This document shows, piece by piece, positions 1 to 64,000 of a stretch of 64,000 nt of DNA. This DNA comes from Prescottella defluvii. Its GTDB lineage: Bacteria; Actinomycetota; Actinomycetes; Mycobacteriales; Mycobacteriaceae. Both the position numbers and the translations under genes were made by a program. Location: assembly GCF_000738775.1 (NCBI RefSeq), contig NZ_JPOC01000057.1, positions 1-64,000 of the forward strand, written 5' to 3'. The first letter of the stretch is position 1. Every line of letters starts with the position of its first letter. A model generated the notes under the pieces. It had not been told where the DNA came from. It did not search any database and saw only the letters and a program-made list of their open reading frames with translations.

Positions 1-8
1 GGAAACGA

Positions 9-41
9 CAGAATCCCCGGCGGTGCCAGCCGGGGATTCTG
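9..41 (-). terminator. Perfect hairpin, terminator downstream of cbs
   Basis: A perfect 13-bp inverted repeat (arms CAGAATCCCCGGC and its complement) encloses a 7-nt loop. It lies 18 bp past the stop of the minus-strand cystathionine beta-synthase gene and fits an intrinsic terminator for it. No T-run is obvious, which is common in actinobacteria. It could also serve a plus-strand gene lying before the window. Confidence 0.75.
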
Positions 42-58
42 CGTGAACTGTCGGGGCG

Positions 59-1441
59 TTACGCGCCCGCGCTGAGGAAACCGAGCAGGTCGTGCCGGGT
101 GATGACGCCGACGGGCTTGCCGTCGTCGACCACCATGAGCGCGTCCGTGTCGCCGAGCGCCTTCGTGGCCGCCGACACCGGTTCCTGCGCACCGATCAAC
201 GGGAACGGCTTGCTCATGTGCTTCTCGACGGGGTCGGCGAGCGCGGCGCGGCCTTCGAAGACGGCGCTGAGCAGATCGCGCTCGGACACACTGCCCGCGA
301 CCTCACCGGCCATGACGGGCGGCTCGGCACCGACGACGGGCATCTGCGAGACGCCGTACTCGCGCAGGATCTCGATCGCGTCGCGCAGCGTCTCCCCCGG
401 ATGGGTGTGCACCAGGTCCGGCAGTTCCCCGGACTTGCCGCGCAGCACGTCGCCGACGGAGTGCTCGACCGCTTCACCCGTGAGCGGGGTGCGCAGGAAG
501 CCGTACGACGCCATCCACTCGTCGTTGAAGATCTTCGACAGGTAGCCGCGGCCACCGTCGGGGAGCAGCACGACGATGACGGCGTCGGGCTCACGCTCGG
601 CGACCTTCAGCGCCGCGACGACGGCCATGCCGCACGAACCGCCGACGAGCAGTCCTTCCTCGCGGGCGAGGCGCCGGGTCATCTCGAACGAGTCCGCGTC
701 GGAGACGGCGATGATCTCGTCGGGCACCGACGGGTCGTAGGCGGTGGGCCAGAAGTCCTCACCGACGCCCTCGACCAGGTACGGCCGTCCGGTGCCACCC
801 GAGTACACCGAGCCTTCGGGATCGGCACCGATGACCTTGACCTTGCCGCCGGAAACCTCCTTGAGGTAGCGGCCGGTGCCCGTGATGGTGCCGCCGGTGC
901 CGACGCCGGCGACGAAGTGCGTCACCTTGCCCTCGGTGTCACGCCAGATCTCCGGACCGGTGGTCTCGTAGTGGCTGTCGGGGCCGCCCGGGTTGGAGTA
1001 CTGGTTGGGCTTCCAAGCACCGGGGATCTCCTGCACCAGACGGTCGGAGACGTTGTAGTAGCTGTCCGGGTGCTCCGGCGCGACCGCGGTGGGGCACACC
1101 ACGACCTCGGCGCCGTACGCGCGCAGCACGTTGCGCTTGTCCTCGCTGACCTTGTCGGGGCAGACGAACACGCACTTGTAGCCGCGCTTCTGCGCGACCA
1201 GGGCCAGGCCGACGCCGGTGTTGCCGGACGTGGGTTCGACGATGGTGCCGCCCGGCTTCAGCTCGCCTGATGCCTCGGCGGCGTCGATCATCTTGACCGC
1301 GATGCGGTCCTTGGAGCTGCCGCCCGGATTGAGGTACTCGATCTTGGCGGCCACCAACCCGGAGTTCTCGCCGACGACGGAGGACAGCTTGACCAGAGGG
1401 GTATCGCCGATGAGATCGACGACATGATCCGCGATGCGCAT
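59..1441 (-). CDS. cbs: Cystathionine beta-synthase, PLP-dependent
   Basis: Condenses serine (or O-acetylserine) with homocysteine to cystathionine, the first step of reverse transsulfuration, in the cytosol. The 460-residue product starts MRIADHVVDLIGDTPLVKL, the usual N terminus of the family. The PLP lysine lies in PGGSSKDR near residue 44, and the phosphate-binding loop is TSGNTG near residue 74. Residues from about 330 to the end form a CBS-domain pair (Bateman module), which separates it from plain cysteine synthases. The ATG at 1441 is chosen because the family begins there; the open frame runs further upstream without similarity. Length matches the M. tuberculosis homolog (Rv1077). 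An 11-bp tandem repeat lies in the upstream region. Orientation and a terminator at 9-41 suggest a single-gene unit. Confidence 0.95.
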   Translation of the reverse strand: MRIADHVVDLIGDTPLVKLSSVVGENSGLVAAKIEYLNPGGSSKDRIAVKMIDAAEASGELKPGGTIVEPTSGNTGVGLALVAQKRGYKCVFVCPDKVSEDKRNVLRAYGAEVVVCPTAVAPEHPDSYYNVSDRLVQEIPGAWKPNQYSNPGGPDSHYETTGPEIWRDTEGKVTHFVAGVGTGGTITGTGRYLKEVSGGKVKVIGADPEGSVYSGGTGRPYLVEGVGEDFWPTAYDPSVPDEIIAVSDADSFEMTRRLAREEGLLVGGSCGMAVVAALKVAEREPDAVIVVLLPDGGRGYLSKIFNDEWMASYGFLRTPLTGEAVEHSVGDVLRGKSGELPDLVHTHPGETLRDAIEILREYGVSQMPVVGAEPPVMAGEVAGSVSERDLLSAVFEGRAALADPVEKHMSKPFPLIGAQEPVSAATKALGDTDALMVVDDGKPVGVITRHDLLGFLSAGA

Positions 1442-1490
1442 GGCCCCATGCTTCCAGATCCGATTCGGACATGTGCCGCTAAGGGTCCTT

Positions 1491-1543
1491 ACCTGCTCCC
1501 CACCTGCTCCCCACCTGCTCCTCACCTGCTCCCCACCTGCACC
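1491..1543. repeat. 11-bp tandem repeat, about 4.8 copies, between cbs and the thiolase gene
   Basis: The unit acctgctcccc occurs at 1491, 1502, 1513 (one change) and 1524, with a partial copy at 1535. It lies 50-100 bp upstream of the cbs start, within the 322-bp divergent gap 1442-1763. It could be a cluster of regulator sites for cbs or a slippage-prone satellite. On the cbs-sense strand the unit reads GGGGAGCAGGT, which is purine-rich. Nothing else recognisable lies in the gap except the thiolase ribosome site near 1752. Confidence 0.85.
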
Positions 1544-1763
1544 GAACCGCGGGCGCTCTCGCTGAGTGGGACGGGTGTTCGTCACTCGGCAGCCAAGAAC
1601 ACGTTCCTGAGCTGTGCGCATCCGGCCAGGTCGGGAGACCTGCAGCCCTCCGAAAGCACCCCCGGAGCGGGTTCCGGGCCGACGATGGCTGACTGCTGCG
1701 TGGTGATGTGGCGCAGGCAACGTAAGTTCATGGTCGAAGAGACCAACGTACGAAGGAGTTTCC

Positions 1764-2981
1764 ATGCCCGAGGCAGTCATTGTCTCCGTTGCCCGTTCGC
1801 CCATCGGCCGCGCCGTGAAGGGTTCGCTGGCAAGCATGCGTCCGGACGACCTCGCCGCGCAGATGGTTGCCGCCGCGCTGGCGAAGGTTCCCGAGCTCGA
1901 CCCCACCGAGATCGACGACCTGCTGCTCGGCTGTGGCCTGCCCGGCGGCAAGGCCGGCTTCAACATGGCCCGCATCGTCGGCATCAAGCTCGGCTACGAC
2001 ACGCTCCCCGGTGCCACCATCACCCGCTACTGCTCGTCGTCGCTGCAGACCACCCGGATGGCGCTGCACGCGATCAAGGCCGGCGAGGGCGACGTCTTCA
2101 TCTCCGCCGGTGTCGAGTCGGTGTCGAGCTTCGCCGCCGGTAACTCGGACTCGCTGCCCGACACGAAGAACCCGTTCTTCGCCGAGGCCATGGAGCGCAC
2201 CGCGACCGCCGCGCAGGGTGGCGTGCAGTGGAGCGACCCGCGCGAGAACGGCATCGTCCCGGACGCGTACATCTCGATGGGCCAGACCGCCGAGAACGTC
2301 GCACAGGTGACGGGCATCTCCCGCGAGGATCAGGACCGCTGGGGCGTCCGTTCGCAGAACCGTGCCGAGGAAGCCATCAAGGCCGGCTTCTTCGAGCGTG
2401 AGATCACCCCGGTCACCCTGGCCGACGGCACCGTCGTCACCAAGGACGACGGCCCGCGCGCCGGCGTCACGTACGACGCTGTCAGCCAGCTCAAGCCGGT
2501 CTTCCGCCCGGACGGCACCGTCAACGCCGGCAACTGCTGCCCGCTGAACGACGGTGCGGCCGCACTGGTCATCATGAGCGACACCAAGGCCAAGGCGCTG
2601 GGTCTGACCCCGCTGGCCCGCGTCGTCTCCACCGGTGTCTCCGGCCTGTCCCCCGAGATCATGGGCCTGGGCCCGATCGAGGCCACCAAGAAGGCCCTCG
2701 CGCTCGCCGGCAAGTCGGTCAGCGACATCGACCTGTTCGAGATCAACGAGGCTTTCGCGGTGCAGGTGCTCGGCTCGGCCCGCGCGCTGAACATCGACGA
2801 GGACAAGCTGAACGTCTCCGGTGGCGCCATCGCCGTCGGCCACCCGTTCGGCATGACCGGCGCCCGCATCACCGCGACGCTGATCAACAACCTGCAGACC
2901 CAGGACAAGCAGTTCGGTGTCGAGACCATGTGCGTCGGCGGCGGCCAGGGCATGGCGATGGTGCTCGAGCGCCTGAGCTAG
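1764..2981 (+). CDS. Acetyl-CoA C-acyltransferase (thiolase), FadA3-like
   Basis: Thiolase of 405 residues, cleaving 3-ketoacyl-CoA in beta-oxidation or condensing two acetyl-CoA. The nucleophilic cysteine lies in TRYCSSS near residue 90, the catalytic histidine in GHPFGMTGAR near 359, and the second cysteine in MCVGGGQG near 389, so all catalytic residues are present. ATG is preceded by GAAGGAG at a good distance. In M. tuberculosis the fadA3 thiolase (Rv1074c) also lies close to cbs, so fadA3 is the likely ortholog. It is transcribed divergently from cbs and ends at a strong hairpin shared with the convergent DUF559 gene. Confidence 0.93.
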   Translation: MPEAVIVSVARSPIGRAVKGSLASMRPDDLAAQMVAAALAKVPELDPTEIDDLLLGCGLPGGKAGFNMARIVGIKLGYDTLPGATITRYCSSSLQTTRMALHAIKAGEGDVFISAGVESVSSFAAGNSDSLPDTKNPFFAEAMERTATAAQGGVQWSDPRENGIVPDAYISMGQTAENVAQVTGISREDQDRWGVRSQNRAEEAIKAGFFEREITPVTLADGTVVTKDDGPRAGVTYDAVSQLKPVFRPDGTVNAGNCCPLNDGAAALVIMSDTKAKALGLTPLARVVSTGVSGLSPEIMGLGPIEATKKALALAGKSVSDIDLFEINEAFAVQVLGSARALNIDEDKLNVSGGAIAVGHPFGMTGARITATLINNLQTQDKQFGVETMCVGGGQGMAMVLERLS

Positions 2982-2997
2982 TCCTCAGCTGAATCCG

Positions 2998-3054
2998 CGA
3001 ACGGGCGGTTTTCTGAGCATCGGCCGAGAGGCCGGCCAGAAAACCGCCCGTTCG
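2998..3054. terminator. Bidirectional hairpin between thiolase and DUF559 genes (first twin)
   Basis: 18-nt arms CGAACGGGCGGTTTTCTG and its complement (2998-3015 and 3037-3054) enclose a 21-nt loop that can itself form a small GGCC hairpin. It lies between two convergent stop codons. Almost the same hairpin recurs at 3990-4046. Confidence 0.85.
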
Positions 3055-3057
3055 TCG

Positions 3058-3918
3058 TCAGACCAGAGCTCCGGCGGTGCGGAGCTTCTCCCGAACCCGG
3101 TCGACGAGATCACCGGGCCGGTCGTACAGCAGTTCGGCCCCCACCCGCACCACCGTCCACCCCAGTTCCTCGATCTGGGCGAGCCGTTCGATGTCCCGCG
3201 CACGCTGCGCCCTGTTCCAGTGGTCGGCGCCGTCGTACTCGACCAGGACGCGCCACTCTTGCCAGCCCATGTCGGAGCGCGCGAACACCCGCCCGGACGT
3301 GTCCCGAACCCGGATCTGCGTCGACGGCCGTGGCAGGCCCGCATCCACCAGGACCAGCCGAGTATGCGTTTCCGGCGGGGACTCGGCCCCACCGTCCACC
3401 TCGTCCAGGATCGCGCGCAGACGAGCGACACCACGCATGCCGGGATAGCGGCCGGCCAGTAGCAACACGTCCGCCGGTTTCAGGCCGGTGGCATTGCAGA
3501 GAGCGTCGATGGCCACGATCGCCGGGATCCGTGTCAGACGCCGTCCGAGGTCGAAGGCCGCCCGGGCCGGGGTGGCCACCCGAATCCCGCGAACGACACC
3601 GCACTCGTCGGGCTCGATCCGGCAGTTGTGGACGATCATCCCCGGCGGGGCCCGCCAGTGCCCGGAACGAATCACCTCTGCGGGCTCACCCGCGTCGATC
3701 CACTTCGTGCGGTACAGCGCCGCTGCCGAGTACCCGGTCAGGGTCGCTGCCGGCCCGGCGAACAGCGCGGCCGCCTGCGCGCGCACCGCAGCCGTGAGTT
3801 CGATCCCCTTTCGCAGGTAGACGCCGCGATAGAGACGAACAAAGTCGTGGTAGAGCTGGTGGTCGGTGAGCGTGCCGGCCATGGTCGACCGCAGGAACGG
3901 TTCGTCGTACTCCCCCAT
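3058..3918 (-). CDS. DUF559 domain protein (endonuclease-like fold)
   Basis: A 286-residue protein of a family found in many copies in rhodococci and mycobacteria. The N-terminal half (PFLRSTMAGTLTDHQLYHDF, then RGVYL) resembles AbiEi-like winged-helix regions. The C-terminal 110 residues carry the DUF559 signature: WQEWRVLVEYDGADHW, RARDIERLAQIEELGW and VRVGAEL, a very-short-patch-repair or PD-(D/E)XK-like nuclease fold. The E..YDG..H arrangement needed for such a fold is present, but activity is unproven. No toxin partner lies beside it. The start has only a weak ribosome site; an internal ATG near 3882 is possible but would remove family-conserved residues. It sits alone between two twin hairpins, like a self-contained cassette. 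Confidence 0.85.
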   Translation of the reverse strand: MGEYDEPFLRSTMAGTLTDHQLYHDFVRLYRGVYLRKGIELTAAVRAQAAALFAGPAATLTGYSAAALYRTKWIDAGEPAEVIRSGHWRAPPGMIVHNCRIEPDECGVVRGIRVATPARAAFDLGRRLTRIPAIVAIDALCNATGLKPADVLLLAGRYPGMRGVARLRAILDEVDGGAESPPETHTRLVLVDAGLPRPSTQIRVRDTSGRVFARSDMGWQEWRVLVEYDGADHWNRAQRARDIERLAQIEELGWTVVRVGAELLYDRPGDLVDRVREKLRTAGALV

Positions 3919-3989
3919 CCGGGCAGCATGACGGACCCAGACGCACCGTCGTTGCCACGACCGGCGGGTTATCCACAGGCCACCGACGA

Positions 3990-4046
3990 CGAACGGGCGG
4001 TTCTCTGACCGTCGGCCGAGTGGCCCGTCAGAAAACCGCCCGTTCG
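3990..4046. terminator. Hairpin downstream of the BI-1 gene (second twin)
   Basis: 19-nt arms (3990-4008 and 4028-4046) with the same sequence as the hairpin at 2998-3054 apart from one wobble position; the loop again contains GTCGGCCGAG. It lies 15 bp past the stop of the minus-strand Bax-inhibitor gene and acts as its likely terminator, insulating the DUF559 promoter side. Confidence 0.85.
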
Positions 4047-4061
4047 TGAGGCGTGGTGAGA

Positions 4062-4907
4062 CTAGTCGTTGTTGAAGTAGCTCAGCAGACGCAGGATCTC
4101 GACGTACAGCCAGACCAGGGTGACGGTGAGGCCGAGGGCGACGCCCCAGGCGGCCTTCTCCGGCGCCTGGGCGCGGATCAGCTGGTCGGCGGCGTCGAAG
4201 TCCAGCAGGAAGCTGAACGCGGCGAGCGCGATGCAGACGAGGCTGAAGATGATCGCGACGGCGCCGCCGTCACGCAGGCCGAAGCCGCCGTCGGTGAAGA
4301 AGCTGGCGATCAGGTTGCCGATCATGAGCACCATGACGCCGATGAGGCCACCGATGATCATGCGGGTCAGACGCGGGGTGACGCGGATGGCGCCGGTCTT
4401 GTAGACGACGAGCATGCCGAAGAACACACCGAACGTGCCGAGCACGGCCTGGCCGATCAGGGCCGAACCGCCGACCCCGCCGAAGGTGACGTCGGTGAAC
4501 ATGAACGACAGCGCACCGAGGAACACGCCCTCGCAGGCCGCGTAGGCGAGCACGATCGCCGGGTTGTCCATCTTGCGGCCGAACGACGCCACCATGACCA
4601 GGACGAAGCCGATGAGGCCGCCGCCGATGACGAACGGAGCCGCCAGGCCGGGGTTACCGTCGACGAGGAAGTACGAGATGATCGCGGCCACCGACAGCAC
4701 GCCGAGCGTGATCGCGGTCTTGGTGACCACGTCGTCGATCGTCATGGCCCGCTGGGTGGTCTGGTACTGGTCGGGCGCCGGGTACTGCTGCTGCCCGTAT
4801 TCCTGCGTGACCTGCGCGGCACCGGCCTGCGCGGATCCGAAGGTGGCGTATCCGCTGCCCTCTTGCTTGGGCAGGTTCTTGAACACCGGGTTGCTGGTGG
4901 TGCGCAC
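4062..4907 (-). CDS. Bax inhibitor-1/YccA family membrane protein
   Basis: A multi-spanning inner-membrane protein of 281 residues. A short cytoplasmic N terminus (MRTTSNPVFKNLPKQEGSG, typical of the actinobacterial subfamily) and a Q/Y-rich linker are followed by seven hydrophobic segments from about residue 70 to the end, closing with YLYVEILRLL as in BI-1 proteins. Family members are proposed pH-sensitive ion channels; the bacterial role is unclear. GTG at 4907 is preferred over ATG at 4916 because AGAAGGG abuts that ATG but lies 9 nt before the GTG. Transcribed alone, ending at a hairpin. Confidence 0.9.
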   Translation of the reverse strand: MRTTSNPVFKNLPKQEGSGYATFGSAQAGAAQVTQEYGQQQYPAPDQYQTTQRAMTIDDVVTKTAITLGVLSVAAIISYFLVDGNPGLAAPFVIGGGLIGFVLVMVASFGRKMDNPAIVLAYAACEGVFLGALSFMFTDVTFGGVGGSALIGQAVLGTFGVFFGMLVVYKTGAIRVTPRLTRMIIGGLIGVMVLMIGNLIASFFTDGGFGLRDGGAVAIIFSLVCIALAAFSFLLDFDAADQLIRAQAPEKAAWGVALGLTVTLVWLYVEILRLLSYFNND

Positions 4908-5152
4908 CGTGCACATCCCTTCTCGTGGTCGTCTGTCGTGCCCGTCGGGGCTCGTCTCCGGTCGGTTCGGACCGGCGTCGTTGTCCGTTGAACGTCCGGC
5001 ACCGAGAGGAAAGTTCCCACGCGACGAGCCGAGTTGGACAATTCGGACTGTACCGGGGACGCGTCGGCCACCGCTATACGAGCACCTGATCAACGGTAGC
5101 GTCGATCGGCCACAATCCAGCGGAAATCCGCGATCCGGCCGACAATGGTCAC

Positions 5153-5509
5153 ATGGGAATCGATGACGGATTCGACGAGACACTCGATGTCAGTGAGAGC
5201 CTCGATTCTGACGAGGTTCGCAACGCCGATGGTGACGACGTGGTCGACCCGCCCGACGAGTGGAGCGAGGCGGACCGCTTCGGCACGACGCTGAGGGAGG
5301 CCGAACAGGGCGAGAGCCTGGACCAGCGCCTCGCCGAGGAGGAACCCGACACCCTGCCGAGCGGCGACGACCGTGAGGACGACGGGTACGTCGAGGACAC
5401 CGGCGAACTGCAGGACGCCGAGATCGTCGACGGCGTCATCGTCGAGGACATCGGCCGCCACCGCGGCCAGGTCGACGGCGACGCGGCCGGCGGCGGACCC
5501 GTCCAGTAG
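5153..5509 (+). CDS. Acidic DUF5709-like protein
   Basis: A 118-residue, strongly acidic soluble protein. The stretch WSEADRFGTT followed by ESLDQRLAEEEPD resembles the DUF5709 signature known from actinobacteria; the tail holds DAEIVDGVIVEDIG. No membrane segment, cysteine or catalytic motif is visible. Function is unknown. It is transcribed away from the BI-1 gene and converges on the methyltransferase gene, whose stop lies 20 bp away. The ribosome site before ATG is weak, so the start is only moderately sure. Confidence 0.8.
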   Translation: MGIDDGFDETLDVSESLDSDEVRNADGDDVVDPPDEWSEADRFGTTLREAEQGESLDQRLAEEEPDTLPSGDDREDDGYVEDTGELQDAEIVDGVIVEDIGRHRGQVDGDAAGGGPVQ

Positions 5510-5529
5510 TCGTCTCTACCCCGCGTCCA

Positions 5530-6663
5530 CTACGCGCGGACGGACCGCGTGACGCTGAACTTCGGGTTGCGCCCGACCACCTCGGTACGCCCCACCGCGC
5601 GGGCCAGCACACTCTTGTACTCGAGATGCGAGTTGAACACCGTCCACATCTCGCCGCCGGGGCGCAGGACGCGTCCGGCCTCGGCGAACATCCTGTCGGC
5701 GATGCCGGTGTGAACCGCGGCGCCCACATGGAACGGCGGGTTGCAGACGATCAGGTCGACGCTCGCATCCGGGAGCGAGGCCATGGCGTCGTCGCGCAGT
5801 CCCCGCACCCGGTCGCCGACGCCTGCCGCACGGGCCGTGGCCTCCGCCGAGGCGACCGCTGCCGCCGACTGGTCGGTCGCGACGACCTCGAGTCCGGGGC
5901 GCCACGACGCGAGTGCGACGGCCAGGATGCCGGTGCCGCAGCCGAGGTCGACCGCGGTTCGGGCGTCGGGCATCGCGCGCGGCAGGAACTCGAGCAGGTA
6001 CCGGGTGCCGATGTCGAGTTTGGTGCCGGCGAAGACGGCGCCGTGCGCGAAGACGTCGATGTCCAGGACGTCGAGGTGATCCGAGATCGGGAACCGCGCG
6101 GCCGTCGCGATCTCCCGTGGCGTGTCGGCGATCAGGACGCGAGACTTCTGCCGGCCACGGCTGGCACGCACGTTGACGAACGACCGGGCCAGCACCTCGT
6201 TCATCGTCGGGGTGATGTGCTTGTCACGTCCGCCGGCGAAGACGACGACGCCGGGGTCGGCGTAGCGGGCGATCGCGTCGGCGATCTCGTCGAGTTCGTC
6301 GAGGCTGCGCGGCAACTGCAGCAGGACGACGCGGGCGCCGGTCAACAGTTCCTCCCCGAGCCCGCAGGACCGGTAGCTGTCGGTCAACTCGAACGTCGAC
6401 GCATTGTTCGCGAGCGCGCGTTCCCCGGTGAGCGGATCCTGGTACACCCGGATCCCGGTCACGCCGAATCGGACGGCGGTGCCGAGGGTGAGTGCACCGT
6501 AGTGATCGCCGATCACGGCGATCGCGTCACCCGCGACCGAGCCCAGGGCGTCGGCCGCCTCGTCGAGAATCAACCGGTCGGCGGCGTCGACGGCAAACAG
6601 GTTGGGTGCCTCGACGTCGGGGAATCGACGCATGAGGGTGAACAGATTTTCGGCGGAGAGCAT
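5530..6663 (-). CDS. RlmG/RsmC-type rRNA guanine-N2 methyltransferase
   Basis: A 377-residue protein with two methyltransferase-like halves, as in RlmG and RsmC, which use SAM to make N2-methylguanosine in 23S or 16S rRNA. The N-terminal half (GDAIAVIGDHYGALTLG) is a degenerate copy. The C-terminal half carries motif I DLGCGTGIL near residue 239 and the catalytic NPPF (VCNPPFHVG) near 307. The end FSVTRSVRA is typical. ATG at 6663 gives the family N terminus; the open frame upstream encodes nothing similar. Which rRNA position it modifies cannot be told from sequence. Confidence 0.85.
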   Translation of the reverse strand: MLSAENLFTLMRRFPDVEAPNLFAVDAADRLILDEAADALGSVAGDAIAVIGDHYGALTLGTAVRFGVTGIRVYQDPLTGERALANNASTFELTDSYRSCGLGEELLTGARVVLLQLPRSLDELDEIADAIARYADPGVVVFAGGRDKHITPTMNEVLARSFVNVRASRGRQKSRVLIADTPREIATAARFPISDHLDVLDIDVFAHGAVFAGTKLDIGTRYLLEFLPRAMPDARTAVDLGCGTGILAVALASWRPGLEVVATDQSAAAVASAEATARAAGVGDRVRGLRDDAMASLPDASVDLIVCNPPFHVGAAVHTGIADRMFAEAGRVLRPGGEMWTVFNSHLEYKSVLARAVGRTEVVGRNPKFSVTRSVRA

Positions 6664-6805
6664 GCCGACAAGTGTGCTCGACACCCGCGGCGACGGAGGG
6701 ATCGGGTGACCGATGCCGAATCCGGCGAAACCCCGTTTCGGGTGTTCGGCGGCCACTAGGCTCCGCCCGAAGCTACACAGCCGGACGAACCAGGGGTGGG
6801 ATTCG

Positions 6806-7762
6806 ATGACGTTGGTGAGAAGAAGCGTGGCGGGAATCGCGGCGACGGCGATCGCGGCGGGCCTCGTCGTCGGCGGCGCCGGGGGGGCGTTCGCGGACCC
6901 CACCGGCTACCCGCCGGCGCCGCGCGCCATGGGTTCGATGCAGTCGCGGCCGTACCTGCCCACGCTGGAGGGCGGCGCGTACGCGGTCGACGGCAGCGAC
7001 CTGTACGTCGCCGACGCCGAATTCCACCGGGTTATCAAAATCGTTGCAGGCGAGGACGAGCCGATCCCGCTGCCGTTCACGGGACTGCACTCACCGGCCG
7101 GTGTCGCGGTGGAGAACGGCAACGTGTACGTCGCCGACACTCGCAACAACCGCGTACTCGCACTGCTCGACGGCCGGCCCACCCAGGTGGTGCTCCCGTT
7201 CGACGGGCTCTCGGCGCCGTCGGCGATCGCGGTCGAGGACGGAACCGTCTACGTCGCCGACACCTGGAACGGTCGGATCCTCGCTCTGCGCGAGGGCGAT
7301 TCGGCCCCGACGGTCCTTCCGTTCGGACAGCTCGACCGCCCCGTCCACCTCGCGGCGGAAGACGGCAGCGTCTACGTCGCCGAGCTCTCGGGGAATCGCG
7401 TCGTCGAGTTGCCTTCGGGCACGACAACTCCCGTCACACTGCCCTTCCTGGCGGACCACCAGATCGCCGGCCTGATCGTCGACAACGGCGACGTCTATTT
7501 CCTCGATTTCGACTCGTACTGGATGTCCGTCCCGTTCGGATCCCTCGGCCAGCCACCCGCCGAGGACACGATACGAAAGGTCTCGGCGGGTGAGAGCACA
7601 CCGGTCGCGCTCCGGTTCGCCGGCTTCCGCGACCCGGCCGTCCTCAGCATCGAGAACGGCTCCGCGTACCTCGTCGACGGCGTGGGCGAGCGGGTGCCGA
7701 CGCCGCTGACGACGTCACCGACCGGCGGCTCCGGCAGCCTCCGACTCCCCTTCGGCAGCTGA
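6806..7762 (+). CDS. Secreted NHL-type beta-propeller protein
   Basis: A 318-residue exported protein. Residues 1 to about 30 (MTLVRRSVAGIAATAIAAG, ending AFA) form a Sec signal peptide. The rest repeats a blade of about 42 residues with the motif G.VYVAD..NNRVL.L.....PTVLPF, as in the NHL sensor domain of PknD and in SMP-30-like proteins. The blades suggest a propeller for ligand or cell-wall binding; no enzymatic residues are evident. It ends SLRLPFGS. A YVTN propeller gene follows 10 bp downstream, so the two are likely cotranscribed. Confidence 0.85.
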   Translation: MTLVRRSVAGIAATAIAAGLVVGGAGGAFADPTGYPPAPRAMGSMQSRPYLPTLEGGAYAVDGSDLYVADAEFHRVIKIVAGEDEPIPLPFTGLHSPAGVAVENGNVYVADTRNNRVLALLDGRPTQVVLPFDGLSAPSAIAVEDGTVYVADTWNGRILALREGDSAPTVLPFGQLDRPVHLAAEDGSVYVAELSGNRVVELPSGTTTPVTLPFLADHQIAGLIVDNGDVYFLDFDSYWMSVPFGSLGQPPAEDTIRKVSAGESTPVALRFAGFRDPAVLSIENGSAYLVDGVGERVPTPLTTSPTGGSGSLRLPFGS

Positions 7763-7772
7763 AGGATCACCC

Positions 7773-8819
7773 ATGACACCGATCGCACGACGCGCAGCCC
7801 GCGGGCGTCTCGCGTCCCTCGCCGCCGCGCTGCTCCTTCCTGTCGCCTCGATGCTCGCGCTGCCCGGATCGGCGCACGCCGAGGCCGTCGTCACGACGAT
7901 TCCCGCCGGCCCGTATCCACACGGCATCGCGATCACCCCGGACGGAACGCGCGCGTACGTGACCAACGACGTCGTCGGAACGGTCACGGCAATCGACACC
8001 GCATCGCGCACGATCGCCGCCACGGTCGATGTCGCCGGACCGGCCCGCGACATCGCGATCGCACCCGACGGCCGCCGCGTGTACGTCACGTCCGTGGCCT
8101 CCTCGGTGACGGTGATCGACGCGGCCACCGACACCGTCACCGCATCGATCCCGGTCGAATCCGGGGCCACAGCCGTCGCCGTGTCCCCGGACAGCGCCCG
8201 TCTCTACGTGACCAGCACGGTCACCAACACCCTGTCGGTGGTGGACGTCGCGACGGGGACGGTGACCGCGACGATTCCCGTCGACCGTGGCCCCCAGGAC
8301 GTGGCGATCAACCCGGACGGTGCCACGGCGTACGTCGTCCACGACGCGAGCGGCACGCTGCTGGCGATCGACACGGCGACGAACGCCACGCGCTACTCGG
8401 TGTTTCTCTCCGCTCGTCCGCAGGCCGTCGCCCTGACACCCGACGGCACCCGCGCCTACACCGCGAACAATCCCGGCAACACCGTCTCGGCGATCGACCT
8501 CACGGCCGGCAAGCTGACGTCGACGATCGACGGCGGGTACGGCCGGTCCGCGATCGCGGTGACCCCCGACGGCGCGCACGTGTACGTCACGGACTTCGTC
8601 TTCGACAACATCTCGGTGATCGATACCCGAACCGACAGACTGCTCGGCGACATTCCGGTCGGCGGCTGGCCGAACGGCATCGCGGTCGCCCCGGACGGCG
8701 CGTACGTCTACGTCACCAACCGCGACGCGAACACGGTGTCGGTGCTGACCACGTCCGTCCTGCCGACACCCACGCCCCCGGGATCGCTCGCCTCACTCGG
8801 CTCACTGTTCGGAAGCTGA
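7773..8819 (+). CDS. Secreted YVTN-family beta-propeller protein
   Basis: A 348-residue exported protein with a signal peptide (RLASLAAALLLPVASMLAL, cleaved near AHA-EA). Seven or so repeats follow with the pattern IP.G..P..IAI.PDG.RAYVTN....TV..ID, diagnostic of YVTN propellers. Such proteins are surface or secreted; roles range from adhesion to redox-protein chaperoning. GAAGGA precedes the ATG, 10 bp after the NHL propeller gene. Its tail SLASLGSLFGS resembles that of its neighbour. The last 18 bp overlap the end of the convergent hydrolase gene. Confidence 0.88.
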   Translation: MTPIARRAARGRLASLAAALLLPVASMLALPGSAHAEAVVTTIPAGPYPHGIAITPDGTRAYVTNDVVGTVTAIDTASRTIAATVDVAGPARDIAIAPDGRRVYVTSVASSVTVIDAATDTVTASIPVESGATAVAVSPDSARLYVTSTVTNTLSVVDVATGTVTATIPVDRGPQDVAINPDGATAYVVHDASGTLLAIDTATNATRYSVFLSARPQAVALTPDGTRAYTANNPGNTVSAIDLTAGKLTSTIDGGYGRSAIAVTPDGAHVYVTDFVFDNISVIDTRTDRLLGDIPVGGWPNGIAVAPDGAYVYVTNRDANTVSVLTTSVLPTPTPPGSLASLGSLFGS

Positions 8820-9890
8820 GCCCGTGCCCTGATCCCGGCCGCCGGCTCGCTCGCCGAGGAACGCGTCGATGTGCCGCCATGTGGTGTCCTTCGCGCCGGG
8901 TCCGGCGAGCAGCCCGAGGTGGCTGCCGGGTGCGGTCTCGAACCGCACCGACGGCGAGCCCGGGAGGACGTCGACGATGGCACCGACCGAGTCGGCGGTG
9001 GCGATGACGTCGTCGGTGCCGCCGACCGCCAGCACCGGGACGGCGAGTTCGGCGAGCTTGATCGTGGTGCCGCCCATCGTGACCCGGCCTTCGAGGAGTC
9101 CGTTGCCGAGGACCAGTTCCTCCGCCATCTGGTAGAACAGCCGCGCCGGATACCCGGGCATCCGGGCCATGAACCGGTCGATGGCCTCCATCCGGGCGAG
9201 GGTCTCGGTGTCGTGGAGGTTGCGCGCGACGAACCACGGCTTGAGCAGTTCCCGTGACGGCGCCATGGCGCGGTACGCCACCTGCACCAGCGGGGCCGGC
9301 AGCCCACCCATCAGCCGGGTCAGTTCGGTGACGGGGCGGTGGCCCGTGATCTTCCCGAGTGCCCGCGCCACCGCCATCGTCGGGATCTTCGAGTAGTCGG
9401 TCGGGGTGCCGAGCACGGTGATCGACGCGATCGGCAGGTCGGGATGCGCCGACGCGGTGAGCAGCGAGAGCGTGCCGCCGAGGCTCCAGCCGATGACGTC
9501 CACCGGGGCGCCGTCGTGCAGGTCGCTGACCCGTCGCAAGGCGCCCGGGACGATGTCGTCGGTCCAGTCCTCGAATCCGAGGTTCCGGTCGGCGTAGCCC
9601 ATCGTCCCGTAGTCCACGACGTAGGGCGTGCGACCGGATCCGATCAGGTGTGCCGCGAGGCTCTGGCCGGGCCGCAGGTCGTAGCAGTGCATCGGGACCG
9701 CCAGCGGCGGTACGAGCAGCACCGGGGCGCCCTCGGACCGTGATCCGTAGCGATGAAGATCCCGGTGCTGCTCGCGGTGGACCAGCACGGACGGTGTCCG
9801 CTCCACCGGCGAGACACCGTCACCGAACGTCAGGCCCCACGCATTGCGCAGCGACACGTCCAGACGACTCCCCCAGTCCGATTCCCGCAC
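8802..9890 (-). CDS. Alpha/beta hydrolase, PHA synthase-like
   Basis: A 362-residue cytosolic protein resembling PhaC and acyltransferase-type hydrolases. The segment VLLVPPLAVPMHCYDLRPGQ is typical of the PHA-synthase branch, the nucleophile elbow is GWSLGG near residue 133, the acid is probably in GGTDDVIA, and the histidine is in GSHLGLLAG. The nucleophile is serine, not the cysteine of true PHA synthases, so it is more likely a lipase, esterase or acyltransferase. GTG start with GGGGGA about 8 nt upstream. It converges on and overlaps the propeller gene by 18 bp. Confidence 0.82.
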   Translation of the reverse strand: MRESDWGSRLDVSLRNAWGLTFGDGVSPVERTPSVLVHREQHRDLHRYGSRSEGAPVLLVPPLAVPMHCYDLRPGQSLAAHLIGSGRTPYVVDYGTMGYADRNLGFEDWTDDIVPGALRRVSDLHDGAPVDVIGWSLGGTLSLLTASAHPDLPIASITVLGTPTDYSKIPTMAVARALGKITGHRPVTELTRLMGGLPAPLVQVAYRAMAPSRELLKPWFVARNLHDTETLARMEAIDRFMARMPGYPARLFYQMAEELVLGNGLLEGRVTMGGTTIKLAELAVPVLAVGGTDDVIATADSVGAIVDVLPGSPSVRFETAPGSHLGLLAGPGAKDTTWRHIDAFLGERAGGRDQGTGSASEQ

Positions 9891-9949
9891 AGCCCGATCC
9901 CCCGTATCCGTAGACGACGTCCGTTGCGGGAATCTTACTCGTGAGTCAG

Positions 9950-10576
9950 TTACTGTGACTGCCGGGCCAGCAACTCCTCGAACGGCACCGAGTCCGCGAA
10001 CGGATCGGCCGGGCGGGCGTTCTCCCGCGCGGCCATCGCGGCAGCCAACTCACCGGCCGCACGATCGATCCGTTGCGCGAGTCCTTGGTCGCCGGATCCG
10101 GCCCAGTCCTCGGACGCCGCGTAGACCGCGGTCGGAACGGTCGCGGCCCGCAGGTACGCGAACATCGGACGGATCGCGTGCTCGAGCGCGAGCGAGTGCC
10201 GGCCGGTCCCGCCGGTCGCCCCGGCCAGCACCGGCATGCCGTCGAGCGTCCCCTGGTCGAGGACGTCGAAGAAGGACTTGTACAGACCGCTGTACGACGC
10301 GTTGAAGATCGGTGTCACCGCGACCAGTCCGTCGGACTTCGCGACGCGGTCGACGACCTCACGCAACCCGCCACCGGGAAACCCGGTGAGCAGGTTGTCG
10401 GTGAGCGCGTGCGCGTGGTCGCGCAGTTCGACGATCTCGACATCAGCGGTGATGCCCCGACCGGCGAGTGCGTCGACGGTGGCCGCGGCGAGGCGGTCGG
10501 CCAGCAACCGGCTCGACGACGGCTGCGTCAGCCCGGCCGAGATCACCGTCAGCGTGCGGGTGTTCGAGTCGGTCAT
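9950..10576 (-). CDS. NADPH-dependent FMN reductase, CE1759-type
   Basis: A flavodoxin-like FMN reductase of 208 residues that should supply reduced FMN to the monooxygenase encoded just upstream. It opens with LTVISAGLTQPSSSRLLADR, the phosphate-binding strand-loop, and contains TPIFNASYSGLYKSFFD, the typical NADPH_FMN_red signature. Its ATG overlaps the stop of the luciferase-like gene by 4 bp (ATGA), indicating translational coupling. The pairing matches the corynebacterial CE1758/CE1759 gene pair. The cytosolic substrate of the pair is unknown. Confidence 0.88.
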   Translation of the reverse strand: MTDSNTRTLTVISAGLTQPSSSRLLADRLAAATVDALAGRGITADVEIVELRDHAHALTDNLLTGFPGGGLREVVDRVAKSDGLVAVTPIFNASYSGLYKSFFDVLDQGTLDGMPVLAGATGGTGRHSLALEHAIRPMFAYLRAATVPTAVYAASEDWAGSGDQGLAQRIDRAAGELAAAMAARENARPADPFADSVPFEELLARQSQ

Positions 10577-11664
10577 GACAGCACCTCCGTCTTCTTCGCG
10601 GCGGCCAGCAGGCTCGCATGCGTGGGGGCCTCCGGGACGTGCGCGGGACGCAACGCGTCCATCTCCCGCCGCAGCACCGGAACGACCTCTTCACCCAGCA
10701 GGTCCAACTGCTCGAGGACCGTCTTCAGCGGCAGGCCCGCATGATCGACCAGGAACAGCTGACGCTGGTAGTCGCCGAAGCTCTCACGGAACGTGAGGGT
10801 CTTGTCGATGACCTCCTGCGGGCTGCCGACGGTGAGCGGGGTCTGTTCGGTGAACTCCTCGAGCGACGGCCCGTGACCGTAGACAGGGGCGTTGTCGAAG
10901 TAGGGGCGGAATTCGCGGACCGCATCCTGCGAGTTCTTGCGCATGAACACCTGGCCACCGAGACCGACGATCGCCTGGTCGGCCGAGCCGTGCCCGTAGT
11001 GCTCGTAGCGGCGACGGTAGAGGTTGATCAATTGGATGAAGTGGTCCTTCGGCCAGAAGATGTTGTTCGCGAAGAAGCCGTCACCGTAGAAGGCGGCCTG
11101 CTCGGCGATCTCGGGACTGCGGATCGAGCCGTGCCACACGAAGGGCGGGACGTCGTCGAGGGGACGCGGCGTCGAGGTGAACGACTGCAACGGGGTACGG
11201 AACTTGCCCTGCCAGTTCACCACGTCCTCCCGCCAGAGCTTGCGCAGCAATGCGTAGTTCTCGATCGCGAGGGGGATGCCCTGCCGGATGTCCTGCCCGA
11301 ACCACGGGTACACCGGTCCGGTGTTGCCACGGCCGAGCATGAGGTCCACACGACCGTCGGCCAGATGCTGGAGCATCGCGTAGTCCTCGGCGATCTTCAC
11401 CGGATCGTTGGTGGTGATGAGCGTCGTGGATGTCGACAGCATGATCCGCTCGGTGCGAGCGGCGATGTAGCCGAGCATCGTCGTCGGCGACGACGGCACG
11501 AACGGCGGGTTGTGGTGCTCGCCGGTGGCGAAGACGTCCAGACCCACCTCTTCGGCCTTCACGGCGATCGCGACCATGGCCTTGATGCGCTCGGCCTCGG
11601 TCGGGGTCCGTCCGATGGTCGGGTCCATGGTCACGTCGCCGACGGTGAAGATTCCGAATTGCAT
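10573..11664 (-). CDS. Luciferase-like FMN-dependent monooxygenase, CE1758-type
   Basis: A 363-residue TIM-barrel flavin monooxygenase. It begins MQFGIFTVGDVTMDPTIGRT and carries AVKAEEVGLDVFATGEHH and LADGRVDLMLGRGNTGPVYPWFG, hallmarks of the LLM class. It uses reduced FMN and oxygen, presumably from the reductase encoded by the overlapping next gene. Substrate unknown. ATG at 11664 is chosen over 11676 because GGAGG lies 5 nt upstream. Downstream of a TetR gene on the same strand, with its own promoter region at 11665-11750. Confidence 0.92.
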   Translation of the reverse strand: MQFGIFTVGDVTMDPTIGRTPTEAERIKAMVAIAVKAEEVGLDVFATGEHHNPPFVPSSPTTMLGYIAARTERIMLSTSTTLITTNDPVKIAEDYAMLQHLADGRVDLMLGRGNTGPVYPWFGQDIRQGIPLAIENYALLRKLWREDVVNWQGKFRTPLQSFTSTPRPLDDVPPFVWHGSIRSPEIAEQAAFYGDGFFANNIFWPKDHFIQLINLYRRRYEHYGHGSADQAIVGLGGQVFMRKNSQDAVREFRPYFDNAPVYGHGPSLEEFTEQTPLTVGSPQEVIDKTLTFRESFGDYQRQLFLVDHAGLPLKTVLEQLDLLGEEVVPVLRREMDALRPAHVPEAPTHASLLAAAKKTEVLS

Positions 11665-11678
11665 GCCTACCTCCAAGG

Positions 11679-11703
11679 TATTCCAAGTTTCAACTATATT
11701 CCA
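11679..11703 (-). promoter_or_regulatory. Candidate operator upstream of the monooxygenase operon
   Basis: Two TATTCCA copies (11679 and 11697) flank a short palindrome AGTTTCAACT at 11686-11695. The element is AT-rich compared with its surroundings and begins 15 bp upstream of the monooxygenase start. It looks like a regulator site, possibly for the adjacent TetR protein, but no consensus is known to me. Confidence 0.35.
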
Positions 11704-11750
11704 CTAACCGTGAACACCGGACCGATATTCCGAACCCGAGTGCTACCGAC

Positions 11751-12332
11751 TCAACCGCAGGTCAGCGCCGGTAGCACCACGCGATCCACGACGCGTTCGA
11801 TGAACTCTCGACCCACCGGCTGCGCCGTCACCGTGACACGGTGGAACGTCAACGCGGGGAAGACCGTGCCGATCAGTTCGGTGTCACACGTCGCCGGAAC
11901 GTCCCCACGCTCGACGGCACGGGCCACGATCGACCGGTAGACGGCCCGGCGCGGCTCGGTGACCGCCGCACGGACCGCGTCGCGCAGTTCACCGTCGTGC
12001 GCCATCGCAGTGAGCAACCCCGCGACGACGGCGTCGCGCCGCACGTCGGGGTCGTGCCACGCCGACGCCGCCATCACGAGGTCCTCACGCAGATTGCCGG
12101 TGTCGGGCTCGAGATACGAATCATGCAGCAGCGCAACCGCATCGGCGACCAACGCACTCTTTCCTGCCCAGCGCCGGTACACGGTGGCCTTGCCGGCACC
12201 GCACCGAGCTGCGACCGAGTCGATCGACAGCCGGTCGTAGCCCACCTCCGCGAGCAGATCCTGCGTCGCGAGCAGCAGATCGCGCTCGCGCTCCATGTCG
12301 CGGGGACGCCCCGCACGCGTTGACTGCGACAC
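11751..12332 (-). CDS. TetR/AcrR family transcriptional regulator
   Basis: A 193-residue repressor with an N-terminal helix-turn-helix (LLAEVGYDRLSIDSVAARCG, then KATVYRRWAGK, residues about 20-60) and a ligand-binding C domain. GTG at 12332 follows GAAGGGAGAGAAG and is preferred to an upstream ATG at 12386 that would add a basic tail overlapping a palindrome. It lies between an MFS exporter gene and the flavin operon on the same strand, so it may regulate either. Candidate operators are the sites at 13938-13960 and 11679-11703. Confidence 0.9.
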   Translation of the reverse strand: MSQSTRAGRPRDMERERDLLLATQDLLAEVGYDRLSIDSVAARCGAGKATVYRRWAGKSALVADAVALLHDSYLEPDTGNLREDLVMAASAWHDPDVRRDAVVAGLLTAMAHDGELRDAVRAAVTEPRRAVYRSIVARAVERGDVPATCDTELIGTVFPALTFHRVTVTAQPVGREFIERVVDRVVLPALTCG

Positions 12333-12348
12333 CTTCTCTCCCTTCACC

Positions 12349-12392
12349 GGGAGTTCAGTGTGGCGGCGACGTCGCCGCCACACCAAACTCCC
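12349..12392. terminator. 44-bp palindrome between MFS exporter and TetR genes
   Basis: Two 22-nt arms (12349-12370, 12371-12392) are complementary except for a short mismatch (CAG against TGG) and meet at GAC/GTC with no spacer. It begins 8 bp past the MFS stop and 17 bp before the TetR start. It probably terminates the MFS transcript; the lack of a loop also allows a DNA-level role such as an operator. Confidence 0.7.
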
Positions 12393-12399
12393 AGTTGCC

Positions 12400-13899
12400 T
12401 CAGCCCGCGTGCACCGGGGGCTTCTCCCCCGTCGCCGCCCGGGCGTTGATCGCCGTGAAGGTGACGACCACCCCGACGATCAACAGCACCGCCGCGCCGG
12501 CGAACGCCGCCGTGAATCCGCTCGTCAGCGCGTCCGCGGCCCGCTCGAGCAGCGCCCCGTCCCCCGTCGCCACGGCCTGGAAGTAGGCGTGGTCGGCGTC
12601 GGGCAGCGAGTCGTTCGCGGTGGCGGTGGCGACCGTCGACAGGATCGCCAGGCCCATCGCGCCACCGATCTGCTGCGCCGTGCTGAGCAGGGCGGACGCG
12701 ATTCCGGCGTCGGCGTGCGTGACGCCGGAGACCGCACCGAGTGTCATCGGCAGGAAGCTGCTGCCGAGGCCGACGGCAGTCACGAACATCGCGGGCATGA
12801 GATGCGTCAGGTACGACGAGCCCGGCTCGAGCATCGCCAACCACGCCATGCCGATCGCGGCGACGACCAGACCCGGTCCGGCGAGCAGGCGGGCGGGCAG
12901 GCGTCCCGCCAACTTCGATCCGACCCCGGTGGCGAGCGCCATGCCGAAGCTGAACGGCAGGTAGGCCAGACCGGTCTGAACCGGCGAGTACTCCAGCACC
13001 TGCTGCATGTACAGCGACAGGAAGTAGAACGTCGCGAACATCGCTGCACCGATGATGAGCATCGCCGCGTACGAACCGGATCGGTTGCGGTCCTTCAGGA
13101 GCCGCAGCGGCATCATCGGATGGTCGGAACGGGTCTGGATCACGAGGAACGCCGCCAGCAGCGCCACCGCGGATGCGAACAGGCCGAGGGTCAGCGGATC
13201 GGTCCAGCCGTCCTCGCCGCCACGGGTGATGCCGTAGACGAGTGCGACCAGGCCGAGGGTGCCGGTGACGGCACCGGGCACGTCGAGACGGCCGCGGACA
13301 CGGTCGCCCGCCGGCAGGACGGCGGTGCCGAACAGCAGCGCGATACCGATCGGCACGTTGACGAAGAAGATCCAGCGCCAGTCGAGGTAGTCGGTGAGCA
13401 CGCCGCCGAGGAGCAGGCCAATGGTCGATCCGATGCCCGACATCGCGGCATACACGCCCATCGCCTTGTTGCGCGGTCCTCCCTCGGGGAAGGTGGTCGC
13501 GATCAACGAGAGCGCCGTGGGCGCGGCGATCGCGGCACCCACACCCTGCAGGATGCGTGCGGCGATCAGCAGTTCCGCGTTGGGAGCGAAGCCGCCGAGC
13601 AGGGACGCGACGGTGAAGACGACGATACCGACGCGGAACATGCGTCGACGGCCGAAAAGATCACCGGAGCGGCCGCCGAGCAGCAGCAATCCACCGAACG
13701 CCAGCACGTACGAGTTCACGATCCAGGCCAGTCCCGATGCCGAGATGCCGAGGTCGGCTTGGATGCTGGGTAGCGCGATGTTGGTGATGGTGCTGTCGAG
13801 GATCACCATCAACTGGGCCGTCGCGATGACGACGAGCGCCAGCCCGAGGTGTCGCGGCGCCGCGACGGCGGGTGCGCGCGATGTGGACGAGGTTGTCAT
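12400..13899 (-). CDS. MFS drug exporter, DHA2 family (14 TM)
   Basis: A 499-residue proton-driven exporter. Motif D1 of the EmrB/QacA branch is seen as VILDSTITNIALPSIQ, motif A as GGRSGDLFGRRRMF, and 14 hydrophobic segments are spread over the length. Substrates are likely amphipathic drugs or metabolites. A TetR gene lies 68 bp downstream on the same strand, behind a palindrome, and an inverted repeat sits upstream of the start at 13938-13960, consistent with TetR-controlled export. Divergent from the AidB-like gene. Confidence 0.92.
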   Translation of the reverse strand: MTTSSTSRAPAVAAPRHLGLALVVIATAQLMVILDSTITNIALPSIQADLGISASGLAWIVNSYVLAFGGLLLLGGRSGDLFGRRRMFRVGIVVFTVASLLGGFAPNAELLIAARILQGVGAAIAAPTALSLIATTFPEGGPRNKAMGVYAAMSGIGSTIGLLLGGVLTDYLDWRWIFFVNVPIGIALLFGTAVLPAGDRVRGRLDVPGAVTGTLGLVALVYGITRGGEDGWTDPLTLGLFASAVALLAAFLVIQTRSDHPMMPLRLLKDRNRSGSYAAMLIIGAAMFATFYFLSLYMQQVLEYSPVQTGLAYLPFSFGMALATGVGSKLAGRLPARLLAGPGLVVAAIGMAWLAMLEPGSSYLTHLMPAMFVTAVGLGSSFLPMTLGAVSGVTHADAGIASALLSTAQQIGGAMGLAILSTVATATANDSLPDADHAYFQAVATGDGALLERAADALTSGFTAAFAGAAVLLIVGVVVTFTAINARAATGEKPPVHAG

Positions 13900-13937
13900 G
13901 GCCGAACCTTCCGAGATCGAGAGCAGTACTGCAATAT

Positions 13938-13960
13938 CAATACGCTACCGTCTCGTATTG
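13938..13960. promoter_or_regulatory. Inverted repeat CAATACG-N9-CGTATTG, likely operator
   Basis: Perfect 7-bp arms spaced by 9 bp lie 39 bp upstream of the MFS start and about 86 bp before the divergent AidB-like gene. Size and symmetry suit a TetR dimer, so the regulator at 11751-12332 is the obvious candidate. The surrounding TGCAATATCAATACG is AT-rich, as expected for a promoter. Confidence 0.6.
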
Positions 13961-14046
13961 TATTCCCGTCGGGCCTTGACGATCGCCCGCCAGCGTCATT
14001 GACTGCTGATCGAAGGATCGCCGTCACCGCCGCACGAGGGGGTCGT

Positions 14047-15684
14047 ATGAGGGTCACGCACGAGGTCACCAACCAGGTTCCGCCACTGATCGAGTACGAC
14101 GCAGCCGACTACGCGCCGATCCTCGAGGCGCTGCAGCACGAGGGCGCGCACGAGGCCCTCGACGAAGTGCACCGCGTCGGACGCCTCGCCGGCGGCTCCG
14201 AGGCGCAGGCGCTGGGCGACCTGGCCGAGGCCCATCCCCCGACACTGCGCACCCACGACCGCTACGGCCACCGCATCGACGAGGTCGAGTACGACCCCGC
14301 CTATCACCAGCTGATGGACACGGCCGTGGAACTGGGCCTGCACGGCGCCCCGTGGGCGGACCCCCGGTCGAATGCGCACCTCGTCCGCGCCGCGAAGATG
14401 GCGGTGTGGGGGCAGGTGGACGCCGGCCACGGGTGTCCGATCTCGATGACGTACGCCGCGGTGCCCGCGCTGCGACACAACCCCGACCTCGCGCTGCAGT
14501 ACGAACCACTGCTCACGGCGCGGGTGTACGACCCGGAACTGCGGGCCCCGCTCACCAAGCCCGGGCTGATCGCCGGCATGTCGATGACCGAGAAGCAGGG
14601 CGGCTCCGACGTCCGCGCCGGCACCACCCGCGCCGTCCCTCAGTCGGACGGGTCCTACCTGCTCACGGGGCACAAGTGGTTCACGTCGGCGCCGATGTCG
14701 GACATCTTCCTGGTGCTCGCGCACGCGCCCGGCGGCCTGACGTGCTTCCTGCTCCCCCGGATCCTGCCGGACGGCTCCCGCAACGCGATGTACCTGCAGC
14801 GACTCAAGGACAAGCTCGGCAACCATTCGAACGCCAGTAGCGAGGTGGAGTACGACGAGGCGGTGGCGTGGCGGGTCGGCGATGAGGGCCGCGGGGTGCG
14901 CACCATCGTCGAGATGGTCAACATGACGCGACTGGACTGCACGATCGGCACCGCGACCGGCATGCGTGTCGGCGTCACGCAGGCCGCGCACCATGCGGCG
15001 TACCGGAGCGCGTTCGGTGCACGCCTCGTCGACCAGCCACTGATGCGGAACGTGCTCGCGGACCTGGCCGTCGAATCGGAGGCGTCGACGACGGTCGCAC
15101 TGTGGCTCGCGGCGCTCACCGACCGCGCCGACAACGGCGACCCGCAGGCGTCGATCCTGCGCCGTGTCGCCCTCGCGGTGAGCAAGTACTACGTGTGCAA
15201 GCGGGGACCGGCGCACGCCGCCGAGGCCCTGGAATGCTTGGGCGGCAACGGTTATGTCGAAGAGTCACGGATGCCTCGGCTCTACCGGGAGGCGCCGCTG
15301 CTGTCGGTGTGGGAGGGGTCGGGCAACATCGCGGCCCTCGACGTCCTGCGTGCGATGGCGCGCCAGCCCGAGTCGCTGGAGGCGTTCTTCGACGAACTCG
15401 ACGACAGCGCCGGGGCCGACGTCCGACTCGATGCCGCGGTCGCGAACCTGAAGAACGCGTTCACCGATGTCGAGACGCTGCAGCACCGGGCGCGGCGGGT
15501 GGTCGGAGACATGGCGCTCGCACTGCAGGGTGCGCTCCTGGTCCGGTCCGGGCATCCCGCGGTCGCCGACGCCTTCTGCGCGACCCGGCTCGCCGGAGAT
15601 TGGGGTACCGCGTTCGGCACGTTGCCCACGGGGCTGGATCTGGCGCCGATCATCGACCGCGCAACCCCCAAGGTCGGTTCCTGA
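14047..15684 (+). CDS. AidB-like acyl-CoA dehydrogenase
   Basis: A 545-residue flavoprotein of the AidB branch of acyl-CoA dehydrogenases, about 150 residues longer than classical members. Recognisable segments are GMSMTEKQGGSDVR, LTGHKWFTSAPMSDIFL, LKDKLGNHSNASSEVE and LECLGGNGYVEESRMPRLYREA. E. coli AidB is induced by alkylation and binds DNA while showing weak isovaleryl-CoA dehydrogenase activity; whether this one protects DNA is unknown. ATG at 14047 follows GAGGGGG. Divergent from the MFS exporter, so it shares a 147-bp control region with it. Confidence 0.88.
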   Translation: MRVTHEVTNQVPPLIEYDAADYAPILEALQHEGAHEALDEVHRVGRLAGGSEAQALGDLAEAHPPTLRTHDRYGHRIDEVEYDPAYHQLMDTAVELGLHGAPWADPRSNAHLVRAAKMAVWGQVDAGHGCPISMTYAAVPALRHNPDLALQYEPLLTARVYDPELRAPLTKPGLIAGMSMTEKQGGSDVRAGTTRAVPQSDGSYLLTGHKWFTSAPMSDIFLVLAHAPGGLTCFLLPRILPDGSRNAMYLQRLKDKLGNHSNASSEVEYDEAVAWRVGDEGRGVRTIVEMVNMTRLDCTIGTATGMRVGVTQAAHHAAYRSAFGARLVDQPLMRNVLADLAVESEASTTVALWLAALTDRADNGDPQASILRRVALAVSKYYVCKRGPAHAAEALECLGGNGYVEESRMPRLYREAPLLSVWEGSGNIAALDVLRAMARQPESLEAFFDELDDSAGADVRLDAAVANLKNAFTDVETLQHRARRVVGDMALALQGALLVRSGHPAVADAFCATRLAGDWGTAFGTLPTGLDLAPIIDRATPKVGS

Positions 15685-15712
15685 CACGACCGGTTCCTGA
15701 CATAGTGGAGTC

Positions 15713-16054
15713 ATGGCCGACGACCTGGATGCACAGCCCGAAGTGAACGCCGCACAGGATCTCAACCGTTACGAGGTCCGTGTCGGAGACACCACCGCGG
15801 GGTTCACGCAATTCGTCGACAGCGGTGACCAGCGGATCTTCTTCCACACCGAGATCGGCGAGCGTTTCGCCGGCCGGGGTCTGGCGAGCACGCTGATCCG
15901 CGCGGCACTCGAGGACACCGTTGCCCGCGGGAAGCGGATCGTACCGATCTGCCCGTTCGTCGCGGGATTCCTGGAGAAGCACGACGACTTCAGGGGCTAC
16001 GTCGACGCCGTCACACCCGCCGCGCAGCAGGCGGTCATCGACTCGCAACGCTGA
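15713..16054 (+). CDS. Small GNAT-type N-acetyltransferase (YjdJ-like)
   Basis: A 113-residue protein of the short GNAT group. The acetyl-CoA loop is GERFAGRGLASTLIRAALE, followed by RIVPICPFVAGFLEKH, the usual C-terminal block. It resembles E. coli YjdJ and plant NATA-like mini acetyltransferases; substrate unknown. It lies 28 bp after the AidB-like gene. An 11-bp direct repeat (GGTTCCTGACA) just before its start overlaps the gap. It ends before a strong bidirectional terminator. Confidence 0.85.
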   Translation: MADDLDAQPEVNAAQDLNRYEVRVGDTTAGFTQFVDSGDQRIFFHTEIGERFAGRGLASTLIRAALEDTVARGKRIVPICPFVAGFLEKHDDFRGYVDAVTPAAQQAVIDSQR

Positions 16055-16067
16055 GCGACCACCCTCC

Positions 16068-16097
16068 GACAGCACGAGACAACACGAGACAACACGA
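16068..16097. repeat. Three tandem 10-bp units
   Basis: Units gacagcacga, gacaacacga and gacaacacga follow each other directly, and the third runs into the left arm of the terminator at 16095-16134. It lies 13 bp past the stop of the GNAT gene. No function is evident. Confidence 0.8.
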
Positions 16098-16134
16098 CAG
16101 GCCCCGCTCCGTTTCCACGGAGCGGGGCCTGTCG
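16095..16134. terminator. Bidirectional terminator between GNAT and cold-shock genes
   Basis: Perfect 18-bp arms (CGACAGGCCCCGCTCCGT and complement) with a TTCC tetraloop lie between two convergent stops, 41 bp after the GNAT gene and 30 bp after the csp gene. Confidence 0.92.
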
Positions 16135-16164
16135 TCAGTTGTCACCCGATCGGGCGACGCGCGA

Positions 16165-16368
16165 TCAGATCGCGGTGATGTTCGTGGCCTGGGGGCCCTT
16201 GGCGCCCTGGCCCAGATCGTAGGAGACGCGCTGGTTCTCGTCGAGGCTGCGGAAGCCGCCGCCCTGGATCTCCGAGTAGTGCGCGAACACGTCAGCGCTG
16301 CCGTCCTCGGGAGCGATGAAGCCGAAGCCCTTTTCAGCGTTGAACCACTTCACGGTGCCGGTTGCCAT
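16165..16368 (-). CDS. Cold-shock protein, CspA family
   Basis: A 67-residue single-stranded nucleic-acid-binding protein and RNA chaperone. It starts [20 protein letters not shown], with RNP1 KGFGFI and RNP2 DVFAHYS both intact, and ends [20 protein letters not shown] precedes the ATG by 6 nt. No other start fits upstream, and the 160-bp gap to the next gene is relatively A/T-rich, in keeping with the long structured leaders of csp mRNAs. It ends at a strong hairpin. Confidence 0.96.
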
Positions 16369-16531
16369 TTTGTACTCCTCATGCTTGCCGATCACGAATC
16401 GCCGATGTTCGAGCGACCCGGGCCGGTACTGCCGAAAGCGATACCCGAAGAGGAGATCTATCCCCCACAACTAAAGGAATTGCGAGCGCACAGACATGCA
16501 ACCACAAAACACTATGACCACTTTCAGTCAA

Positions 16532-16984
16532 TCACACTTGCGTCGAGAAGTCGACGCGATTCGGATCACTTTGCCGGACAGAAGATCTCCACGCTTCGTT
16601 CCGCGATGCGCCGACGCAGCCGCCGGCCGTCGCGACGTGACGGACCCACCGATCGCTGCGGCGGTGCGTTCGGCCGAGCCGACGGATCTCACGGAGCCAG
16701 AAGTGCGTCGCAAGGGTAGTCTGCGCACCACCATCCGGATGGTCCGACGCTCCGTCCACAACGGTGACCAACGCCTCCGCGAGGGCTGCGACCCTGAGAT
16801 TGTTGTCCTGGGAGTGTCGCGTCAGCAGTTGCACGGCGGCGTCGCGTTCGCATCGGTAGAGGATGCCGACGATCTCCAAGGCGCGCGCCCGGAGGGTCGC
16901 GGACCGGCCGCGAGCGTGCTCTCGAGGGACTCCCGAGGAGTCCGGGCCGGTATCGACCGGCGAACAGATGGTACTGGAGTGCAT
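16532..16984 (-). CDS. Small ANTAR-domain protein
   Basis: A 150-residue product. Residues 30-75 read ALEIVGILYRCERDAAVQLL then SQDNNLRVAALAEALV, matching the three-helix ANTAR RNA-binding domain that acts as an antiterminator in response regulators such as AmiR and NasR. No receiver or GAF domain precedes it, so it would be a stand-alone ANTAR protein. The ATG is backed by GAAGGA 4 nt upstream, which argues for a real gene. The basic 70-residue tail after the ANTAR core has no similarity I can name and may be a read-through of a frameshifted end. Lies upstream of csp on the same strand. Confidence 0.6.
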   Translation of the reverse strand: MHSSTICSPVDTGPDSSGVPREHARGRSATLRARALEIVGILYRCERDAAVQLLTRHSQDNNLRVAALAEALVTVVDGASDHPDGGAQTTLATHFWLREIRRLGRTHRRSDRWVRHVATAGGCVGASRNEAWRSSVRQSDPNRVDFSTQV

Positions 16985-17361
16985 GTATTCCTTCGTGGTC
17001 GTCGCGAATTCACTTCGGCGACAACACGTATCGGCGCAACGCGCCTGGCTGTGATCTTCCGGTCGACGGCGGGCCCGACTCGCGAGCGCTCGACCTGTGA
17101 GTTCGTGAGGAGGTCAGGGATTCGACGGTGACGTCGCTTCGGCGGCCCAGGATCAGAATCCGAGCCGGCATGCCGCCTTGATGGCGCACCTGACGGTCCC
17201 ACTGTACGGCATGCGCCAGGATTGGTGGCCGCTGCCCCGCGCGCGGCGGTTCCGCGATTCGCCTCGAGGGCCTCCCGCCAGGGCAGTGATCGGCCCTAAC
17301 ATGGGGAGTGGCGCAGGCACGATGCGCCATCCCGACCCGCGGTCGTGGAAAGGATCGACCG
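16985..17361. other. 377-bp gap between ANTAR gene and secreted peptide gene
   Basis: This divergent intergenic stretch holds the promoter regions for both flanking genes. I see no convincing coding frame, RNA gene or strong inverted repeat in it. Confidence 0.5.
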
Positions 17362-17607
17362 ATGACACAGGAGAACTCTCCCTACCGCAGCGCCGCGCGG
17401 GCAGGGCGGATGCTCGCGAACATTCTGGTGACCGCCACGCTCGCGGTGACGCCACTGGCAATCACCGCCACCACGGCCTCGGCTGACACTCAGCTGTTCG
17501 CGGGCGAGCAATCCGCGACAGCGGCGACTCAGGCCGGCGCCGACCGGACGGCCCCGTGCCGACGTTGGCAGAACCCGAACGCGTACGGGCACTGGCACTG
17601 CCGCTAG
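17362..17607 (+). CDS. Small secreted peptide, unknown function
   Basis: An 81-residue product. The start ATG follows GAAAGGA. After a basic N terminus (RSAARAGRM), residues 20-43 are hydrophobic and end in TTASA-DT, a good Sec signal peptide. The mature chain would be about 40 residues with two cysteines (C66 and C80), R/W-rich, ending CRRWQNPNAYGHWHCR. The cysteine pair could form a disulfide. No family is recognised; it might be a secreted structural or antimicrobial-like peptide. A tRNA gene lies downstream on the other strand. Confidence 0.65.
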   Translation: MTQENSPYRSAARAGRMLANILVTATLAVTPLAITATTASADTQLFAGEQSATAATQAGADRTAPCRRWQNPNAYGHWHCR

Positions 17608-17708
17608 CCCCCGCATCCACGGCCCATCCGACGGCAGCGGTCCCACCCACCGGAATGCGGTGGGCGGGACCGGCGGTGCCATGTGCAGCAGGACGTCGGG
17701 ACGGAGGG

Positions 17709-17782
17709 TGCCCCCAGTGGGACTCGAACCCACACTGCGCGGATTTTAAGTCCGCTGCCTCTGCCAATTGGGCTATGGGGGC
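17709..17782 (-). tRNA. tRNA-Leu (anticodon UAA), short variable arm
   Basis: The minus strand folds as a cloverleaf: acceptor GCCCCCA/TGGGGGC, anticodon stem GCGGA/TCCGC with loop CTTAAAA (anticodon TAA), T arm GTGGGTTCGAGTCCCAC, and discriminator A. CCA is not encoded. The variable arm is only GCAGT, whereas leucine tRNAs normally have a long class II arm. It would read UUA, a rare codon in such a GC-rich genome. Confidence 0.95.
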
Positions 17783-17860
17783 CCACCACCGGCCCGACTC
17801 CGGTGGCCACGACAGTGGAAAACCAAGGAACAGTGTAGGCGGATCAAACAGTGAGCTAAT

Positions 17861-18817
17861 TCACGACCCGCCCAGCGGGACCGACATTGCAATTCCGTCC
17901 AGAATGTCGTGTTCGCTGACGACGAGTTCGCCGATTCCCGCGCGCTGCGAAAACTCGTCGGCCAGAACAGCGGTGACGATCGCCCCGCCGCCGATCACGT
18001 CGACCCGGCCGGGGTGCATCGGGCCGAGGGCTGCGCGCTCGTCGTGGGTCATCGTCACGAGGCGGCGTGCGACGTCGTGCAGCTGGTCGATGCCGAGCCG
18101 GGACAGATGCACCCGCTCCGCGTCGTACTCGGGCAGGTCCTGCGCGACGGCGGACAGCGTGGTCATGGTGCCGGCAACGCCGACCCAGGTCCGAGCCCGC
18201 TCGACCGGAACCGTCGCGAACGCCTGCGCGAGCCGGTCCGATGCGAACGCGCGGGCGGACTCGATCTGCTCCGCGGTGGGCGGGTCGTCGTGCAGGCAGC
18301 GTTCCGTCACTCGCACACAGCCGACGTCGGTGGAGTACGCGGCGTGGACGCCGGCGGCGTCGCCGAGCACGATCTCGGTGGACCCGCCGCCGAGATCGAC
18401 CACGACGAACGGCCCCTCCGCCGGATCCAGTTCACCGACCGCACCGGCGAAGGACAGCCGCGCCTCCTCGTCACCGGTGATGACCTCGGCCTCGGCGCCG
18501 GATATCACGGCACCGAGAACCTCACGGGTCATCGCGAAGAAGTCCTCGCGGTTCGCGGCGTCACGGGTGGCCGACGTGGCGACCATCCGCACCGCCGTCG
18601 CCCCGGTGTCGCGGATGATGTCGGCGTACTCGGTCAGCGCGACGCGAGTCCGCTCGATCGCCTCGGGCGCGAACGCCCCGGTGGCGTCGACGCCCTGACC
18701 GAGTCGCACGATCCGCATCAGCCGGGTGACGTCGGTGAGTCGTCCGCTGTCGTCGGCATCCGCGACGAGCAGTCGGATCGAGTTGGTGCCGCAGTCGATC
18801 GCGGCGACCCTGGTCAC
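17861..18817 (-). CDS. ppx: Ppx/GppA family exopolyphosphatase
   Basis: A 318-residue actin-fold phosphatase that hydrolyses polyphosphate ends or pppGpp. P-loop 1 is AIDCGTNSIRLLVAD at the N terminus and P-loop 2 is VVVDLGGGSTEIVLG near residue 136; GVAGTMTTLSAV is also conserved. The protein lacks the C-terminal HD extension of E. coli Ppx, like the short mycobacterial Ppx (Rv1026). Its ATG overlaps the stop of the DUF501 gene by 4 bp, making it the last gene of the eno-ftsB-DUF501-ppx run. Confidence 0.93.
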   Translation of the reverse strand: MTRVAAIDCGTNSIRLLVADADDSGRLTDVTRLMRIVRLGQGVDATGAFAPEAIERTRVALTEYADIIRDTGATAVRMVATSATRDAANREDFFAMTREVLGAVISGAEAEVITGDEEARLSFAGAVGELDPAEGPFVVVDLGGGSTEIVLGDAAGVHAAYSTDVGCVRVTERCLHDDPPTAEQIESARAFASDRLAQAFATVPVERARTWVGVAGTMTTLSAVAQDLPEYDAERVHLSRLGIDQLHDVARRLVTMTHDERAALGPMHPGRVDVIGGGAIVTAVLADEFSQRAGIGELVVSEHDILDGIAMSVPLGGS

Positions 18818-19350
18818 TCGTGCTCTCCCGCCTCGCCGGGTCCGCGGTACTCGGGCCAGTCCGCGGGAATCGCGGTGCCGCGCAGCTTGCCTCGCGCGGC
18901 GAGTGCGACCGACTCGTCACCGAACGGGTTGACACCCGGCCCCTTCGCGAGCGCGTGCGCCATCAGGACGTGGAGGCACTTGACCCGGTCGGGCATGCCG
19001 CCGCCGGTGAAGTCGGTTCCCAGGGAGTCGATTTCGTTGCGCTCGGCAAGGTAGGACTCGTGGGCGCGACGGTACGCTGCGGCCAGTTCGGGATCGGTGC
19101 CGAGGCGCTCGGTCATCTCCCGCATCACGCCCGCGGACTCCTGCCGGCTGGCCTCGGCGGTGAGCCGGGGGTCCGTGAGGTAGTAGAGGGTGGGGAACGG
19201 CGTGCCGTCGGGCAGCCGGGGGGCCGTCTTCACGACGCCGGGCTGCCCGTCCGGGCAGCGGTAGGCGATCTCGAGGACGCCCCGCGGGGCGCGACCCAGC
19301 TGGGCCTCCACTGCGTCGAGGTCTTCCTGGGGGACGGACGATTCGCTCAC
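18814..19350 (-). CDS. DUF501 domain protein
   Basis: A 178-residue conserved actinobacterial protein (Rv1025-type). Typical blocks are RGVLEIAYRCPDGQPGVVKT, PTLYYLTDPRLT, and GGGMPDRVKCLHVLMAHALA with GPGVNPFGDE. Function is not established; the strict linkage with FtsB and Ppx suggests a role around cell envelope or polyphosphate metabolism, which is inference. GTG at 19350 forms a GTGA overlap with the FtsB stop, which fixes the start. Confidence 0.9.
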   Translation of the reverse strand: MSESSVPQEDLDAVEAQLGRAPRGVLEIAYRCPDGQPGVVKTAPRLPDGTPFPTLYYLTDPRLTAEASRQESAGVMREMTERLGTDPELAAAYRRAHESYLAERNEIDSLGTDFTGGGMPDRVKCLHVLMAHALAKGPGVNPFGDESVALAARGKLRGTAIPADWPEYRGPGEAGEHE

Positions 19351-20077
19351 CCGGTGGGTACTCCTGGTTCTTCTGGTGCGGGAGCCGGCACCACGGGGGT
19401 CGCCGGCGGTGTTTCTGGTTCGGGCTGGGCGGGCGCCGGCAGTTCGGTGAGCCGCTGCCACAGGTCGCTGTGCCACGCGCCGGTGGACGGCGGGGGCGGC
19501 GGCGCATCCTTCTGCGGGGGCTTGTAGTCGCCGGGCAACTGCACCTTGTACGGGGTTTCCCCGGGCCGGACCAGGCCGAGACGTTCTCTGCCCTGCGTGG
19601 CAATCCACGCGGGGTCCTCGATCTGTTCCTTCTGCTGCTGCAACTCGTCGAGCTGCCGTTCGAGATCCTGCTGCTCGGACGCGAGACGGTCCGCCTCGGT
19701 GCGTTGGGTCAGGTACGTGCGCAGCGGCATCGCGAGGGTGAGCGCCAATGCGCAGATCACGACGGCGAGGATGACTGCGCGACCCGTCGAGAGCCCGAAG
19801 AACGTGCGCTCGGACCGGGCCGGTGCCGACCGGCGTCCCGTGCCCGCTCGCGGCGAGCGGGCACGGGACCCAGCGGCACTACTGGCGGAAGGTCCGGTCG
19901 TGTCGCCGTCGGCGTCGAGTGAACTCGACGCGTCCGAGCCGACCCGCCCGGAGGCGGTAGGAGTGCCGGCACGGTTCCGACGGGGCCCGCGAGGGCCCTG
20001 CCCGGTTCCGGCACCGCTGCGACCGGGACGCCCACCCGGAGAGGGGCGCCCCGACCGCGACCTACCGCGCTGATTCA

Positions 20078-20078
<1 letters not shown>
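19347..20078 (-). CDS. Septum formation initiator, FtsB/DivIC-like
   Basis: A 243-residue membrane protein of the divisome. A long, disordered R/G/P-rich cytoplasmic N terminus (residues 1-95) precedes one transmembrane segment (AVILAVVICALALTLAM) and a coiled coil (EADRLASEQQDLERQLDELQ), followed by the conserved GRERLGLVRPGETPY. The P-rich periplasmic tail is probably flexible. FtsB partners FtsL and FtsQ in other bacteria. The start overlaps the eno stop by 1 bp (TGATG) and the stop overlaps DUF501, so translation is coupled along the operon. Confidence 0.9.
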
Positions 20079-21454
<1,376 letters not shown>

Positions 21455-21579
21455 CTACGGGCAGGCGACCACGGTGAGCCGCCGGATGCATAGTGCCAGG
21501 TCTGAGCCTAACCGGAGTAACCGACTCCCGTCCTGCGGCGCGCACGGCGTGGCCCTCGTCACGCCCGTCGCGGCGGTGG

Positions 21580-22410
21580 TCACCGACGCACCCCCACCGA
21601 GTAGGCCGCGGCTCGATCCCGGACGTCGAGCAGGTACTCCCCGGACAGGTTGTAGGCCATGAGTGCCGCCGTCCAGCCGTCCGCGGTGGTGAGGTCGCCG
21701 CCACGCGCGCACAGGTAGCGCGCCGCGGTGAGTGCGGCGTCGTCGATGTTGTCCGGGTCGACGGCTCCGTCCCCGTTGGCGTCGACGCCCCACCGGCCCC
21801 AGGTCTCCGGGATGAACTGGAGCGGCCCCATGGCGCGGTCGTGGGTGGCGTCGCCGTCCATCCTGCCGCGGTCGGTGTCGGGGATCTCCGCGACGCCGGG
21901 TGCGCCGTCGAGCGGGATTCCGCGGATCGGCGGCGAGACCTGCCCGCCGTCGTCGACGCGGGCGCCGCCGTGGGTGCCGTGCCTGCTTTCGACGGCGGCG
22001 ATGCCCGCGAGGGTCGTCCATCCGATGCCGCATTCGGGACGCGTCGCCGTCATGACGGCGGCCGCGTAGCCGTACGCCTCCATCGCGGTCGGGGAGATCG
22101 CCAGCGCGTCCGACAGCGGTGCCGCCCACTCCCGCAGCAGGTTCGCGGTCCGCCCGGCCGCGTTGATGTCGATCGGCGGGAGCGGCGCGCCGGGTCCCGG
22201 CGGAATGCCCTCGGGGATCTCGATCCGTGGCTTCCGCTGATCCAGCTCGTCGAGTCCGACCGCGAGGGTCACGACCGCGACCCCGACGAGGAGCGAGGAC
22301 GTCACGATCAGGAACGTGCGCAGCGGACGCCGCCGTTTCGGCGGTCGGGCCGGCGGCAGCCCCGGCGCGCGTGTCCGTGGATCCCCGGTACGCGTGGCGG
22401 CATCTCTCAT
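21580..22410 (-). CDS. Membrane-anchored lytic murein transglycosylase (SLT/MltB-like)
   Basis: A 276-residue exported muramidase-type enzyme. A proline/arginine-rich N terminus is followed by one transmembrane anchor (FLIVTSSLLVGVAVVTLAV). The lytic domain carries the catalytic glutamate in IAAVESRHGTHGG, then AMGPLQFIPETWGRWG and DGAVDPDNIDDAALTAARYLC, as in the mycobacterial LpqU/Rv1230c group. No lipobox is present. The start is uncertain: ATG at 22410, 22422 or 22425 are all possible, with weak ribosome sites. It lies upstream of eno on the same strand. Confidence 0.85.
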   Translation of the reverse strand: MRDAATRTGDPRTRAPGLPPARPPKRRRPLRTFLIVTSSLLVGVAVVTLAVGLDELDQRKPRIEIPEGIPPGPGAPLPPIDINAAGRTANLLREWAAPLSDALAISPTAMEAYGYAAAVMTATRPECGIGWTTLAGIAAVESRHGTHGGARVDDGGQVSPPIRGIPLDGAPGVAEIPDTDRGRMDGDATHDRAMGPLQFIPETWGRWGVDANGDGAVDPDNIDDAALTAARYLCARGGDLTTADGWTAALMAYNLSGEYLLDVRDRAAAYSVGVRR

Positions 22411-22546
22411 CACGCCGTCCATCATCCAGACCGCGCGGTCGTGACGCTCGCCGGATTCAGGACCAACTCCCCATTTCGGACAAAAACACCTGGTGGGGGG
22501 TGGTTTTCGGGCGGCCTTAGGGGATGCTACTTTCGGCGTGGTCGCT

Positions 22547-22566
22547 CCAGGTTTGCCTTGCCTATC
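22547..22566. promoter_or_regulatory. DtxR/IdeR-like iron box upstream of efeU
   Basis: AGGTTTGCCTTGCCTA at 22549-22564 agrees at most positions with the actinobacterial iron-box consensus TTAGGTTAGGCTAACCTAA. It lies about 40 bp upstream of the efeU start, where a repressor could block transcription when iron is sufficient. The match was judged by eye. Confidence 0.55.
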
Positions 22567-22604
22567 CTGCACCGGCCGTCCGACTCGAATCAGGAGACGC
22601 CGAA

Positions 22605-23498
22605 GTGTCACTTCTCGCCGCCGGTGCCGACGCACCGTCCATCGCGACACAGTTGTTCGGCAGCGGCCTGATCGGTGTCCGGGAGGGGCTCGAGACCGGC
22701 ATCGTGGTGATGATCCTGGTCGCGTTCCTGGTCAAGTCCGAGCGTCGTGACGCCCTCAAGTGGGTGTGGGTGGGCGTCGGCGCGGCGGTCGCGATGGTCG
22801 TCGCGATCTTCGTCGGCATCCACTTCGGCACCTCCACCGTCACCGGGACGGCCGCCGAACTCATCAGTGGTCTCGCGTCGCTCGTCGCGGTGGGCATCGT
22901 CACGGCGATGGTGTTGTGGATGCGCACCGCCGCCGCGTCCATCTCGGGCCACCTGCGCGTCGGAATGAACCGTGCGCTGGCCGTCGGGCCGGTGGCCGTC
23001 GCGGCGATGGCCTTCTTCGCCGTCGGCCGGGAGGGCGTCGAAACGGCACTGCTGCTGGTCGGCTACGCCGAGAACACCGCCGGTAGCGCGTGGCCGCTGC
23101 TCGGTCTACTGCTCGGCATCGCGGTCGCCGCAGTCCTCACCGTCCTGCTGTACGTCGGCGCCGTACGCATCGACTTCGCCCGCTTCTTCCGCTACACCGG
23201 CGCGTTCCTCGTGGTGGTGGCGGCGGGCATCCTCGCCTACGGCGTGCGGGCACTGCAGATCGCCGGATGGCTGCCCGGCGGTTCCACGATCGCGTTCGAC
23301 ATCTCGTCGGTCTTCGACACCTCCAGCTGGTACGGCACCGTCCTGTCGGGCATCTTCAACTTCCGGCCCGACCCGACGGTGTTCCAGCTCGTCGCGTGGG
23401 TCGCGTACCTCGCGATCGTACTGCCGCTGTTCCTGCGCCCGGTCCCCGCCCGGCCGAAGCCCGCTGCCGCACAAGACTCCTCGCTCACCGTTTCCTGA
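22605..23498 (+). CDS. efeU: Iron permease EfeU (FTR1 family)
   Basis: A 297-residue inner-membrane permease for ferric or ferrous iron. Seven hydrophobic segments are visible, and the two iron-binding REXXE motifs are REGLE near residue 26 and REGVE near residue 141, as in yeast Ftr1p and E. coli EfeU. GTG at 22605 is chosen because AGGAG lies 8 nt upstream; the longer open frame would start without similarity. First gene of efeUOB, behind a DtxR-like box. Confidence 0.95.
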   Translation: MSLLAAGADAPSIATQLFGSGLIGVREGLETGIVVMILVAFLVKSERRDALKWVWVGVGAAVAMVVAIFVGIHFGTSTVTGTAAELISGLASLVAVGIVTAMVLWMRTAAASISGHLRVGMNRALAVGPVAVAAMAFFAVGREGVETALLLVGYAENTAGSAWPLLGLLLGIAVAAVLTVLLYVGAVRIDFARFFRYTGAFLVVVAAGILAYGVRALQIAGWLPGGSTIAFDISSVFDTSSWYGTVLSGIFNFRPDPTVFQLVAWVAYLAIVLPLFLRPVPARPKPAAAQDSSLTVS

Positions 23499-23510
23499 AA
23501 GGTTCCGCCC

Positions 23511-24641
23511 GTGCGTCGTTCCACCTCCGCGCTCGCCCTGCTCGCGATCGCTCCCCTCGCCCTCGCCGCGTGCACATCCAAGTCGGCCGCGGGCGACGAG
23601 GCGATCGTGGTGACCGCCACCGACACCTCGTGCGAGATCTCGGGCAGCACCGCCGAGACCGGGAACACCACGTTCTCGATCACCAACAACGGCGCCAAGG
23701 TCACCGAGTTCTACGTCTTCGGTGACGGCGACCGGGTGATGGGCGAGGTCGAGAACGTCGGCCCGGGACTGACCCGTCAGCTGATCGTCAATCTCGCCGA
23801 GCCCGGGACCTACCACACCGCGTGCAAGCCGGGCATGGTCGGCGACGGGATCCGCACCGCCTTCACCGTCACCGGCGACTCGGTGGCCGCGACGGACTCC
23901 GACGGTCGCCTCGCCGAGGCGGCCGCCGGATACAAGCGCTACGTCGACAGCCAGCTCACCGCCCTGCAGGAGACCGTCACCACGTTCGTGGCCGCGATCA
24001 AGGCCGGTGACGTCGCCGCAGCGAAGGCGCAGTACCCGCTCACCCGTACCTATTACGAGCGCATCGAGCCGATCGCCGAGAGCTTCCCCGACGATCTCGA
24101 TCCGCGGATCGACCTGCGCGAGGTGGACGTCGAACCGGGCTGGAACTGGACCGGCTTCCACCGTCTCGAGAAGGACCTGTGGGTGGCGGGACTGCAGCCC
24201 GACACGAACGCGATCGCCGACCAGCTCGTCGCCGACATCCAGGAACTCGCCGACGGCGTGGCCGCGCCGGACTTCGTCGTCGACCCGATCCAGGTGGCCG
24301 GCGGGGCGCAGACCCTGCTCGACGAGATCGCGCGCACCAAGATCACCGGCGAGGAGGACATCTTCTCGCACACCGATCTGTACGACTTCCAGGCGAACGC
24401 GGACGGGTCGCAGGCCGCGATCGCGGCGCTGCGTCCGATCCTCGACGAACGCAACCCGGAACTGGCCGGACGCATCGACCAGCGGTTCGCCGAACTGGAC
24501 CAGGCGCTCGCGCAGTTCCGCCAGGCCGACGGCTTCGTCTCGTACGACACCGTGACCGAGCCGCAGCGTCAGGCGCTGTCCCAGAAGATCGACGCGCTGT
24601 CCGCCGAAGTGAGCCAGGTGCAGGGTGTCGTCGCCGGATAG
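23511..24641 (+). CDS. efeO: Iron uptake lipoprotein EfeO (cupredoxin plus M75)
   Basis: A 376-residue exported lipoprotein with lipobox LAAC (C21). Residues 30-120 form a cupredoxin-like domain, and the rest is the M75/imelysin-like helical domain with YPLTRTYYERIEPIAESF and WTGFHRLEKDLW, including the HxxE metal motif. It binds iron outside the membrane and hands it to EfeU. GTG start 12 bp after efeU. It overlaps efeB by 17 bp. Confidence 0.93.
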   Translation: MRRSTSALALLAIAPLALAACTSKSAAGDEAIVVTATDTSCEISGSTAETGNTTFSITNNGAKVTEFYVFGDGDRVMGEVENVGPGLTRQLIVNLAEPGTYHTACKPGMVGDGIRTAFTVTGDSVAATDSDGRLAEAAAGYKRYVDSQLTALQETVTTFVAAIKAGDVAAAKAQYPLTRTYYERIEPIAESFPDDLDPRIDLREVDVEPGWNWTGFHRLEKDLWVAGLQPDTNAIADQLVADIQELADGVAAPDFVVDPIQVAGGAQTLLDEIARTKITGEEDIFSHTDLYDFQANADGSQAAIAALRPILDERNPELAGRIDQRFAELDQALAQFRQADGFVSYDTVTEPQRQALSQKIDALSAEVSQVQGVVAG

Positions 24642-25893
24642 GGGTCTGTCCCGGCGACGACTGTTCGGGGCAGTCGGAGCAGTCGGAGCGGGCGCGGTAC
24701 TGGCCGGGGCCGGCGCCACGGCGGGACGGCTGACCGCGCCCGCTGCGGCCGAATCGACAACGCAGACAGTGGCTTTCCGAGGCGTCAACCAGGCAGGGAT
24801 CGTCACGCCCGCGCAGGATCGCATGCACTTCGTCGCGTTCGACGTCATCACCGAGTCACGCGACGAACTGGTGGCGATGCTGCAGAAGTGGACCGAGATG
24901 GCCGAGCGGATGACCGCGGGTGAGGAGGCCGCCGCCGACGGCGCGGTCGGCGCCGGCGAGTACAAGCCTCCCAGCGACACCGGTGAGGCAACGGACCTGC
25001 ATGCGTCGAAGCTGACGCTGACGATCGGGTTCGGTCCGTCGCTCTTCGAGGCGAACGGCAAGGATCGATTCGGGATCGCCGACAGGAAGCCGGCCGCGCT
25101 GGTGGACCTGCCGAAGTTCACCGGCGACGCGCTCGAACCGGCCCGCTCGGGCGGCGACATCGCGATCCAGGCCTGCGCCGACGACCCGCAGGTCGCGGTG
25201 CACGCGGTGCGCAACCTGGCGCGCGTCGGTTTCGGCGTCGTCGCGGTCCGCTGGTCGCAGCTGGGGTTCGGCCGCACGTCGTCGACGTCCACGAGTCAGA
25301 CGACGCCGCGAAACCTGTTCGGCTTCAAGGACGGGACCCGCAACATCAAGGCCGAGGACCCGGCGGCGGTATCGGAGTTCGTGTGGGTCGATCCCGCCGA
25401 CGATCAGGCCTGGATGGCGGGCGGTTCCTACCTGGTGGCGAGGCGCATCCGCATGCTGATCGAGCCGTGGGACCGCACCACCCTGCACGAGCAGGAGCGG
25501 GTGTTCGGCCGGAGCAAGGGCAGCGGCGCACCGCTGGGGCGGAAGGACGAGTTCGACGACCTCCAACTCGACGCCAAGGGTGCCGGCGGCAGGCCGGTGA
25601 TCGATGCCGACGCGCACGTGCGGTTGGCGTCGGCCGAGGAGTTGGGCGGCATCCAGATCCTGCGCCGCGGCTACAACTTCACTGACGGCACAGACGGTTT
25701 CGGCCACCTCGACGCCGGACTGTTCTTCATCGCGTACTGCCGCGACCCACAGAAGCAGTTCGTGCCGATGCAGCAGAGCCTGGCCCGCAACGACGCGCTG
25801 AACGAGTACATCAAGCACGTCGGCTCCGCGGTCTTCGCGGTCCCGCCGGGTATCGGCGACGGCGACTACTGGGGGTCGACGCTGTTCACGTGA
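24625..25893 (+). CDS. efeB: Deferrochelatase/DyP peroxidase EfeB
   Basis: A 422-residue haem peroxidase of the dye-decolorising family. It is exported by the Tat route: LSRRRLFGAVGAVGAG near residue 8 is a clear twin-arginine signal. The DyP motif GFKDGTRN with the catalytic aspartate lies near residue 235, and RRGYNFTDG plus GLFFIAYCRDPQKQF follow. In E. coli EfeB is periplasmic, oxidises ferrous iron and may release iron from haem. GTG start within efeO indicates coupled translation. Confidence 0.93.
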   Translation: MSSPDRGLSRRRLFGAVGAVGAGAVLAGAGATAGRLTAPAAAESTTQTVAFRGVNQAGIVTPAQDRMHFVAFDVITESRDELVAMLQKWTEMAERMTAGEEAAADGAVGAGEYKPPSDTGEATDLHASKLTLTIGFGPSLFEANGKDRFGIADRKPAALVDLPKFTGDALEPARSGGDIAIQACADDPQVAVHAVRNLARVGFGVVAVRWSQLGFGRTSSTSTSQTTPRNLFGFKDGTRNIKAEDPAAVSEFVWVDPADDQAWMAGGSYLVARRIRMLIEPWDRTTLHEQERVFGRSKGSGAPLGRKDEFDDLQLDAKGAGGRPVIDADAHVRLASAEELGGIQILRRGYNFTDGTDGFGHLDAGLFFIAYCRDPQKQFVPMQQSLARNDALNEYIKHVGSAVFAVPPGIGDGDYWGSTLFT

Positions 25894-26003
25894 GGAAACA
25901 CGCTCGGTACGTTCCGGCGGACCGATCTCGCGCTTGAACGAGCGGGTATCCGCATTTCGCCCTACGGTGACGGGATCGAACCGATTCGGACAAAGGGGCG
26001 CAC

Positions 26004-26744
26004 ATGCAGAGCCAGTTCGACGAACTCGCCGATCTCTACGAGGGCATGGCCGGCTGGCCCTTCAGACGGCACCTCGAGATCCCCAACGTCCTGGCCGCCC
26101 TCGGGGATCTGGAAGGACGCGATGTCCTCGACTTCGGTTGCGGCAACGGCATGTACTCGCGGTGGCTGAAAGAACAGGGCGCACGGGTGGTCGGCTACGA
26201 CGTCTCCGACGGCATGCTCGACTACGCCCGCCGGTGGGAGGCGAGCAGCCCACGCGACATCTCGTTCACCTCCGATCTCACCGACGATCTGGAGGGGTGC
26301 TTCGATCTGATCCTGGCCGTGTACGTGTTGCCGTACGCCACCACCAGGGCCGAACTCCACGACATGTGCGCCCAGATGGCACGACCGCTCCGTCCGGGCG
26401 GACGTCTCGTCACCCTGCCGATCCATCCCGACTATGTCCGGGATCCGTCGTACTACGAGCGCTACGGCTTCCGGCTGACCCCGATCGGCCCGGACGGGGA
26501 CGGCAGCAGCGTCAAGCTCGACCTCTTCGACCCGTCGAACCACGAAGCCGACGAGGACACCGTCACTGCGTACGTGTGGAACAGGCCGAGCATCGACGAC
26601 GCCATGCACACCGCCGGATTCCAGCTGGTCCAGTGGCTCGACCATGCCCAGGTGCGGACACCGGAGGCGGACGCCGAAGCAGACCTGCTGCGCGGCTACT
26701 GGGAGAAGCCGCACGCTGCCATCCTCAACTGCCGCAAGCAGTGA
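26004..26744 (+). CDS. Class I SAM-dependent methyltransferase
   Basis: A 246-residue protein with a Rossmann methyltransferase fold. Motif I is VLDFGCGNGMYSRWL near residue 40, followed by GYDVSDGMLDYARR, and LRPGGRLVTLPIHPDY as motif III. It resembles toxoflavin/ubiquinone-type small-molecule methyltransferases, but the acceptor is unknown. AAAGGGG lies 6 nt before ATG. It sits between efeB and the ABC-F gene on the same strand; a promoter-like sequence at its 3' end suggests the ABC-F gene is transcribed separately. Confidence 0.85.
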   Translation: MQSQFDELADLYEGMAGWPFRRHLEIPNVLAALGDLEGRDVLDFGCGNGMYSRWLKEQGARVVGYDVSDGMLDYARRWEASSPRDISFTSDLTDDLEGCFDLILAVYVLPYATTRAELHDMCAQMARPLRPGGRLVTLPIHPDYVRDPSYYERYGFRLTPIGPDGDGSSVKLDLFDPSNHEADEDTVTAYVWNRPSIDDAMHTAGFQLVQWLDHAQVRTPEADAEADLLRGYWEKPHAAILNCRKQ

Positions 26745-26768
26745 CCGTCCGGGCGACGCTGATAGAGT
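26741..26768 (+). promoter_or_regulatory. Candidate sigma-70 promoter of the ABC-F leader
   Basis: GTGACC (26741-26746) and TAGAGT (26763-26768) are separated by 16 bp and resemble actinobacterial -35 and -10 elements. The predicted start point, about 26775, coincides with an ATG, so the first short ORF may be leaderless. The -35 element overlaps the end of the methyltransferase gene. Confidence 0.45.
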
Positions 26769-26775
26769 GCCGCTC

Positions 26776-26802
26776 ATGGACATCGAGGTCGACAAAATCT
26801 AG
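26776..26802 (+). CDS. Leader micro-ORF 1 (MDIEVDKI)
   Basis: An eight-codon frame starting at or next to the predicted transcription start, stopping directly before a hairpin at 26803-26821. Its place in a long leader of an ABC-F gene suggests a ribosome-sensing role as in attenuation leaders. No ribosome site is visible, which fits a leaderless frame. Existence is inferred from position only. Confidence 0.3.
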   Translation: MDIEVDKI

Positions 26803-26821
26803 CCACCGGACTTGCCGGTGG
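26803..26821 (+). terminator. Leader hairpin CCACCGG/CCGGTGG
   Basis: 7-bp perfect stem with a 5-nt loop, starting at the base after the stop of micro-ORF 1. It may end the methyltransferase transcript or act as an attenuator in the ABC-F leader. Confidence 0.55.
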
Positions 26822-26932
26822 CGTTGCCGATCGGGCGCGGACCGCGCCTCGGCTGACGACCCATGCCCATTTCAGGGCTCCCTTCCCCGGCACTTCCGGC
26901 TCGCGCCGATCACGCTTCCCGTGTGCACAGCG

Positions 26933-27010
26933 ATGTCGACCCACCCGTACGACGCATGCTTGCCCGTCCCGGCGACCTCTCGTGATCGGTCGTTCCCTCA
27001 GCCCTGCTGA
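26933..27010 (+). CDS. Leader ORF 2 (25 residues) before the ABC-F gene
   Basis: Encodes a 25-residue peptide beginning MSTHPYDACLPV and ending FPQPC. Its stop (27008-27010) lies inside a 12-bp palindrome TGCTGATCAGCA (27005-27016) and 32 nt before the ABC-F start. Only a poor ribosome site precedes it. The spacing is typical of leader peptides that control antibiotic-resistance ABC-F genes; this is inference from context. Confidence 0.4.
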   Translation: MSTHPYDACLPVPATSRDRSFPQPC

Positions 27011-27017
27011 TCAGCAA

Positions 27018-27031
27018 CCTTTCACGAAAGG
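27018..27031 (+). promoter_or_regulatory. RBS-sequestering hairpin of the ABC-F gene
   Basis: CCTTT and AAAGG pair around a CACG loop. The right arm is part of the AAAGGGA ribosome site that serves the ATG at 27043, so the hairpin would hide it until opened, for example by a ribosome stalled on the leader ORF. Confidence 0.45.
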
Positions 27032-27042
27032 GACGGCAACGC

Positions 27043-28650
27043 ATGAGTGCCTCCGCAATCACTTTGAGAGACACCACCTTCGAATGGCCCGACGGTACCG
27101 TCGCGCTCGACCGCGTGAGCGGCACCTTCACCACCGGGCGCACCGGACTCGTCGGCCGCAACGGCGCGGGCAAGTCCACGCTGCTCCGACTGGTGGCCGG
27201 ACTGCTCCAGCCCACATCGGGGCGGATCGACACCGTCGGAGAAGTGGGTTACCTCCCCCAGACGCTGACCACGCGCAAGGAGTCGACCGTCGCCGAACTC
27301 CTCGGCATCGACGGGATCGTCGAAGCCCTCCGGGCGATCGAGGGCGGCGATCCGGATCCTCGACACTTCGACACGGTCGGCGACGACTGGGACATCGAGG
27401 CGCGCGCAGACGAGGCACTGCACGAGATCGGCTTCACGGCAGCCGATCTCGACCGACCGGTCGCCACGGTCTCCGGCGGCGAGGCCATGCTCATCGCCAT
27501 CACCGGACTGCGGATCCGCCGCACCCCGATCACGCTGCTCGACGAGCCGACGAACAACCTCGACCGGCCCACGCGTGCGCGACTGGCGGAGATGGTCGAC
27601 AACTGGACCGGCACGCTCGTGGTCGTCAGTCACGATCTGGAACTGCTCGAGCACATGGACGCCACCGCAGAACTGCACGGCAGCAGGATCGAGGTGTTCG
27701 GCGGTCCGTACAGCGCGTGGAAGGAGTATCGCGAGCAGGAGCAGGCCGCGGCCGTGCAGGCCGCGCGCTCGGCCGAGCAGGCGCTCAAGGTCGAGAAGCG
27801 TCAGAGAGTCGAAGCCGAGACGAAGCTGGCCCGACGCGAACGAACCGCGAAGAAGACGCAGAAGGACGGCGGGATCCCCAAGATCCTGGCGGGGAATCGT
27901 GCCAGCAAGGCGCAGGCATCCGCCGGATCGATGCGTTCGACACTCGACTCCAAGGTCGAGGCCGCCCAGGCCGCCGTCGACGCCGCCGACCTGCGCGTGC
28001 GCGAGGACGAACACATCCGACTCGTCCTCCCCGACCCCGATGTACCACGGGGTCGGCGACTGGCCGAGTTCCATGACGGCGACCGCTCGATCGTCGTCCA
28101 GGGTCCGGAGCGGGTCGCGCTCGTGGGCCCCAACGGCGCGGGAAAGTCGACGCTGCTCGAGAATCTTCTGCACGGCACGACCGGGGATCCGGGCCGTGTC
28201 CACGGTGTCTTGTCGACGGACCGCGTCGGCTATCTTCCCCAGCGCCTCGACAACCTCGACGACCGCCTGAGCGCACTCGAGAACGTCCAGGCGGTCGCGC
28301 CCGGCACGGCAGCCGGCACGATCCGCAATCAGCTCGCGCGTCTGCTGATCCGAGGCAGTGCCGCCGACCGGCCGGTCGCGACGCTGTCCGGCGGCGAACG
28401 CTTCCGGGTGTCGCTCGCCAAACTGCTCCTGGCCGATCCTCCCGCGCAGCTACTGATCCTCGACGAGCCGACGAACAATCTCGACGTCACCAGCGTCGAA
28501 CAACTGGCCGAGGCGCTCGACGCCTATCGCGGTGCGATGGTGATCGTCAGTCACGACTACGAGTTCCTGCGCAAGGTCGGTATCGACGTGACGCTGGAGC
28601 TCGACGGGAACGGTCGAATCGCGAAGCACCACAACGACTCACCCAGCTGA
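27043..28650 (+). CDS. ABC-F ribosome-associated ATPase
   Basis: A 535-residue soluble protein with two ATP-binding cassettes and no membrane segment. Cassette 1: Walker A GRNGAGKST near residue 40, signature VSGGE near 143, Walker B ITLLDEPTNNLD. A long charged linker (residues about 225-320, rich in K/R/E) is the ABC-F interdomain arm. Cassette 2: GPNGAGKST near 362, LSGGE near 447, LLILDEPTNNLD. Such proteins act on the ribosome; some protect against macrolides, lincosamides or pleuromutilins. The long leader with short ORFs suggests antibiotic-inducible expression, which is inference. Confidence 0.93.
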   Translation: MSASAITLRDTTFEWPDGTVALDRVSGTFTTGRTGLVGRNGAGKSTLLRLVAGLLQPTSGRIDTVGEVGYLPQTLTTRKESTVAELLGIDGIVEALRAIEGGDPDPRHFDTVGDDWDIEARADEALHEIGFTAADLDRPVATVSGGEAMLIAITGLRIRRTPITLLDEPTNNLDRPTRARLAEMVDNWTGTLVVVSHDLELLEHMDATAELHGSRIEVFGGPYSAWKEYREQEQAAAVQAARSAEQALKVEKRQRVEAETKLARRERTAKKTQKDGGIPKILAGNRASKAQASAGSMRSTLDSKVEAAQAAVDAADLRVREDEHIRLVLPDPDVPRGRRLAEFHDGDRSIVVQGPERVALVGPNGAGKSTLLENLLHGTTGDPGRVHGVLSTDRVGYLPQRLDNLDDRLSALENVQAVAPGTAAGTIRNQLARLLIRGSAADRPVATLSGGERFRVSLAKLLLADPPAQLLILDEPTNNLDVTSVEQLAEALDAYRGAMVIVSHDYEFLRKVGIDVTLELDGNGRIAKHHNDSPS

Positions 28651-28657
28651 TGGCGGC

Positions 28658-29344
28658 TCAGCTACTCCAGTAGGTTCGCCAGTCGTCCGCCCCGAGTCCG
28701 CCCCACGCGACGCCGTCCGCGTGTGCGGCGGACTCGGCGGCCCGGATCCGGTCGACGAATCGCAGTGTCGCCTTGCGTAGTTCGTCCTCGGCACTGCCGG
28801 GACCTCCCAGATGCACCAGCCGCAGCTCGTCCGGAACGAGATCGTCGGGCAGTCCGGCCTTGCGGGCCCGCGAGATCACCTTCTCGGCGAGCGCCAGCGC
28901 CGGCTGCATCAGCGCAATCCCGTCGATGCACGACTGTCGGGCCTTCTCCGCGGCCTTCCGCAGTTCCCACGCGCGCTCCTGCTCGGCGACGTCGACGGGA
29001 CCGGTGACCCCGTCGGTCAGGTGCGGGCTGCGGTGCGCGAGCTTCGCGACGAGTGTCGCCGCGACGTCGTCGACGGTGAACTGACCGGCCGCTTCCGCGA
29101 TCCGGGAGTGGAAGAGCACCTGCAGCAGCAGATCCCCCAGTTCCTCACGAACTCCGACCGGATCTCCGACCTGAACGGCGTCGAGCAGTTCGTACGCCTC
29201 CTCGAGCAGGTACGGCCGCAGCGAGTCGTGCGTCTGGGTCACCTCCCAGCCACCGAACCCCCACAGTCGATCCATCACCTCGACGGCCTCGATCAGGGCA
29301 TCACCCGCGCGCCACTGTTCGCCGTGCTCGCCCCGGTCGCTCAT
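28658..29344 (-). CDS. mazG: Nucleoside triphosphate pyrophosphohydrolase MazG
   Basis: A 228-residue all-alpha NTP pyrophosphohydrolase that removes abnormal nucleotides. The metal-binding EExxE and ExxD type motifs are seen in YLLEEAYELLDAVQ and REELGDLLLQVLFHSRIAEA near residues 47-80. It is shorter than E. coli MazG and like the mycobacterial form (Rv1021), with one catalytic domain and an extra C-terminal part. ATG at 29344 is 5 bp after the mfd stop, so it is in an operon with mfd; the longer open frame upstream is mfd in another frame. Confidence 0.93.
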   Translation of the reverse strand: MSDRGEHGEQWRAGDALIEAVEVMDRLWGFGGWEVTQTHDSLRPYLLEEAYELLDAVQVGDPVGVREELGDLLLQVLFHSRIAEAAGQFTVDDVAATLVAKLAHRSPHLTDGVTGPVDVAEQERAWELRKAAEKARQSCIDGIALMQPALALAEKVISRARKAGLPDDLVPDELRLVHLGGPGSAEDELRKATLRFVDRIRAAESAAHADGVAWGGLGADDWRTYWSS

Positions 29345-29349
29345 CCGCG

Positions 29350-32300
29350 TCAGACCCCTGCCTGCGCAGCCGATTGCGTCGACACGTCCACCGCGCCGGC
29401 CGCCTTGCCGTCCATCGCGAGCAGGAAGTCCGCGATGTACTGCAGCAGCTCGACGTCCCGCACCCGATCGGCGCCCACGCCGCCGGATCCGGCACGCGGC
29501 AACGGCATCTGCACCAGGCCGGTCGTGGCCCGGTACTGCGCGCTGGGGTAGATCCGCTTGAGCCGCAACTGCTTCGAGTCCGGCAGCTGCATCGGTGAGA
29601 TCTTGAGCTGGGTTCCGGTGACCGCGACCTCCTCGATCCCGTACTCGCGACACAGCAGGCGCAGCTTCGCGACCGACACCAGGCGGCCCACCTCCTCGGG
29701 CAGCGGACCGTACCGGTCGACGAGTTCGTCCACCACGGCGGCGATGGCGTCGGTGTCGGCGGCCGCCGCGAGCTTGCGGTAGCCCTCGAGGCGGAGCCGG
29801 TCGCTGGTGACGTAGTCGGGTGGAATGTGCGCGTCCACCGGCAGGTCGATCCGCACCTCCTTCGTCTCCGGCTCGGTCGTGACGGGTCGGCCGTCGGCGA
29901 CCGCGCGGTACGCCTCGACCGCCTCGCCGACGAGTCGCACGTACAGGTCGAAACCGACGCCCGCGACGTGGCCGGACTGCTCGGCGCCGAGCACGTTGCC
30001 GGCGCCGCGGATCTCGAGGTCCTTCATCGCGACGGCCATACCCGCGCCGAGGTCGGAGTTCTGCGAGATGGTGGCGAGCCTGTCGTACGCGGTCTCGGTG
30101 AGCGGCTTCTCCGGCGGGTACAGGAAGTACGCGTAACCCCGTTCCCGGCTGCGGCCGACGCGACCGCGCAACTGGTGCAGCTGCGACAGGCCGAGCGAGT
30201 CGGCCCGCTCGACGATGAGGGTGTTGGCGTTGGAGATGTCGAGGCCGGTCTCGATGATGGTGGTACACACCAGCACGTCGAACTCACGCTGCCAGAAGCC
30301 CTGCACGGTCTTCTCGAGCGTCTCCTCGTTCATCTGCCCGTGCGCCACCACCACCCGCGCCTCCGGGACGAGGTCCCGAATCCGCTTGGCGGCCTTGTCG
30401 ATCGAGCTCACCCGGTTGTGCACGTAGAACACCTGGCCGTCGCGCAGCAGTTCGCGCCGGATCGCGGCCGCGACCTGCTTGTCGGCGTACGCCCCGACGT
30501 ACGTGAGGACCGGGTGCCGTTCCTCGGGCGGGGTGAGGATCGTCGACATCTCGCGGATCCCGGCCATGCTCATCTCGAGGGTTCGCGGGATCGGCGTCGC
30601 CGACATGGTCAGCACGTCGACGTGCGTGCGCAGCGCCTTGATGTGTTCCTTGTGCTCGACACCGAAGCGCTGCTCCTCGTCGACGATCACCAGGCCCAGG
30701 TCCTTCCACCGGACGCCGGTCTGCAGCAGCCGGTGCGTACCGATGACGACGTCGATCTCCCCCTCCGCCAACTGCGCGATGATCTCCTTGGACTCGGCGG
30801 CGTCGGTGAACCGGGACAGCCCCCGCACCTTCACCGGGAACGCCGCCATCCGCTCGGTGAACGTCTGCAGATGCTGTTGGGCCAGCAGCGTCGTCGGCAC
30901 CAGCACCGCGACCTGCTTGCCGTCCTGCACGGCCTTGAACGCGGCGCGGACCGCGACCTCGGTCTTGCCGTAGCCGACGTCGCCGATCACGACACGGTCC
31001 ATCGGGACCGCCTTCTCCATGTCGGCCTTGACCTCGTCGATCACGGTCAGCTGGTCGTGGGTCTCGGTGAACGCGAAGGCGTCCTCCATCTCCTTCTGCC
31101 ACGGCGTGTCCGGGCCGAAAGCGTGACCCGGCGCGGCCTGTCGCGCGGCATACAACTGCACCAGTTCGCCCGCGATCTCGCGGACAGCCTTGCGCGCCTT
31201 ACGCTTGGTGTTGGCCCAGTCGGAACCGCCCAGCTTGCTCAGCGCCGGCAACTCGCCGCCGACGTAGCGCGAGAGCTGATCGAGCGCCTCCATCGGCACG
31301 AACAGCCGGTCACCGGGATGACCCCGCTTGCTCGCGGCGTACTCGATGACGAGGTACTCGCGGCGCGCACCACCGATGGTGCGCTCGACCATCTCCACGA
31401 AGCGGCCGATGCCGTGCTGGTCGTGCACCACCATGTCGCCGGCGTGCAGCGCCAGCGGATCGACCTGGTTGCGGCGCTTGGCCGGCATCCTCTTACCGTC
31501 CCCGGCCGCCGCGACCCGGTTGCCGGTGAGATCGGACTCGGTGACAATGACCAGTCCCGGGACACCGTCGGCCTCGGAACCGTTCGCCTCGGCGGCACCG
31601 TCGCCGGGAAGCACCAGCCCCTCGTGCAGCGACCCGCACAGCACCCCGACCAGCCCGCGGGCCGGTTCGGCGCCCGGCGCCAGTTCGCCCGCCGGGACGT
31701 CGGCGTCACGCAACCGCTCGAGCACCCGCTGCGCGGTACCGGAACCCGCCACCACGACCACCGCGCGTCCGCCGGTGGTGACGTGCGCGCGCAGGTTCGC
31801 GAACAGCATCGAGAGCATCTCGTCGGAACCGCGCACCTCCGGCGCCGACTGCACCGGCAACACCGTCTCGGTGTCGCTGCCGGAGGCCAGCGGACTGATG
31901 GTCCACCACGGCCGACCATGCGCCTCGGCGCTCTCGCGCACCTGGCGCAGCGAGCGGTATGCAGAGGCTCCCAGGTCGATGCCGCCGCCGAGCACCGACG
32001 TGTCGATCGGAGCGGCGCCGCCGATCGAGGCCGCCGTCCACGACGCCTCCAGGAATTCCTGCCCGGTGCGAACCAGGTCGGTTGCGCGCGTGCGGATCTT
32101 CTCCGGATCGCACAGCAGCACGTGGGCACCATCGGGAAGCACGTCCGAGAGCAGTTGCAGCTCGCCGGGCTGCAGCAGCGGCAGCAGCGCCTCCATGCCC
32201 TCGACCGGGATGCCGGCGGAGAGCTTGTCGAGCATCTCGACCAGCGCCGCGTCGGCGGGGTTCTCCGTGGCGAGCTGCGCGGCACGGTCGCGCACCTGCT

Positions 32301-33054
32301 CGGTGAGCAGCAGTTCGCGGCACGGCGGAGCGATGACGGTGGCGACCTCGAGTTCGGGCAGCGACCGCTGATCGGCGACCGAGAACGCGCGCAGTTCGGT
32401 GATCTCGTCGCCCCAGAACTCGACGCGCACGGGATGGTCCGCGGTGGGCGGGAAGATGTCGAGAATGCCGCCGCGGACCGCGAACTCGCCGCGCTTGCCG
32501 ACCATGTCGACGCGCGTGTACGCCAACTCGACGAGCCGCGAGATCAGTCCCTCGAATTCGTGCTCGGTCCCGACCCGCAGAAGGACCGGCTCGATCTCCC
32601 CCAGCCCCGGCGCCATGGGCTGCACCAGCGAGCGGACCGTCGTCACGATCACCTGCAGCGGCGGGCCGTAGTCGGGGTCCTCGGGTCGTGCGAGACGGCG
32701 GAGCACCTGGAGCCGGCGCCCGACCGTGTCGGCCCCGGGCGACAGGCGCTCGTGCGGCAGCGTCTCCCACGACGGGAACTGAGCCACCGCGTCCCCGAGG
32801 ATCTCGCGCAGTTCGACGGTGAGGTCGTCGGCCTCACGACCGGTCGCGGTCACCAGCAACAGCTGGACCTGCTCGGCGAGGGCCGCGGCCACGAACGGCC
32901 GCGCGGGGTTGGGGGCGACGATCTCGACGGACGACCGGCCGATGCATTCGCGCACCCGGCCGATGGCACTGTCCGCGAGGGCTGTCCTCGCGAGCCCGGC
33001 GAGCGGAGTGGCCACTGCGGACGAGGACGGAGCTGATGGGGACACGGAAGACAA
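29350..33054 (-). CDS. mfd: Transcription-repair coupling factor Mfd
   Basis: A 1234-residue ATP-dependent translocase that removes RNA polymerase stalled at DNA lesions and recruits UvrA. Domains in order: UvrB-like D1a-D2 (residues about 50-360), the RNA-polymerase-interacting CarD-like domain ([19 protein letters not shown] near 531), the RecG-like motor with Walker [12 protein letters not shown] near 690 and DEEQRFG near 788, [25 protein letters not shown], and a C-terminal TRCF D7 domain. TTG at 33054 has AGGAG 8 nt upstream; a GTG at 33045 is in the same frame but lacks such a site. The TTG gives the same length as mycobacterial Mfd. Confidence 0.97.
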
Positions 33055-33175
33055 CGACGGCGCTCCTGATGTCGTGAAATGCAGACTGTTCGATTCTATG
33101 CGCGCGTACCGACACCGGCCCGACACCCGGCCCGACCCCACGCCCGCCGCCCGCGACCGGCCGGGCCGGGGTCGA

Positions 33176-33820
33176 TCACTCGCCGAGCTGCGGATCGGCC
33201 TCGAGGTTGGTGAGCCCGTTCCAACACAGGTTCACCAGGTGGGCGGCGACGACCTCCTTCGACGGCGTCCGCTCGTCGAGCCACCACGTCGCGGTCGTGG
33301 CGACCATGCCGACGAGAGCCTGTGCGTAGAGCGGCGCGAGCTCCGGATCGAATCCGCGGCGCGCGAAGTCGCCGGCCAGAATGTGGCCGACCTGCCGGAC
33401 CGCCTCGTTCAACAGACTCGAGTAGGTGCCCTCCTTCGCGGCGACCGGAGAGTCCCGAACCAGGATGCGGAATCCGTCGGTCCGCTCCTCGACGTAGGTG
33501 AGCAGCGCGAGAGCGACCCGTTCGACCCGGACCCGCGACCGGTTCTGGATCAGCGACGAGGTGATCATCTCGAGCAGCTTGGACATCTCGCGGTCGACGA
33601 CGACGGCGTAGAGCCCTTCCTTGCCACCGAAGTGTTCGTAGACGACCGGCTTGGACACCTGGGCCCGCGCGGCGATCTCCTCTATGGAGGCGGCCTCGTA
33701 CCCGCGTTCGGCGAAGAGTGCGCGTCCGATCTCTATCAACTGCTCCCGACGCTGGGTGCCCGTCATCCGTGTTCGCGGCGCGCGTTCGGCACCCTGGGAT
33801 TCTCGTGATGGTCGCGACAC
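33176..33820 (-). CDS. TetR family transcriptional regulator (Rv1019-like)
   Basis: A 214-residue regulator. The DNA-binding helices are [20 protein letters not shown] and [20 protein letters not shown]. The conserved C domain contains [20 protein letters not shown]. It lies upstream of mfd on the same strand, as in mycobacteria, where the homolog is Rv1019. GTG at 33820 is preferred with AAAGGA about 12 nt upstream; an internal ATG at [10 protein letters not shown] is also possible. Ligand unknown. Confidence 0.88.
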
Positions 33821-33986
33821 TCGGGATAACCGTCCTTTCCGACACGCCGTACAGAACACGGACGGCGCTGGTAGAGGCCAGCCTATAGCGCACTCCGCGA
33901 CGATTTTCGCCTGCGGTTCGACGCGCGGCGCGTCGACGTGCGAGGATCGGTCCCGCGTTGTGAGCGTCAGCTCGCGATCGCGGTAA

Positions 33987-34057
33987 TCCGCCGTAGTGTA
34001 ATGGCAGCACCTCTGATTTTGGTTCAGATAGTTCAGGTTCGAGTCCTGGCGGCGGAG
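33987..34057 (+). tRNA. tRNA-Gln (anticodon UUG)
   Basis: Acceptor TCCGCCG/CGGCGGA with discriminator G, anticodon stem TCTGA/TCAGA with loop TTTTGGT (anticodon TTG), and T arm AGTTCAGGTTCGAGTCCTG. No CCA encoded. It lies between the TetR gene and glmU. No integrase or repeat of its 3' end is seen nearby. Confidence 0.95.
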
Positions 34058-34348
34058 CTCCCCCACTCATTCATCTCCACTCGGTCGAGTGTGATTCCCG
34101 CCACCGCCTACCGAGCGGTAGGTTCGGTGTTGCTACCGTCCCGTTAACGTTCGTTTCCCGACGAGAACGGTTGTTCGCACGGTTCCCCGATCCCGGGCCG
34201 CCCGGTTCTCCGGACGACCGTGCCACCCACAGCTAGTGTCGGGCGCGTTGCCATCACGAGAACTCGTCGCGATATTCTCTGTCGGAACGTGCGCGACGAG
34301 TCCGCCCGCGCAAGCGGCCAAGCGTAGATCGACACTCGAGGGAGCTTC
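34058..34348. other. 291-bp gap upstream of glmU
   Basis: Holds the glmU promoter region. It contains CCCGTTAACG near 34139, an AT-centred palindrome. I see no further gene. Confidence 0.4.
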
Positions 34349-35827
34349 ATGCCACCGAAGACCGCCGTCATCGTCCTCGCCGCCGGTGCCGGGACTCGAA
34401 TGCGGTCGAAGACCCCCAAGGTGCTGCACACTCTGGCCGGGCGCTCGATGCTCGCTCACTCCCTGTACGCCGCGGCGGCCGTCGAGCCCACCGAACTGGT
34501 CACGGTGATCGGACACGATCGTGAGGCGGTCGGAGCCGCCGTCGACGAGGTCGCCAAGCAACTGGGACGCGCTGTCGCGACCGCCGTCCAGGACGAACAG
34601 AACGGCACCGGGCACGCCGTCGGCTGCGGATTGACGTCGCTGCCCGACGACTTCGACGGCACCGTCCTGGTGACCGCCGCCGACGTCCCCCTGCTCGACG
34701 CCGAGACGCTGCGCGCGCTGGTCGGCACCCACACCGCCGAACCCGCGGCGGCGGTGACCGTCCTTACGTCGACGGCACCGGACCCCACCGGGTACGGGCG
34801 AATCCTGCGCACCACGGACGGGGAGGTCGCCGCGATCGTCGAGCAGGCCGACGCCACCGAGTCGCAGCGCGCAATCACCGAGGTCAACTCGGGGGTCTAC
34901 GCGTTCGACGCCGCGACGCTCCGCGACGCGCTGTCGTCGCTGAGCGCGGACAACGCGCAGGGCGAGTTGTACCTCACCGATGTCATCGCGATCGCCCGAC
35001 AGTCCGGGAAAACCGTTCGGGCCCAGCACATCACCGACAATCTTCTCGTCGCCGGAGCCAACGACCGGGTCCAGTTGGCCCAGCTCGCCGGCGAACTCAA
35101 CCGCCGCATCCTCGAGCGGCACATGCGGGCCGGGGTGACCGTGGAGGATCCGTCGAGCACGTGGATCGACGTGGACGTCACGATGGATCGCGATGTCACA
35201 CTGCGCCCCGGTGTCCAGCTCCGCGGCACCACCCGGATCGGCGAGGACGCCGTCGTCGGCCCCGACACCACGCTCACCGACGTCGTCGTCGGGGCGGGCG
35301 CATCGGTGATCCGCACGCACGGTGAGGGCTCCGCGATCGGACCGGGCGCGACCGTCGGCCCGTACACGTACCTGCGGCCCGGCACCACGCTCGGTGTGTC
35401 CGGCAAGCTCGGTGCCTTCGTCGAGACCAAGAACGCCGACATCGGCGCGCACTCGAAGGTGCCGCACCTGACCTACGTCGGTGACGCGACGGTCGGCGAG
35501 CACAGCAACATCGGAGCATCCAGCGTTTTCGTCAACTACGACGGCGTGAGCAAGAGTCGCACCGTCGTCGGTTCGCATGTGCGCACCGGATCCGACACCA
35601 TGTTCGTCGCACCCGTCCGCGTCGGGGACGGCGCCTACACGGGCGCGGGCACTGTCCTGCGCAACGACGTGCCACCGGGGGCGCTCGCCGTCTCGGGTGG
35701 CAAGCAACGCAACATCGAGGGTTGGGTCGAGCGGAATCGACCCGGTACTCCCGCTGCCGAGGCAGCGGCACTAGCAGCCCAGCAACAAACCGATCAGCTA
35801 GAACCAAAGGATGGCGAAGACCAGTGA
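34349..35827 (+). CDS. glmU: Bifunctional UDP-GlcNAc pyrophosphorylase / GlcN-1-P acetyltransferase
   Basis: Makes UDP-N-acetylglucosamine for peptidoglycan in two steps. The 492-residue protein has the N-terminal nucleotidyltransferase with [18 protein letters not shown] near residue 12 and a C-terminal left-handed beta-helix acetyltransferase (hexapeptide repeats such as [16 protein letters not shown], with [20 protein letters not shown]). The tail beyond residue 455 is short and disordered. It overlaps prs by 4 bp (GTGA). Confidence 0.97.
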
Positions 35828-36804
35828 GCGCGATATCCAGCGACGTGCAGAAGAACTTGATGCTCTTCTCGGGCCGCGCACACCCCGAATTGGCGGAGCA
35901 GGTGGCCAAGGAACTGGACATCCAGGTCACGCCGCAGACTGCTCGTGACTTCGCCAACGGCGAGATCTTCGTCCGGTTCGAAGAGTCGGTGCGAGGCAGC
36001 GACGCATTCGTGCTGCAGAGCCACCCGGCGCCGCTGAACCAGTGGATCATGGAGCAGTTGATCATGATCGACGCGCTCAAGCGCGGATCCGCCAAGCGGA
36101 TCACGGCGGTGCTGCCGTTCTACCCGTACGCCCGCCAGGACAAGAAGCACCGTGGACGTGAGCCCATCTCGGCCCGCCTCATCGCGGATCTGCTCAAGAC
36201 CGCGGGCGCCGACCGGATCATCACGGTCGACCTGCACACCGACCAGATCCAGGGCTTCTTCGACGGCCCGGTCGATCACATGCACGCGCAGGGGCAGCTC
36301 GCCCAGTACGTGCGCGACAACTACGGCACCGACAACATCTGCGTGGTCTCCCCCGACGCGGGCCGTGTGAAGGTCGCCGAGAAGTGGGCCGACGCCCTCG
36401 ACGGCGCACCGTTGTCGTTCATCCACAAGACCCGCGATCCGCTGGTGCCGAACCAGGTGAAGTCGAACCGCGTCGTCGGTGACGTCAAGGGTCTGACCTG
36501 CGTCCTGATCGACGACATGATCGACACCGGCGGCACCATCGCCGGCGCCGTGGAGGTGCTCAAGAACGCCGGTGCCGGTGACGTGATCATCGCGACCACG
36601 CACGGCGTGTTCTCCGATCCGGCCGCCGAGCGTCTCGCGAACTGCGGCGCCAAGGAGGTCATCGCGACCAACACGCTGCCGATCCCGGAGGAGAAGCGGT
36701 TCCCGACGCTGACGGTGCTGTCCATCGCGCCGCTGCTGGCCCGCACCATCCAGGAGGTCTTCGAGAACGGCTCGGTGACCTCCCTCTTCGACGGCATCGC
36801 CTAA
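35824..36804 (+). CDS. prs: Ribose-phosphate pyrophosphokinase
   Basis: Makes PRPP from ribose-5-phosphate and ATP for nucleotide, histidine and decaprenyl-phosphoarabinose synthesis. The 326 residues include the catalytic [33 protein letters not shown], and the PRPP loop [19 protein letters not shown] at 35824 overlaps the glmU stop as GTGA, which fixes the start; mycobacteria share this arrangement. A strong hairpin follows. Confidence 0.97.
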
Positions 36805-36820
36805 GAGGCACTGCGCGCTC

Positions 36821-36860
36821 GTGCGCCTTTTCGGTGGGTACGCCCACCGGAAAGGCGCAC
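36821..36860 (+). terminator. Terminator after prs
   Basis: 18-nt arms (36821-36838 and 36843-36860) pair with a single T/C mismatch around TACG. It ends 18 bp before the GTG of the DUF2461 gene, so it separates the glmU-prs operon from the next gene. Confidence 0.85.
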
Positions 36861-36878
36861 GGGCGTAGCCTGTTCGGT

Positions 36879-37505
36879 GTGTTCGCAGGTTTCCCAACCA
36901 CCGCACTGGACTTCTACGAGGATCTCGAGGCCGACAACAGCAAGGCCTTCTGGACCTCCCACAAGCCCGTCTACGACACCGACGTCCGCGCGCCCATGGT
37001 CGAGCTGCTTGCCGACCTCGAACCCGAGTTCGGTTCAGGGAAGGTCTTCCGCCCGCACCGCGACGTCCGGTTCTCGAAGGACAAGTCGCCGTACAAGACT
37101 CATCAGGGTGGTTTCGTCGAAACCTGCCCGGGTGTCGGATTCTACGTGCAGATCGACGCGTCGGGGTTGTTCGTGGCCGGCGGCCACTACGCCCACACTC
37201 CCGAGCAACTCGCGCGCTATCGCGAGTCCGTCGACGACGAGCGTCGCGGCCGTGCCCTGCAGCGCATCGTGCGCAAGCTCGAATCCGCCGGCTTCGACAT
37301 CGGCGGGGACCGTCTCGTCACTCGCCCGCGCGGTGTCGCCGCCGACCATCCTCGCCTCGATCTGCTGCGGCATCGGTCGCTCACCGCAGGGCGCAACTAC
37401 GGGTGCCCGGACTGGCTCGATTCAGTGGACGCCACCGGGCACGTCCAGCTCGCCTGGCGGGCGATGCGTCCCCTCGTCGACTGGTTCACGGGTGTCTTCA
37501 CGTAG
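36879..37505 (+). CDS. DUF2461 domain protein
   Basis: A 208-residue protein of the TIGR02453/DUF2461 family. Signature blocks are FDFYEDLEADNSKAFW-like at the N terminus (LDFYEDLEADNSKAFW here), FRPHRDVRFSKDKSPYKTH, and FYVQIDASGLFVAGGHY. Function is unknown; no catalytic residues are established. GTG at 36879 starts at the usual family N terminus (VFAGFP), directly behind the prs terminator. Confidence 0.88.
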   Translation: MFAGFPTTALDFYEDLEADNSKAFWTSHKPVYDTDVRAPMVELLADLEPEFGSGKVFRPHRDVRFSKDKSPYKTHQGGFVETCPGVGFYVQIDASGLFVAGGHYAHTPEQLARYRESVDDERRGRALQRIVRKLESAGFDIGGDRLVTRPRGVAADHPRLDLLRHRSLTAGRNYGCPDWLDSVDATGHVQLAWRAMRPLVDWFTGVFT

Positions 37506-37633
37506 CGGAGATGGCGTGCGGCACAAGACTTTGCCGAGATCCAGAGCTCCCGAACATGAGTTTGATCACGCGCGGCGGGAAAAGTGGACCTCGGTGTAGC
37601 CGCGCTCCGAGCGGTGCCTTATTGTGGCTCGTC

Positions 37634-38311
37634 GTGATCGACGCGCAGACCCTGCAAAACCCCGCCGCCGCCTCTGTTCCGAATTCTCAACCGGTTCGCC
37701 GATGGACTCCCGGGTCTTGTGTGTGGTGCGGAAGCGCCGAATCGATCGAAGTGTTCCGCAACGAACCGCGCTGCGACACGTGCCGTGAGCACGAGACCGT
37801 GATCGACGAGGCCCGCAAGTTCATGGGGATGTACGGCCTGCGCCCGATCGGCGGCACGCTGCAGTCCGACGACGACGAAGAGCGCGAGTGGCGGGTCAAC
37901 GCCCGCGATGCCCGTGCGGCCCTGAACCAGATCCGTCTGCCCGAGCCGCCGGACCCGGCGCTGATCCGCAAGTCGATGCGCCCCAAGGCTGCTCGTATCG
38001 TGACCGCGTTCGAGGCCGAGTCGGCGCCGGCCCGCAAGGCACCCGCGCGCCCCCGCGCCGCCTCGTCGGCGCCTGCCCCCGAGCCGACCGCCGCCGTCGC
38101 GCCGGCGAAGAAGCTCGACGTCGCAGCGCTCGAGGAGCGGGTGACGGGTCTGCTCGACCAGCTCACCAAGGTCGACACCCAGATCGGGCTGGCCGAGGCC
38201 GCTCAGGGTCTGGCCGCACGTGCCCGCCTCAACGACCTCAACGGCCAGAAGGCGACCATCCTCCGCACGCTCGCGGCGCTCGAGAAGGCGCGCCGCAGCG
38301 CGGGCGAGTAG
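37634..38311 (+). CDS. Zinc-ribbon and coiled-coil protein, unknown
   Basis: A 225-residue soluble protein that I do not recognise. Residues 33-60 hold paired CxxC motifs (CVWCGS and CDTCRE), a zinc ribbon. An A/P/R-rich linker (residues about 130-160) follows, and the last 60 residues (LDVAALEERVTGLLDQLTKV) form a predicted coiled coil. GTG at 37634 is the likely start; the longer frame has no support. It is followed by a GNAT gene 24 bp downstream. Confidence 0.7.
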   Translation: MIDAQTLQNPAAASVPNSQPVRRWTPGSCVWCGSAESIEVFRNEPRCDTCREHETVIDEARKFMGMYGLRPIGGTLQSDDDEEREWRVNARDARAALNQIRLPEPPDPALIRKSMRPKAARIVTAFEAESAPARKAPARPRAASSAPAPEPTAAVAPAKKLDVAALEERVTGLLDQLTKVDTQIGLAEAAQGLAARARLNDLNGQKATILRTLAALEKARRSAGE

Positions 38312-38335
38312 CGACAGGGACGGGACAGGGACGGC

Positions 38336-38845
38336 ATGCTCATTCGTGACGCCGTCGAGGGCGATCTGCCGAGGATCCTCGAGATCCACAACGAGGCGAT
38401 CGCCAATACGACGGCGAACTGGGACGACGTGCCGGCCGACCTGGCCGAGCGGCGGCGGTGGTTCGACGACCGCGGCCGTCTCGGGTTCCCGATCCTCGTC
38501 GCGGACGTCGACGGCACAGTCGCGGGCTACGCGTCGTACGGGGTGTGGCGGCCCAAGAACGGATACCGCCACACCGTCGAGAACTCGGTGTACGTGCATG
38601 TCGACCACCACCGTCGGGGCATCGCGACTGCGCTCATGGCGCAGCTGATCGAGCGGGCCCGCACCGCCCGGATCCACGTGATCGTGGCGAGCATCGAGTC
38701 GTCGAACACCACGTCCATCGCGCTGCACGAGCGCTTCGGGTTCCGGATCGTCGCCCAGATGCCCGAGGTGGGACGGAAGTTCGACCGCTGGCTGGACATG
38801 ACCTACATGCAGTTGACGTTGCCCGATCCGTTCGCCGCCGAGTAG
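38336..38845 (+). CDS. GNAT acetyltransferase, phosphinothricin-type
   Basis: A 169-residue acetyltransferase of the PAT/MnaT group that acetylates phosphinothricin or methionine derivatives. It begins MLIRDAVEGDLPRILEIHNEA; the acetyl-CoA pocket is YVHVDHHRRGIATALM near residue 85, and NTTSIALHERFGFRIVAQMPEVG is the usual C-terminal signature. The stop is directly followed by the convergent egtD stop (0 bp apart), so the two transcripts overlap. Confidence 0.9.
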   Translation: MLIRDAVEGDLPRILEIHNEAIANTTANWDDVPADLAERRRWFDDRGRLGFPILVADVDGTVAGYASYGVWRPKNGYRHTVENSVYVHVDHHRRGIATALMAQLIERARTARIHVIVASIESSNTTSIALHERFGFRIVAQMPEVGRKFDRWLDMTYMQLTLPDPFAAE

Positions 38846-39817
38846 TCAGCCCCGGCGGGCACACACCAGCGCGAACCTCTCGTTCTCGTCGGTCCAGGTC
38901 TGGATGTCGTCGAAGCCGGCCGCGGTGAGTTCCGCGCGGATGCCGTTCCTGCGGAACTTCGCGGAGATCTCGGTGCGGATCTGCTCGCCCGCCGCGAACG
39001 GCACCGTCAGGCCGAGGTCGGGCACCCGGACGGTCATCGCGGTGTCGGCCTCGAGGCGCATCTCGATCCATTCCTCCACCGGATCCCACAGCGCGACGTG
39101 CCGGAACCGGTCCAGGTCGAAGTCGGCGCCCAGTTGTTTGTTCAACACCGACAGCACGTTGAGGTCGAACTGGGCGGTGATCCCGGCGGCGTCGTCGTAC
39201 GCGGGCACCAGCACGGCGGGATCGGTCACCAGGGCGACGCCGAGCAGCAGATGCTCGCCCGGGTCCAGGACGTCGGCGACGCCGGCCAGAAAGGCGCGGC
39301 GCTCGTCGGGCACGAGGTTCCCGAGCGTTCCACCGAGGAACGCGATCATCCGGTGTCCCCCACCCGGCAGGTGATGCAGCGAGTCCGTGAAGTCACCCAC
39401 CACCCCGTGGACGTCGATCTCCGGGAACTCCGCCGCGATCCGGCGGGTCGCATCGCGCAGTGCGCTCTCGGACACGTCCTGCGGAACGTACTTCTCGAGC
39501 GACCCCCGTGTTCCCAGCGCGTCGAGCAGCAGCCGGGTCTTCTCGGACGAGCCCGACCCCAGTTCCACCAGGACCTGCGGTGCCGCGAGAGCGGCGATCT
39601 CGCGGGCGTGCTCCTCGAGCAGGCCTCGCTCGGTCCGGGTCGGGTAGTACTCCGGAAGCCGCGCGATCCGCTCGAACAGTTCGCTGCCCCGAGCGTCGTA
39701 GAACCACTTGGGCGGCAACCATTTGGGGGTCGACGTCAGCCCGCGGGCAGCATCCGCCCGTAGCGAGTCCGCCAGTTGGTCGGGGGTGATGTGGACTTCG
39801 AGGGTCGGTGCTCTCAT
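38846..39817 (-). CDS. egtD: Histidine N-alpha-trimethyltransferase EgtD
   Basis: Methylates histidine three times with SAM to give hercynine, the first committed step of ergothioneine synthesis. The 323 residues include LPPKWFYDARGSELFERI, LPEYYPTRTE, the SAM motif LVELGSGSSEKTRLLLDAL and IAFLGGTLGNLVPDER, all typical. GGAGAGGT precedes ATG at 39817. Last gene of egtA-B-C-D, 35 bp after egtC. Confidence 0.95.
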   Translation of the reverse strand: MRAPTLEVHITPDQLADSLRADAARGLTSTPKWLPPKWFYDARGSELFERIARLPEYYPTRTERGLLEEHAREIAALAAPQVLVELGSGSSEKTRLLLDALGTRGSLEKYVPQDVSESALRDATRRIAAEFPEIDVHGVVGDFTDSLHHLPGGGHRMIAFLGGTLGNLVPDERRAFLAGVADVLDPGEHLLLGVALVTDPAVLVPAYDDAAGITAQFDLNVLSVLNKQLGADFDLDRFRHVALWDPVEEWIEMRLEADTAMTVRVPDLGLTVPFAAGEQIRTEISAKFRRNGIRAELTAAGFDDIQTWTDENERFALVCARRG

Positions 39818-39852
39818 ACCTCTCCGATCTCCAGAACCTTCTCGGATGACGC

Positions 39853-40581
39853 TCACAGCGGGGTCGTGATCAGGTGGCCGGGACGTGCGGTGACGATGTG
39901 CCCGTCCGGTACCTCCTTCCAGTTGTGGTTGCGGTCGTACGGTTCGGAGCTGACCACCGCGCGGTCGTCGTCGACGAGTGCCGAGAGCGAGTGGTCCCAC
40001 GTGGTCGCCCACAGTTGACGCCCGTCGCCGAGCAGCATGTTCAGTCGCGACCCGGGAGCCGCCTCATTCACCGCCGCCGTCACCTGCATCAGGGCCACCT
40101 CGGGGCTGTTGTCGCGCAGGGCGTGCCGGACGAGCAGCCACAGCAACGCCGAATCGGTGGGCGCCTCGAGCCCCAGCAGATCCACGGGGGGCAGCGCGGA
40201 CGCGGGACCGGCCATCGACTCCGGCCAGTTCGCGATGCGGCCGTTGAGGCTGAACGCCCAATGCCCGGACACGAACGGCGCGCACGCGGTGCGCTCGACC
40301 GGCATCCCGACGGTCGCCGAGCGGATCGCGGCCAGCACCGCGTGCGAGCGGACACGCGACAGCATCTCGGGTAGCACCGGATCCGACCAGATCGGCATCG
40401 CGCTGCGGTACCGCGACAGCGTCGGCCCCCACCACGCCGCACCGAACCCGTCCGCGTTGATGGTGCCGCCGCCGCGCATGTCCCGCGGATCCCACGACTG
40501 CCGCAGCAGCGAGAACTCGCCCGCCGAGATGACCTCCCGGACGGACCGTGTCGGGCCGATGTAACCCAGGTGCCGACACAT
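39853..40581 (-). CDS. egtC: Gamma-glutamyl hercynylcysteine sulfoxide hydrolase EgtC
   Basis: Removes glutamate from gamma-glutamyl-hercynylcysteine sulfoxide. The 242-residue class II glutamine-amidotransferase-like Ntn hydrolase starts MCRHLGYIGP, so the nucleophilic cysteine is residue 2. It also has GGGTINADGFGAAWW and FSLNGRIANW. ATG overlaps the egtB stop by 1 bp (TGATG), which fixes the start and couples the two genes. Confidence 0.95.
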   Translation of the reverse strand: MCRHLGYIGPTRSVREVISAGEFSLLRQSWDPRDMRGGGTINADGFGAAWWGPTLSRYRSAMPIWSDPVLPEMLSRVRSHAVLAAIRSATVGMPVERTACAPFVSGHWAFSLNGRIANWPESMAGPASALPPVDLLGLEAPTDSALLWLLVRHALRDNSPEVALMQVTAAVNEAAPGSRLNMLLGDGRQLWATTWDHSLSALVDDDRAVVSSEPYDRNHNWKEVPDGHIVTARPGHLITTPL

Positions 40582-41870
40582 CACGTGTCCCGGGCGCAGC
40601 GGAAGCCGGCGAAGATCTGCCGCCGGATCGGATGGTCCCAGTTCCGGAAGGTGCCCCGGCACGCGATCGAATCGGTGCCGAACGACCCGCCGCGCAGGAC
40701 CCGGTAGTCGCCGTCGAAGAACACCTCGGAGTACTCGCGATACGGAAACGCCGCGAACCCCGGATAGCCCGTGAACGCCGACGCCGTCCACTCCCACACG
40801 TCGCCCATCAACTGCTGCACACCGAGGGGGGACGCGCCCGCGGGATACGCGCCGACCGGCGCCGGACCCAGGTGATGCTGCCCGAGATTCGCCCGGGTCC
40901 GGTCGGGTTCGTCGTCGCCCCAAGGGAACCGTCGCGACCGCCCGCTCACCGGGTGCCACCGCGCCGCCTTCTCCCATTCCGCCTCCGTCGGCAGCCGCTT
41001 GCCGGCCCACCGCGCGTACGCCTGCGCCTCGAACCAGCAGACGTGCACCACCGGTTCCTCGGCGGGAACGGGCTCGAGGCCCCCGAAGTGGTGCCGCCAC
41101 CAGGTGCCGCTCCCGTCACCGGTCCAGAACATCGGCGCCTCGAGCCCGGACTCGTGTCGGTGCCGCCACCCGCGGTCGCTCCACAACTCGCGCCGCCGGT
41201 ATCCGCCGTCGTCGATGAAGCGCGCGTAGTCGCCGTTCGTCACCGGCGCGGTGTCGATCGCGAACTCCTCGACGTACACCCGGTGCGCGGGGCGCTCGTT
41301 GTCCAGTGCCCACCGATCGTCGGAGGTTCCCATCGTGAACTCCCCCGCGGGGATCACCGCCTCGCGAGCGGGGAGCGCGGCGCCGGCCGGGACCGGCGAC
41401 GCGGTCAGCACCGGGGCCCCCTTCCGCAGCTGATGGGTGGCGAGCATGGTCTCGGCGTGTTGCTGCTCGTGCTGCGCGATCATCGCGAACGCGAACCCGT
41501 CGTGTTCGAGACGTCGCCCACGAAAACTGCTCGCGTCCAGCACATCCCACATCTTGTGGCGAACCTGGCCGACATAGCGCCGCGTCTCGGCGGGCCCGAG
41601 CAGCGGCAGTGCGGGGCGGGTGGACCGCGCATGCTTGAAGGCGTCGTACAACTCGTCGATGTCCCGGCGGACCGGGTCACGACCGCCCACGTCGCGAACC
41701 AGCCACAGTTCCTCCTGGTTGCCGATGTGCGCGAGATCCCACACCAGCGGGCTCATCAGCGGCGAGTGCTGCGCCACCAGGTCGGCGTCGTCGACGCACT
41801 CGGTCAGCATGTTGCTGCGTTCCCGCGCCCGCAGCAGCGCCGTCTCCAACTGCTCGCGGACCCCCGTCAC
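40581..41870 (-). CDS. egtB: Hercynine oxygenase EgtB
   Basis: A non-haem iron enzyme joining gamma-glutamylcysteine to hercynine with oxygen. The 429 residues have an N-terminal DinB-like four-helix domain with the iron ligands in WDLAHIGN near residue 47 and HEQQHAE near 131-137, and a C-terminal formylglycine-enzyme/C-lectin fold (GEFTMGTSDDRWALDNERPA, RLPTEAEWEKAAR, RVLRGGSFG). All three histidines are present. GTG at 41870 overlaps the egtA stop as GTGA, so the longer open frame upstream is rejected. Confidence 0.95.
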   Translation of the reverse strand: MTGVREQLETALLRARERSNMLTECVDDADLVAQHSPLMSPLVWDLAHIGNQEELWLVRDVGGRDPVRRDIDELYDAFKHARSTRPALPLLGPAETRRYVGQVRHKMWDVLDASSFRGRRLEHDGFAFAMIAQHEQQHAETMLATHQLRKGAPVLTASPVPAGAALPAREAVIPAGEFTMGTSDDRWALDNERPAHRVYVEEFAIDTAPVTNGDYARFIDDGGYRRRELWSDRGWRHRHESGLEAPMFWTGDGSGTWWRHHFGGLEPVPAEEPVVHVCWFEAQAYARWAGKRLPTEAEWEKAARWHPVSGRSRRFPWGDDEPDRTRANLGQHHLGPAPVGAYPAGASPLGVQQLMGDVWEWTASAFTGYPGFAAFPYREYSEVFFDGDYRVLRGGSFGTDSIACRGTFRNWDHPIRRQIFAGFRCARDT

Positions 41871-43096
41871 GACTGCTCCCCCGTCACGTATCGCCCGCGG
41901 CGACAACGCGCCGCTGCGGCACCGAGGCCCGCCGCCAGTCCCCGGTCCGGTGCGTGCGTGGCCGCTAGGTCGAGCAGGTCGACCGCGGCGGCACGCACCT
42001 CCCCGTCCCCGAGTCCGGCCCGGGCCGCGTCGGACCACCGTCCCCGCGTCGCGGCGGCGACGGCCACGGCCGCGCGCGCCGCCTCCGGGGAGGACGACAG
42101 CGCCTCGACCGCCGCGATCGGGACCCGCCACAGATCGCCCGGCTGGGCGTCGAAGTACCGCACCTCGAGGTGACCCACCGCTCGTACCGGCGGGAACACG
42201 GTGGTGAGGTGGTAGTCCAGATCGGCGTGGGTGGGCCGGCGGCCCAGTTCGTCGTCGAGTCCGCCGTCGATCCAGTCCGCGAACGTCGCACCCGGCGGCG
42301 CCGTCCAGCACGGCCCGTCCCGGATCACACACAGCAACGGGACGTCGAGGACCCAGCGGGCGTAGTCACCGACCGGATCCACCGTCACGTCGGACGTTCC
42401 GGTGGTGCGGGGCGGATCCAGCTCGAGCCACGTGCGCATTCGCTGCGACGCCCAGTCCCCGGGCGGGATGCCCTGCAGTCGCGGCGAGCACGCGAACGCG
42501 GCGATCAGGGCGGGCCCGACAGCGTGCAGCAGGTTCCACCGACCGGCCACCTCGTCGACATCGGCACCCGCGTCGATGCTGACCTGCACCGCGGCGGTGT
42601 TGCACATCATGAGCTTGCCGAACGGGCCGATGCCCTCGAAGCGTTCCTCCATCGCCCGATACCGGGGCAGCTGGAGGAGCCGCCGAGCCGCGCGACGTGT
42701 GTCGGCGGCGCCGGAGTGGGCGGCGATGGAACGGCGGGCGAGGAGGGTGCGCAGAACCCGTTCATCGGAGGCGAGGGCGTCGCACAGTGCGCGAGCGCTG
42801 TCACGGGGAGCGCTGGAAAGTTCGATCTGACCGCCGGGTTCGACGGTGACGAGACTGCCGTCCGGCAGGGGCCGAGCAGGGGAACCGGGAACGAGCGAGG
42901 GGGGTGCATGGGGGCCGAGAGCCGCGGCGATGGCAGTCAGTTCCGGGCGCGTGGGGGCAGGGCCGGCGTGCGCGGTGAGCCACTCGAGCTCCGCGCCGAT
43001 CAGCCTCGGCGGACCCAACTTGAAACAGACCCCGCCGACGTACGCCTCGGCTGCGGGCCGCGACGTCAAACTGGTGGACTCGACAGCAAGAACCAT
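41867..43096 (-). CDS. egtA: Glutamate-cysteine ligase EgtA
   Basis: Makes gamma-glutamylcysteine for the egt pathway. The 409-residue GCS2-type ligase shows GAELEWLTAHAG near residue 34, GGQIELSSAP near 89 and MCNTAAVQVSIDAG near 165, with DVTVDPVGDYARW and LEVRYFDAQPGD later. First gene of the egtA-B-C-D operon; 86 bp of promoter separate it from the divergent egtE. Confidence 0.93.
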   Translation of the reverse strand: MVLAVESTSLTSRPAAEAYVGGVCFKLGPPRLIGAELEWLTAHAGPAPTRPELTAIAAALGPHAPPSLVPGSPARPLPDGSLVTVEPGGQIELSSAPRDSARALCDALASDERVLRTLLARRSIAAHSGAADTRRAARRLLQLPRYRAMEERFEGIGPFGKLMMCNTAAVQVSIDAGADVDEVAGRWNLLHAVGPALIAAFACSPRLQGIPPGDWASQRMRTWLELDPPRTTGTSDVTVDPVGDYARWVLDVPLLCVIRDGPCWTAPPGATFADWIDGGLDDELGRRPTHADLDYHLTTVFPPVRAVGHLEVRYFDAQPGDLWRVPIAAVEALSSSPEAARAAVAVAAATRGRWSDAARAGLGDGEVRAAAVDLLDLAATHAPDRGLAAGLGAAAARCRRGRYVTGEQS

Positions 43097-43182
43097 GCCA
43101 TCCTCCCCTCGGGGGCGGTCGAGCGTCCTTCTCGAGGGTAGAGCCCGCTCCCCGTTGTGGCTACCACTGAGGAGGAATTGCC

Positions 43183-44355
43183 GTGCTCGATCTCGAACGA
43201 CTCCGGCAGGACACTCCGGGATGCCTCGAGCGGGTGTTCCTCGACAGCGCCGGATCGTCGCTGCCCCCGCAACCGGTGCTGTCGACCGTCATCGGGCACC
43301 TGCGCCGCGAGGCCGAGGTGGGCGGGTACGTCGCGGCCGCCGAGCGCGCCGACGACCTCGCCGCGGTCCGCCCCTCGATCGCCCGGCTGATCGGCGCGAC
43401 ACCGGCCGCCATCGCCCTGGTCGACAGCGCCACGCGGGCGTGGTGCGAGTTCTTCGGGTCCGTCCCGTTGGGCGCCGGAGACCGGATCCTCGTCTCCCGC
43501 GTGGAGTACGCGAGCAACGCGATCACCGCGCTGCACCGTGCCGGCGCGGCGGGCGCGACCGTCGAGGTGGTCCCCAGCGACCCCACGGGGCGGATCGACC
43601 TCGACGCCCTCGACCGGATGCTCGACGAGCGGGTCCGACTGCTGTCGCTGGTGCACGTGCCCACCAACGGCGGGCTGATCAACCCGGTGCGGGAGGTCGT
43701 CGACCTCGCGCACCGACACGGCGCGCTGGTGCTGCTCGATGCATGCCAGTCGATCGGACAGATTCCCATCGACGTCGATGCGCTCGGAGTGGATGCGCTG
43801 TCGGCGACGGGGCGGAAGTGGCTGCGAGGCCCCCGCGGGACCGGATTCCTGTACCTGCGCCCCGACCTCGCCGCATCACTGATGCCGTCCGCACTCGATC
43901 TTCATGGTGCGGAATGGATTTCACCGGACGAATATCTTCCTGCGCCGGATGCGACACGATTCGAACTGTGGGAGTGCGACGTCGCCGCACGACTGGGACT
44001 CGGCGCCGCGGCCGACTACCTCCTCGGCATCGGAATCGACTACGTGGCAGCAGCGATCGCCGAGCGCGCCGACGCCCTCCGCGACGGACTCGGCGCGCTG
44101 CCCGGCGTCGAGGTGCGGGACCTGGGCGTCGACCGGAGCGGCATCGTGACGTTCACCGTCGACGGCGTCGATCCCGTCCGGGTCCGCGACCACCTCGCGG
44201 ACCATCGGATCACCGTCACGGTGAGTGGACGCTCGTCGACCCTGCTGGACATGAGCGCGCGCGGTCTCGACGCCGTCGTCCGCGCGTCGCCGCACTACTT
44301 CGTCTCCGACAGCGACGTCGAGCGATTCCTCCGGACGGTCTCGACCCTCCGCTGA
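43183..44355 (+). CDS. egtE: Ergothioneine C-S lyase EgtE (PLP)
   Basis: A 390-residue class V aminotransferase-fold enzyme that cleaves hercynylcysteine sulfoxide to ergothioneine. The PLP lysine lies in LSATGRKWLRGPRGTGFLY near residue 210, and VLLDACQSIGQ holds the aspartate. GTG at 43183 follows GAGGAGG. It is transcribed away from egtA, so the pathway here uses two divergent transcripts instead of one operon. A selenocysteine lyase/isopenicillin epimerase annotation is possible by similarity, but context favours EgtE. Confidence 0.9.
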   Translation: MLDLERLRQDTPGCLERVFLDSAGSSLPPQPVLSTVIGHLRREAEVGGYVAAAERADDLAAVRPSIARLIGATPAAIALVDSATRAWCEFFGSVPLGAGDRILVSRVEYASNAITALHRAGAAGATVEVVPSDPTGRIDLDALDRMLDERVRLLSLVHVPTNGGLINPVREVVDLAHRHGALVLLDACQSIGQIPIDVDALGVDALSATGRKWLRGPRGTGFLYLRPDLAASLMPSALDLHGAEWISPDEYLPAPDATRFELWECDVAARLGLGAAADYLLGIGIDYVAAAIAERADALRDGLGALPGVEVRDLGVDRSGIVTFTVDGVDPVRVRDHLADHRITVTVSGRSSTLLDMSARGLDAVVRASPHYFVSDSDVERFLRTVSTLR

Positions 44356-44465
44356 CCGGACCCGGAGCGGACTTATGTTCCCGCTGGGCGGGATCGGTGT
44401 GCCGCCGAACTCCTACCGCATGTAAATGATCTGTGTCACACATTCATTCGCGAGAGGACGACCAC

Positions 44466-45941
44466 ATGGCTGACGCCACCCCGATCCGACCGATCCTGGC
44501 TGATCAAGTCACCGAATGGGCCTACGAAGCCGACGTCGTCGTCGCCGGATTCGGTGTCGCCGGCGCCTCCGCCGCGGTCGCCGCCGCCACCGAAGGTGCC
44601 GAGGTCCTGGTGCTCGAGCGCACCGGCGGCTGGGGCGGCGCCGCGGCCATGGCCGGCGGGTTCATCTACATGGGCGGTGGCACCCCGGTGCAGAAGGCCT
44701 GCGGTTTCGAGGACACCGTCGACAACATGAAGGCGTTCATGAAGGCCGCGCTCGGCCCGGGCGTCGACGAGGCCAAGATCGACGCTTACTGCGAGGGCAG
44801 CGTCGACCACTACCACTGGCTCGTCGACGAGTGTGGCGTCCCGTTCAAGATGAGCTTCTGGGGTGAGCCGGGCTGGGAGCCGCCGGGCGACGACGGCCTG
44901 CAGTACACCGGTGGCGAGAACTCCGCCCCCTTCAACGCGACCATCCCGCCCGCCCCGCGCGGTCACGTCCCGCAGATGCAGGACAAGCACGTCAGCTCCG
45001 AGAAGGGCGGCGGCTACATGCTGATGAAGCCGCTCACCGACAAAGCCGCCGAGCTGGGCGTCAAGGCCGAGTACGACATGCGCGTGCAGGCCCTGATCGT
45101 CGATGTCGACGGTCGCGTCGTCGGCCTGCAGGCCAAGCAGTACGGCAAGGACGTCTCGGTCCGCGCCCGCAAGGGCGTCGTGCTCGCGACCGGCAGCTTC
45201 GCGTACAACGACGACATGCTCGCGTCGTACGCCCCGCGGCTGGTCGGGCGTCCCGCCGCCTCCATCGAGGAACACGACGGCCGCGCGATCCGCATGGCGC
45301 AGGCGCTCGGTGCCGACCTCGCGCACATGGACGCCACCGAGGTCGCGTTCTTCTGCGATCCGCAGCTGTTCATCCGCGGCATCCTGGTCAACGGCCGCGG
45401 TCAGCGCTACATCAACGAGGACACCTACCCGGGCCGCGTCGGCCAGGCCACGCTGATCGAGAACCAGAACCAGGCGTTCCTGGTCATCGACGAGGAGGCG
45501 TACGAGGAGGGCATGACTCGTCCGACGTCGAGCCCGCAGCTGCGCCGGCAGCCCAACTGGGTCGCCGAGACCGTCGAGGAGCTCGAAGCCGAGATGGGCC
45601 TGCCCGCGGGTGCGCTGCAGGCGACGGTCGACGTCTACAACCGCCACGCCGCGAACGGCGAGGATCCGCTGTTCGGCAAGAAGACCGAATGGGTCAAGCC
45701 GATCGGTTCCCCCGTCGCCGCGATCGACCTGCGCGGCATGACCGGCGGCTTCACCCTCGGTGGCCTGCGCACCAGCGTCGACTCCGAGGTTCTCCACGTC
45801 TCCGGCGAGCCGATCCCGGGACTGTTCGCCGCGGGTCGCTGCACCTCGGGTGTCTCCGCCGGCGGCTACGCCAGCGGCGCCTCGCTGGGTGACGGCAGCT
45901 TCTTCGGCCGCCGCGCCGGCAAGAGCGCCGCGAAGGCCTGA
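44466..45941 (+). CDS. FAD-dependent dehydrogenase, fumarate-reductase/KstD type
   Basis: A 491-residue flavoprotein related to fumarate reductase and 3-ketosteroid delta-1-dehydrogenase. The dinucleotide loop is VVVAGFGVAGASAAVAAA near residue 22; GGYMLMKPL, RKGVVLATGSFAYND and LFAAGRCTSGVSAGGYASG complete the FAD fold. The steroid-specific residues cannot be checked by eye, so the substrate is open. GAGAGGA lies 7 nt before ATG at 44466; an in-frame ATG at 44433 lacks such a site. Single gene, ended by a hairpin. Confidence 0.87.
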   Translation: MADATPIRPILADQVTEWAYEADVVVAGFGVAGASAAVAAATEGAEVLVLERTGGWGGAAAMAGGFIYMGGGTPVQKACGFEDTVDNMKAFMKAALGPGVDEAKIDAYCEGSVDHYHWLVDECGVPFKMSFWGEPGWEPPGDDGLQYTGGENSAPFNATIPPAPRGHVPQMQDKHVSSEKGGGYMLMKPLTDKAAELGVKAEYDMRVQALIVDVDGRVVGLQAKQYGKDVSVRARKGVVLATGSFAYNDDMLASYAPRLVGRPAASIEEHDGRAIRMAQALGADLAHMDATEVAFFCDPQLFIRGILVNGRGQRYINEDTYPGRVGQATLIENQNQAFLVIDEEAYEEGMTRPTSSPQLRRQPNWVAETVEELEAEMGLPAGALQATVDVYNRHAANGEDPLFGKKTEWVKPIGSPVAAIDLRGMTGGFTLGGLRTSVDSEVLHVSGEPIPGLFAAGRCTSGVSAGGYASGASLGDGSFFGRRAGKSAAKA

Positions 45942-45956
45942 CACTCACGCCTCGCC

Positions 45957-45998
45957 GAATCGGCCCGGTCGACGCCTCGCCGTCGGCCGGGCCGATTC
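45957..45998 (+). terminator. Hairpin after the FAD dehydrogenase gene
   Basis: Perfect 12-bp arms GAATCGGCCCGG and complement around an 18-nt loop, 15 bp past the stop. Confidence 0.8.
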
Positions 45999-46215
45999 CC
46001 CGTTTCCGCAGGCCGTCCGGTAAAGTGTTTCGAGTTGTCTCGGCGAGGGCGATTCGCGAAGTACTTTTACGCTGAATCACCGTGATCGACGCGGCCACGG
46101 CTCCGCTCGAGCAGTCTGTACTGCTCCCCGGCCGTCCGTCCGTGTCAGTCCGGCTCTCCCGCGACCACGATCGACCGCCAGCGAAATCTCACGTGAGTTG
46201 TAGGAGCCGTTCACC

Positions 46216-46797
46216 ATGTCTGACGAAAACCGCCTCGTAGCCTCCACTCGTTCCGAGTTCGGCAAGGGTGCCGCCCGTCGTGCTCGCCGCGACGGCCAGG
46301 TTCCCGCCGTCCTGTACGGCCACGGCACCGATCCCAAGCACCTGAACCTCCCGGCTCGCGAGTTCGCCGCCGTCCTGCGTGCGCACGGCACCAACGCCGT
46401 CATCACCCTCGACATCGACGGCCAGGACGAGCTGGCGCTGACCAAGTCGGTCGTCGTCCACCCGATCCGCCGCTACATCGAGCACGCCGACCTGCTGATC
46501 GTCAAGAAGGGCGAGAAGGTCTCGGTCGAGGTTCCCGTCGTCGTCACCGGCATCCCCGGCCCCGGCGCGCTGGTCACCGAAGAGGTCACCACCATCAAGC
46601 TCGAGGTCGAGGCGCTCAACATCCCCGAGCAGGTCGAGATCTCCGTCGCCGGTGCCGCCATCGGCACCCAGTTCCTGGCCGGTGCCGTCGCGCTGCCCGA
46701 GGGCGCGACCCTGGCCGACGATGCCGAGCTGCTGCTCGTCAACATCGTCGCCGCTCAGGCCGAGGCTGCTGCCGAGGCTCCGGCCGACGAGGCCTGA
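46216..46797 (+). CDS. rplY: 50S ribosomal protein L25, Ctc form
   Basis: Binds 5S rRNA. The 193 residues comprise the L25 domain ([30 protein letters not shown]) and a C-terminal TL5/Ctc domain from about residue 100 ([11 protein letters not shown]), with an A/E-rich tail. The longer form is a general stress protein in Bacillus. A 274-bp upstream gap gives it its own promoter. Next to pth, as in many actinobacteria. Confidence 0.95.
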
Positions 46798-46820
46798 GCA
46801 GCTCCACGCTGAACGTCGTG

Positions 46821-46855
46821 CGGCGCGCCGAACCCGATTCGGGTTCGGCGCGCCG
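46821..46855 (+). terminator. Perfect hairpin between rplY and pth
   Basis: Perfect 16-17-bp arms (CGGCGCGCCGAACCCGA and complement) with a minimal ATT loop. It lies 23 bp after the rplY stop and 37 bp before the pth start on the same strand, so it may end or attenuate rplY transcription before pth. Confidence 0.88.
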
Positions 46856-46892
46856 TTGCTTTGTACGACACGGATCGTGAAAGGACACCTCG

Positions 46893-47471
46893 GTGAGTGA
46901 CGAGACCGGCACCGCACTGGTCGTCGGCCTGGGTAATCCGGGACCGCAGTACGAGAAGACCCGCCACAACATCGGCTTCATGGTGGCCGACGTGCTCGCG
47001 GGGCGAGTGAGCGGAAAGTTCAGCGCCCACAAGCGCAGTGGCGCCGAGATCGTCCAGACCCGGATCGCGGGCCGGCAGGTGATCCTCGCGAAGCCCCGGT
47101 CGTACATGAACCTGTCTGGTGGGGCGGTGTCCGGGCTCGCCCGCTTCTTCTCCGTGAAGCCGGAGAGCATCGTCGTCGTACACGACGAACTCGACCTCGA
47201 CTTCGGCACCATCCGCCTCAAGCTCGGCGGTGGCGAGGGCGGCCACAACGGGCTGCGCTCGATCTCGCAGTCCCTCGGCACCAAGGACTACCTGCGCACC
47301 CGCGTCGGCATCGGCCGGCCGCCGGGACGCCAGGATCCCGCCGACTACGTCCTCAAGCCGTTCTCGAGCGTCGAACGCAAGGAACTCGACCTCGTGTGCG
47401 AGGAAGCCGCCGACGCTGCCGAGCTGGTCCTGCAACTCGGCCTCGAGGCCGCCCAGAACCGGCTGCACTGA
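46893..47471 (+). CDS. pth: Peptidyl-tRNA hydrolase
   Basis: Recycles peptidyl-tRNA released from stalled ribosomes. The 192 residues hold [20 protein letters not shown] with the catalytic histidine near residue 27, [11 protein letters not shown], and [21 protein letters not shown] is also intact. GTG start follows GAAAGGA. Its stop lies 19 bp from the convergent hsdR stop, which marks the edge of the accessory region. Confidence 0.96.
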
Positions 47472-47490
47472 CCGCGCAGCCGGTCCACGG

Positions 47491-50400
47491 TCAGGCCGCC
47501 ATCGTCGGGGCGATGGCCTCCATCTGCTCGATGACCAGTTTGATCGCGTCCGGCTGACGGTCCGGCGGATACCCGTGCCGGGTCAGCAGCCGCTTGATCT
47601 GTGACCGAAGGCGGGCCTTGACGTCCTCCCGGACTGTCCAGTCGGTCGACGCGTCCCGGCGCATCACCGAGACCAGTTCCCGGGCGATGTCGGCGAGCTT
47701 GCCCTCGCCCTGCCCCTCGACCGCCGACTCGTTCTGCGCGACAGCGTCATAGAACGCCAGTTCGTTCTCGTCGAGGGGCGGCGTGAAGTGACTGCCGCGA
47801 TTCGATTCGGCGGCCACCTCCTTCGCCATCTCCACCAGCGCGGCGATCACCTCGGCGGAGGTGAGCTGACTGTTGGTGTACTTCACCATCAACGTCTGGA
47901 GCTTCTCCGAGAAGGCCCGGAGCCGAACCACGTTGTGCTTGGCGGACTTGCGCGCCTCGTCGTTGATCAGCTTCCGCAACGCCTCGATCGCCAGATTGGG
48001 GTTCTTCGCGTCCTGCGCCTTGCGGATGAAGTCGACGTTGATGTCCGCCAGCGACGGCTTCGGGATCCCCGCCGCGTCGTAGATGTCGAGGACCTCACCG
48101 GATTCGACGGACGCCGCCATCAACTGACGCAGCGCCCGTTGGATGTCCTCGGGTACGGCCTGGCCCCGCGCGTAGCGTTCCTCCGCATCCCACTTGGCCA
48201 TGTAGATGCGCACTTCCTCGAAGAACTGCGCCTTCCAGACCTGCTCGCGGAGCGCCTCCTGACTGCCGCAGATCGCCCATGCCCGCGACAGTTGCGACGC
48301 GAACTTGCGATAGCGGGCCGCGAGGGTCTCCTCGCCCTCCCCCACCTGGTTCTCGGGATTGCGGGGATCGCGCAGATGGTTGACGGTCGCATTGGCGGCA
48401 TCGACATAGGCCCGCCGACCGGGTTTCTGCAGCCGCGCATTCCAGTCGAATCCGTGCAGGATCTTCTCGATGATCGTGATGAGATTCTTCACGGTGTCGA
48501 CGGCGGTGTCGATGTCGCGCCCCATCGGCTTCTGCTGCCGATCGGTCTCGGTGTATTCCGCCAGCGCGTGCGCGAGATTGTCGGCCAGCGGCGCGTAGGC
48601 GACGAGCAGTCCGTCCTGCTTGCCGCGGAACGTGCGATTGACCCGCGCCAGCGCCTGCATCAGCAACGCGCCCTTGAGCGGCCGGTCGAGGTACATCGTG
48701 TGCAGCGGCGGCGCATCGAAGCCGGTGAGCATCATGTCCTTGACGATGACCAGCTCGAGCTCGTCGTCGATGTCCTTGATGCGCTTCTTGATCGCGGCGT
48801 TCTCCGAGTCCCGGCGCACGTGATCGCTGATCGGCGCCGTGTCGCTCGCGTTGCCGGAGTAGACGACCTTGATGCGCCCGGTGGACAGCTCGTCGCTGTG
48901 CCAGTCCGGGCGCAGTGCGACGATCTCCCGGTACAGGTTGGCGCAGATCTCGCGGGTGGCGCCGACGATCATCGCCTTCCCGGTCGCCGTCGGATCGTCC
49001 TGGGAATCGACGAACGGGCGCATCGCGGCCCGGCGGATCTCCCAGTGCTCGACCAGATCCGCGGCCAGCTTCTTCAACCGGGCGGGGGCACCGTAGACGG
49101 CGTTGATGACCGCGACGCTCTTCTCGATCCGGTCACGTTCGGTGTCGTCGAGCCCGAACGTCGCCTCGTCGACGGAGGCGTCGAGATCGTCCTCCGAGAT
49201 GTCCTCGGCGAAAGCAACTTTGACGAGCCGGCTCTCGAAGTAGATCGGGACGGTGGCGCCGTCCTCGACCGCCCGCGTCAGGTCGTACGTGTCGATCGTC
49301 GGGCCGAACACGTCCTGGGTGTTGCGGTCCTCGAACGAGATCGGTGTGCCGGTGAACGCGATCAACGTCGCGTGCGGCAGCGCGTCCCGCAGGTGCCGGG
49401 CGTAGCCGTCGAGATTGTCGTAGTGGCTGCGGTGCGCCTCGTCCACGATGACGATGACGTTGCGGCGCGTGGTCAGCAGCGGATGACTGGCACCGGAATC
49501 CCGCTCCTCCTTGGTGCGACCGAACTTCTGCAACGTCGTGAAGTAGATGCCGCCGGTGGTGCGGCCGGACAGCTCCTGGCGCAGGTCCTCCCGCTTGCGG
49601 ACCTGCTGCGGCTGTTCCGGGAGCAGCCGCGACCGCAGGAACGTCTCGTAGAGCTGGCCGTCGAGTTCGGTGCGGTCGGTGATCACCACGACCGTCGGGT
49701 TGGCGAGCGCCGGATGCCGGATCACCTGGTTGGCGTACAGCTCCATCTCCATGGACTTGCCGGAGCCCTGCGTGTGCCACACGACGCCGGCCTTGCCGTT
49801 GTCGGCCACCGCCTGCACGGTCTTGCCGACAGCCTTGCTCACCGCGAAGTACTGGTGCGGCTTGGCAATCCGCTTCAGCAGGCCGCTCTCGTCCCGGTCG
49901 AAGGCGGTGAAGTTCCGGAGCAGCTGCAGGAAGCGTTCCTGGTTGAACAGTCCGTGCAGCGCGGTGTCGAGCGGCGTCGCGCCGTCGGTCAGGGACTCGG
50001 TCGTGACAGGAACGCCGTAGTCGTCGACGTTCCAGGGCGAGAAGTGGTTGAACGGCGTGAACGGCGTTCCGTATCGCGCGGTGATCCCGTCCGAGATCAC
50101 GTTGAAGACAGCGAATCTGAAGGCGAGCGGGAGTTCCTTCAGATACGTCCGCAACTGCGCGTGCGCCTGGACCAGGCCGGTGTTCTCGGATCCGGCCTTC
50201 TTGAGTTCGAGGACGCTGACGGGCATCCCGTTCAGGTACAGCACGATGTCGAACCGCCGGTGATGGTCGCCCTTCACCACCGTCACCTGGTTGACGGCGA
50301 GCCAGTCGTTGTCGTCCGGTTCCGCAGACAACAGCCGGATGGTGGGCGTGGTCTCCTCGCCCGACTCGTCGACGTAGGTGATCTTCCGGAGACCCTCGGT

Positions 50401-50688
50401 GAGGAACTGGTGGATCACCTCGTTCTCGGCGATGGCATCGGTCGAGCCGGCCGTCGCGACGGCGGCCACTGCCTCGTCCACGACGTGGTCGGGCAGGTAC
50501 GGATTGAACCGGGCGATCGACGCCCGCAGGCGCGGCACGATCAGGAGCTCGTCCCACGACGCCCGCTCGCCCGAACCCGGCGCGATCTCCGCTCCCGCGG
50601 TGGGCTTCCACCCGAGTTCGCCGAGCACGTCGAGGGCCATCTGCTCCCAATCGTTCTCTGTCAGCGCGCGGCTTTCGATCACTGCCAT
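47491..50688 (-). CDS. hsdR: Type I restriction enzyme R subunit
   Basis: The 1065-residue motor and nuclease subunit of a type I restriction system. The PD-(D/E)XK nuclease is RRFDIVLYLNGMPVSVLELK with D and ExK near residues 147-166. The SF2 helicase shows Walker A-like TQGSGKSMEME near 308, VDEAHRSHYD near 413 and AFTGTPI near 443. The C-terminal third is helical, ending in the region that binds M. ATG at 50688 follows GAGGGAGG. No hsdM or hsdS is adjacent: they lie 7 kb away at 57901-60797, same strand. A palindrome at 50766 sits about 78 bp upstream of its start. Confidence 0.95.
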   Translation of the reverse strand: MAVIESRALTENDWEQMALDVLGELGWKPTAGAEIAPGSGERASWDELLIVPRLRASIARFNPYLPDHVVDEAVAAVATAGSTDAIAENEVIHQFLTEGLRKITYVDESGEETTPTIRLLSAEPDDNDWLAVNQVTVVKGDHHRRFDIVLYLNGMPVSVLELKKAGSENTGLVQAHAQLRTYLKELPLAFRFAVFNVISDGITARYGTPFTPFNHFSPWNVDDYGVPVTTESLTDGATPLDTALHGLFNQERFLQLLRNFTAFDRDESGLLKRIAKPHQYFAVSKAVGKTVQAVADNGKAGVVWHTQGSGKSMEMELYANQVIRHPALANPTVVVITDRTELDGQLYETFLRSRLLPEQPQQVRKREDLRQELSGRTTGGIYFTTLQKFGRTKEERDSGASHPLLTTRRNVIVIVDEAHRSHYDNLDGYARHLRDALPHATLIAFTGTPISFEDRNTQDVFGPTIDTYDLTRAVEDGATVPIYFESRLVKVAFAEDISEDDLDASVDEATFGLDDTERDRIEKSVAVINAVYGAPARLKKLAADLVEHWEIRRAAMRPFVDSQDDPTATGKAMIVGATREICANLYREIVALRPDWHSDELSTGRIKVVYSGNASDTAPISDHVRRDSENAAIKKRIKDIDDELELVIVKDMMLTGFDAPPLHTMYLDRPLKGALLMQALARVNRTFRGKQDGLLVAYAPLADNLAHALAEYTETDRQQKPMGRDIDTAVDTVKNLITIIEKILHGFDWNARLQKPGRRAYVDAANATVNHLRDPRNPENQVGEGEETLAARYRKFASQLSRAWAICGSQEALREQVWKAQFFEEVRIYMAKWDAEERYARGQAVPEDIQRALRQLMAASVESGEVLDIYDAAGIPKPSLADINVDFIRKAQDAKNPNLAIEALRKLINDEARKSAKHNVVRLRAFSEKLQTLMVKYTNSQLTSAEVIAALVEMAKEVAAESNRGSHFTPPLDENELAFYDAVAQNESAVEGQGEGKLADIARELVSVMRRDASTDWTVREDVKARLRSQIKRLLTRHGYPPDRQPDAIKLVIEQMEAIAPTMAA

Positions 50689-50765
50689 GTCCTCCCTCAC
50701 AACAACACAACAGGGCAAACAGTACCGGGCACCCGGCGGCGTCCTCATTGGTCACTTCAACCTCA

Positions 50766-50785
50766 CTGATAACCCCGGTTATCAG
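50766..50785. promoter_or_regulatory. 20-bp palindrome between hsdR and DUF4352 gene (site 1)
   Basis: CTGATAACCCCGGTTATCAG: 9-bp arms around CC, perfectly symmetrical. It lies 78 bp upstream of hsdR and 137 bp upstream of the divergent DUF4352 gene. A near copy lies at 62978-62997 at the other end of the island. Likely bound by a dimeric regulator. Confidence 0.65.
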
Positions 50786-50922
50786 ACTTCTCCTTGGTAT
50801 TGCCCTCGTTCATTCCTCACGATGGGGACATCACCGCAACGAACCTGTCAGTCCGTTGCGACCGAACGTGGCGACGGACGCCCCGCGTCCGATTCACTCG
50901 ACCTCCATCCGAAGGACCCACC

Positions 50923-51594
50923 ATGACTGCTCCTCAGAATCCCCTTGGGCCGAACCAGTTCCCGGCCACTCCCCCGCCTGCCCAGCCGGCGAAGAAGTCG
51001 AAGAAGTGGCCGTGGATCGTCGGCGCCATCGCGGCCGTCGTCGTGATCGGCGCGATCGGCAGTGGCGGCGAGGACGATCCGAAGCCCGCCACCGGCCAGG
51101 CCGCGGGAGCAGCCGTCGTCGCCGGCGATGCGGCAGCACCCGCGGCACCGGCGGCCGCACCGGCCGCGCCGGCCGCGCCGGCCGTGAAGGACGCGCTGCC
51201 GGGACTGAACGCACCGGTCCGCGACGGCAAGTTCGAGTTCGTCGTCACCGGCGTCGAGTCGGGCCTGTCCACGGTCGGCGACAACCCGTTCCTCACCGAG
51301 AAGGCGCAGGGGCAGTTCGTGGTCGTGACGATGACCGTGCAGAACACCTCCGACAAGCCGAAGGGCCTGAGCCCGAGCGACCAGGAGATGTACGACTCCC
51401 AGGGGCGCAAGTTCACCGCCGACACGTCGGCGGGAATCGCCCTCGAATCGGACGTCTCGTTCTGGGACGAGATCAACCCCGGCAACAAGGTGACGATGAA
51501 GGTCGTCTTCGACATGCCCGCCGACGCTGTGCCGGCCGAGATGGAACTGCACGACTCGGTGTTCTCGGGTGGCTCGCGCGTCGCACTTCGTTAG
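50923..51594 (+). CDS. Membrane-anchored DUF4352 protein
   Basis: A 223-residue protein with a short cytoplasmic N terminus, one membrane segment (WPWIVGAIAAVVVIGAIG, residues 29-46), an A/P-repeat linker (residues about 66-90) and an outer immunoglobulin-like DUF4352 domain: FEFVVTGVESG, GQFVVVTMTVQNTSDKP and YDSQGRKF. DUF4352 proteins are surface lipoprotein-like, and roles are mostly unknown. GAAGGA precedes the ATG. Divergent from hsdR with site 1 between; a terminator follows. Confidence 0.85.
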   Translation: MTAPQNPLGPNQFPATPPPAQPAKKSKKWPWIVGAIAAVVVIGAIGSGGEDDPKPATGQAAGAAVVAGDAAAPAAPAAAPAAPAAPAVKDALPGLNAPVRDGKFEFVVTGVESGLSTVGDNPFLTEKAQGQFVVVTMTVQNTSDKPKGLSPSDQEMYDSQGRKFTADTSAGIALESDVSFWDEINPGNKVTMKVVFDMPADAVPAEMELHDSVFSGGSRVALR

Positions 51595-51604
51595 CGGCCC
51601 GACC

Positions 51605-51642
51605 GGGCGGGCGCGAGCGCTGGGGGGTGCCCGCGCCCGCCC
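51605..51642 (+). terminator. Hairpin after the DUF4352 gene
   Basis: Perfect 11-bp arms GGGCGGGCGCG and complement (51605-51615, 51632-51642), 10 bp past the stop; separates it from the EndoU-domain gene. Confidence 0.8.
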
Positions 51643-51679
51643 GATTCATTTCGTCAGCAGATCAAGGGGAGGAACACAC

Positions 51680-53461
51680 ATGTCCGGCTCGGCCGCCGAA
51701 CGCATCGCCACACTGGAGTACGCCGTGGGACCACGGCGCGGCATCGTCCACACGCACAATCCCGCGCACTGGGGGGCCAGCGGTGCGATCCGGCCCGACT
51801 GGATGTCCGCACCGCACGCCGCGGCGGTGGAATCCGCCGCGTCGGCGTTCCGCTACTCCGACGCCTGCGCACTCTGGCGGCATCTCGCGCAGCCGGTATC
51901 CGACCGCATCGAGATCACCCGCTGCAACGACGACGCGCTCGTCGCCTCACCCGACCCGGACGTGGTCTATCACGTCACGGGCATCCCCGGCATCTGGCAT
52001 CAGGGACGGGATCCCCGCCACTACACCGCCGTCCCGGCCCGCGAGGTGCTCGACGAACTGCTCGACCGGCTCGACGACCACAGCGGCCTGCTGGACGCCC
52101 GGCCGGCAAGCGCCCACGCCATCTGGGACCATCTCGCCGAGTCCCGCGAGCAGAACGGCCCTCCGGTGTCGGAGAGCATCGGGCCGTACACCGGCTGGAG
52201 GCTGATCCCCGGGACTCGGGTTCGCGTCGAACCTCTGGGCCGGAACAACTTTCGCGACGCCGATCGGGTGGCGGCCATCCGATCGGTGATCGCCAGCGCC
52301 GGCGGAACGGTCGCCGAGTGGTGCGATGCGCACGACGCGCTGCTCCGGCCGTCGGGGGTCGGCAGTGATCTCGATGCGGACGACCGGCGACTGGTACGCG
52401 AGCTGTTCCTCGATCTCGTTCTCTGGCAGGCCGGTCGGACGTCAGTGGCCGGCACGGGAGGGATGCGGCACGACAGTCTCGGTGTGCACCGGCCTGCCGA
52501 GGTGGACGTGATGCTTCTCGGTATCGGTGCCGACCCGGACGGGCGCAAGCTCTTCATCGGCGCGGGCAGGGACGGATTCGAGTTCGCGGCCTACGCTGCC
52601 GACGCCGTCCCGGGGGCGGCGCAGCCGGTGTACCGACTGCTGGTGTCGCACGCGCGCATCCGCACCCTGTGCGACGGATGGGGGGCGCCGTCGCATGCGC
52701 ATCCGCTGCCCGTCGTCAGCCTGTTCGCGGACGAGATCGGCGAGCTCGGGCCGCGGGAGTGGCTGCGGCGCAACGGCGTGGACGACTGGGCCGAGGAGCA
52801 TCCTGAACCGGTCGTGACGCCGTCGTCGCGGGAACTCGCGGAGCAGTTCGCCGCCACCCTGTACCGACCGCCCGCCGGCGGTCACGGTGCCGGGGTGGGA
52901 CTGCCGGGCAAGACCGAGTTTCCCGCCACCTGGTCGCGGGAGACGGTGATGGAGCGGATCGAGTCGACAACGGTCGAACCGTTGGCGCGAACGGTCATCG
53001 GCTGCACGGTGTTCGACGAACGCGAATTCGACGGCGTGTGGATCTGTGTGGTGTGGCGGCGCCGACCGGATTCCGAACCGCAGGTGGTCACCGCGTATCC
53101 GCTCAGCGGGGACGGCGTGGTGTTCAACGAACTGCCCGACGACTATCCGAGGAATCTGGTGCTTCCGGCGGCGACCGACCTGAGCAAGGCCGTGGACTCG
53201 GCACCGGACGAGTTGGTGCGCCTGGTCCGGAACGCCGTCTCCTGCGGCGAACCGTACGAGGCAATCCTCGCCGGCCTGCACATCGCCGACAGCCACCGCA
53301 TCGCACTACCCCTCAGCCTCATGAACACCATCGCGCAACTCATCTTCGACAGGTACTTCGACGACGCCGACTACGCGGAACTCACCGACGTCTTCACGAC
53401 CTTGGCGGAGCGTGACCACCCCGAATCGACCTGGGGGCCGGTGGGATGGCTGCCCGAGTGA
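51680..53461 (+). CDS. Large protein with bacterial EndoU-type nuclease domain
   Basis: A 593-residue protein without signal peptide or membrane segment. Residues about 399-490 match the bacterial EndoU RNase toxin domain: GGHGAGVGLPGKTEFPATWS holds the first catalytic histidine and the GKTEFP..W block, then FDGVWICVVW and QVVTAYP as the last strands. The catalytic histidine 2 and lysine cannot be placed surely. The N-terminal 390 residues (including VYHVTGIPGIWHQG and EVDVMLLGIGAD) and the 100-residue helical tail are unrecognised. In polymorphic toxins EndoU is normally the very C-terminal domain; the extra tail might be a covalently attached inhibitor. GGGGAGGA lies before ATG. Sits between DUF4352 and HNH genes. 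Confidence 0.75.
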   Translation: MSGSAAERIATLEYAVGPRRGIVHTHNPAHWGASGAIRPDWMSAPHAAAVESAASAFRYSDACALWRHLAQPVSDRIEITRCNDDALVASPDPDVVYHVTGIPGIWHQGRDPRHYTAVPAREVLDELLDRLDDHSGLLDARPASAHAIWDHLAESREQNGPPVSESIGPYTGWRLIPGTRVRVEPLGRNNFRDADRVAAIRSVIASAGGTVAEWCDAHDALLRPSGVGSDLDADDRRLVRELFLDLVLWQAGRTSVAGTGGMRHDSLGVHRPAEVDVMLLGIGADPDGRKLFIGAGRDGFEFAAYAADAVPGAAQPVYRLLVSHARIRTLCDGWGAPSHAHPLPVVSLFADEIGELGPREWLRRNGVDDWAEEHPEPVVTPSSRELAEQFAATLYRPPAGGHGAGVGLPGKTEFPATWSRETVMERIESTTVEPLARTVIGCTVFDEREFDGVWICVVWRRRPDSEPQVVTAYPLSGDGVVFNELPDDYPRNLVLPAATDLSKAVDSAPDELVRLVRNAVSCGEPYEAILAGLHIADSHRIALPLSLMNTIAQLIFDRYFDDADYAELTDVFTTLAERDHPESTWGPVGWLPE

Positions 53462-53497
53462 ACGTGCACCGACGGCGCCGCCGGCCGCCCACCGGCG

Positions 53498-55075
53498 TCA
53501 GAACGGTGCTGCAGCGCCCGTAGTGTCCGTCGAGTTGTGGTGGCCGGCCCGTCTCTGCTCGGATCCGCGGCGTCTGCGTTGCTGCAATGGGATGTGGCTT
53601 TCGAGGAGGAAGTCGAGGTCGAGTTCGGCGCGCGTGTAGTTCAGCCTTCGGAGAGTGTCCCTGTCGGTGAGTCGAGCGGCGAGTCGTGGATCGCCCCCGG
53701 CCCGCAGGCTCGACGGCGACATCGGATCGGAGAAGGGCCCCTCCGGACGTGTCTCGGTGGCCCGGCCCGTGGGGTCGACCCATTCGAGTCGGCCGGCCCC
53801 GACTTGGCGGACGGTCCAGTAGCCGAGTGTCTTGAGCCGGTGGTGGGTTCGACACAGGCACGCCAGGTTCGATTCAATGGTGAGTCCACCGCGGTCGGGG
53901 TTGTCGTGATCGAACGGGACGGTGTGGTCGAGGTCGCACGCGGTGGCGGGCACGCCGCAATTCGGGAAGCGGCACACACCGTCCCGGGTCCTGACGATCT
54001 CCGCCAACTGCGTGTTCGGCCGGTATCTTGTTGCCCGCAAGCGTTCTCGGGTTCGCGAGGCGACCGCTTGCGGGGAGTGCGCGGGTGACGGCAGAGCCGG
54101 GCCGATTCCGAGGACCGGCCCGGTGTCGCCGCTCCCGCTGAGCATCGCGCGGTCGGCTGCGGACAGCGTGAGGACCTGTTTCCACGTGGCATCAGCGGCA
54201 AGTTCGCGGGCGAGGTCGGCATCAATTGCGCCGTAGCCCGACAGGTAGCCGGGAGCGTCGTCGAATCCCAGCAGAGTCGCTGCGTCGACCCCGACGAGGA
54301 CCTGGATCTGGACTCCGGAGCCACGTTTCGCTGTTGTGTCGACGCGCGCTGTGCAATCCGTTCGTCCACACCGGCATTCGAGGTGGGTGTGACCGGAAGC
54401 GAGCGTGACGAGGGCGTCTGCACGACGCTGGGCCTGCGTCCGCGGATCGCGCCCGCAGGCGTCGAAGGTCATGGCACGGAGTCTGGTTGCGAGGATACGG
54501 CCGTCCTCGGCGGGGAGCAGTCCGTCGAGCTGCGACATTGCGTCCTCGCCGGCGATCACGCGCACGTCGCGGTCCTCGGTGGCACGCCGGCGTCGTTCCC
54601 GCGCGCCGTCGGGATCGAGTCGGGCGATCAGGCGTCGAGCGCGTTCCTTCAGCCGGGTGGTGCTCGACCGATCCGCGCCGTCGAGCAGGCAGCGCTCGAT
54701 CTCCTCGAGTTTGTCGTCGGACACGTTTGCCAGCGCCTCGGACAGTGCGTGGGCTTTCGCGAGATCGATCCGCCCGGCCTGGAACTGTGCACGAACCTGA
54801 TGCAGGCGCCACCGCAGATCACAGCCGAGTCCGATCATTCGCCGCGCCGCCGTCTCGGTGAGCCCCAGAATGCCGGCGACCTCGACGTGCGCGAATTCGC
54901 CGTGGTGCGCCTCGTTCCGGCCGAGCCGCGCGTCCTCCTCGCAGCGGGTGACGAACAGCGTCGTCACCGCGTCGATCTCACCGAACTGTTCCCTCGCGAT
55001 TCGGGCATGCCTCGCGACGAGGACGGCGGCCACGTCCGCGTCCGCCGTCTCCATCAACACCCCTGAATCGAACAT
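53498..55075 (-). CDS. DUF222/HNH endonuclease family protein (13E12-type)
   Basis: A 525-residue member of a family present in many copies in rhodococci and mycobacteria (REP13E12). N-terminal DUF222: HAEVAGILGLTETAARRMIGLG-like helices around residues 60-90, and DALVTLASGH. The C-terminal HNH is CRFPNCGVPATACDLDHTVP, then GGLTIESNLACLCRTHHRLK, near residues 368-420, with histidines and cysteines for a zinc-bound HNH site intact. Family genes behave as mobile or recombining units and host phage integration in M. tuberculosis. ATG at 55075 starts the family N terminus. Confidence 0.9.
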   Translation of the reverse strand: MFDSGVLMETADADVAAVLVARHARIAREQFGEIDAVTTLFVTRCEEDARLGRNEAHHGEFAHVEVAGILGLTETAARRMIGLGCDLRWRLHQVRAQFQAGRIDLAKAHALSEALANVSDDKLEEIERCLLDGADRSSTTRLKERARRLIARLDPDGARERRRRATEDRDVRVIAGEDAMSQLDGLLPAEDGRILATRLRAMTFDACGRDPRTQAQRRADALVTLASGHTHLECRCGRTDCTARVDTTAKRGSGVQIQVLVGVDAATLLGFDDAPGYLSGYGAIDADLARELAADATWKQVLTLSAADRAMLSGSGDTGPVLGIGPALPSPAHSPQAVASRTRERLRATRYRPNTQLAEIVRTRDGVCRFPNCGVPATACDLDHTVPFDHDNPDRGGLTIESNLACLCRTHHRLKTLGYWTVRQVGAGRLEWVDPTGRATETRPEGPFSDPMSPSSLRAGGDPRLAARLTDRDTLRRLNYTRAELDLDFLLESHIPLQQRRRRGSEQRRAGHHNSTDTTGAAAPF

Positions 55076-55151
55076 ATTTTCGACTCTAGTCCGCCTGGCC
55101 GACAATCTCAGGCGTTTGCCGAGATCCAGCCGGAACGAACGGTCTGCCGAA

Positions 55152-56048
55152 TCAGCGAACGCTGCGTCCGCGCGGCTTGCCTGTCGAGGTGGAGGACTTC
55201 TGCGGCACGCTGCGCTGGATCCTCGGCTTGGTCGCGGATGGTGCGGCGGTGGGCGGCTGACGTCGCCGCGATGCGAGGGCGTGGATCGCTTCCCGACCTT
55301 CCGCTCGAATCCTGGCCATTCCGGCAACCTCACTCTGTACGGCCTTCTCGAGCGGCGGCGCCCCGAGCGCAGCGAGAGCCCTTTTCGAAGAAGCGATCTC
55401 CCTCTCCAGGGGAAGACACGTTCCGCACCGCCAACGGTCCTCGTACCGCGACAGATTCTTGACCTCCAGGCACACTCCGCACCGTTTCGGCTGCGGCGCG
55501 GGCACCGCCTTCGGCACCGGCGCCGGGCGGGGGATCGGTTGTGCCTGCACCTTCGCCTTCGGAGCCGGCGGCGGGCTCGGGGTCGGCCTGGGTGTCGACT
55601 GCTGCGCCCGCACAGGTTCGGACGGCTGCACGGGCTTGGGCGGGCGAATGACGTCCAGTTCCGCTTCGAGTTTCGCCACCCGCTCGCGCTTGCTCTCGAT
55701 CAGGGCCGAAAGTTCGCTCACGAGGCCGCTCGGGGACTGTTCGAGGTAGCGGAGCTCCGCCTCGGCCTGCCGGTACTCCTCCTCGAGTTGAGCGACACGG
55801 CGTCGGTCGACGATGGCCGTCTCGCAGGCGGCCAACCTGCCTGCAGGCAAGTCGGATTCACCGAACACAGCCATTGCGAGTTCGGTGCGGGCGCGGTTCC
55901 AGGCCAGTACGCGCGGCTGGAGATTCACCTCCAGGGATTCCTCTTCCGCGACGAGTGCGAGCGCGAACTCGAGTTCGTCGGTCAATGCCCGAGCGGCAGA
56001 CCGGGCCCGATCCAGCAGTGCATTCAGATCGTCTACCGAACTGGTCAA
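55152..56048 (-). CDS. Coiled-coil zinc-ribbon protein, unknown
   Basis: A 298-residue protein that I cannot assign. Residues 1-135 are helical with heptads (VAQLEEEYRQAEAELRYLEQ); residues 136-190 are proline-rich (RPTPSPPPAPKAKVQAQPIP); then two CxxC pairs, CGVC and CGTC, form a zinc ribbon near 190-215; the C terminus is basic (KPRGRSVR). The layout coiled coil, P-rich linker, ribbon and basic tail suggests nucleic-acid or protein binding. It precedes the DUF222/HNH gene by 76 bp on the same strand. Confidence 0.7.
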   Translation of the reverse strand: MTSSVDDLNALLDRARSAARALTDELEFALALVAEEESLEVNLQPRVLAWNRARTELAMAVFGESDLPAGRLAACETAIVDRRRVAQLEEEYRQAEAELRYLEQSPSGLVSELSALIESKRERVAKLEAELDVIRPPKPVQPSEPVRAQQSTPRPTPSPPPAPKAKVQAQPIPRPAPVPKAVPAPQPKRCGVCLEVKNLSRYEDRWRCGTCLPLEREIASSKRALAALGAPPLEKAVQSEVAGMARIRAEGREAIHALASRRRQPPTAAPSATKPRIQRSVPQKSSTSTGKPRGRSVR

Positions 56049-56089
56049 TCCTCAATCCTTTGTTTCAGTTTCACGCACGCCGGAGCGTG

Positions 56090-56854
56090 TCAGGAACAGT
56101 CTCCGGGTTCCCCCTGCTTGACGACCGACAGCATCGCGTCACCCTCGGAGATCGGGGCACCGGCTGCGGGATTCTGTGCCACGACCACCCAGTTGCGGTC
56201 CGAGATCTGCATGCGCCCCTTGCCTGTCGCGTCCTCGCTCTGCGAGTAGTAAACGCCGGCCTCCTGGATCGTGTCCTGCGCCTTCTGCAGGTTCATGCAC
56301 ATCACGTTCGGCATCAACGCTTGCGCCGTACCGGTACCGGCCGATGCGGCCGAAGTCGGTTGCTGGGCAAGCGGTGCCTGCACGGCGGGTGCTGCGGGCG
56401 GTGCAGGTGCCGCAGGCGCCGGAACCGGTGTCGCGGACGTCTTGGTGGTGTCCTCCGTCGACGAGTCAGGGTCGAGTCCATCGCTGATGTCACCGATGAT
56501 CCCGATCAGGACGAACACAGCAGCGAATGCGGATGCGATGACGACACCCCGACGGACAGGCTTCTTCGCCGGCGCCTCCGGCGGCGGCGCGAAGGCCGCG
56601 GACGTATCGCCGGCGAGGAACGCCTCGTGCCCGGCCTGGGCGCGGGCGGCCAGGGCGTCCTTCTCGGCCTTGATCCGCGCGAAGTGATCGCGGATCGGTC
56701 TTCCGATGGCGAGGTACCACAGGCCCGCCGCCATGATCAGGAAGATCGCGACGGAGCCGAAGTCGAGTTGCACGAGGCTGACGATCGCCAGCCAGGTCGC
56801 GACGCCGGCGAAGAGTCCGGCAATGACACGAAGGTACGGGGTTACGGCGTTCAT
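56090..56854 (-). CDS. Membrane protein with PASTA-like C-terminal domain
   Basis: A 254-residue protein with two membrane segments near the N terminus (YLRVIAGLFAGVATWLAIV and FLIMAAGLWYLAI), a third one near residue 105 (GVVIASAFAAVFVLIGIIG), an A/P-rich linker, and an outer domain MPNVMCMNLQKAQDTIQEAG with VAQNPAAGAPISEGDAMLSV, matching a single PASTA repeat with two cysteines. PASTA domains bind muropeptides or act as sensors. The ATG pair at 56857/56854: AGGA lies 5 nt before the second, chosen here. It resembles DUF4352 protein in layout. Confidence 0.78.
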   Translation of the reverse strand: MNAVTPYLRVIAGLFAGVATWLAIVSLVQLDFGSVAIFLIMAAGLWYLAIGRPIRDHFARIKAEKDALAARAQAGHEAFLAGDTSAAFAPPPEAPAKKPVRRGVVIASAFAAVFVLIGIIGDISDGLDPDSSTEDTTKTSATPVPAPAAPAPPAAPAVQAPLAQQPTSAASAGTGTAQALMPNVMCMNLQKAQDTIQEAGVYYSQSEDATGKGRMQISDRNWVVVAQNPAAGAPISEGDAMLSVVKQGEPGDCS

Positions 56855-56912
56855 CATCTTCCTGGTGCGGTGCAGGGACAGGCTGGGTGCCCGCCGATTC
56901 TGACGTGATTGT

Positions 56913-56946
56913 GACAGGTGCCACCGACGGTTCGGACAGGTGCCAC
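56913..56946. promoter_or_regulatory. Two direct repeats GACAGGTGCCAC, 22 bp apart
   Basis: Identical 12-mers start at 56913 and 56935, exactly two helical turns apart, upstream of the PASTA-like gene (start 56854) and just after the stop of the gene at 56949. It fits a regulator site in the promoter of the PASTA-like gene. Confidence 0.5.
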
Positions 56947-56948
56947 GA

Positions 56949-57401
56949 CTACAACTCAGTGGCCAGAACGAGTAGACGATCGAACAGTGCCGGCATCGTG
57001 CCATTGTCGAAGACGCCGACGAGCGCACCCTCGCAGAATCGATCAGCGAGAACCAGTCTCGTCATCAATCCCAGCACCTCGGCGACATCGAAGCCTGCCA
57101 CCACCGGGCCGACATCTCCGCGCTCCGGCAGTCGCTCGACAGCTGGTTTCGCGAGTCCGACGAACGCGGGTTCCAACAACCGGTGGGTGTGAAGCCACTG
57201 CACCGATTCGGTGACCAACGGATCCTCGACGGTGTAGCCGAACCCCAACACGCCAGCCCGGGTCGGCTCCGAACGCTTCACGTATCCGAATTCACCTTCG
57301 TGCAGTCGAATTCGTTCGACGAGCATCCGCAACTCAGCGACATCCTGCGGGTTCAGCGCCGCCAGGGCGTCTTCCGGTACGCGAGTAGCGCGATCCATCA
57401 T
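56949..57401 (-). CDS. Small DUF6508-like protein, paralog A
   Basis: A 150-residue soluble protein. It shares LVERI, a tryptophan-containing helix (VTESVQWLHTHRLLEP) and EVLGLMTRLVLADR..GVFDNGTMPALFDRLL with the next gene upstream, so the pair is a tandem duplication. DUF6508 is my best family guess and is not certain. It lies behind hsdS-paralog B on the same strand with a 41-bp gap, so it belongs to the restriction operon tail. Function unknown. Confidence 0.7.
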   Translation of the reverse strand: MMDRATRVPEDALAALNPQDVAELRMLVERIRLHEGEFGYVKRSEPTRAGVLGFGYTVEDPLVTESVQWLHTHRLLEPAFVGLAKPAVERLPERGDVGPVVAGFDVAEVLGLMTRLVLADRFCEGALVGVFDNGTMPALFDRLLVLATEL

Positions 57402-57442
57402 TGCCTGTCCCCCCGTTCTTCAGCAGCGAATGCGGCGGCCGC

Positions 57443-57904
57443 CTACTGCTCACCGACTGGTTGGAAGTCGAGCAATCGTTCCAGGAGCGGCGGCAGCATT
57501 CCAGACTCCAGTGCGTCGCGGGTCGCCCGCTCCGATGGGCGACCGACGCCAATAGTGTTGGCGATCATCCCGAGAACCTCGGTCGGACCGAGCCGCAGGG
57601 CAAGATTCCGCATGCCCATCAGGTTCAGTTGATCGACCACCCACTTCCCTTCGAGGCCATCGGGGCCGATCAACTGGTGGTCATGGAGGAAAGTCACGAT
57701 CTCGTCCACGATCGGATCGGGTGCGTCTTCACGGTTCCACTGGACCCGGAAGTTCGATCCATCAGCCGGCCAATGCGTTTCGATCCGCTCGACCAGCGAC
57801 CGCAGGTGCGCCCAGGCTTCCTGGTCGAGATCCGCGATCACCTGCGGGGCACCGAATTCGACGATCCCGGGCTGCCCCGCATCCAATCCAGTCCCGTCCC
57901 TCAC
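57443..57904 (-). CDS. Small DUF6508-like protein, paralog B
   Basis: A 153-residue soluble protein paralogous to its neighbour: LRSLVERIETHWP, PDPIVDEIVTFLHDHQLIGP, and PTEVLGMIANTIGVGRPSE..ALESGMLPPLLERLL. GTG start overlaps the hsdS stop by 4 bp (GTGA), so translation is coupled to the specificity subunit. That coupling suggests that its product works with the restriction complex, for example as an inhibitor or chaperone; this is inference. Confidence 0.72.
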   Translation of the reverse strand: MRDGTGLDAGQPGIVEFGAPQVIADLDQEAWAHLRSLVERIETHWPADGSNFRVQWNREDAPDPIVDEIVTFLHDHQLIGPDGLEGKWVVDQLNLMGMRNLALRLGPTEVLGMIANTIGVGRPSERATRDALESGMLPPLLERLLDFQPVGEQ

Positions 57905-59187
57905 AGCACCGCTTCGACCTGACGCTCCGCATCACGGACACGGAGTTCCCCGGACATCAGACGTGGGAGCAAGGCGTCGCGAGTGGCGGCGAGGGTGCGG
58001 GATTCCTTCCTGGACGACGCAAGCAGTGAGTCCAACGGCTCTAGCGTTCGGGCAAGTTCGCGCTGCCTCGAGATTGCGGGCAGATTCAACTTCAGCGATC
58101 GCATGTCGGCGAGGTTTATGTAGTCCGCCATGTCAGTATTCGACTTGAGGTACAGCGCCTGTCGCCGAAATTCGTCCGAGGCCAGCCATCGCCGCAAGTA
58201 CGTCCGCTCGATCTCGGCATTCTCACGTACACGGAAGAAGCAGATCTGCGGACTGTAGACCACCTCGTCGCCGCCTCCCTCGTACACTGCGATCCGGCCA
58301 ACCGTTCCCTTAGTCGTCAGGAGAATGTCGCCGGGCTCACCAGCTTTCGCCCCAATCGACGAGCGGCGGTCTGCCGACACGAAGTCGGACCCCTCAGCCG
58401 CTACCTCCCCCCCAACGATGTCCGCAACCCGAATGATTCGGAAGCCATTTTCCCTCAGCTCACTACTCTTAGTCCGGTAGCCATCACTGAAAAGAAGACC
58501 ACCCATCCCAGCCAATTCACCAATTGTCGTCTCAGAAAAGCCGACAGATCTGCCAGACCCCGCGGGCTCAGAGTTGGACTTCGTCAGTCGCGTGAAATGC
58601 GCATCTGCGAGAGAATCGATCGTCTCCGCGAGCTTGCGGTTCGCGGCGATCTTATCATCGAGGGCTCCGAGGACTTCGGCAATAGCGGATTGTTCGGCGA
58701 TCGGCGGCACGCTAACTGACATCTTGCCGACACGTGTAATGTATATGTGCTTGATGGTCGATCCGTCGGAATCGTTTTCCATCAACTTCTGGTAGTGCGG
58801 CGCCTGAAGCAGGTATGACAGAAAGTCAGAACTGATGCGTTCGTTCGGGCGCATGGTGGCAACGGACTGGTTGATGCAAACCATCTCACGATCACACACC
58901 GCAACTCGGCCTATGCTGCCGTCCTTAGTCAGAAGAACATCACCTACGCGCGGCCGACTCTTCTCCGTGAGCAGGTTGGAATAGGCGTCAATTGAGGTAT
59001 GTCGCGCAGTCGAATAGTCGATGGCGCCGTCGTGAATATCTTTCGCTGTCACCAAATACGGGCCTTCACCGGTCGTCGGCATCGGATTGGTGAAGCCGTA
59101 GGTGATTCTCTCGACAAAATTCGCCAGCGGTTCGATGGACCACCCCGCTCGGGAAGGCTCGGCGAGATGGCGCATCCCTAGGCTCAC
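57901..59187 (-). CDS. hsdS: Type I restriction specificity subunit
   Basis: The 428-residue DNA-recognition subunit. Two target-recognition domains are seen: residues 15-165 with GDVLLTKDGSIGRVAV and VPPIAEQSAIAEVLGALDDK, and residues 220-390 with GDILLTTKGTVGRIAVYEGG, ending LPAISRQRELARTLEPLD. The two conserved helices follow each domain. GTG overlaps the hsdM stop (GTGA). Base composition is visibly less GC-rich than its neighbours, as usual for exchanging specificity genes. Confidence 0.95.
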   Translation of the reverse strand: MSLGMRHLAEPSRAGWSIEPLANFVERITYGFTNPMPTTGEGPYLVTAKDIHDGAIDYSTARHTSIDAYSNLLTEKSRPRVGDVLLTKDGSIGRVAVCDREMVCINQSVATMRPNERISSDFLSYLLQAPHYQKLMENDSDGSTIKHIYITRVGKMSVSVPPIAEQSAIAEVLGALDDKIAANRKLAETIDSLADAHFTRLTKSNSEPAGSGRSVGFSETTIGELAGMGGLLFSDGYRTKSSELRENGFRIIRVADIVGGEVAAEGSDFVSADRRSSIGAKAGEPGDILLTTKGTVGRIAVYEGGGDEVVYSPQICFFRVRENAEIERTYLRRWLASDEFRRQALYLKSNTDMADYINLADMRSLKLNLPAISRQRELARTLEPLDSLLASSRKESRTLAATRDALLPRLMSGELRVRDAERQVEAVL

Positions 59188-60797
59188 AAAACCCTCCCCA
59201 ACTGCTCGCGCACGACTTCCTGCAACCGCGCCGATTTGTCGAACTGCTCGTACAGTTCCTTGGTCAGCCGCTCCAGCTTCTCCGCGATCGGCTCGCCATC
59301 GTCCTCAATCGGCGCAGCACCGACGTAGCGGCCGGGTGTGAGTGCGTAGTCGGCTTCCTTGATTTCGGCGAGGGTGGCCGAGTAGCAGAAGCCCGCCTCA
59401 TCCTCGTAGACAGAACCTGAAGCGGATTCCGTTCCGCGCCAAGCGTGGAACGTGCCGGCGATCTTGGCGATGTCGTCGTCGCTCAGTGCCCGCTCGGCGC
59501 GGTCGACCATGTAGCCCATGCTGCGGGCGTCGATGAACAGCACCTGACCTTGGCGGTCGATCTTGCCCTTGGGGCCGACAGCCTTGTCCTTCGCGAAGAA
59601 CCACACGCACACCGGGATACCGGTGCTACGGAACAATTGTGTCGGCAGCGCGATCATGCACGAGACCAGGTCCGCCTCCACCAACTGTGCCCGAATCTCG
59701 CCCTCGCCACCGGAATTCGACGACATCGAACCGTTGGCCATGACGACGCCGGCGCTGCCGCGCTCGGCGAGCTTCGAGATGATGTGCTGGATCCACGCGT
59801 AGTTCGCGTTGCCCGCCGGCGGAACACCGAACTTCCAGCGCTTATCGTCCTCCTTGCGGGTCCAGTCCTTGATGTTGAACGGCGGATTGGCAAGAATGAA
59901 GTCCGCCAACAGATCCGGATGCTTGTCGTGGGCGAAAGTGTCTTCCCAGCGGTCCCCGAGGTTGCCGGTGATGCCGTGGATCGCGAGGTTCATCTTCGCC
60001 ATCCGCCACGTGCGCTCGTTGAGTTCCTGGCCGTACACCGCCACCTCGGTGGGGTTGCCGCCGTGCCGCTCCACGAACTTCTCGGTCTGCACGAACATGC
60101 CACCCGAACCACAAGCCGGGTCGTACACGCGACCGCTGTACGGCTCGAGCATCTCGACCAGCACCCGCACCACACCGGCGGGCGTGTAGAACTCGCCACC
60201 GCGCTTGCCCTCCGCACGCGCGAACTTCTCGAGGAAGTACTCGTACACCTCGCCCAGCAGGTCCCGCGCCTTCGTGGCGCCGTGCCCGGTGAAGCGGGTG
60301 TCACCGAACAGGTCGATCAGCTCACCGAGCCGGCGCTGGTCGACACTCTCCCGGTTGAAGATCATCGGAAGCGTGCCTGCGAGAGTGGAATTGGCCTTCA
60401 TCAGCTCCTGCATCGCACCGTCGATGAGCTGACCGACCGTCCGACCCTCGACACCGACGGCCTCCTGGATGCCCTTGGCGTTCTGCGCGAGATGCAACCA
60501 ACGCGCCGACTCCGGCACCCAGAAGACACTGCTGCCGAGGTATTCGTCCTCGTCGTCGATGAGCGTCCCGATCTGCTCGTCGTTCATCCCCTCCGCGATC
60601 AGTTCCTCCCGGATCTGCTCACGGCGCTCGTCGAACGCGTCGGAGACGTACTTGAGGAACACCAGTCCGAGGATCACGTCCTTGTACTGCGAGGCATCCA
60701 TGGAGCCGCGCAGCTTGTCCGCGGCCTTCCACAGTGTGTCCTTGAGTTCCTTCATCGTCGACGGCGCGGAGACCGCGGCCTTCTTCCTCGGTGGCAT
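59184..60797 (-). CDS. hsdM: Type I restriction adenine methyltransferase
   Basis: A 537-residue N6-adenine methyltransferase subunit. The N-terminal helical bundle (LKDTLWKAADKLRGSMDASQ, then YKDVILGLVFLKY) is typical. SAM motif I is DPACGSGGMF near residue 224 and the catalytic motif is ANPPFNIKDW near 304, both intact. ATG at 60797 follows GAAAGG; its start is 2 bp after the stop of the upstream HTH/methylase-like gene, so the three form an operon with hsdS. Confidence 0.96.
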   Translation of the reverse strand: MPPRKKAAVSAPSTMKELKDTLWKAADKLRGSMDASQYKDVILGLVFLKYVSDAFDERREQIREELIAEGMNDEQIGTLIDDEDEYLGSSVFWVPESARWLHLAQNAKGIQEAVGVEGRTVGQLIDGAMQELMKANSTLAGTLPMIFNRESVDQRRLGELIDLFGDTRFTGHGATKARDLLGEVYEYFLEKFARAEGKRGGEFYTPAGVVRVLVEMLEPYSGRVYDPACGSGGMFVQTEKFVERHGGNPTEVAVYGQELNERTWRMAKMNLAIHGITGNLGDRWEDTFAHDKHPDLLADFILANPPFNIKDWTRKEDDKRWKFGVPPAGNANYAWIQHIISKLAERGSAGVVMANGSMSSNSGGEGEIRAQLVEADLVSCMIALPTQLFRSTGIPVCVWFFAKDKAVGPKGKIDRQGQVLFIDARSMGYMVDRAERALSDDDIAKIAGTFHAWRGTESASGSVYEDEAGFCYSATLAEIKEADYALTPGRYVGAAPIEDDGEPIAEKLERLTKELYEQFDKSARLQEVVREQLGRVL

Positions 60798-60799
60798 CG

Positions 60800-62872
60800 T
60801 CAGCCTTTCTCTGGGACGGTCGGTGGTGCCGGTGCGACGGTGAGCGCTCCGTGCGCCACGCCGTCCACCAGTGTGATGGTCAAGTCGTCGATGGTGTGCA
60901 GCAGTCGTCGAGCAGCTGCCCGACGCTCCCGGAGGTCGGCGAGGGCGGCGGTGACCACACCCACCTGGTCGGCCTGCACTCGCGGGATCTCCCACGTCTT
61001 CCACGCCGATCCGCTGCGGATCGCCCCCGGCGGTTTGGCCCCCACCCCGCGGCTCTGCAGATGCCGCGCAACAAGTTCCGGGATCAGCCCGGATGCGGCC
61101 GAATCCGCGATCCGGAGGATCCGCGCCGGCCACATCGCCACCGATGAGCCCTCGACATCGACGATCACCCCGAACGACGGGCTGGTGCAGAAGACGATGT
61201 CTCCCGGCTCGGTGTAGCGGCCACTGGGATAGTCGGTGACGAACGTCAGACGGTCGATGCCCCGTGACCCGATCTCGCAGCGACCGAGGACCTCGTCGGC
61301 ACCGATGACCGGCACCGCACCGTCTGCTTCGATGTCGACGGCGTCGATCCGGTTGCCCGACAGCACTCGGAGTTCCTTCGCGGCTGCAAGTTCGCCGGCC
61401 GTCTGGAACTGCTGGTCCTTCGCCGCTCGGTACTCCACCCACAGATCGAGTCCACCGCCGGCAACCTCAGCCGCGTCGATGGCGCCCACCAGCTCGAGCA
61501 CGCGGGCCGCGGCCTCACCGGCATCGACCCGAGGGCGGTGCACCTTCGGCTTCGCGGTGAGCACGCCGCCGGTCGCCAGCAGTTCCGCAATCTTGTGGAC
61601 GTGACTGAACCGAAACGCATGGGCGCGCACCGATTTCCACGTACCCATCGCGGCAGCCACGTCCGCGATCACGCCGTCGACGACGTCGTCCGCGAGCTCG
61701 ACTGCGCTGAGATCGGCCAGCACCGTGTGCCGTTCTGCGACCGAGATGGTGCCGTCCTGCGCACCCAACACCCACAACGCCATCGACGTCCCTGGGCGGG
61801 CCGGCAGCAGTCCCTCCGACAGCCGGATGACAGCCCGCAGGTGGCCCGAGCGCAGCAGGTCCGAGCGCACCGAATCGGCGTCGCGATCACGAAGCGGGTC
61901 GACTAACGTCGCCGCCGGACCGATGATCACCGCGCACTGACCCGGACCCATCTGCAACGAGATGTTCTCGATCTCCGCGAGGACGTCGACATCCGAATAG
62001 TCGATCGTGGACGCCGACGGGTACTGGGTGAGAAAGACCGCAGGACGGCCGACGCTGAAGTCGGCACCGAACCCACCCTCCGGCGGACTCTCGCGCCGCA
62101 ACCCGTGCGCCGCCAGCCGCCGCAGCGCCAGGCGCGCCGCCGGAACGGACGACGCTCCGGTCATGACCGTCGGCTCCGCGTACTCGGGCAATGCGGCCCG
62201 CACTGCGACCAGCAAGTCGGTGCTCGTCGGCGCCGGGTCCACGAACAGCGTGTCGTGGTCGTCCGCGAGAGCCACACTCACCCGTGCGCACAGCGACAAC
62301 GCGGCAGGGGTCAGCGCCGTGTCGGACAGTTCGGGGCGCTGCATCCGGAACCGGCGCGCCATCACGGACTCGAACGCATCCACCGCGGTGAACGCCGCGT
62401 CGGACATCCGATCGGTGTACCGCGCAAAGGTCCCGAGTTCCTCACCCAGTGCCGCGATCTCGTCGCAGAGGAACTCGTTGTCCGGATCGAGTTCCTCCAC
62501 CTCGTCGAGCAGGTCGTCCGGAGTCAGCTCACCGAGCGACTCCCCCAGCATCGTCTTGACCGCCAGCAGAGCCGTCACACCGTCGATCACGGCATGCGGG
62601 TGCAGCGAGGTCCCGTGGTCGAGCGCGGCGTGGATCGCGACGTCCTCGGCAAAGGAACTGTTGTTGCCGAGCCCTCGAGACCGCAGCCACTCGACAACCT
62701 CGTCTGCGTCGAACTTGTCCAGGATGCCGTCGACGACTGTCGGCCGAGGGAAGGGGCGATCCTCACCGCAGTAGCGCCGTGCCCACGCGGAGACGACCGC
62801 ACGCCGCACCTTCGCCAGCTTCGCGATGTCCGGCCGGGTGAGAAGCAGGGGTGACTGTTCGGACTGACGCAT
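60800..62872 (-). CDS. HTH plus inactive HsdM-like plus HsdS-like protein
   Basis: A 690-residue protein. Residues 8-62 form a helix-turn-helix (LLLTRPDIAKLAKVRRAVVS then FDADEVVEWLRSRG). Residues about 230-430 align in layout with an N6-methylase core: FVDPAPTSTDLLVAV stands where DPxCGSG is expected and FLTQYPSASTIDYSD stands where NPPY is expected, so catalytic motifs are lost, yet LLRSGHLRAVIRLSEGLLP with TSMALWVLG is well kept. Residues about 480-670 look like a target-recognition half (VTDYPSGRYTEPGDIVFCTS). It may be a regulatory or recognition subunit. GGGGGGAG lies before ATG at 62872. The C terminus nearly abuts hsdM. Streptomycetes hold similar HTH-methylase proteins. Confidence 0.75.
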   Translation of the reverse strand: MRQSEQSPLLLTRPDIAKLAKVRRAVVSAWARRYCGEDRPFPRPTVVDGILDKFDADEVVEWLRSRGLGNNSSFAEDVAIHAALDHGTSLHPHAVIDGVTALLAVKTMLGESLGELTPDDLLDEVEELDPDNEFLCDEIAALGEELGTFARYTDRMSDAAFTAVDAFESVMARRFRMQRPELSDTALTPAALSLCARVSVALADDHDTLFVDPAPTSTDLLVAVRAALPEYAEPTVMTGASSVPAARLALRRLAAHGLRRESPPEGGFGADFSVGRPAVFLTQYPSASTIDYSDVDVLAEIENISLQMGPGQCAVIIGPAATLVDPLRDRDADSVRSDLLRSGHLRAVIRLSEGLLPARPGTSMALWVLGAQDGTISVAERHTVLADLSAVELADDVVDGVIADVAAAMGTWKSVRAHAFRFSHVHKIAELLATGGVLTAKPKVHRPRVDAGEAAARVLELVGAIDAAEVAGGGLDLWVEYRAAKDQQFQTAGELAAAKELRVLSGNRIDAVDIEADGAVPVIGADEVLGRCEIGSRGIDRLTFVTDYPSGRYTEPGDIVFCTSPSFGVIVDVEGSSVAMWPARILRIADSAASGLIPELVARHLQSRGVGAKPPGAIRSGSAWKTWEIPRVQADQVGVVTAALADLRERRAAARRLLHTIDDLTITLVDGVAHGALTVAPAPPTVPEKG

Positions 62873-62977
62873 GCGTCGGACTCCCCCCACCTCGCCTCGA
62901 GCCGGCCCGATCGACGGCCGCCTGACGCAATCTATCCGATCCGACCGATCTTCCAGACAGTTGCCGCAATGAACTGG

Positions 62978-62997
62978 GCGATAACCCCGATTATCAA
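62978..62997. promoter_or_regulatory. Palindrome at the divergent promoter of HsdM-like and RNase H genes (site 2)
   Basis: GATAACCCCGATTATCA at 62980-62996 differs from site 1 by one base in this core. It lies 108 bp upstream of the HsdM-like gene and 69 bp upstream of the RNase H-type gene. Confidence 0.65.
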
Positions 62998-63064
62998 AGG
63001 TTGACCGCAATTTGTCGTACCGGCCGGGCATTCTGTTCGTGTTCCCGAACGTAAGGAGAAGCCC

Positions 63065-63931
63065 TTGCTTGCTGTGATTCACGCCCGCAAGAACCGCGGC
63101 CTCGACGGCGGCGTCGCCCGCGCAGTCGCCGTGTGGCAGTCGGACGCCGAAACCCACACGCGCCTGTTCATCCGCGAGGACGCGACCGAAGCGTCGTACT
63201 TCGCGGCCGCGCTCGACGCGTTCTCGTTCCTCCTCGACCTCTCGGCCGCCGGCGCGGAGCCCATCCTGCTCCACGTCACCGACAACACCCTCCGCAAGGA
63301 GATTGCCTACGTCCTCGACGCGTTCCCGTCGGTCACCATGGCCGGGGTGGCGCGCGGCGCCGTCGCAGACCTCTCGCGGACGGGCCTCGACGCCCTCGAT
63401 GCCGACGCCGGCGCACGGACCGCTGCCCACGAAGAACTCGAACGCCTGCGGATCGCGGCGTTGCCGGAGTTGACCGTCGCCACCGACGCCTCCAAGTCAC
63501 GCCGCCGGGGTGTCGGCGTGGCCTGCGTGAGCGAAGAAGGCGGCCGTCATCAGCGAATGGTTCCGAACGTCAAGACGGTGGTCACGGGCGAGCTGCTTGC
63601 AATCGAACTCGCGATCGACCGGTTCACCGACCGTCGCCTCCACATTCTCACCGACAGTCGGGCCGCACTGCAGTACCTCGGGGTCCTGCCGTCCGCTCGG
63701 TCACTGCCGCGTGACGGGGAGGCCATCGCGGTCGTCGACCGGATCCGGCACTCGCTGACCGGTCGATCCGTGCGGTTCTCCTGGGTGCGCGGGCACAACG
63801 GGCACCTGCTGAACGAGACCGCCGACCGACTCGCCGTCGCAGCCAGACGCGCCCACGAGGCACAGATCCCCACCGCGATCCGCCGGGCCGTCGCGGAGCG
63901 AATCGTCGAACCCGTCCTCGCTGCAGCCTGA
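63065..63931 (+). CDS. Double RNase H-like protein
   Basis: A 288-residue protein. The C-terminal half (residues about 137-260) is RNase HI: VATDASKSRRRGVGVACVSE, GELLAIELAIDRF, LHILTDSRAALQYL and VRGHNGHLLNETADRLAVAA, with the D-E-D-D set and histidine intact. The first 90 residues (AVIHARKNRGLDGGVARAVA, EASYFAAALDAFSFL, LLHVTDNTLRKEIAYVL) look like a second, partly degenerate copy. It should cut RNA in hybrids. TTG start has AAGGAG 6-7 nt upstream; no ATG fits. Divergent from the HsdM-like gene. Confidence 0.8.
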   Translation: MLAVIHARKNRGLDGGVARAVAVWQSDAETHTRLFIREDATEASYFAAALDAFSFLLDLSAAGAEPILLHVTDNTLRKEIAYVLDAFPSVTMAGVARGAVADLSRTGLDALDADAGARTAAHEELERLRIAALPELTVATDASKSRRRGVGVACVSEEGGRHQRMVPNVKTVVTGELLAIELAIDRFTDRRLHILTDSRAALQYLGVLPSARSLPRDGEAIAVVDRIRHSLTGRSVRFSWVRGHNGHLLNETADRLAVAARRAHEAQIPTAIRRAVAERIVEPVLAAA

Positions 63932-63932
63932 T

Positions 63933-64000
63933 TCAGGCCGTCAGAGCGCCGCCCAGGAGCCGGTCGACGGCACGACCGTCGGCCAGTTCCTGGCGGTCCT
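63933..64000 (-). CDS. 3' end of a gene running out of the window
   Basis: A minus-strand frame enters from beyond 64000 and ends in DRQELADGRAVDRLLGGALTA at the stop 63933-63935, 1 bp from the RNase H-type gene stop. Codon pattern is normal for this genome. Too short to assign; in mycobacteria genes near pth encode acyl-CoA ligases and isoprenoid enzymes, but I cannot say which this is. Confidence 0.6.
   Translation of the reverse strand, partial: DRQELADGRAVDRLLGGALTA

Follow-up and report, generated by a model that had tools for sequence, protein, structure and literature searches.

The gene neighbourhood, predicted fold and upstream DNA of a 690-residue protein encoded beside hsdM (M690) argue for a model where M690 is a dedicated, self-acting (autogenous) regulator of an actinobacterial type I restriction-modification (RM) system, which it would activate through the palindrome GATAA-N6-TTATC. 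On the sequence evidence we regard this reading as likely, and the regulator is probably an activator. The window analysed here is a 64-kb stretch (64,000 nt) of Prescottella defluvii DNA.

The hsd genes of the window are a genuine type I RM system. The initial annotation had called hsdR (47491-50688) and hsdM-hsdS (57901-60797) type I restriction genes, and domain matches bear this out. HsdR (47491..50688, minus strand), the restriction/translocation subunit, combines a nuclease N-domain with an SF2 translocase (HSDR_N, 7.5e-32; SWI2_SNF2, 4.7e-73; TIGR00348, 480.9 bits). HsdM (59184..60797, minus strand) has HsdM_N and N6_Mtase domains and is an apparently intact N6-adenine methyltransferase subunit, with an NPPF motif that is invariant in 15 aligned HsdM sequences; two Methylase_S stretches identify HsdS (57901..59187, minus strand) as a two-TRD specificity subunit. 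An Rfam scan of the whole 64-kb window returned two tRNAs and nothing else; tRNA-linked integration of the island was rejected, as neither tRNA is near it.

M690 is encoded at 60800..62872 on the minus strand. An AlphaFold model and structure comparison, including VIA-align, place a type I M-subunit fold in the protein, with a predicted HTH-like head (residues ~1-68), an HsdM-like region (69-447) and an HsdS-like TRD followed by a long C-terminal helix (~490-673). Compared with 7eew_A, by its PDB title the intact methyltransferase of Vibrio vulnificus YJ016, M690 has 12% identity and an rmsd of 31 Å over the whole chain, in which the domain orientation differs and the HTH head falls outside the aligned range. 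Comparing M690 by sequence profile with the HsdM of its own system gave no match, and Pfam N6_Mtase matched five of 29 M690 members at E-values up to 5 (best 1.4e-06), the window's M690 not among them; homology to HsdM thus rests on structure and on the N6_Mtase matches in these five members. HTH Pfam models gave no significant match in the same 29 members (best HTH_Crp_2, E 0.24, and HTH_17, E 0.86, in one member each), and the head is presumably an HTH, judged from its predicted helices and a general resemblance. A PADLOC-DB 2.0.0 search with M690 returned 0 families up to E 0.1. At residues 283-285, which by our own reading correspond to motif IV, 109 aligned sequences (some identical) carry Q in 93, Y/F/L in 95 and P in 100 cases; the position is degenerate and departs from the [NDS]PP[FYW] pattern of active N6-adenine methyltransferases, and SPPW occurs anywhere in residues 230-340 in only 2/109 (L103 and L106). 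With motif IV degenerate in sequence, an active second methyltransferase appears untenable and was rejected. The outer protein had been described as inactive and HsdM-like with HTH and HsdS-like parts, a description that the predicted fold and the degenerate motif match.

M690 travels with hsdM. A search with a sequence pattern from residues 22-30 of the HTH head retrieved 80 loci (hereafter the named loci) and found 232 M690 relatives, many in families other than that of the window. The 110 loci assembled were reduced to 96 with distinct M690 for the linkage and site counts, which are not independent because the loci are related. The neighbourhood comparison across actinobacteria that had been proposed for the 690-residue protein favours co-occurrence: hsdM lies less than 500 nt from M690 in 89 of the 96 distinct loci. 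It is present but farther away in L052, L053 and L059; L138 and L144 stop at a contig end without hsdM within 500 nt; in L140, M690 is truncated and no hsdM lies within 500 nt; and L130 has no Hsd match near M690 yet still carries the palindrome. In the window's family, 30 genomes match M690 strongly (E no worse than 1.6e-22), and all 30 also carry this hsdM. A phylum-wide M690 profile search of 296 genomes found only the window's own genome (HsdM relatives in 22), a search that appears insensitive, or a draw that appears sparse, because the pattern search gave many relatives in other families. Mean pairwise identity is 0.43 in the M690 TRD stretch versus 0.28 in HsdS, and 0.51 in the HTH head, a value inflated because the named loci were retrieved through the head pattern; excluding them, head identity drops to 0.47 versus 0.44-0.46 for the TRD.

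In the window's assembly the palindrome keeps to the same genes. The 5.13-Mb assembly holds just two exact copies of GATAA-N6-TTATC, operator-like sites upstream of M690 (62980..62995) and of hsdR (50768..50783), one ahead of each hsd half; this is the palindrome of the initial annotation. Among the 96 distinct loci, the palindrome precedes M690 in 93 (78 exact, 15 with one mismatch; median distance 92 nt), comprising 66/66 named and 27/30 family loci. Of the three scored as having no site, L052 and L053 carry, read by eye, a palindrome with a 5-nt spacer, and L060 has an exact palindrome after the estimated M690 start but 17 nt before a separately called one, that is, a mis-estimated start. 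The background, allowing one mismatch, is 0.0010 sites per 240 nt over 1.6 Mb and 0.0037 in intergenic DNA. A spacer scan of 80 loci gave N6 in 67, N5 in one, and neither N2-N4 nor N7-N11 in any. Where hsdM occurs without M690, the palindrome (up to one mismatch) was found in 0/5 family loci, and positions compared by hand in 24 genomes with hsdM but no detected M690 gave no exact palindrome near hsdM; for the 19 non-family genomes among these, M690 absence comes from one possibly insensitive profile search, and some hsdM genes lie near contig ends. A hand count of exact palindromes by M690 status gave 27/30 with M690 and 61/171 without. The second copy follows the position of hsdR: of the 19 loci with opposite-strand genes between hsdR and hsdS, 16 have the palindrome ahead of hsdR, versus 3 of 50 others, a split made with a crude ORF caller that leaves three separated hsdR genes without the palindrome and three non-separated ones with it.

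Spacing to the putative promoters suggests how the site may work. Read by eye, candidate -10 elements lie on the minus strand 45 nt beyond the palindrome for the M690-hsdMS operon (TAGATT, 62929..62934) and 43 nt beyond it for hsdR (TACTGT, 50719..50724). With the -10-like element defined as the 3-base pattern TANNNT, it occurs 30-34 nt beyond the palindrome in 77 of the 91 loci counted, and every other 5-nt bin holds 0-6; the 91 were drawn from 93 loci, 80 named and 13 family loci of our choosing. At hsdR palindromes, 11/19 have the element at 33-34 nt and 4/19 at 43 nt, one helical turn on. Aligning the promoters on this element brought out no -35 hexamer. An activator with an upstream site would be expected to bind upstream of -35, in fixed helical phase to the -10; here the palindrome would lie ~53 bp upstream of the predicted transcription start, in fixed phase to a -10 that is itself putative. 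This distance, the fixed spacing (32-34 nt) to the -10-like element and the lack of a conserved -35 suggest activation.

The strongest rival assigns the opposite sign, with M690 binding the palindrome as a repressor. RptR has been demonstrated to repress a type I island in enterobacteria (PMC12255303), and the site that HsdC occupies at the hsd promoter in Mollicutes covers the -10 (PMC5282649), as far as the available parts of these sources describe. A second TANNNT lies 33-34 nt away on the other side of the palindrome in 41/91 loci, an arrangement in which a single bound dimer could serve two divergent promoters. However, the palindrome, unlike the RptR and HsdC sites, does not overlap the putative -10; its distance from that element hardly varies, save for shifts by a full helical turn, and the aligned promoters bring out no -35. 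Activators typically show such strict phasing. We consider repression possible but rather unlikely.

Less probable still, M690 could serve in the restriction complex itself, as a subunit or partner such as a second, non-catalytic M-S arm, while another, unlinked regulator binds the palindrome. M690 does retain an M+S-like layout, and its divergence tracks that of its neighbours, M690 identities correlating with those of HsdM (r 0.79) and HsdR (r 0.83), a correlation that counts for the regulator model as well. Against this, a global regulator would hardly be expected to have just two exact sites in the assembly, the M690-free hsdM loci examined show no palindrome, and at L130 the palindrome is kept although M690 has no Hsd neighbour by sequence match.

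A composite defence system, in which the RNase H-like, EndoU, DUF222/HNH, DUF4352 and PASTA genes act with hsdRMS, had been the initial proposal; we now think it very improbable. The enclosed block (50923..56854) contains, on the plus strand, DUF4352 (50923-51594) and EndoU (51680-53461, a weak match) genes and, on the minus strand, DUF222/HNH (53498-55075), coiled-coil/CxxC (55152-56048) and PASTA (56090-56854) genes. Small paralogs 1 (57443..57904) and 2 (56949..57401, DUF6508) lie on the minus strand, and the two-domain RNase H-like gene (63065..63931, plus strand) is a divergent neighbour. The order RNaseH-M690-hsdM-hsdS ... PASTA ... DUF4352-hsdR recurs within the family: by hand count of 31 family loci (the window and 30 others, many cut by contig ends), the RNase H-like gene is present in 21, PASTA in 15, DUF4352 in 14, DUF6508-type in 9, DUF222 in 6, coiled-coil in 5 and EndoU in 4, so the gene pattern of the initial annotation is real at this level, and M690 accompanies the RNase H gene in 20 of the 27 family genomes that carry the latter. 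Outside the family the accessory genes are mostly missing; within 10 kb on each side in the 80 named loci we counted HsdM in 77, RNase H-like in 16, PASTA in 9, DUF222 in 7, DUF4352 in 6, DUF6508 in 5, coiled-coil in 3 and EndoU in one. RNase H, DUF222 and PASTA genes also occur without restriction genes, as in a same-genus genome (L150) with the order L25-pth-DUF222-RNaseH-right flank and in L151, where RNase H adjoins PASTA. The expected co-occurrence of the RNase H-like protein with hsdRMS held in part within the family and mostly not outside it; the gene was also rejected as an M690 partner, since 7/27 of its family genomes lack a strong M690 match and Rhodococcus loci show no -10 at fixed spacing on its side of the palindrome, and we judge it resident or lineage-local. 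Paralog 1 overlaps the hsdS stop; by neighbourhood counts both paralogs are accessory rather than conserved members, and we judge the enclosed cargo to lie outside the unit. The initial annotation was thus partly confirmed in its observations and partly supported in its interpretation. Because M690 passes the neighbourhood test and the other genes are local, the conserved unit is limited to M690-HsdM-HsdS(-HsdR) and the operator-like palindrome, and it is best explained as regulation rather than multi-effector defence. Finally, promoters tend to be richer in AT than the genome at large, but a background of ~0.001-0.004 sites per search window against 93/96, the almost exclusive N6 spacer and the strong conservation itself leave practically no room for reading the palindrome as a chance feature that promoters or terminators share and that nothing dedicated binds.

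In the activator model, M690 would be what it appears to be, an HsdM-HsdS fusion with catalysis lost and an N-terminal HTH. Linkage alone cannot name the binder; we infer that M690, as a dimer, binds GATAA-N6-TTATC before its own M690-hsdM-hsdS operon and activates it. It would also bind before hsdR where hsdR sits behind opposite-strand genes, placing both arms under one control, and M690 would accumulate with M and S ahead of hsdR expression, in the manner of type II C proteins. More tentatively, and with considerable doubt, two M690 chains might associate in the fashion of a half-S enzyme and hold the palindrome between their identical TRDs, the HTH head contacting RNA polymerase or neighbouring DNA. 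Half-S EcoR124INT (GAA-N7-TTC) likewise pairs two identical TRDs on a symmetric bipartite site of this shape, but in the available text it is an engineered active methyltransferase, whereas M690 would bind without methylating (PMC2877798).

Comparison with known regulators, drawn from the available parts of the cited sources, sets M690 apart. RptR, a 9-kDa helical dimer, acts on TAGCTA repeats overlapping the -10 in type I islands of Gammaproteobacteria (PMC12255303). As with RptR, the gene for M690 opens a type I RM island, and a site at the island promoter is conserved with the gene; by size and site description, however, RptR differs from the 690-residue M-S fold of M690 and from its 16-bp bipartite palindrome, which lies upstream of the inferred -10 with a second copy at hsdR (PMC12255303). 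HsdC is, as M690 would be, a type I hsd regulator with a conserved promoter site, but it is described as belonging to a small C-protein group with a site overlapping the -10, whereas M690 is M-S-like with degenerate catalysis, has a different site and position, and adjoins a separate intact HsdM (PMC5282649). The source also lists C-proteins joined to methylases, under type II (PMC5282649). M.SsoII similarly fuses a DNA-binding head to a methyltransferase acting on its own RM operator, as M690 may, but is a type II cytosine-5 methyltransferase, unlike the degenerate, type I M-S-like M690 beside its separate HsdM (PMC3978073, PMC12707154). Type II C proteins are dedicated autogenous regulators able to delay the nuclease (PMC12707154), a role M690 could share; they are very small (PMC5282649), and M690, which belongs to a type I system and whose 690 residues include an M-S fold, falls outside a small-HTH-only definition. 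A literature search, with subscription papers and preprints outside its scope, returned no description of M690 or of the GATAA-N6-TTATC site, which is weak evidence.

Type I systems are restrained after translation by HsdR proteolysis (PMC12255303, in the part available), and the dedicated transcription regulators that our search returned for them, RptR in Gammaproteobacteria and HsdC in Mollicutes, are both small as described there. If the half-S reading of the palindrome is true, M690 would be a transcription factor descended from the parts that give restriction its specificity, and it might respond to SAM or to the methylation state of DNA, thereby setting the timing of hsdR. The palindrome copy at hsdR may explain how hsdR can come to lie kilobases away and still share joint control, and it provides a sequence signature for locating split hsdR genes. 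The question of how a cell survives the arrival of a type I system becomes testable with one protein, one 16-bp site and two promoters. A large actinobacterial set, with its 232 relatives, appears to carry a built-in regulator made of methyltransferase parts and acting at a nearly invariant, simple site.

The interval contains what appears to be a complete type I restriction system, and its two arms both lie on the (-) strand. One arm, M690-hsdM-hsdS, runs from 62872 down to 57901, and the other, hsdR, from 50688 down to 47491, with a gap of ~7.2 kb between them, on a 119.7-kb contig of a 5.13 Mb assembly. The expected domains are present in HsdR, HsdM, and HsdS, and HsdM retains NPPF. The genes flanking the hsdR end are putatively pth and an L25-like gene, names that follow the initial annotation. 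Tandem DUF6508-type paralogs, found in a minority of relatives, occupy 56949-57904, and one of them overlaps the hsdS stop codon. The near-identical palindrome first noticed around the arms proved to be GATAA-N6-TTATC; the assembly holds two exact copies, at 62980-62995, 107 nt before the start codon of M690 (a 690-residue protein, 60800-62872, with a putative HTH head, a catalytically degenerate HsdM-like domain, and an HsdS-like TRD tail), and at 50768-50783, 79 nt ahead of hsdR in the present annotation.

M690 and hsdM are tightly linked. A strong M690 match is present in 30/201 genomes of the family sample, and all 30 also encode hsdM (E 1e-100 or better); in five further family genomes this hsdM is present but M690 has no strong match. 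When genome contigs were scanned with a single short HTH-head pattern of M690 as the seed, 232 relatives emerged, and the 80 top-scoring ones were retained (Rhodococcus, Arthrobacter, Cryobacterium, Oerskovia, Cellulomonas, Isoptericola, Micromonospora, Streptomyces, and others), with the best matches in Rhodococcus; these 80 named loci under-sample distant relatives. The loci are mutually related, which makes the locus counts non-independent. Once identical M690 proteins were removed, hsdM lay ≤500 nt downstream of M690 in 89/96 loci. Sequence identities of M690 covary with those of HsdM (r 0.79, 75 loci) and HsdR (r 0.83, 47 loci); HsdS identities show no such covariation with M690 (r 0.20). 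One record titled Sporosarcina (L129) has a G+C of 0.64 and an otherwise actinobacterial locus, and is possibly mislabelled or contaminated.

Of the 96 distinct loci, 93 have the palindrome ahead of M690 (exact in 78, one mismatch in 15; 66/66 named, 27/30 family), at a median distance of 92 nt. Two of the three exceptions, L052 and L053, carry it with a 5-nt spacer; the third, L060, has an exact copy that lies 17 nt ahead of the start codon as called but past the estimated one. In the rest of the 80 loci, the background rate is 0.0010 per 240 nt, and 0.0037 in intergenic DNA. A spacer scan of these loci found N6 in 67/80, N5 in one, and N2-N4 or N7-N11 in none. By hand count, 27/30 family genomes with M690 contain an exact copy, versus 61/171 without; we regard the latter as background, because ten fixed bases recur by chance occasionally.

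Loci in which M690 and the site part company bear on what binds it. None of the five family hsdM loci without M690 (L145-L149; genus g29, which we take to be Mycobacterium-like by gene order) has the site. Four of them (L145, L147-L149) place hsdM in one shared gene neighborhood, with no HsdR match in the stretch examined, and L145 retains a decayed M690 C-terminal piece directly upstream of hsdM. No exact site lies near hsdM in 24 genomes with hsdM in which M690 was not found (these five and 19 others, where absence reflects one profile search); nine of the 24 have an exact site somewhere in the genome, the nearest 196 kb from hsdM (genome G215). Conversely, a full-length M690 in Mumia (L130:9980-12031) keeps the palindrome with no Hsd match nearby, and is possibly an orphan regulator or a relic. 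M690 is thus the likely binder of GATAA-N6-TTATC, as judged computationally from these patterns of co-occurrence.

A second site tracks separated hsdR, and this is the most compelling argument for control of the restriction genes by the palindrome and for treating the split system as a single regulatory unit. Where hsdR closely follows hsdS (gap <600 nt), it has its own site in 0/21 loci. With at least one opposite-strand gene between hsdS and hsdR, which would require hsdR to have its own promoter, a second site precedes hsdR in 16/19 loci, versus 3/50 without such genes, a split that rests on a simple script-level gene caller. We therefore call the palindrome a candidate operator common to both hsd arms.

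The promoter geometry suggests the direction of control. TANNNT occurs 30–34 nt beyond the palindrome in 77/91 loci, with 0–6 in other 5-nt bins. On the M690 side the single-base offsets are 32 (35 occurrences), 33 (27), and 34 (15), with seven at 43–45; at hsdR sites they are 33–34 in 11/19 and 43 in 4/19. The putative -10 elements of the window, at 45 (M690) and 43 (hsdR), belong to the one-turn-longer class. Alignment of the promoters on the putative -10 revealed no conspicuous -35 hexamer. For these inferred promoters, the palindrome center is calculated to lie near -53 at the usual 32–34 nt offset, and about one turn further upstream in the window. Activators need a fixed helical phase without a -35 element, and repressor sites usually overlap the promoter. 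The fixed phase and the lack of a -35 hexamer make M690 a likely transcription activator of the hsd genes. The sites of RptR and HsdC overlap the promoter; the palindrome does not overlap the putative -10.

An equally spaced -10-like element lies on the opposite side of the palindrome in 41/91 loci, none from Rhodococcus, and points toward lineage-specific genes. Divergent from M690, Rhodococcus loci carry an RNase H-like gene, Arthrobacter loci a member of a secreted or membrane-like family, and Cellulosimicrobium/Oerskovia/Sanguibacter-type loci a member of a 92–93 residue family.

Which domain of M690 would read the site? Among the named loci, the HTH head varies least (mean pairwise identity 0.51), a value that includes a search effect since these loci were found through an HTH-head pattern; minus residues 22–30 it falls to 0.47, and the TRD scores 0.44–0.46 and the pseudo-HsdM domain 0.41. 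HsdS (0.28) varies far more than the M690 TRD. The two 5-bp arms and 6-bp gap of the palindrome have the same shape as sites of half-S type I enzymes, which suggests reading M690 as a dead M-S dimer; in EcoR124INT, two identical TRDs read GAA-N7-TTC (PMC2877798). In the boldest reading, such a dimer would act as a transcription factor via restriction-type DNA recognition. A 783-residue protein (L153:3580-5931), divergent from a second HsdM-like gene, combines an HTH-like head similar to that of M690 with an intact-NPPF methyltransferase domain and an HsdS-like tail, and may be an active cousin. Free-standing ~160-residue proteins in three same-genus genomes with similar neighboring genes (L156:2604-3086, L157:1049-1531, L158:2623-3111) resemble M690 residues 1–97 in their second half (32–34%).

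The initial annotation proposed a composite defense system of hsdRMS plus the enclosed and flanking genes. That set does recur within the family (31 loci: RNase H-like 21, PASTA 15, DUF4352 14, DUF6508-type 9, DUF222 6, coiled-coil 5, EndoU 4), but it thins out in the 80 named loci, where counts are lower bounds from flanks of at most 10 kb (RNase H-like at least 16, PASTA at least 9, DUF222 at least 7, DUF4352 at least 6, DUF6508 at least 5, coiled-coil at least 3, EndoU at least 1). Two loci lack restriction genes: L150, of the same genus, reads L25-pth-DUF222-RNaseH and then the same right flank, and in L151 RNase H adjoins PASTA. We judge the accessory set unlikely to be part of the system. 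The double RNase H-like protein (63065-63931) is indeed predicted to comprise a pair of RNase H folds, of which the N-terminal one falls outside the PF00075 match; its gene we judge to be a neighbor, outside the unit.

Regulators of restriction-modification systems are known: RptR (9 kDa), which represses type I islands of enterobacteria (PMC12255303); HsdC, an hsd-promoter-binding C-protein of Mollicutes, a group that also has C-protein-methylase fusions (PMC5282649); and, in type II systems, C proteins as well as methyltransferases bearing a regulatory HTH head (PMC12707154; PMC3978073). In the open-access literature searched, we found no account of an M-S-derived type I regulator or of this site. 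On both grounds we file M690 as a putative restriction-modification-associated regulator with an unusual origin, here linked to a type I system.
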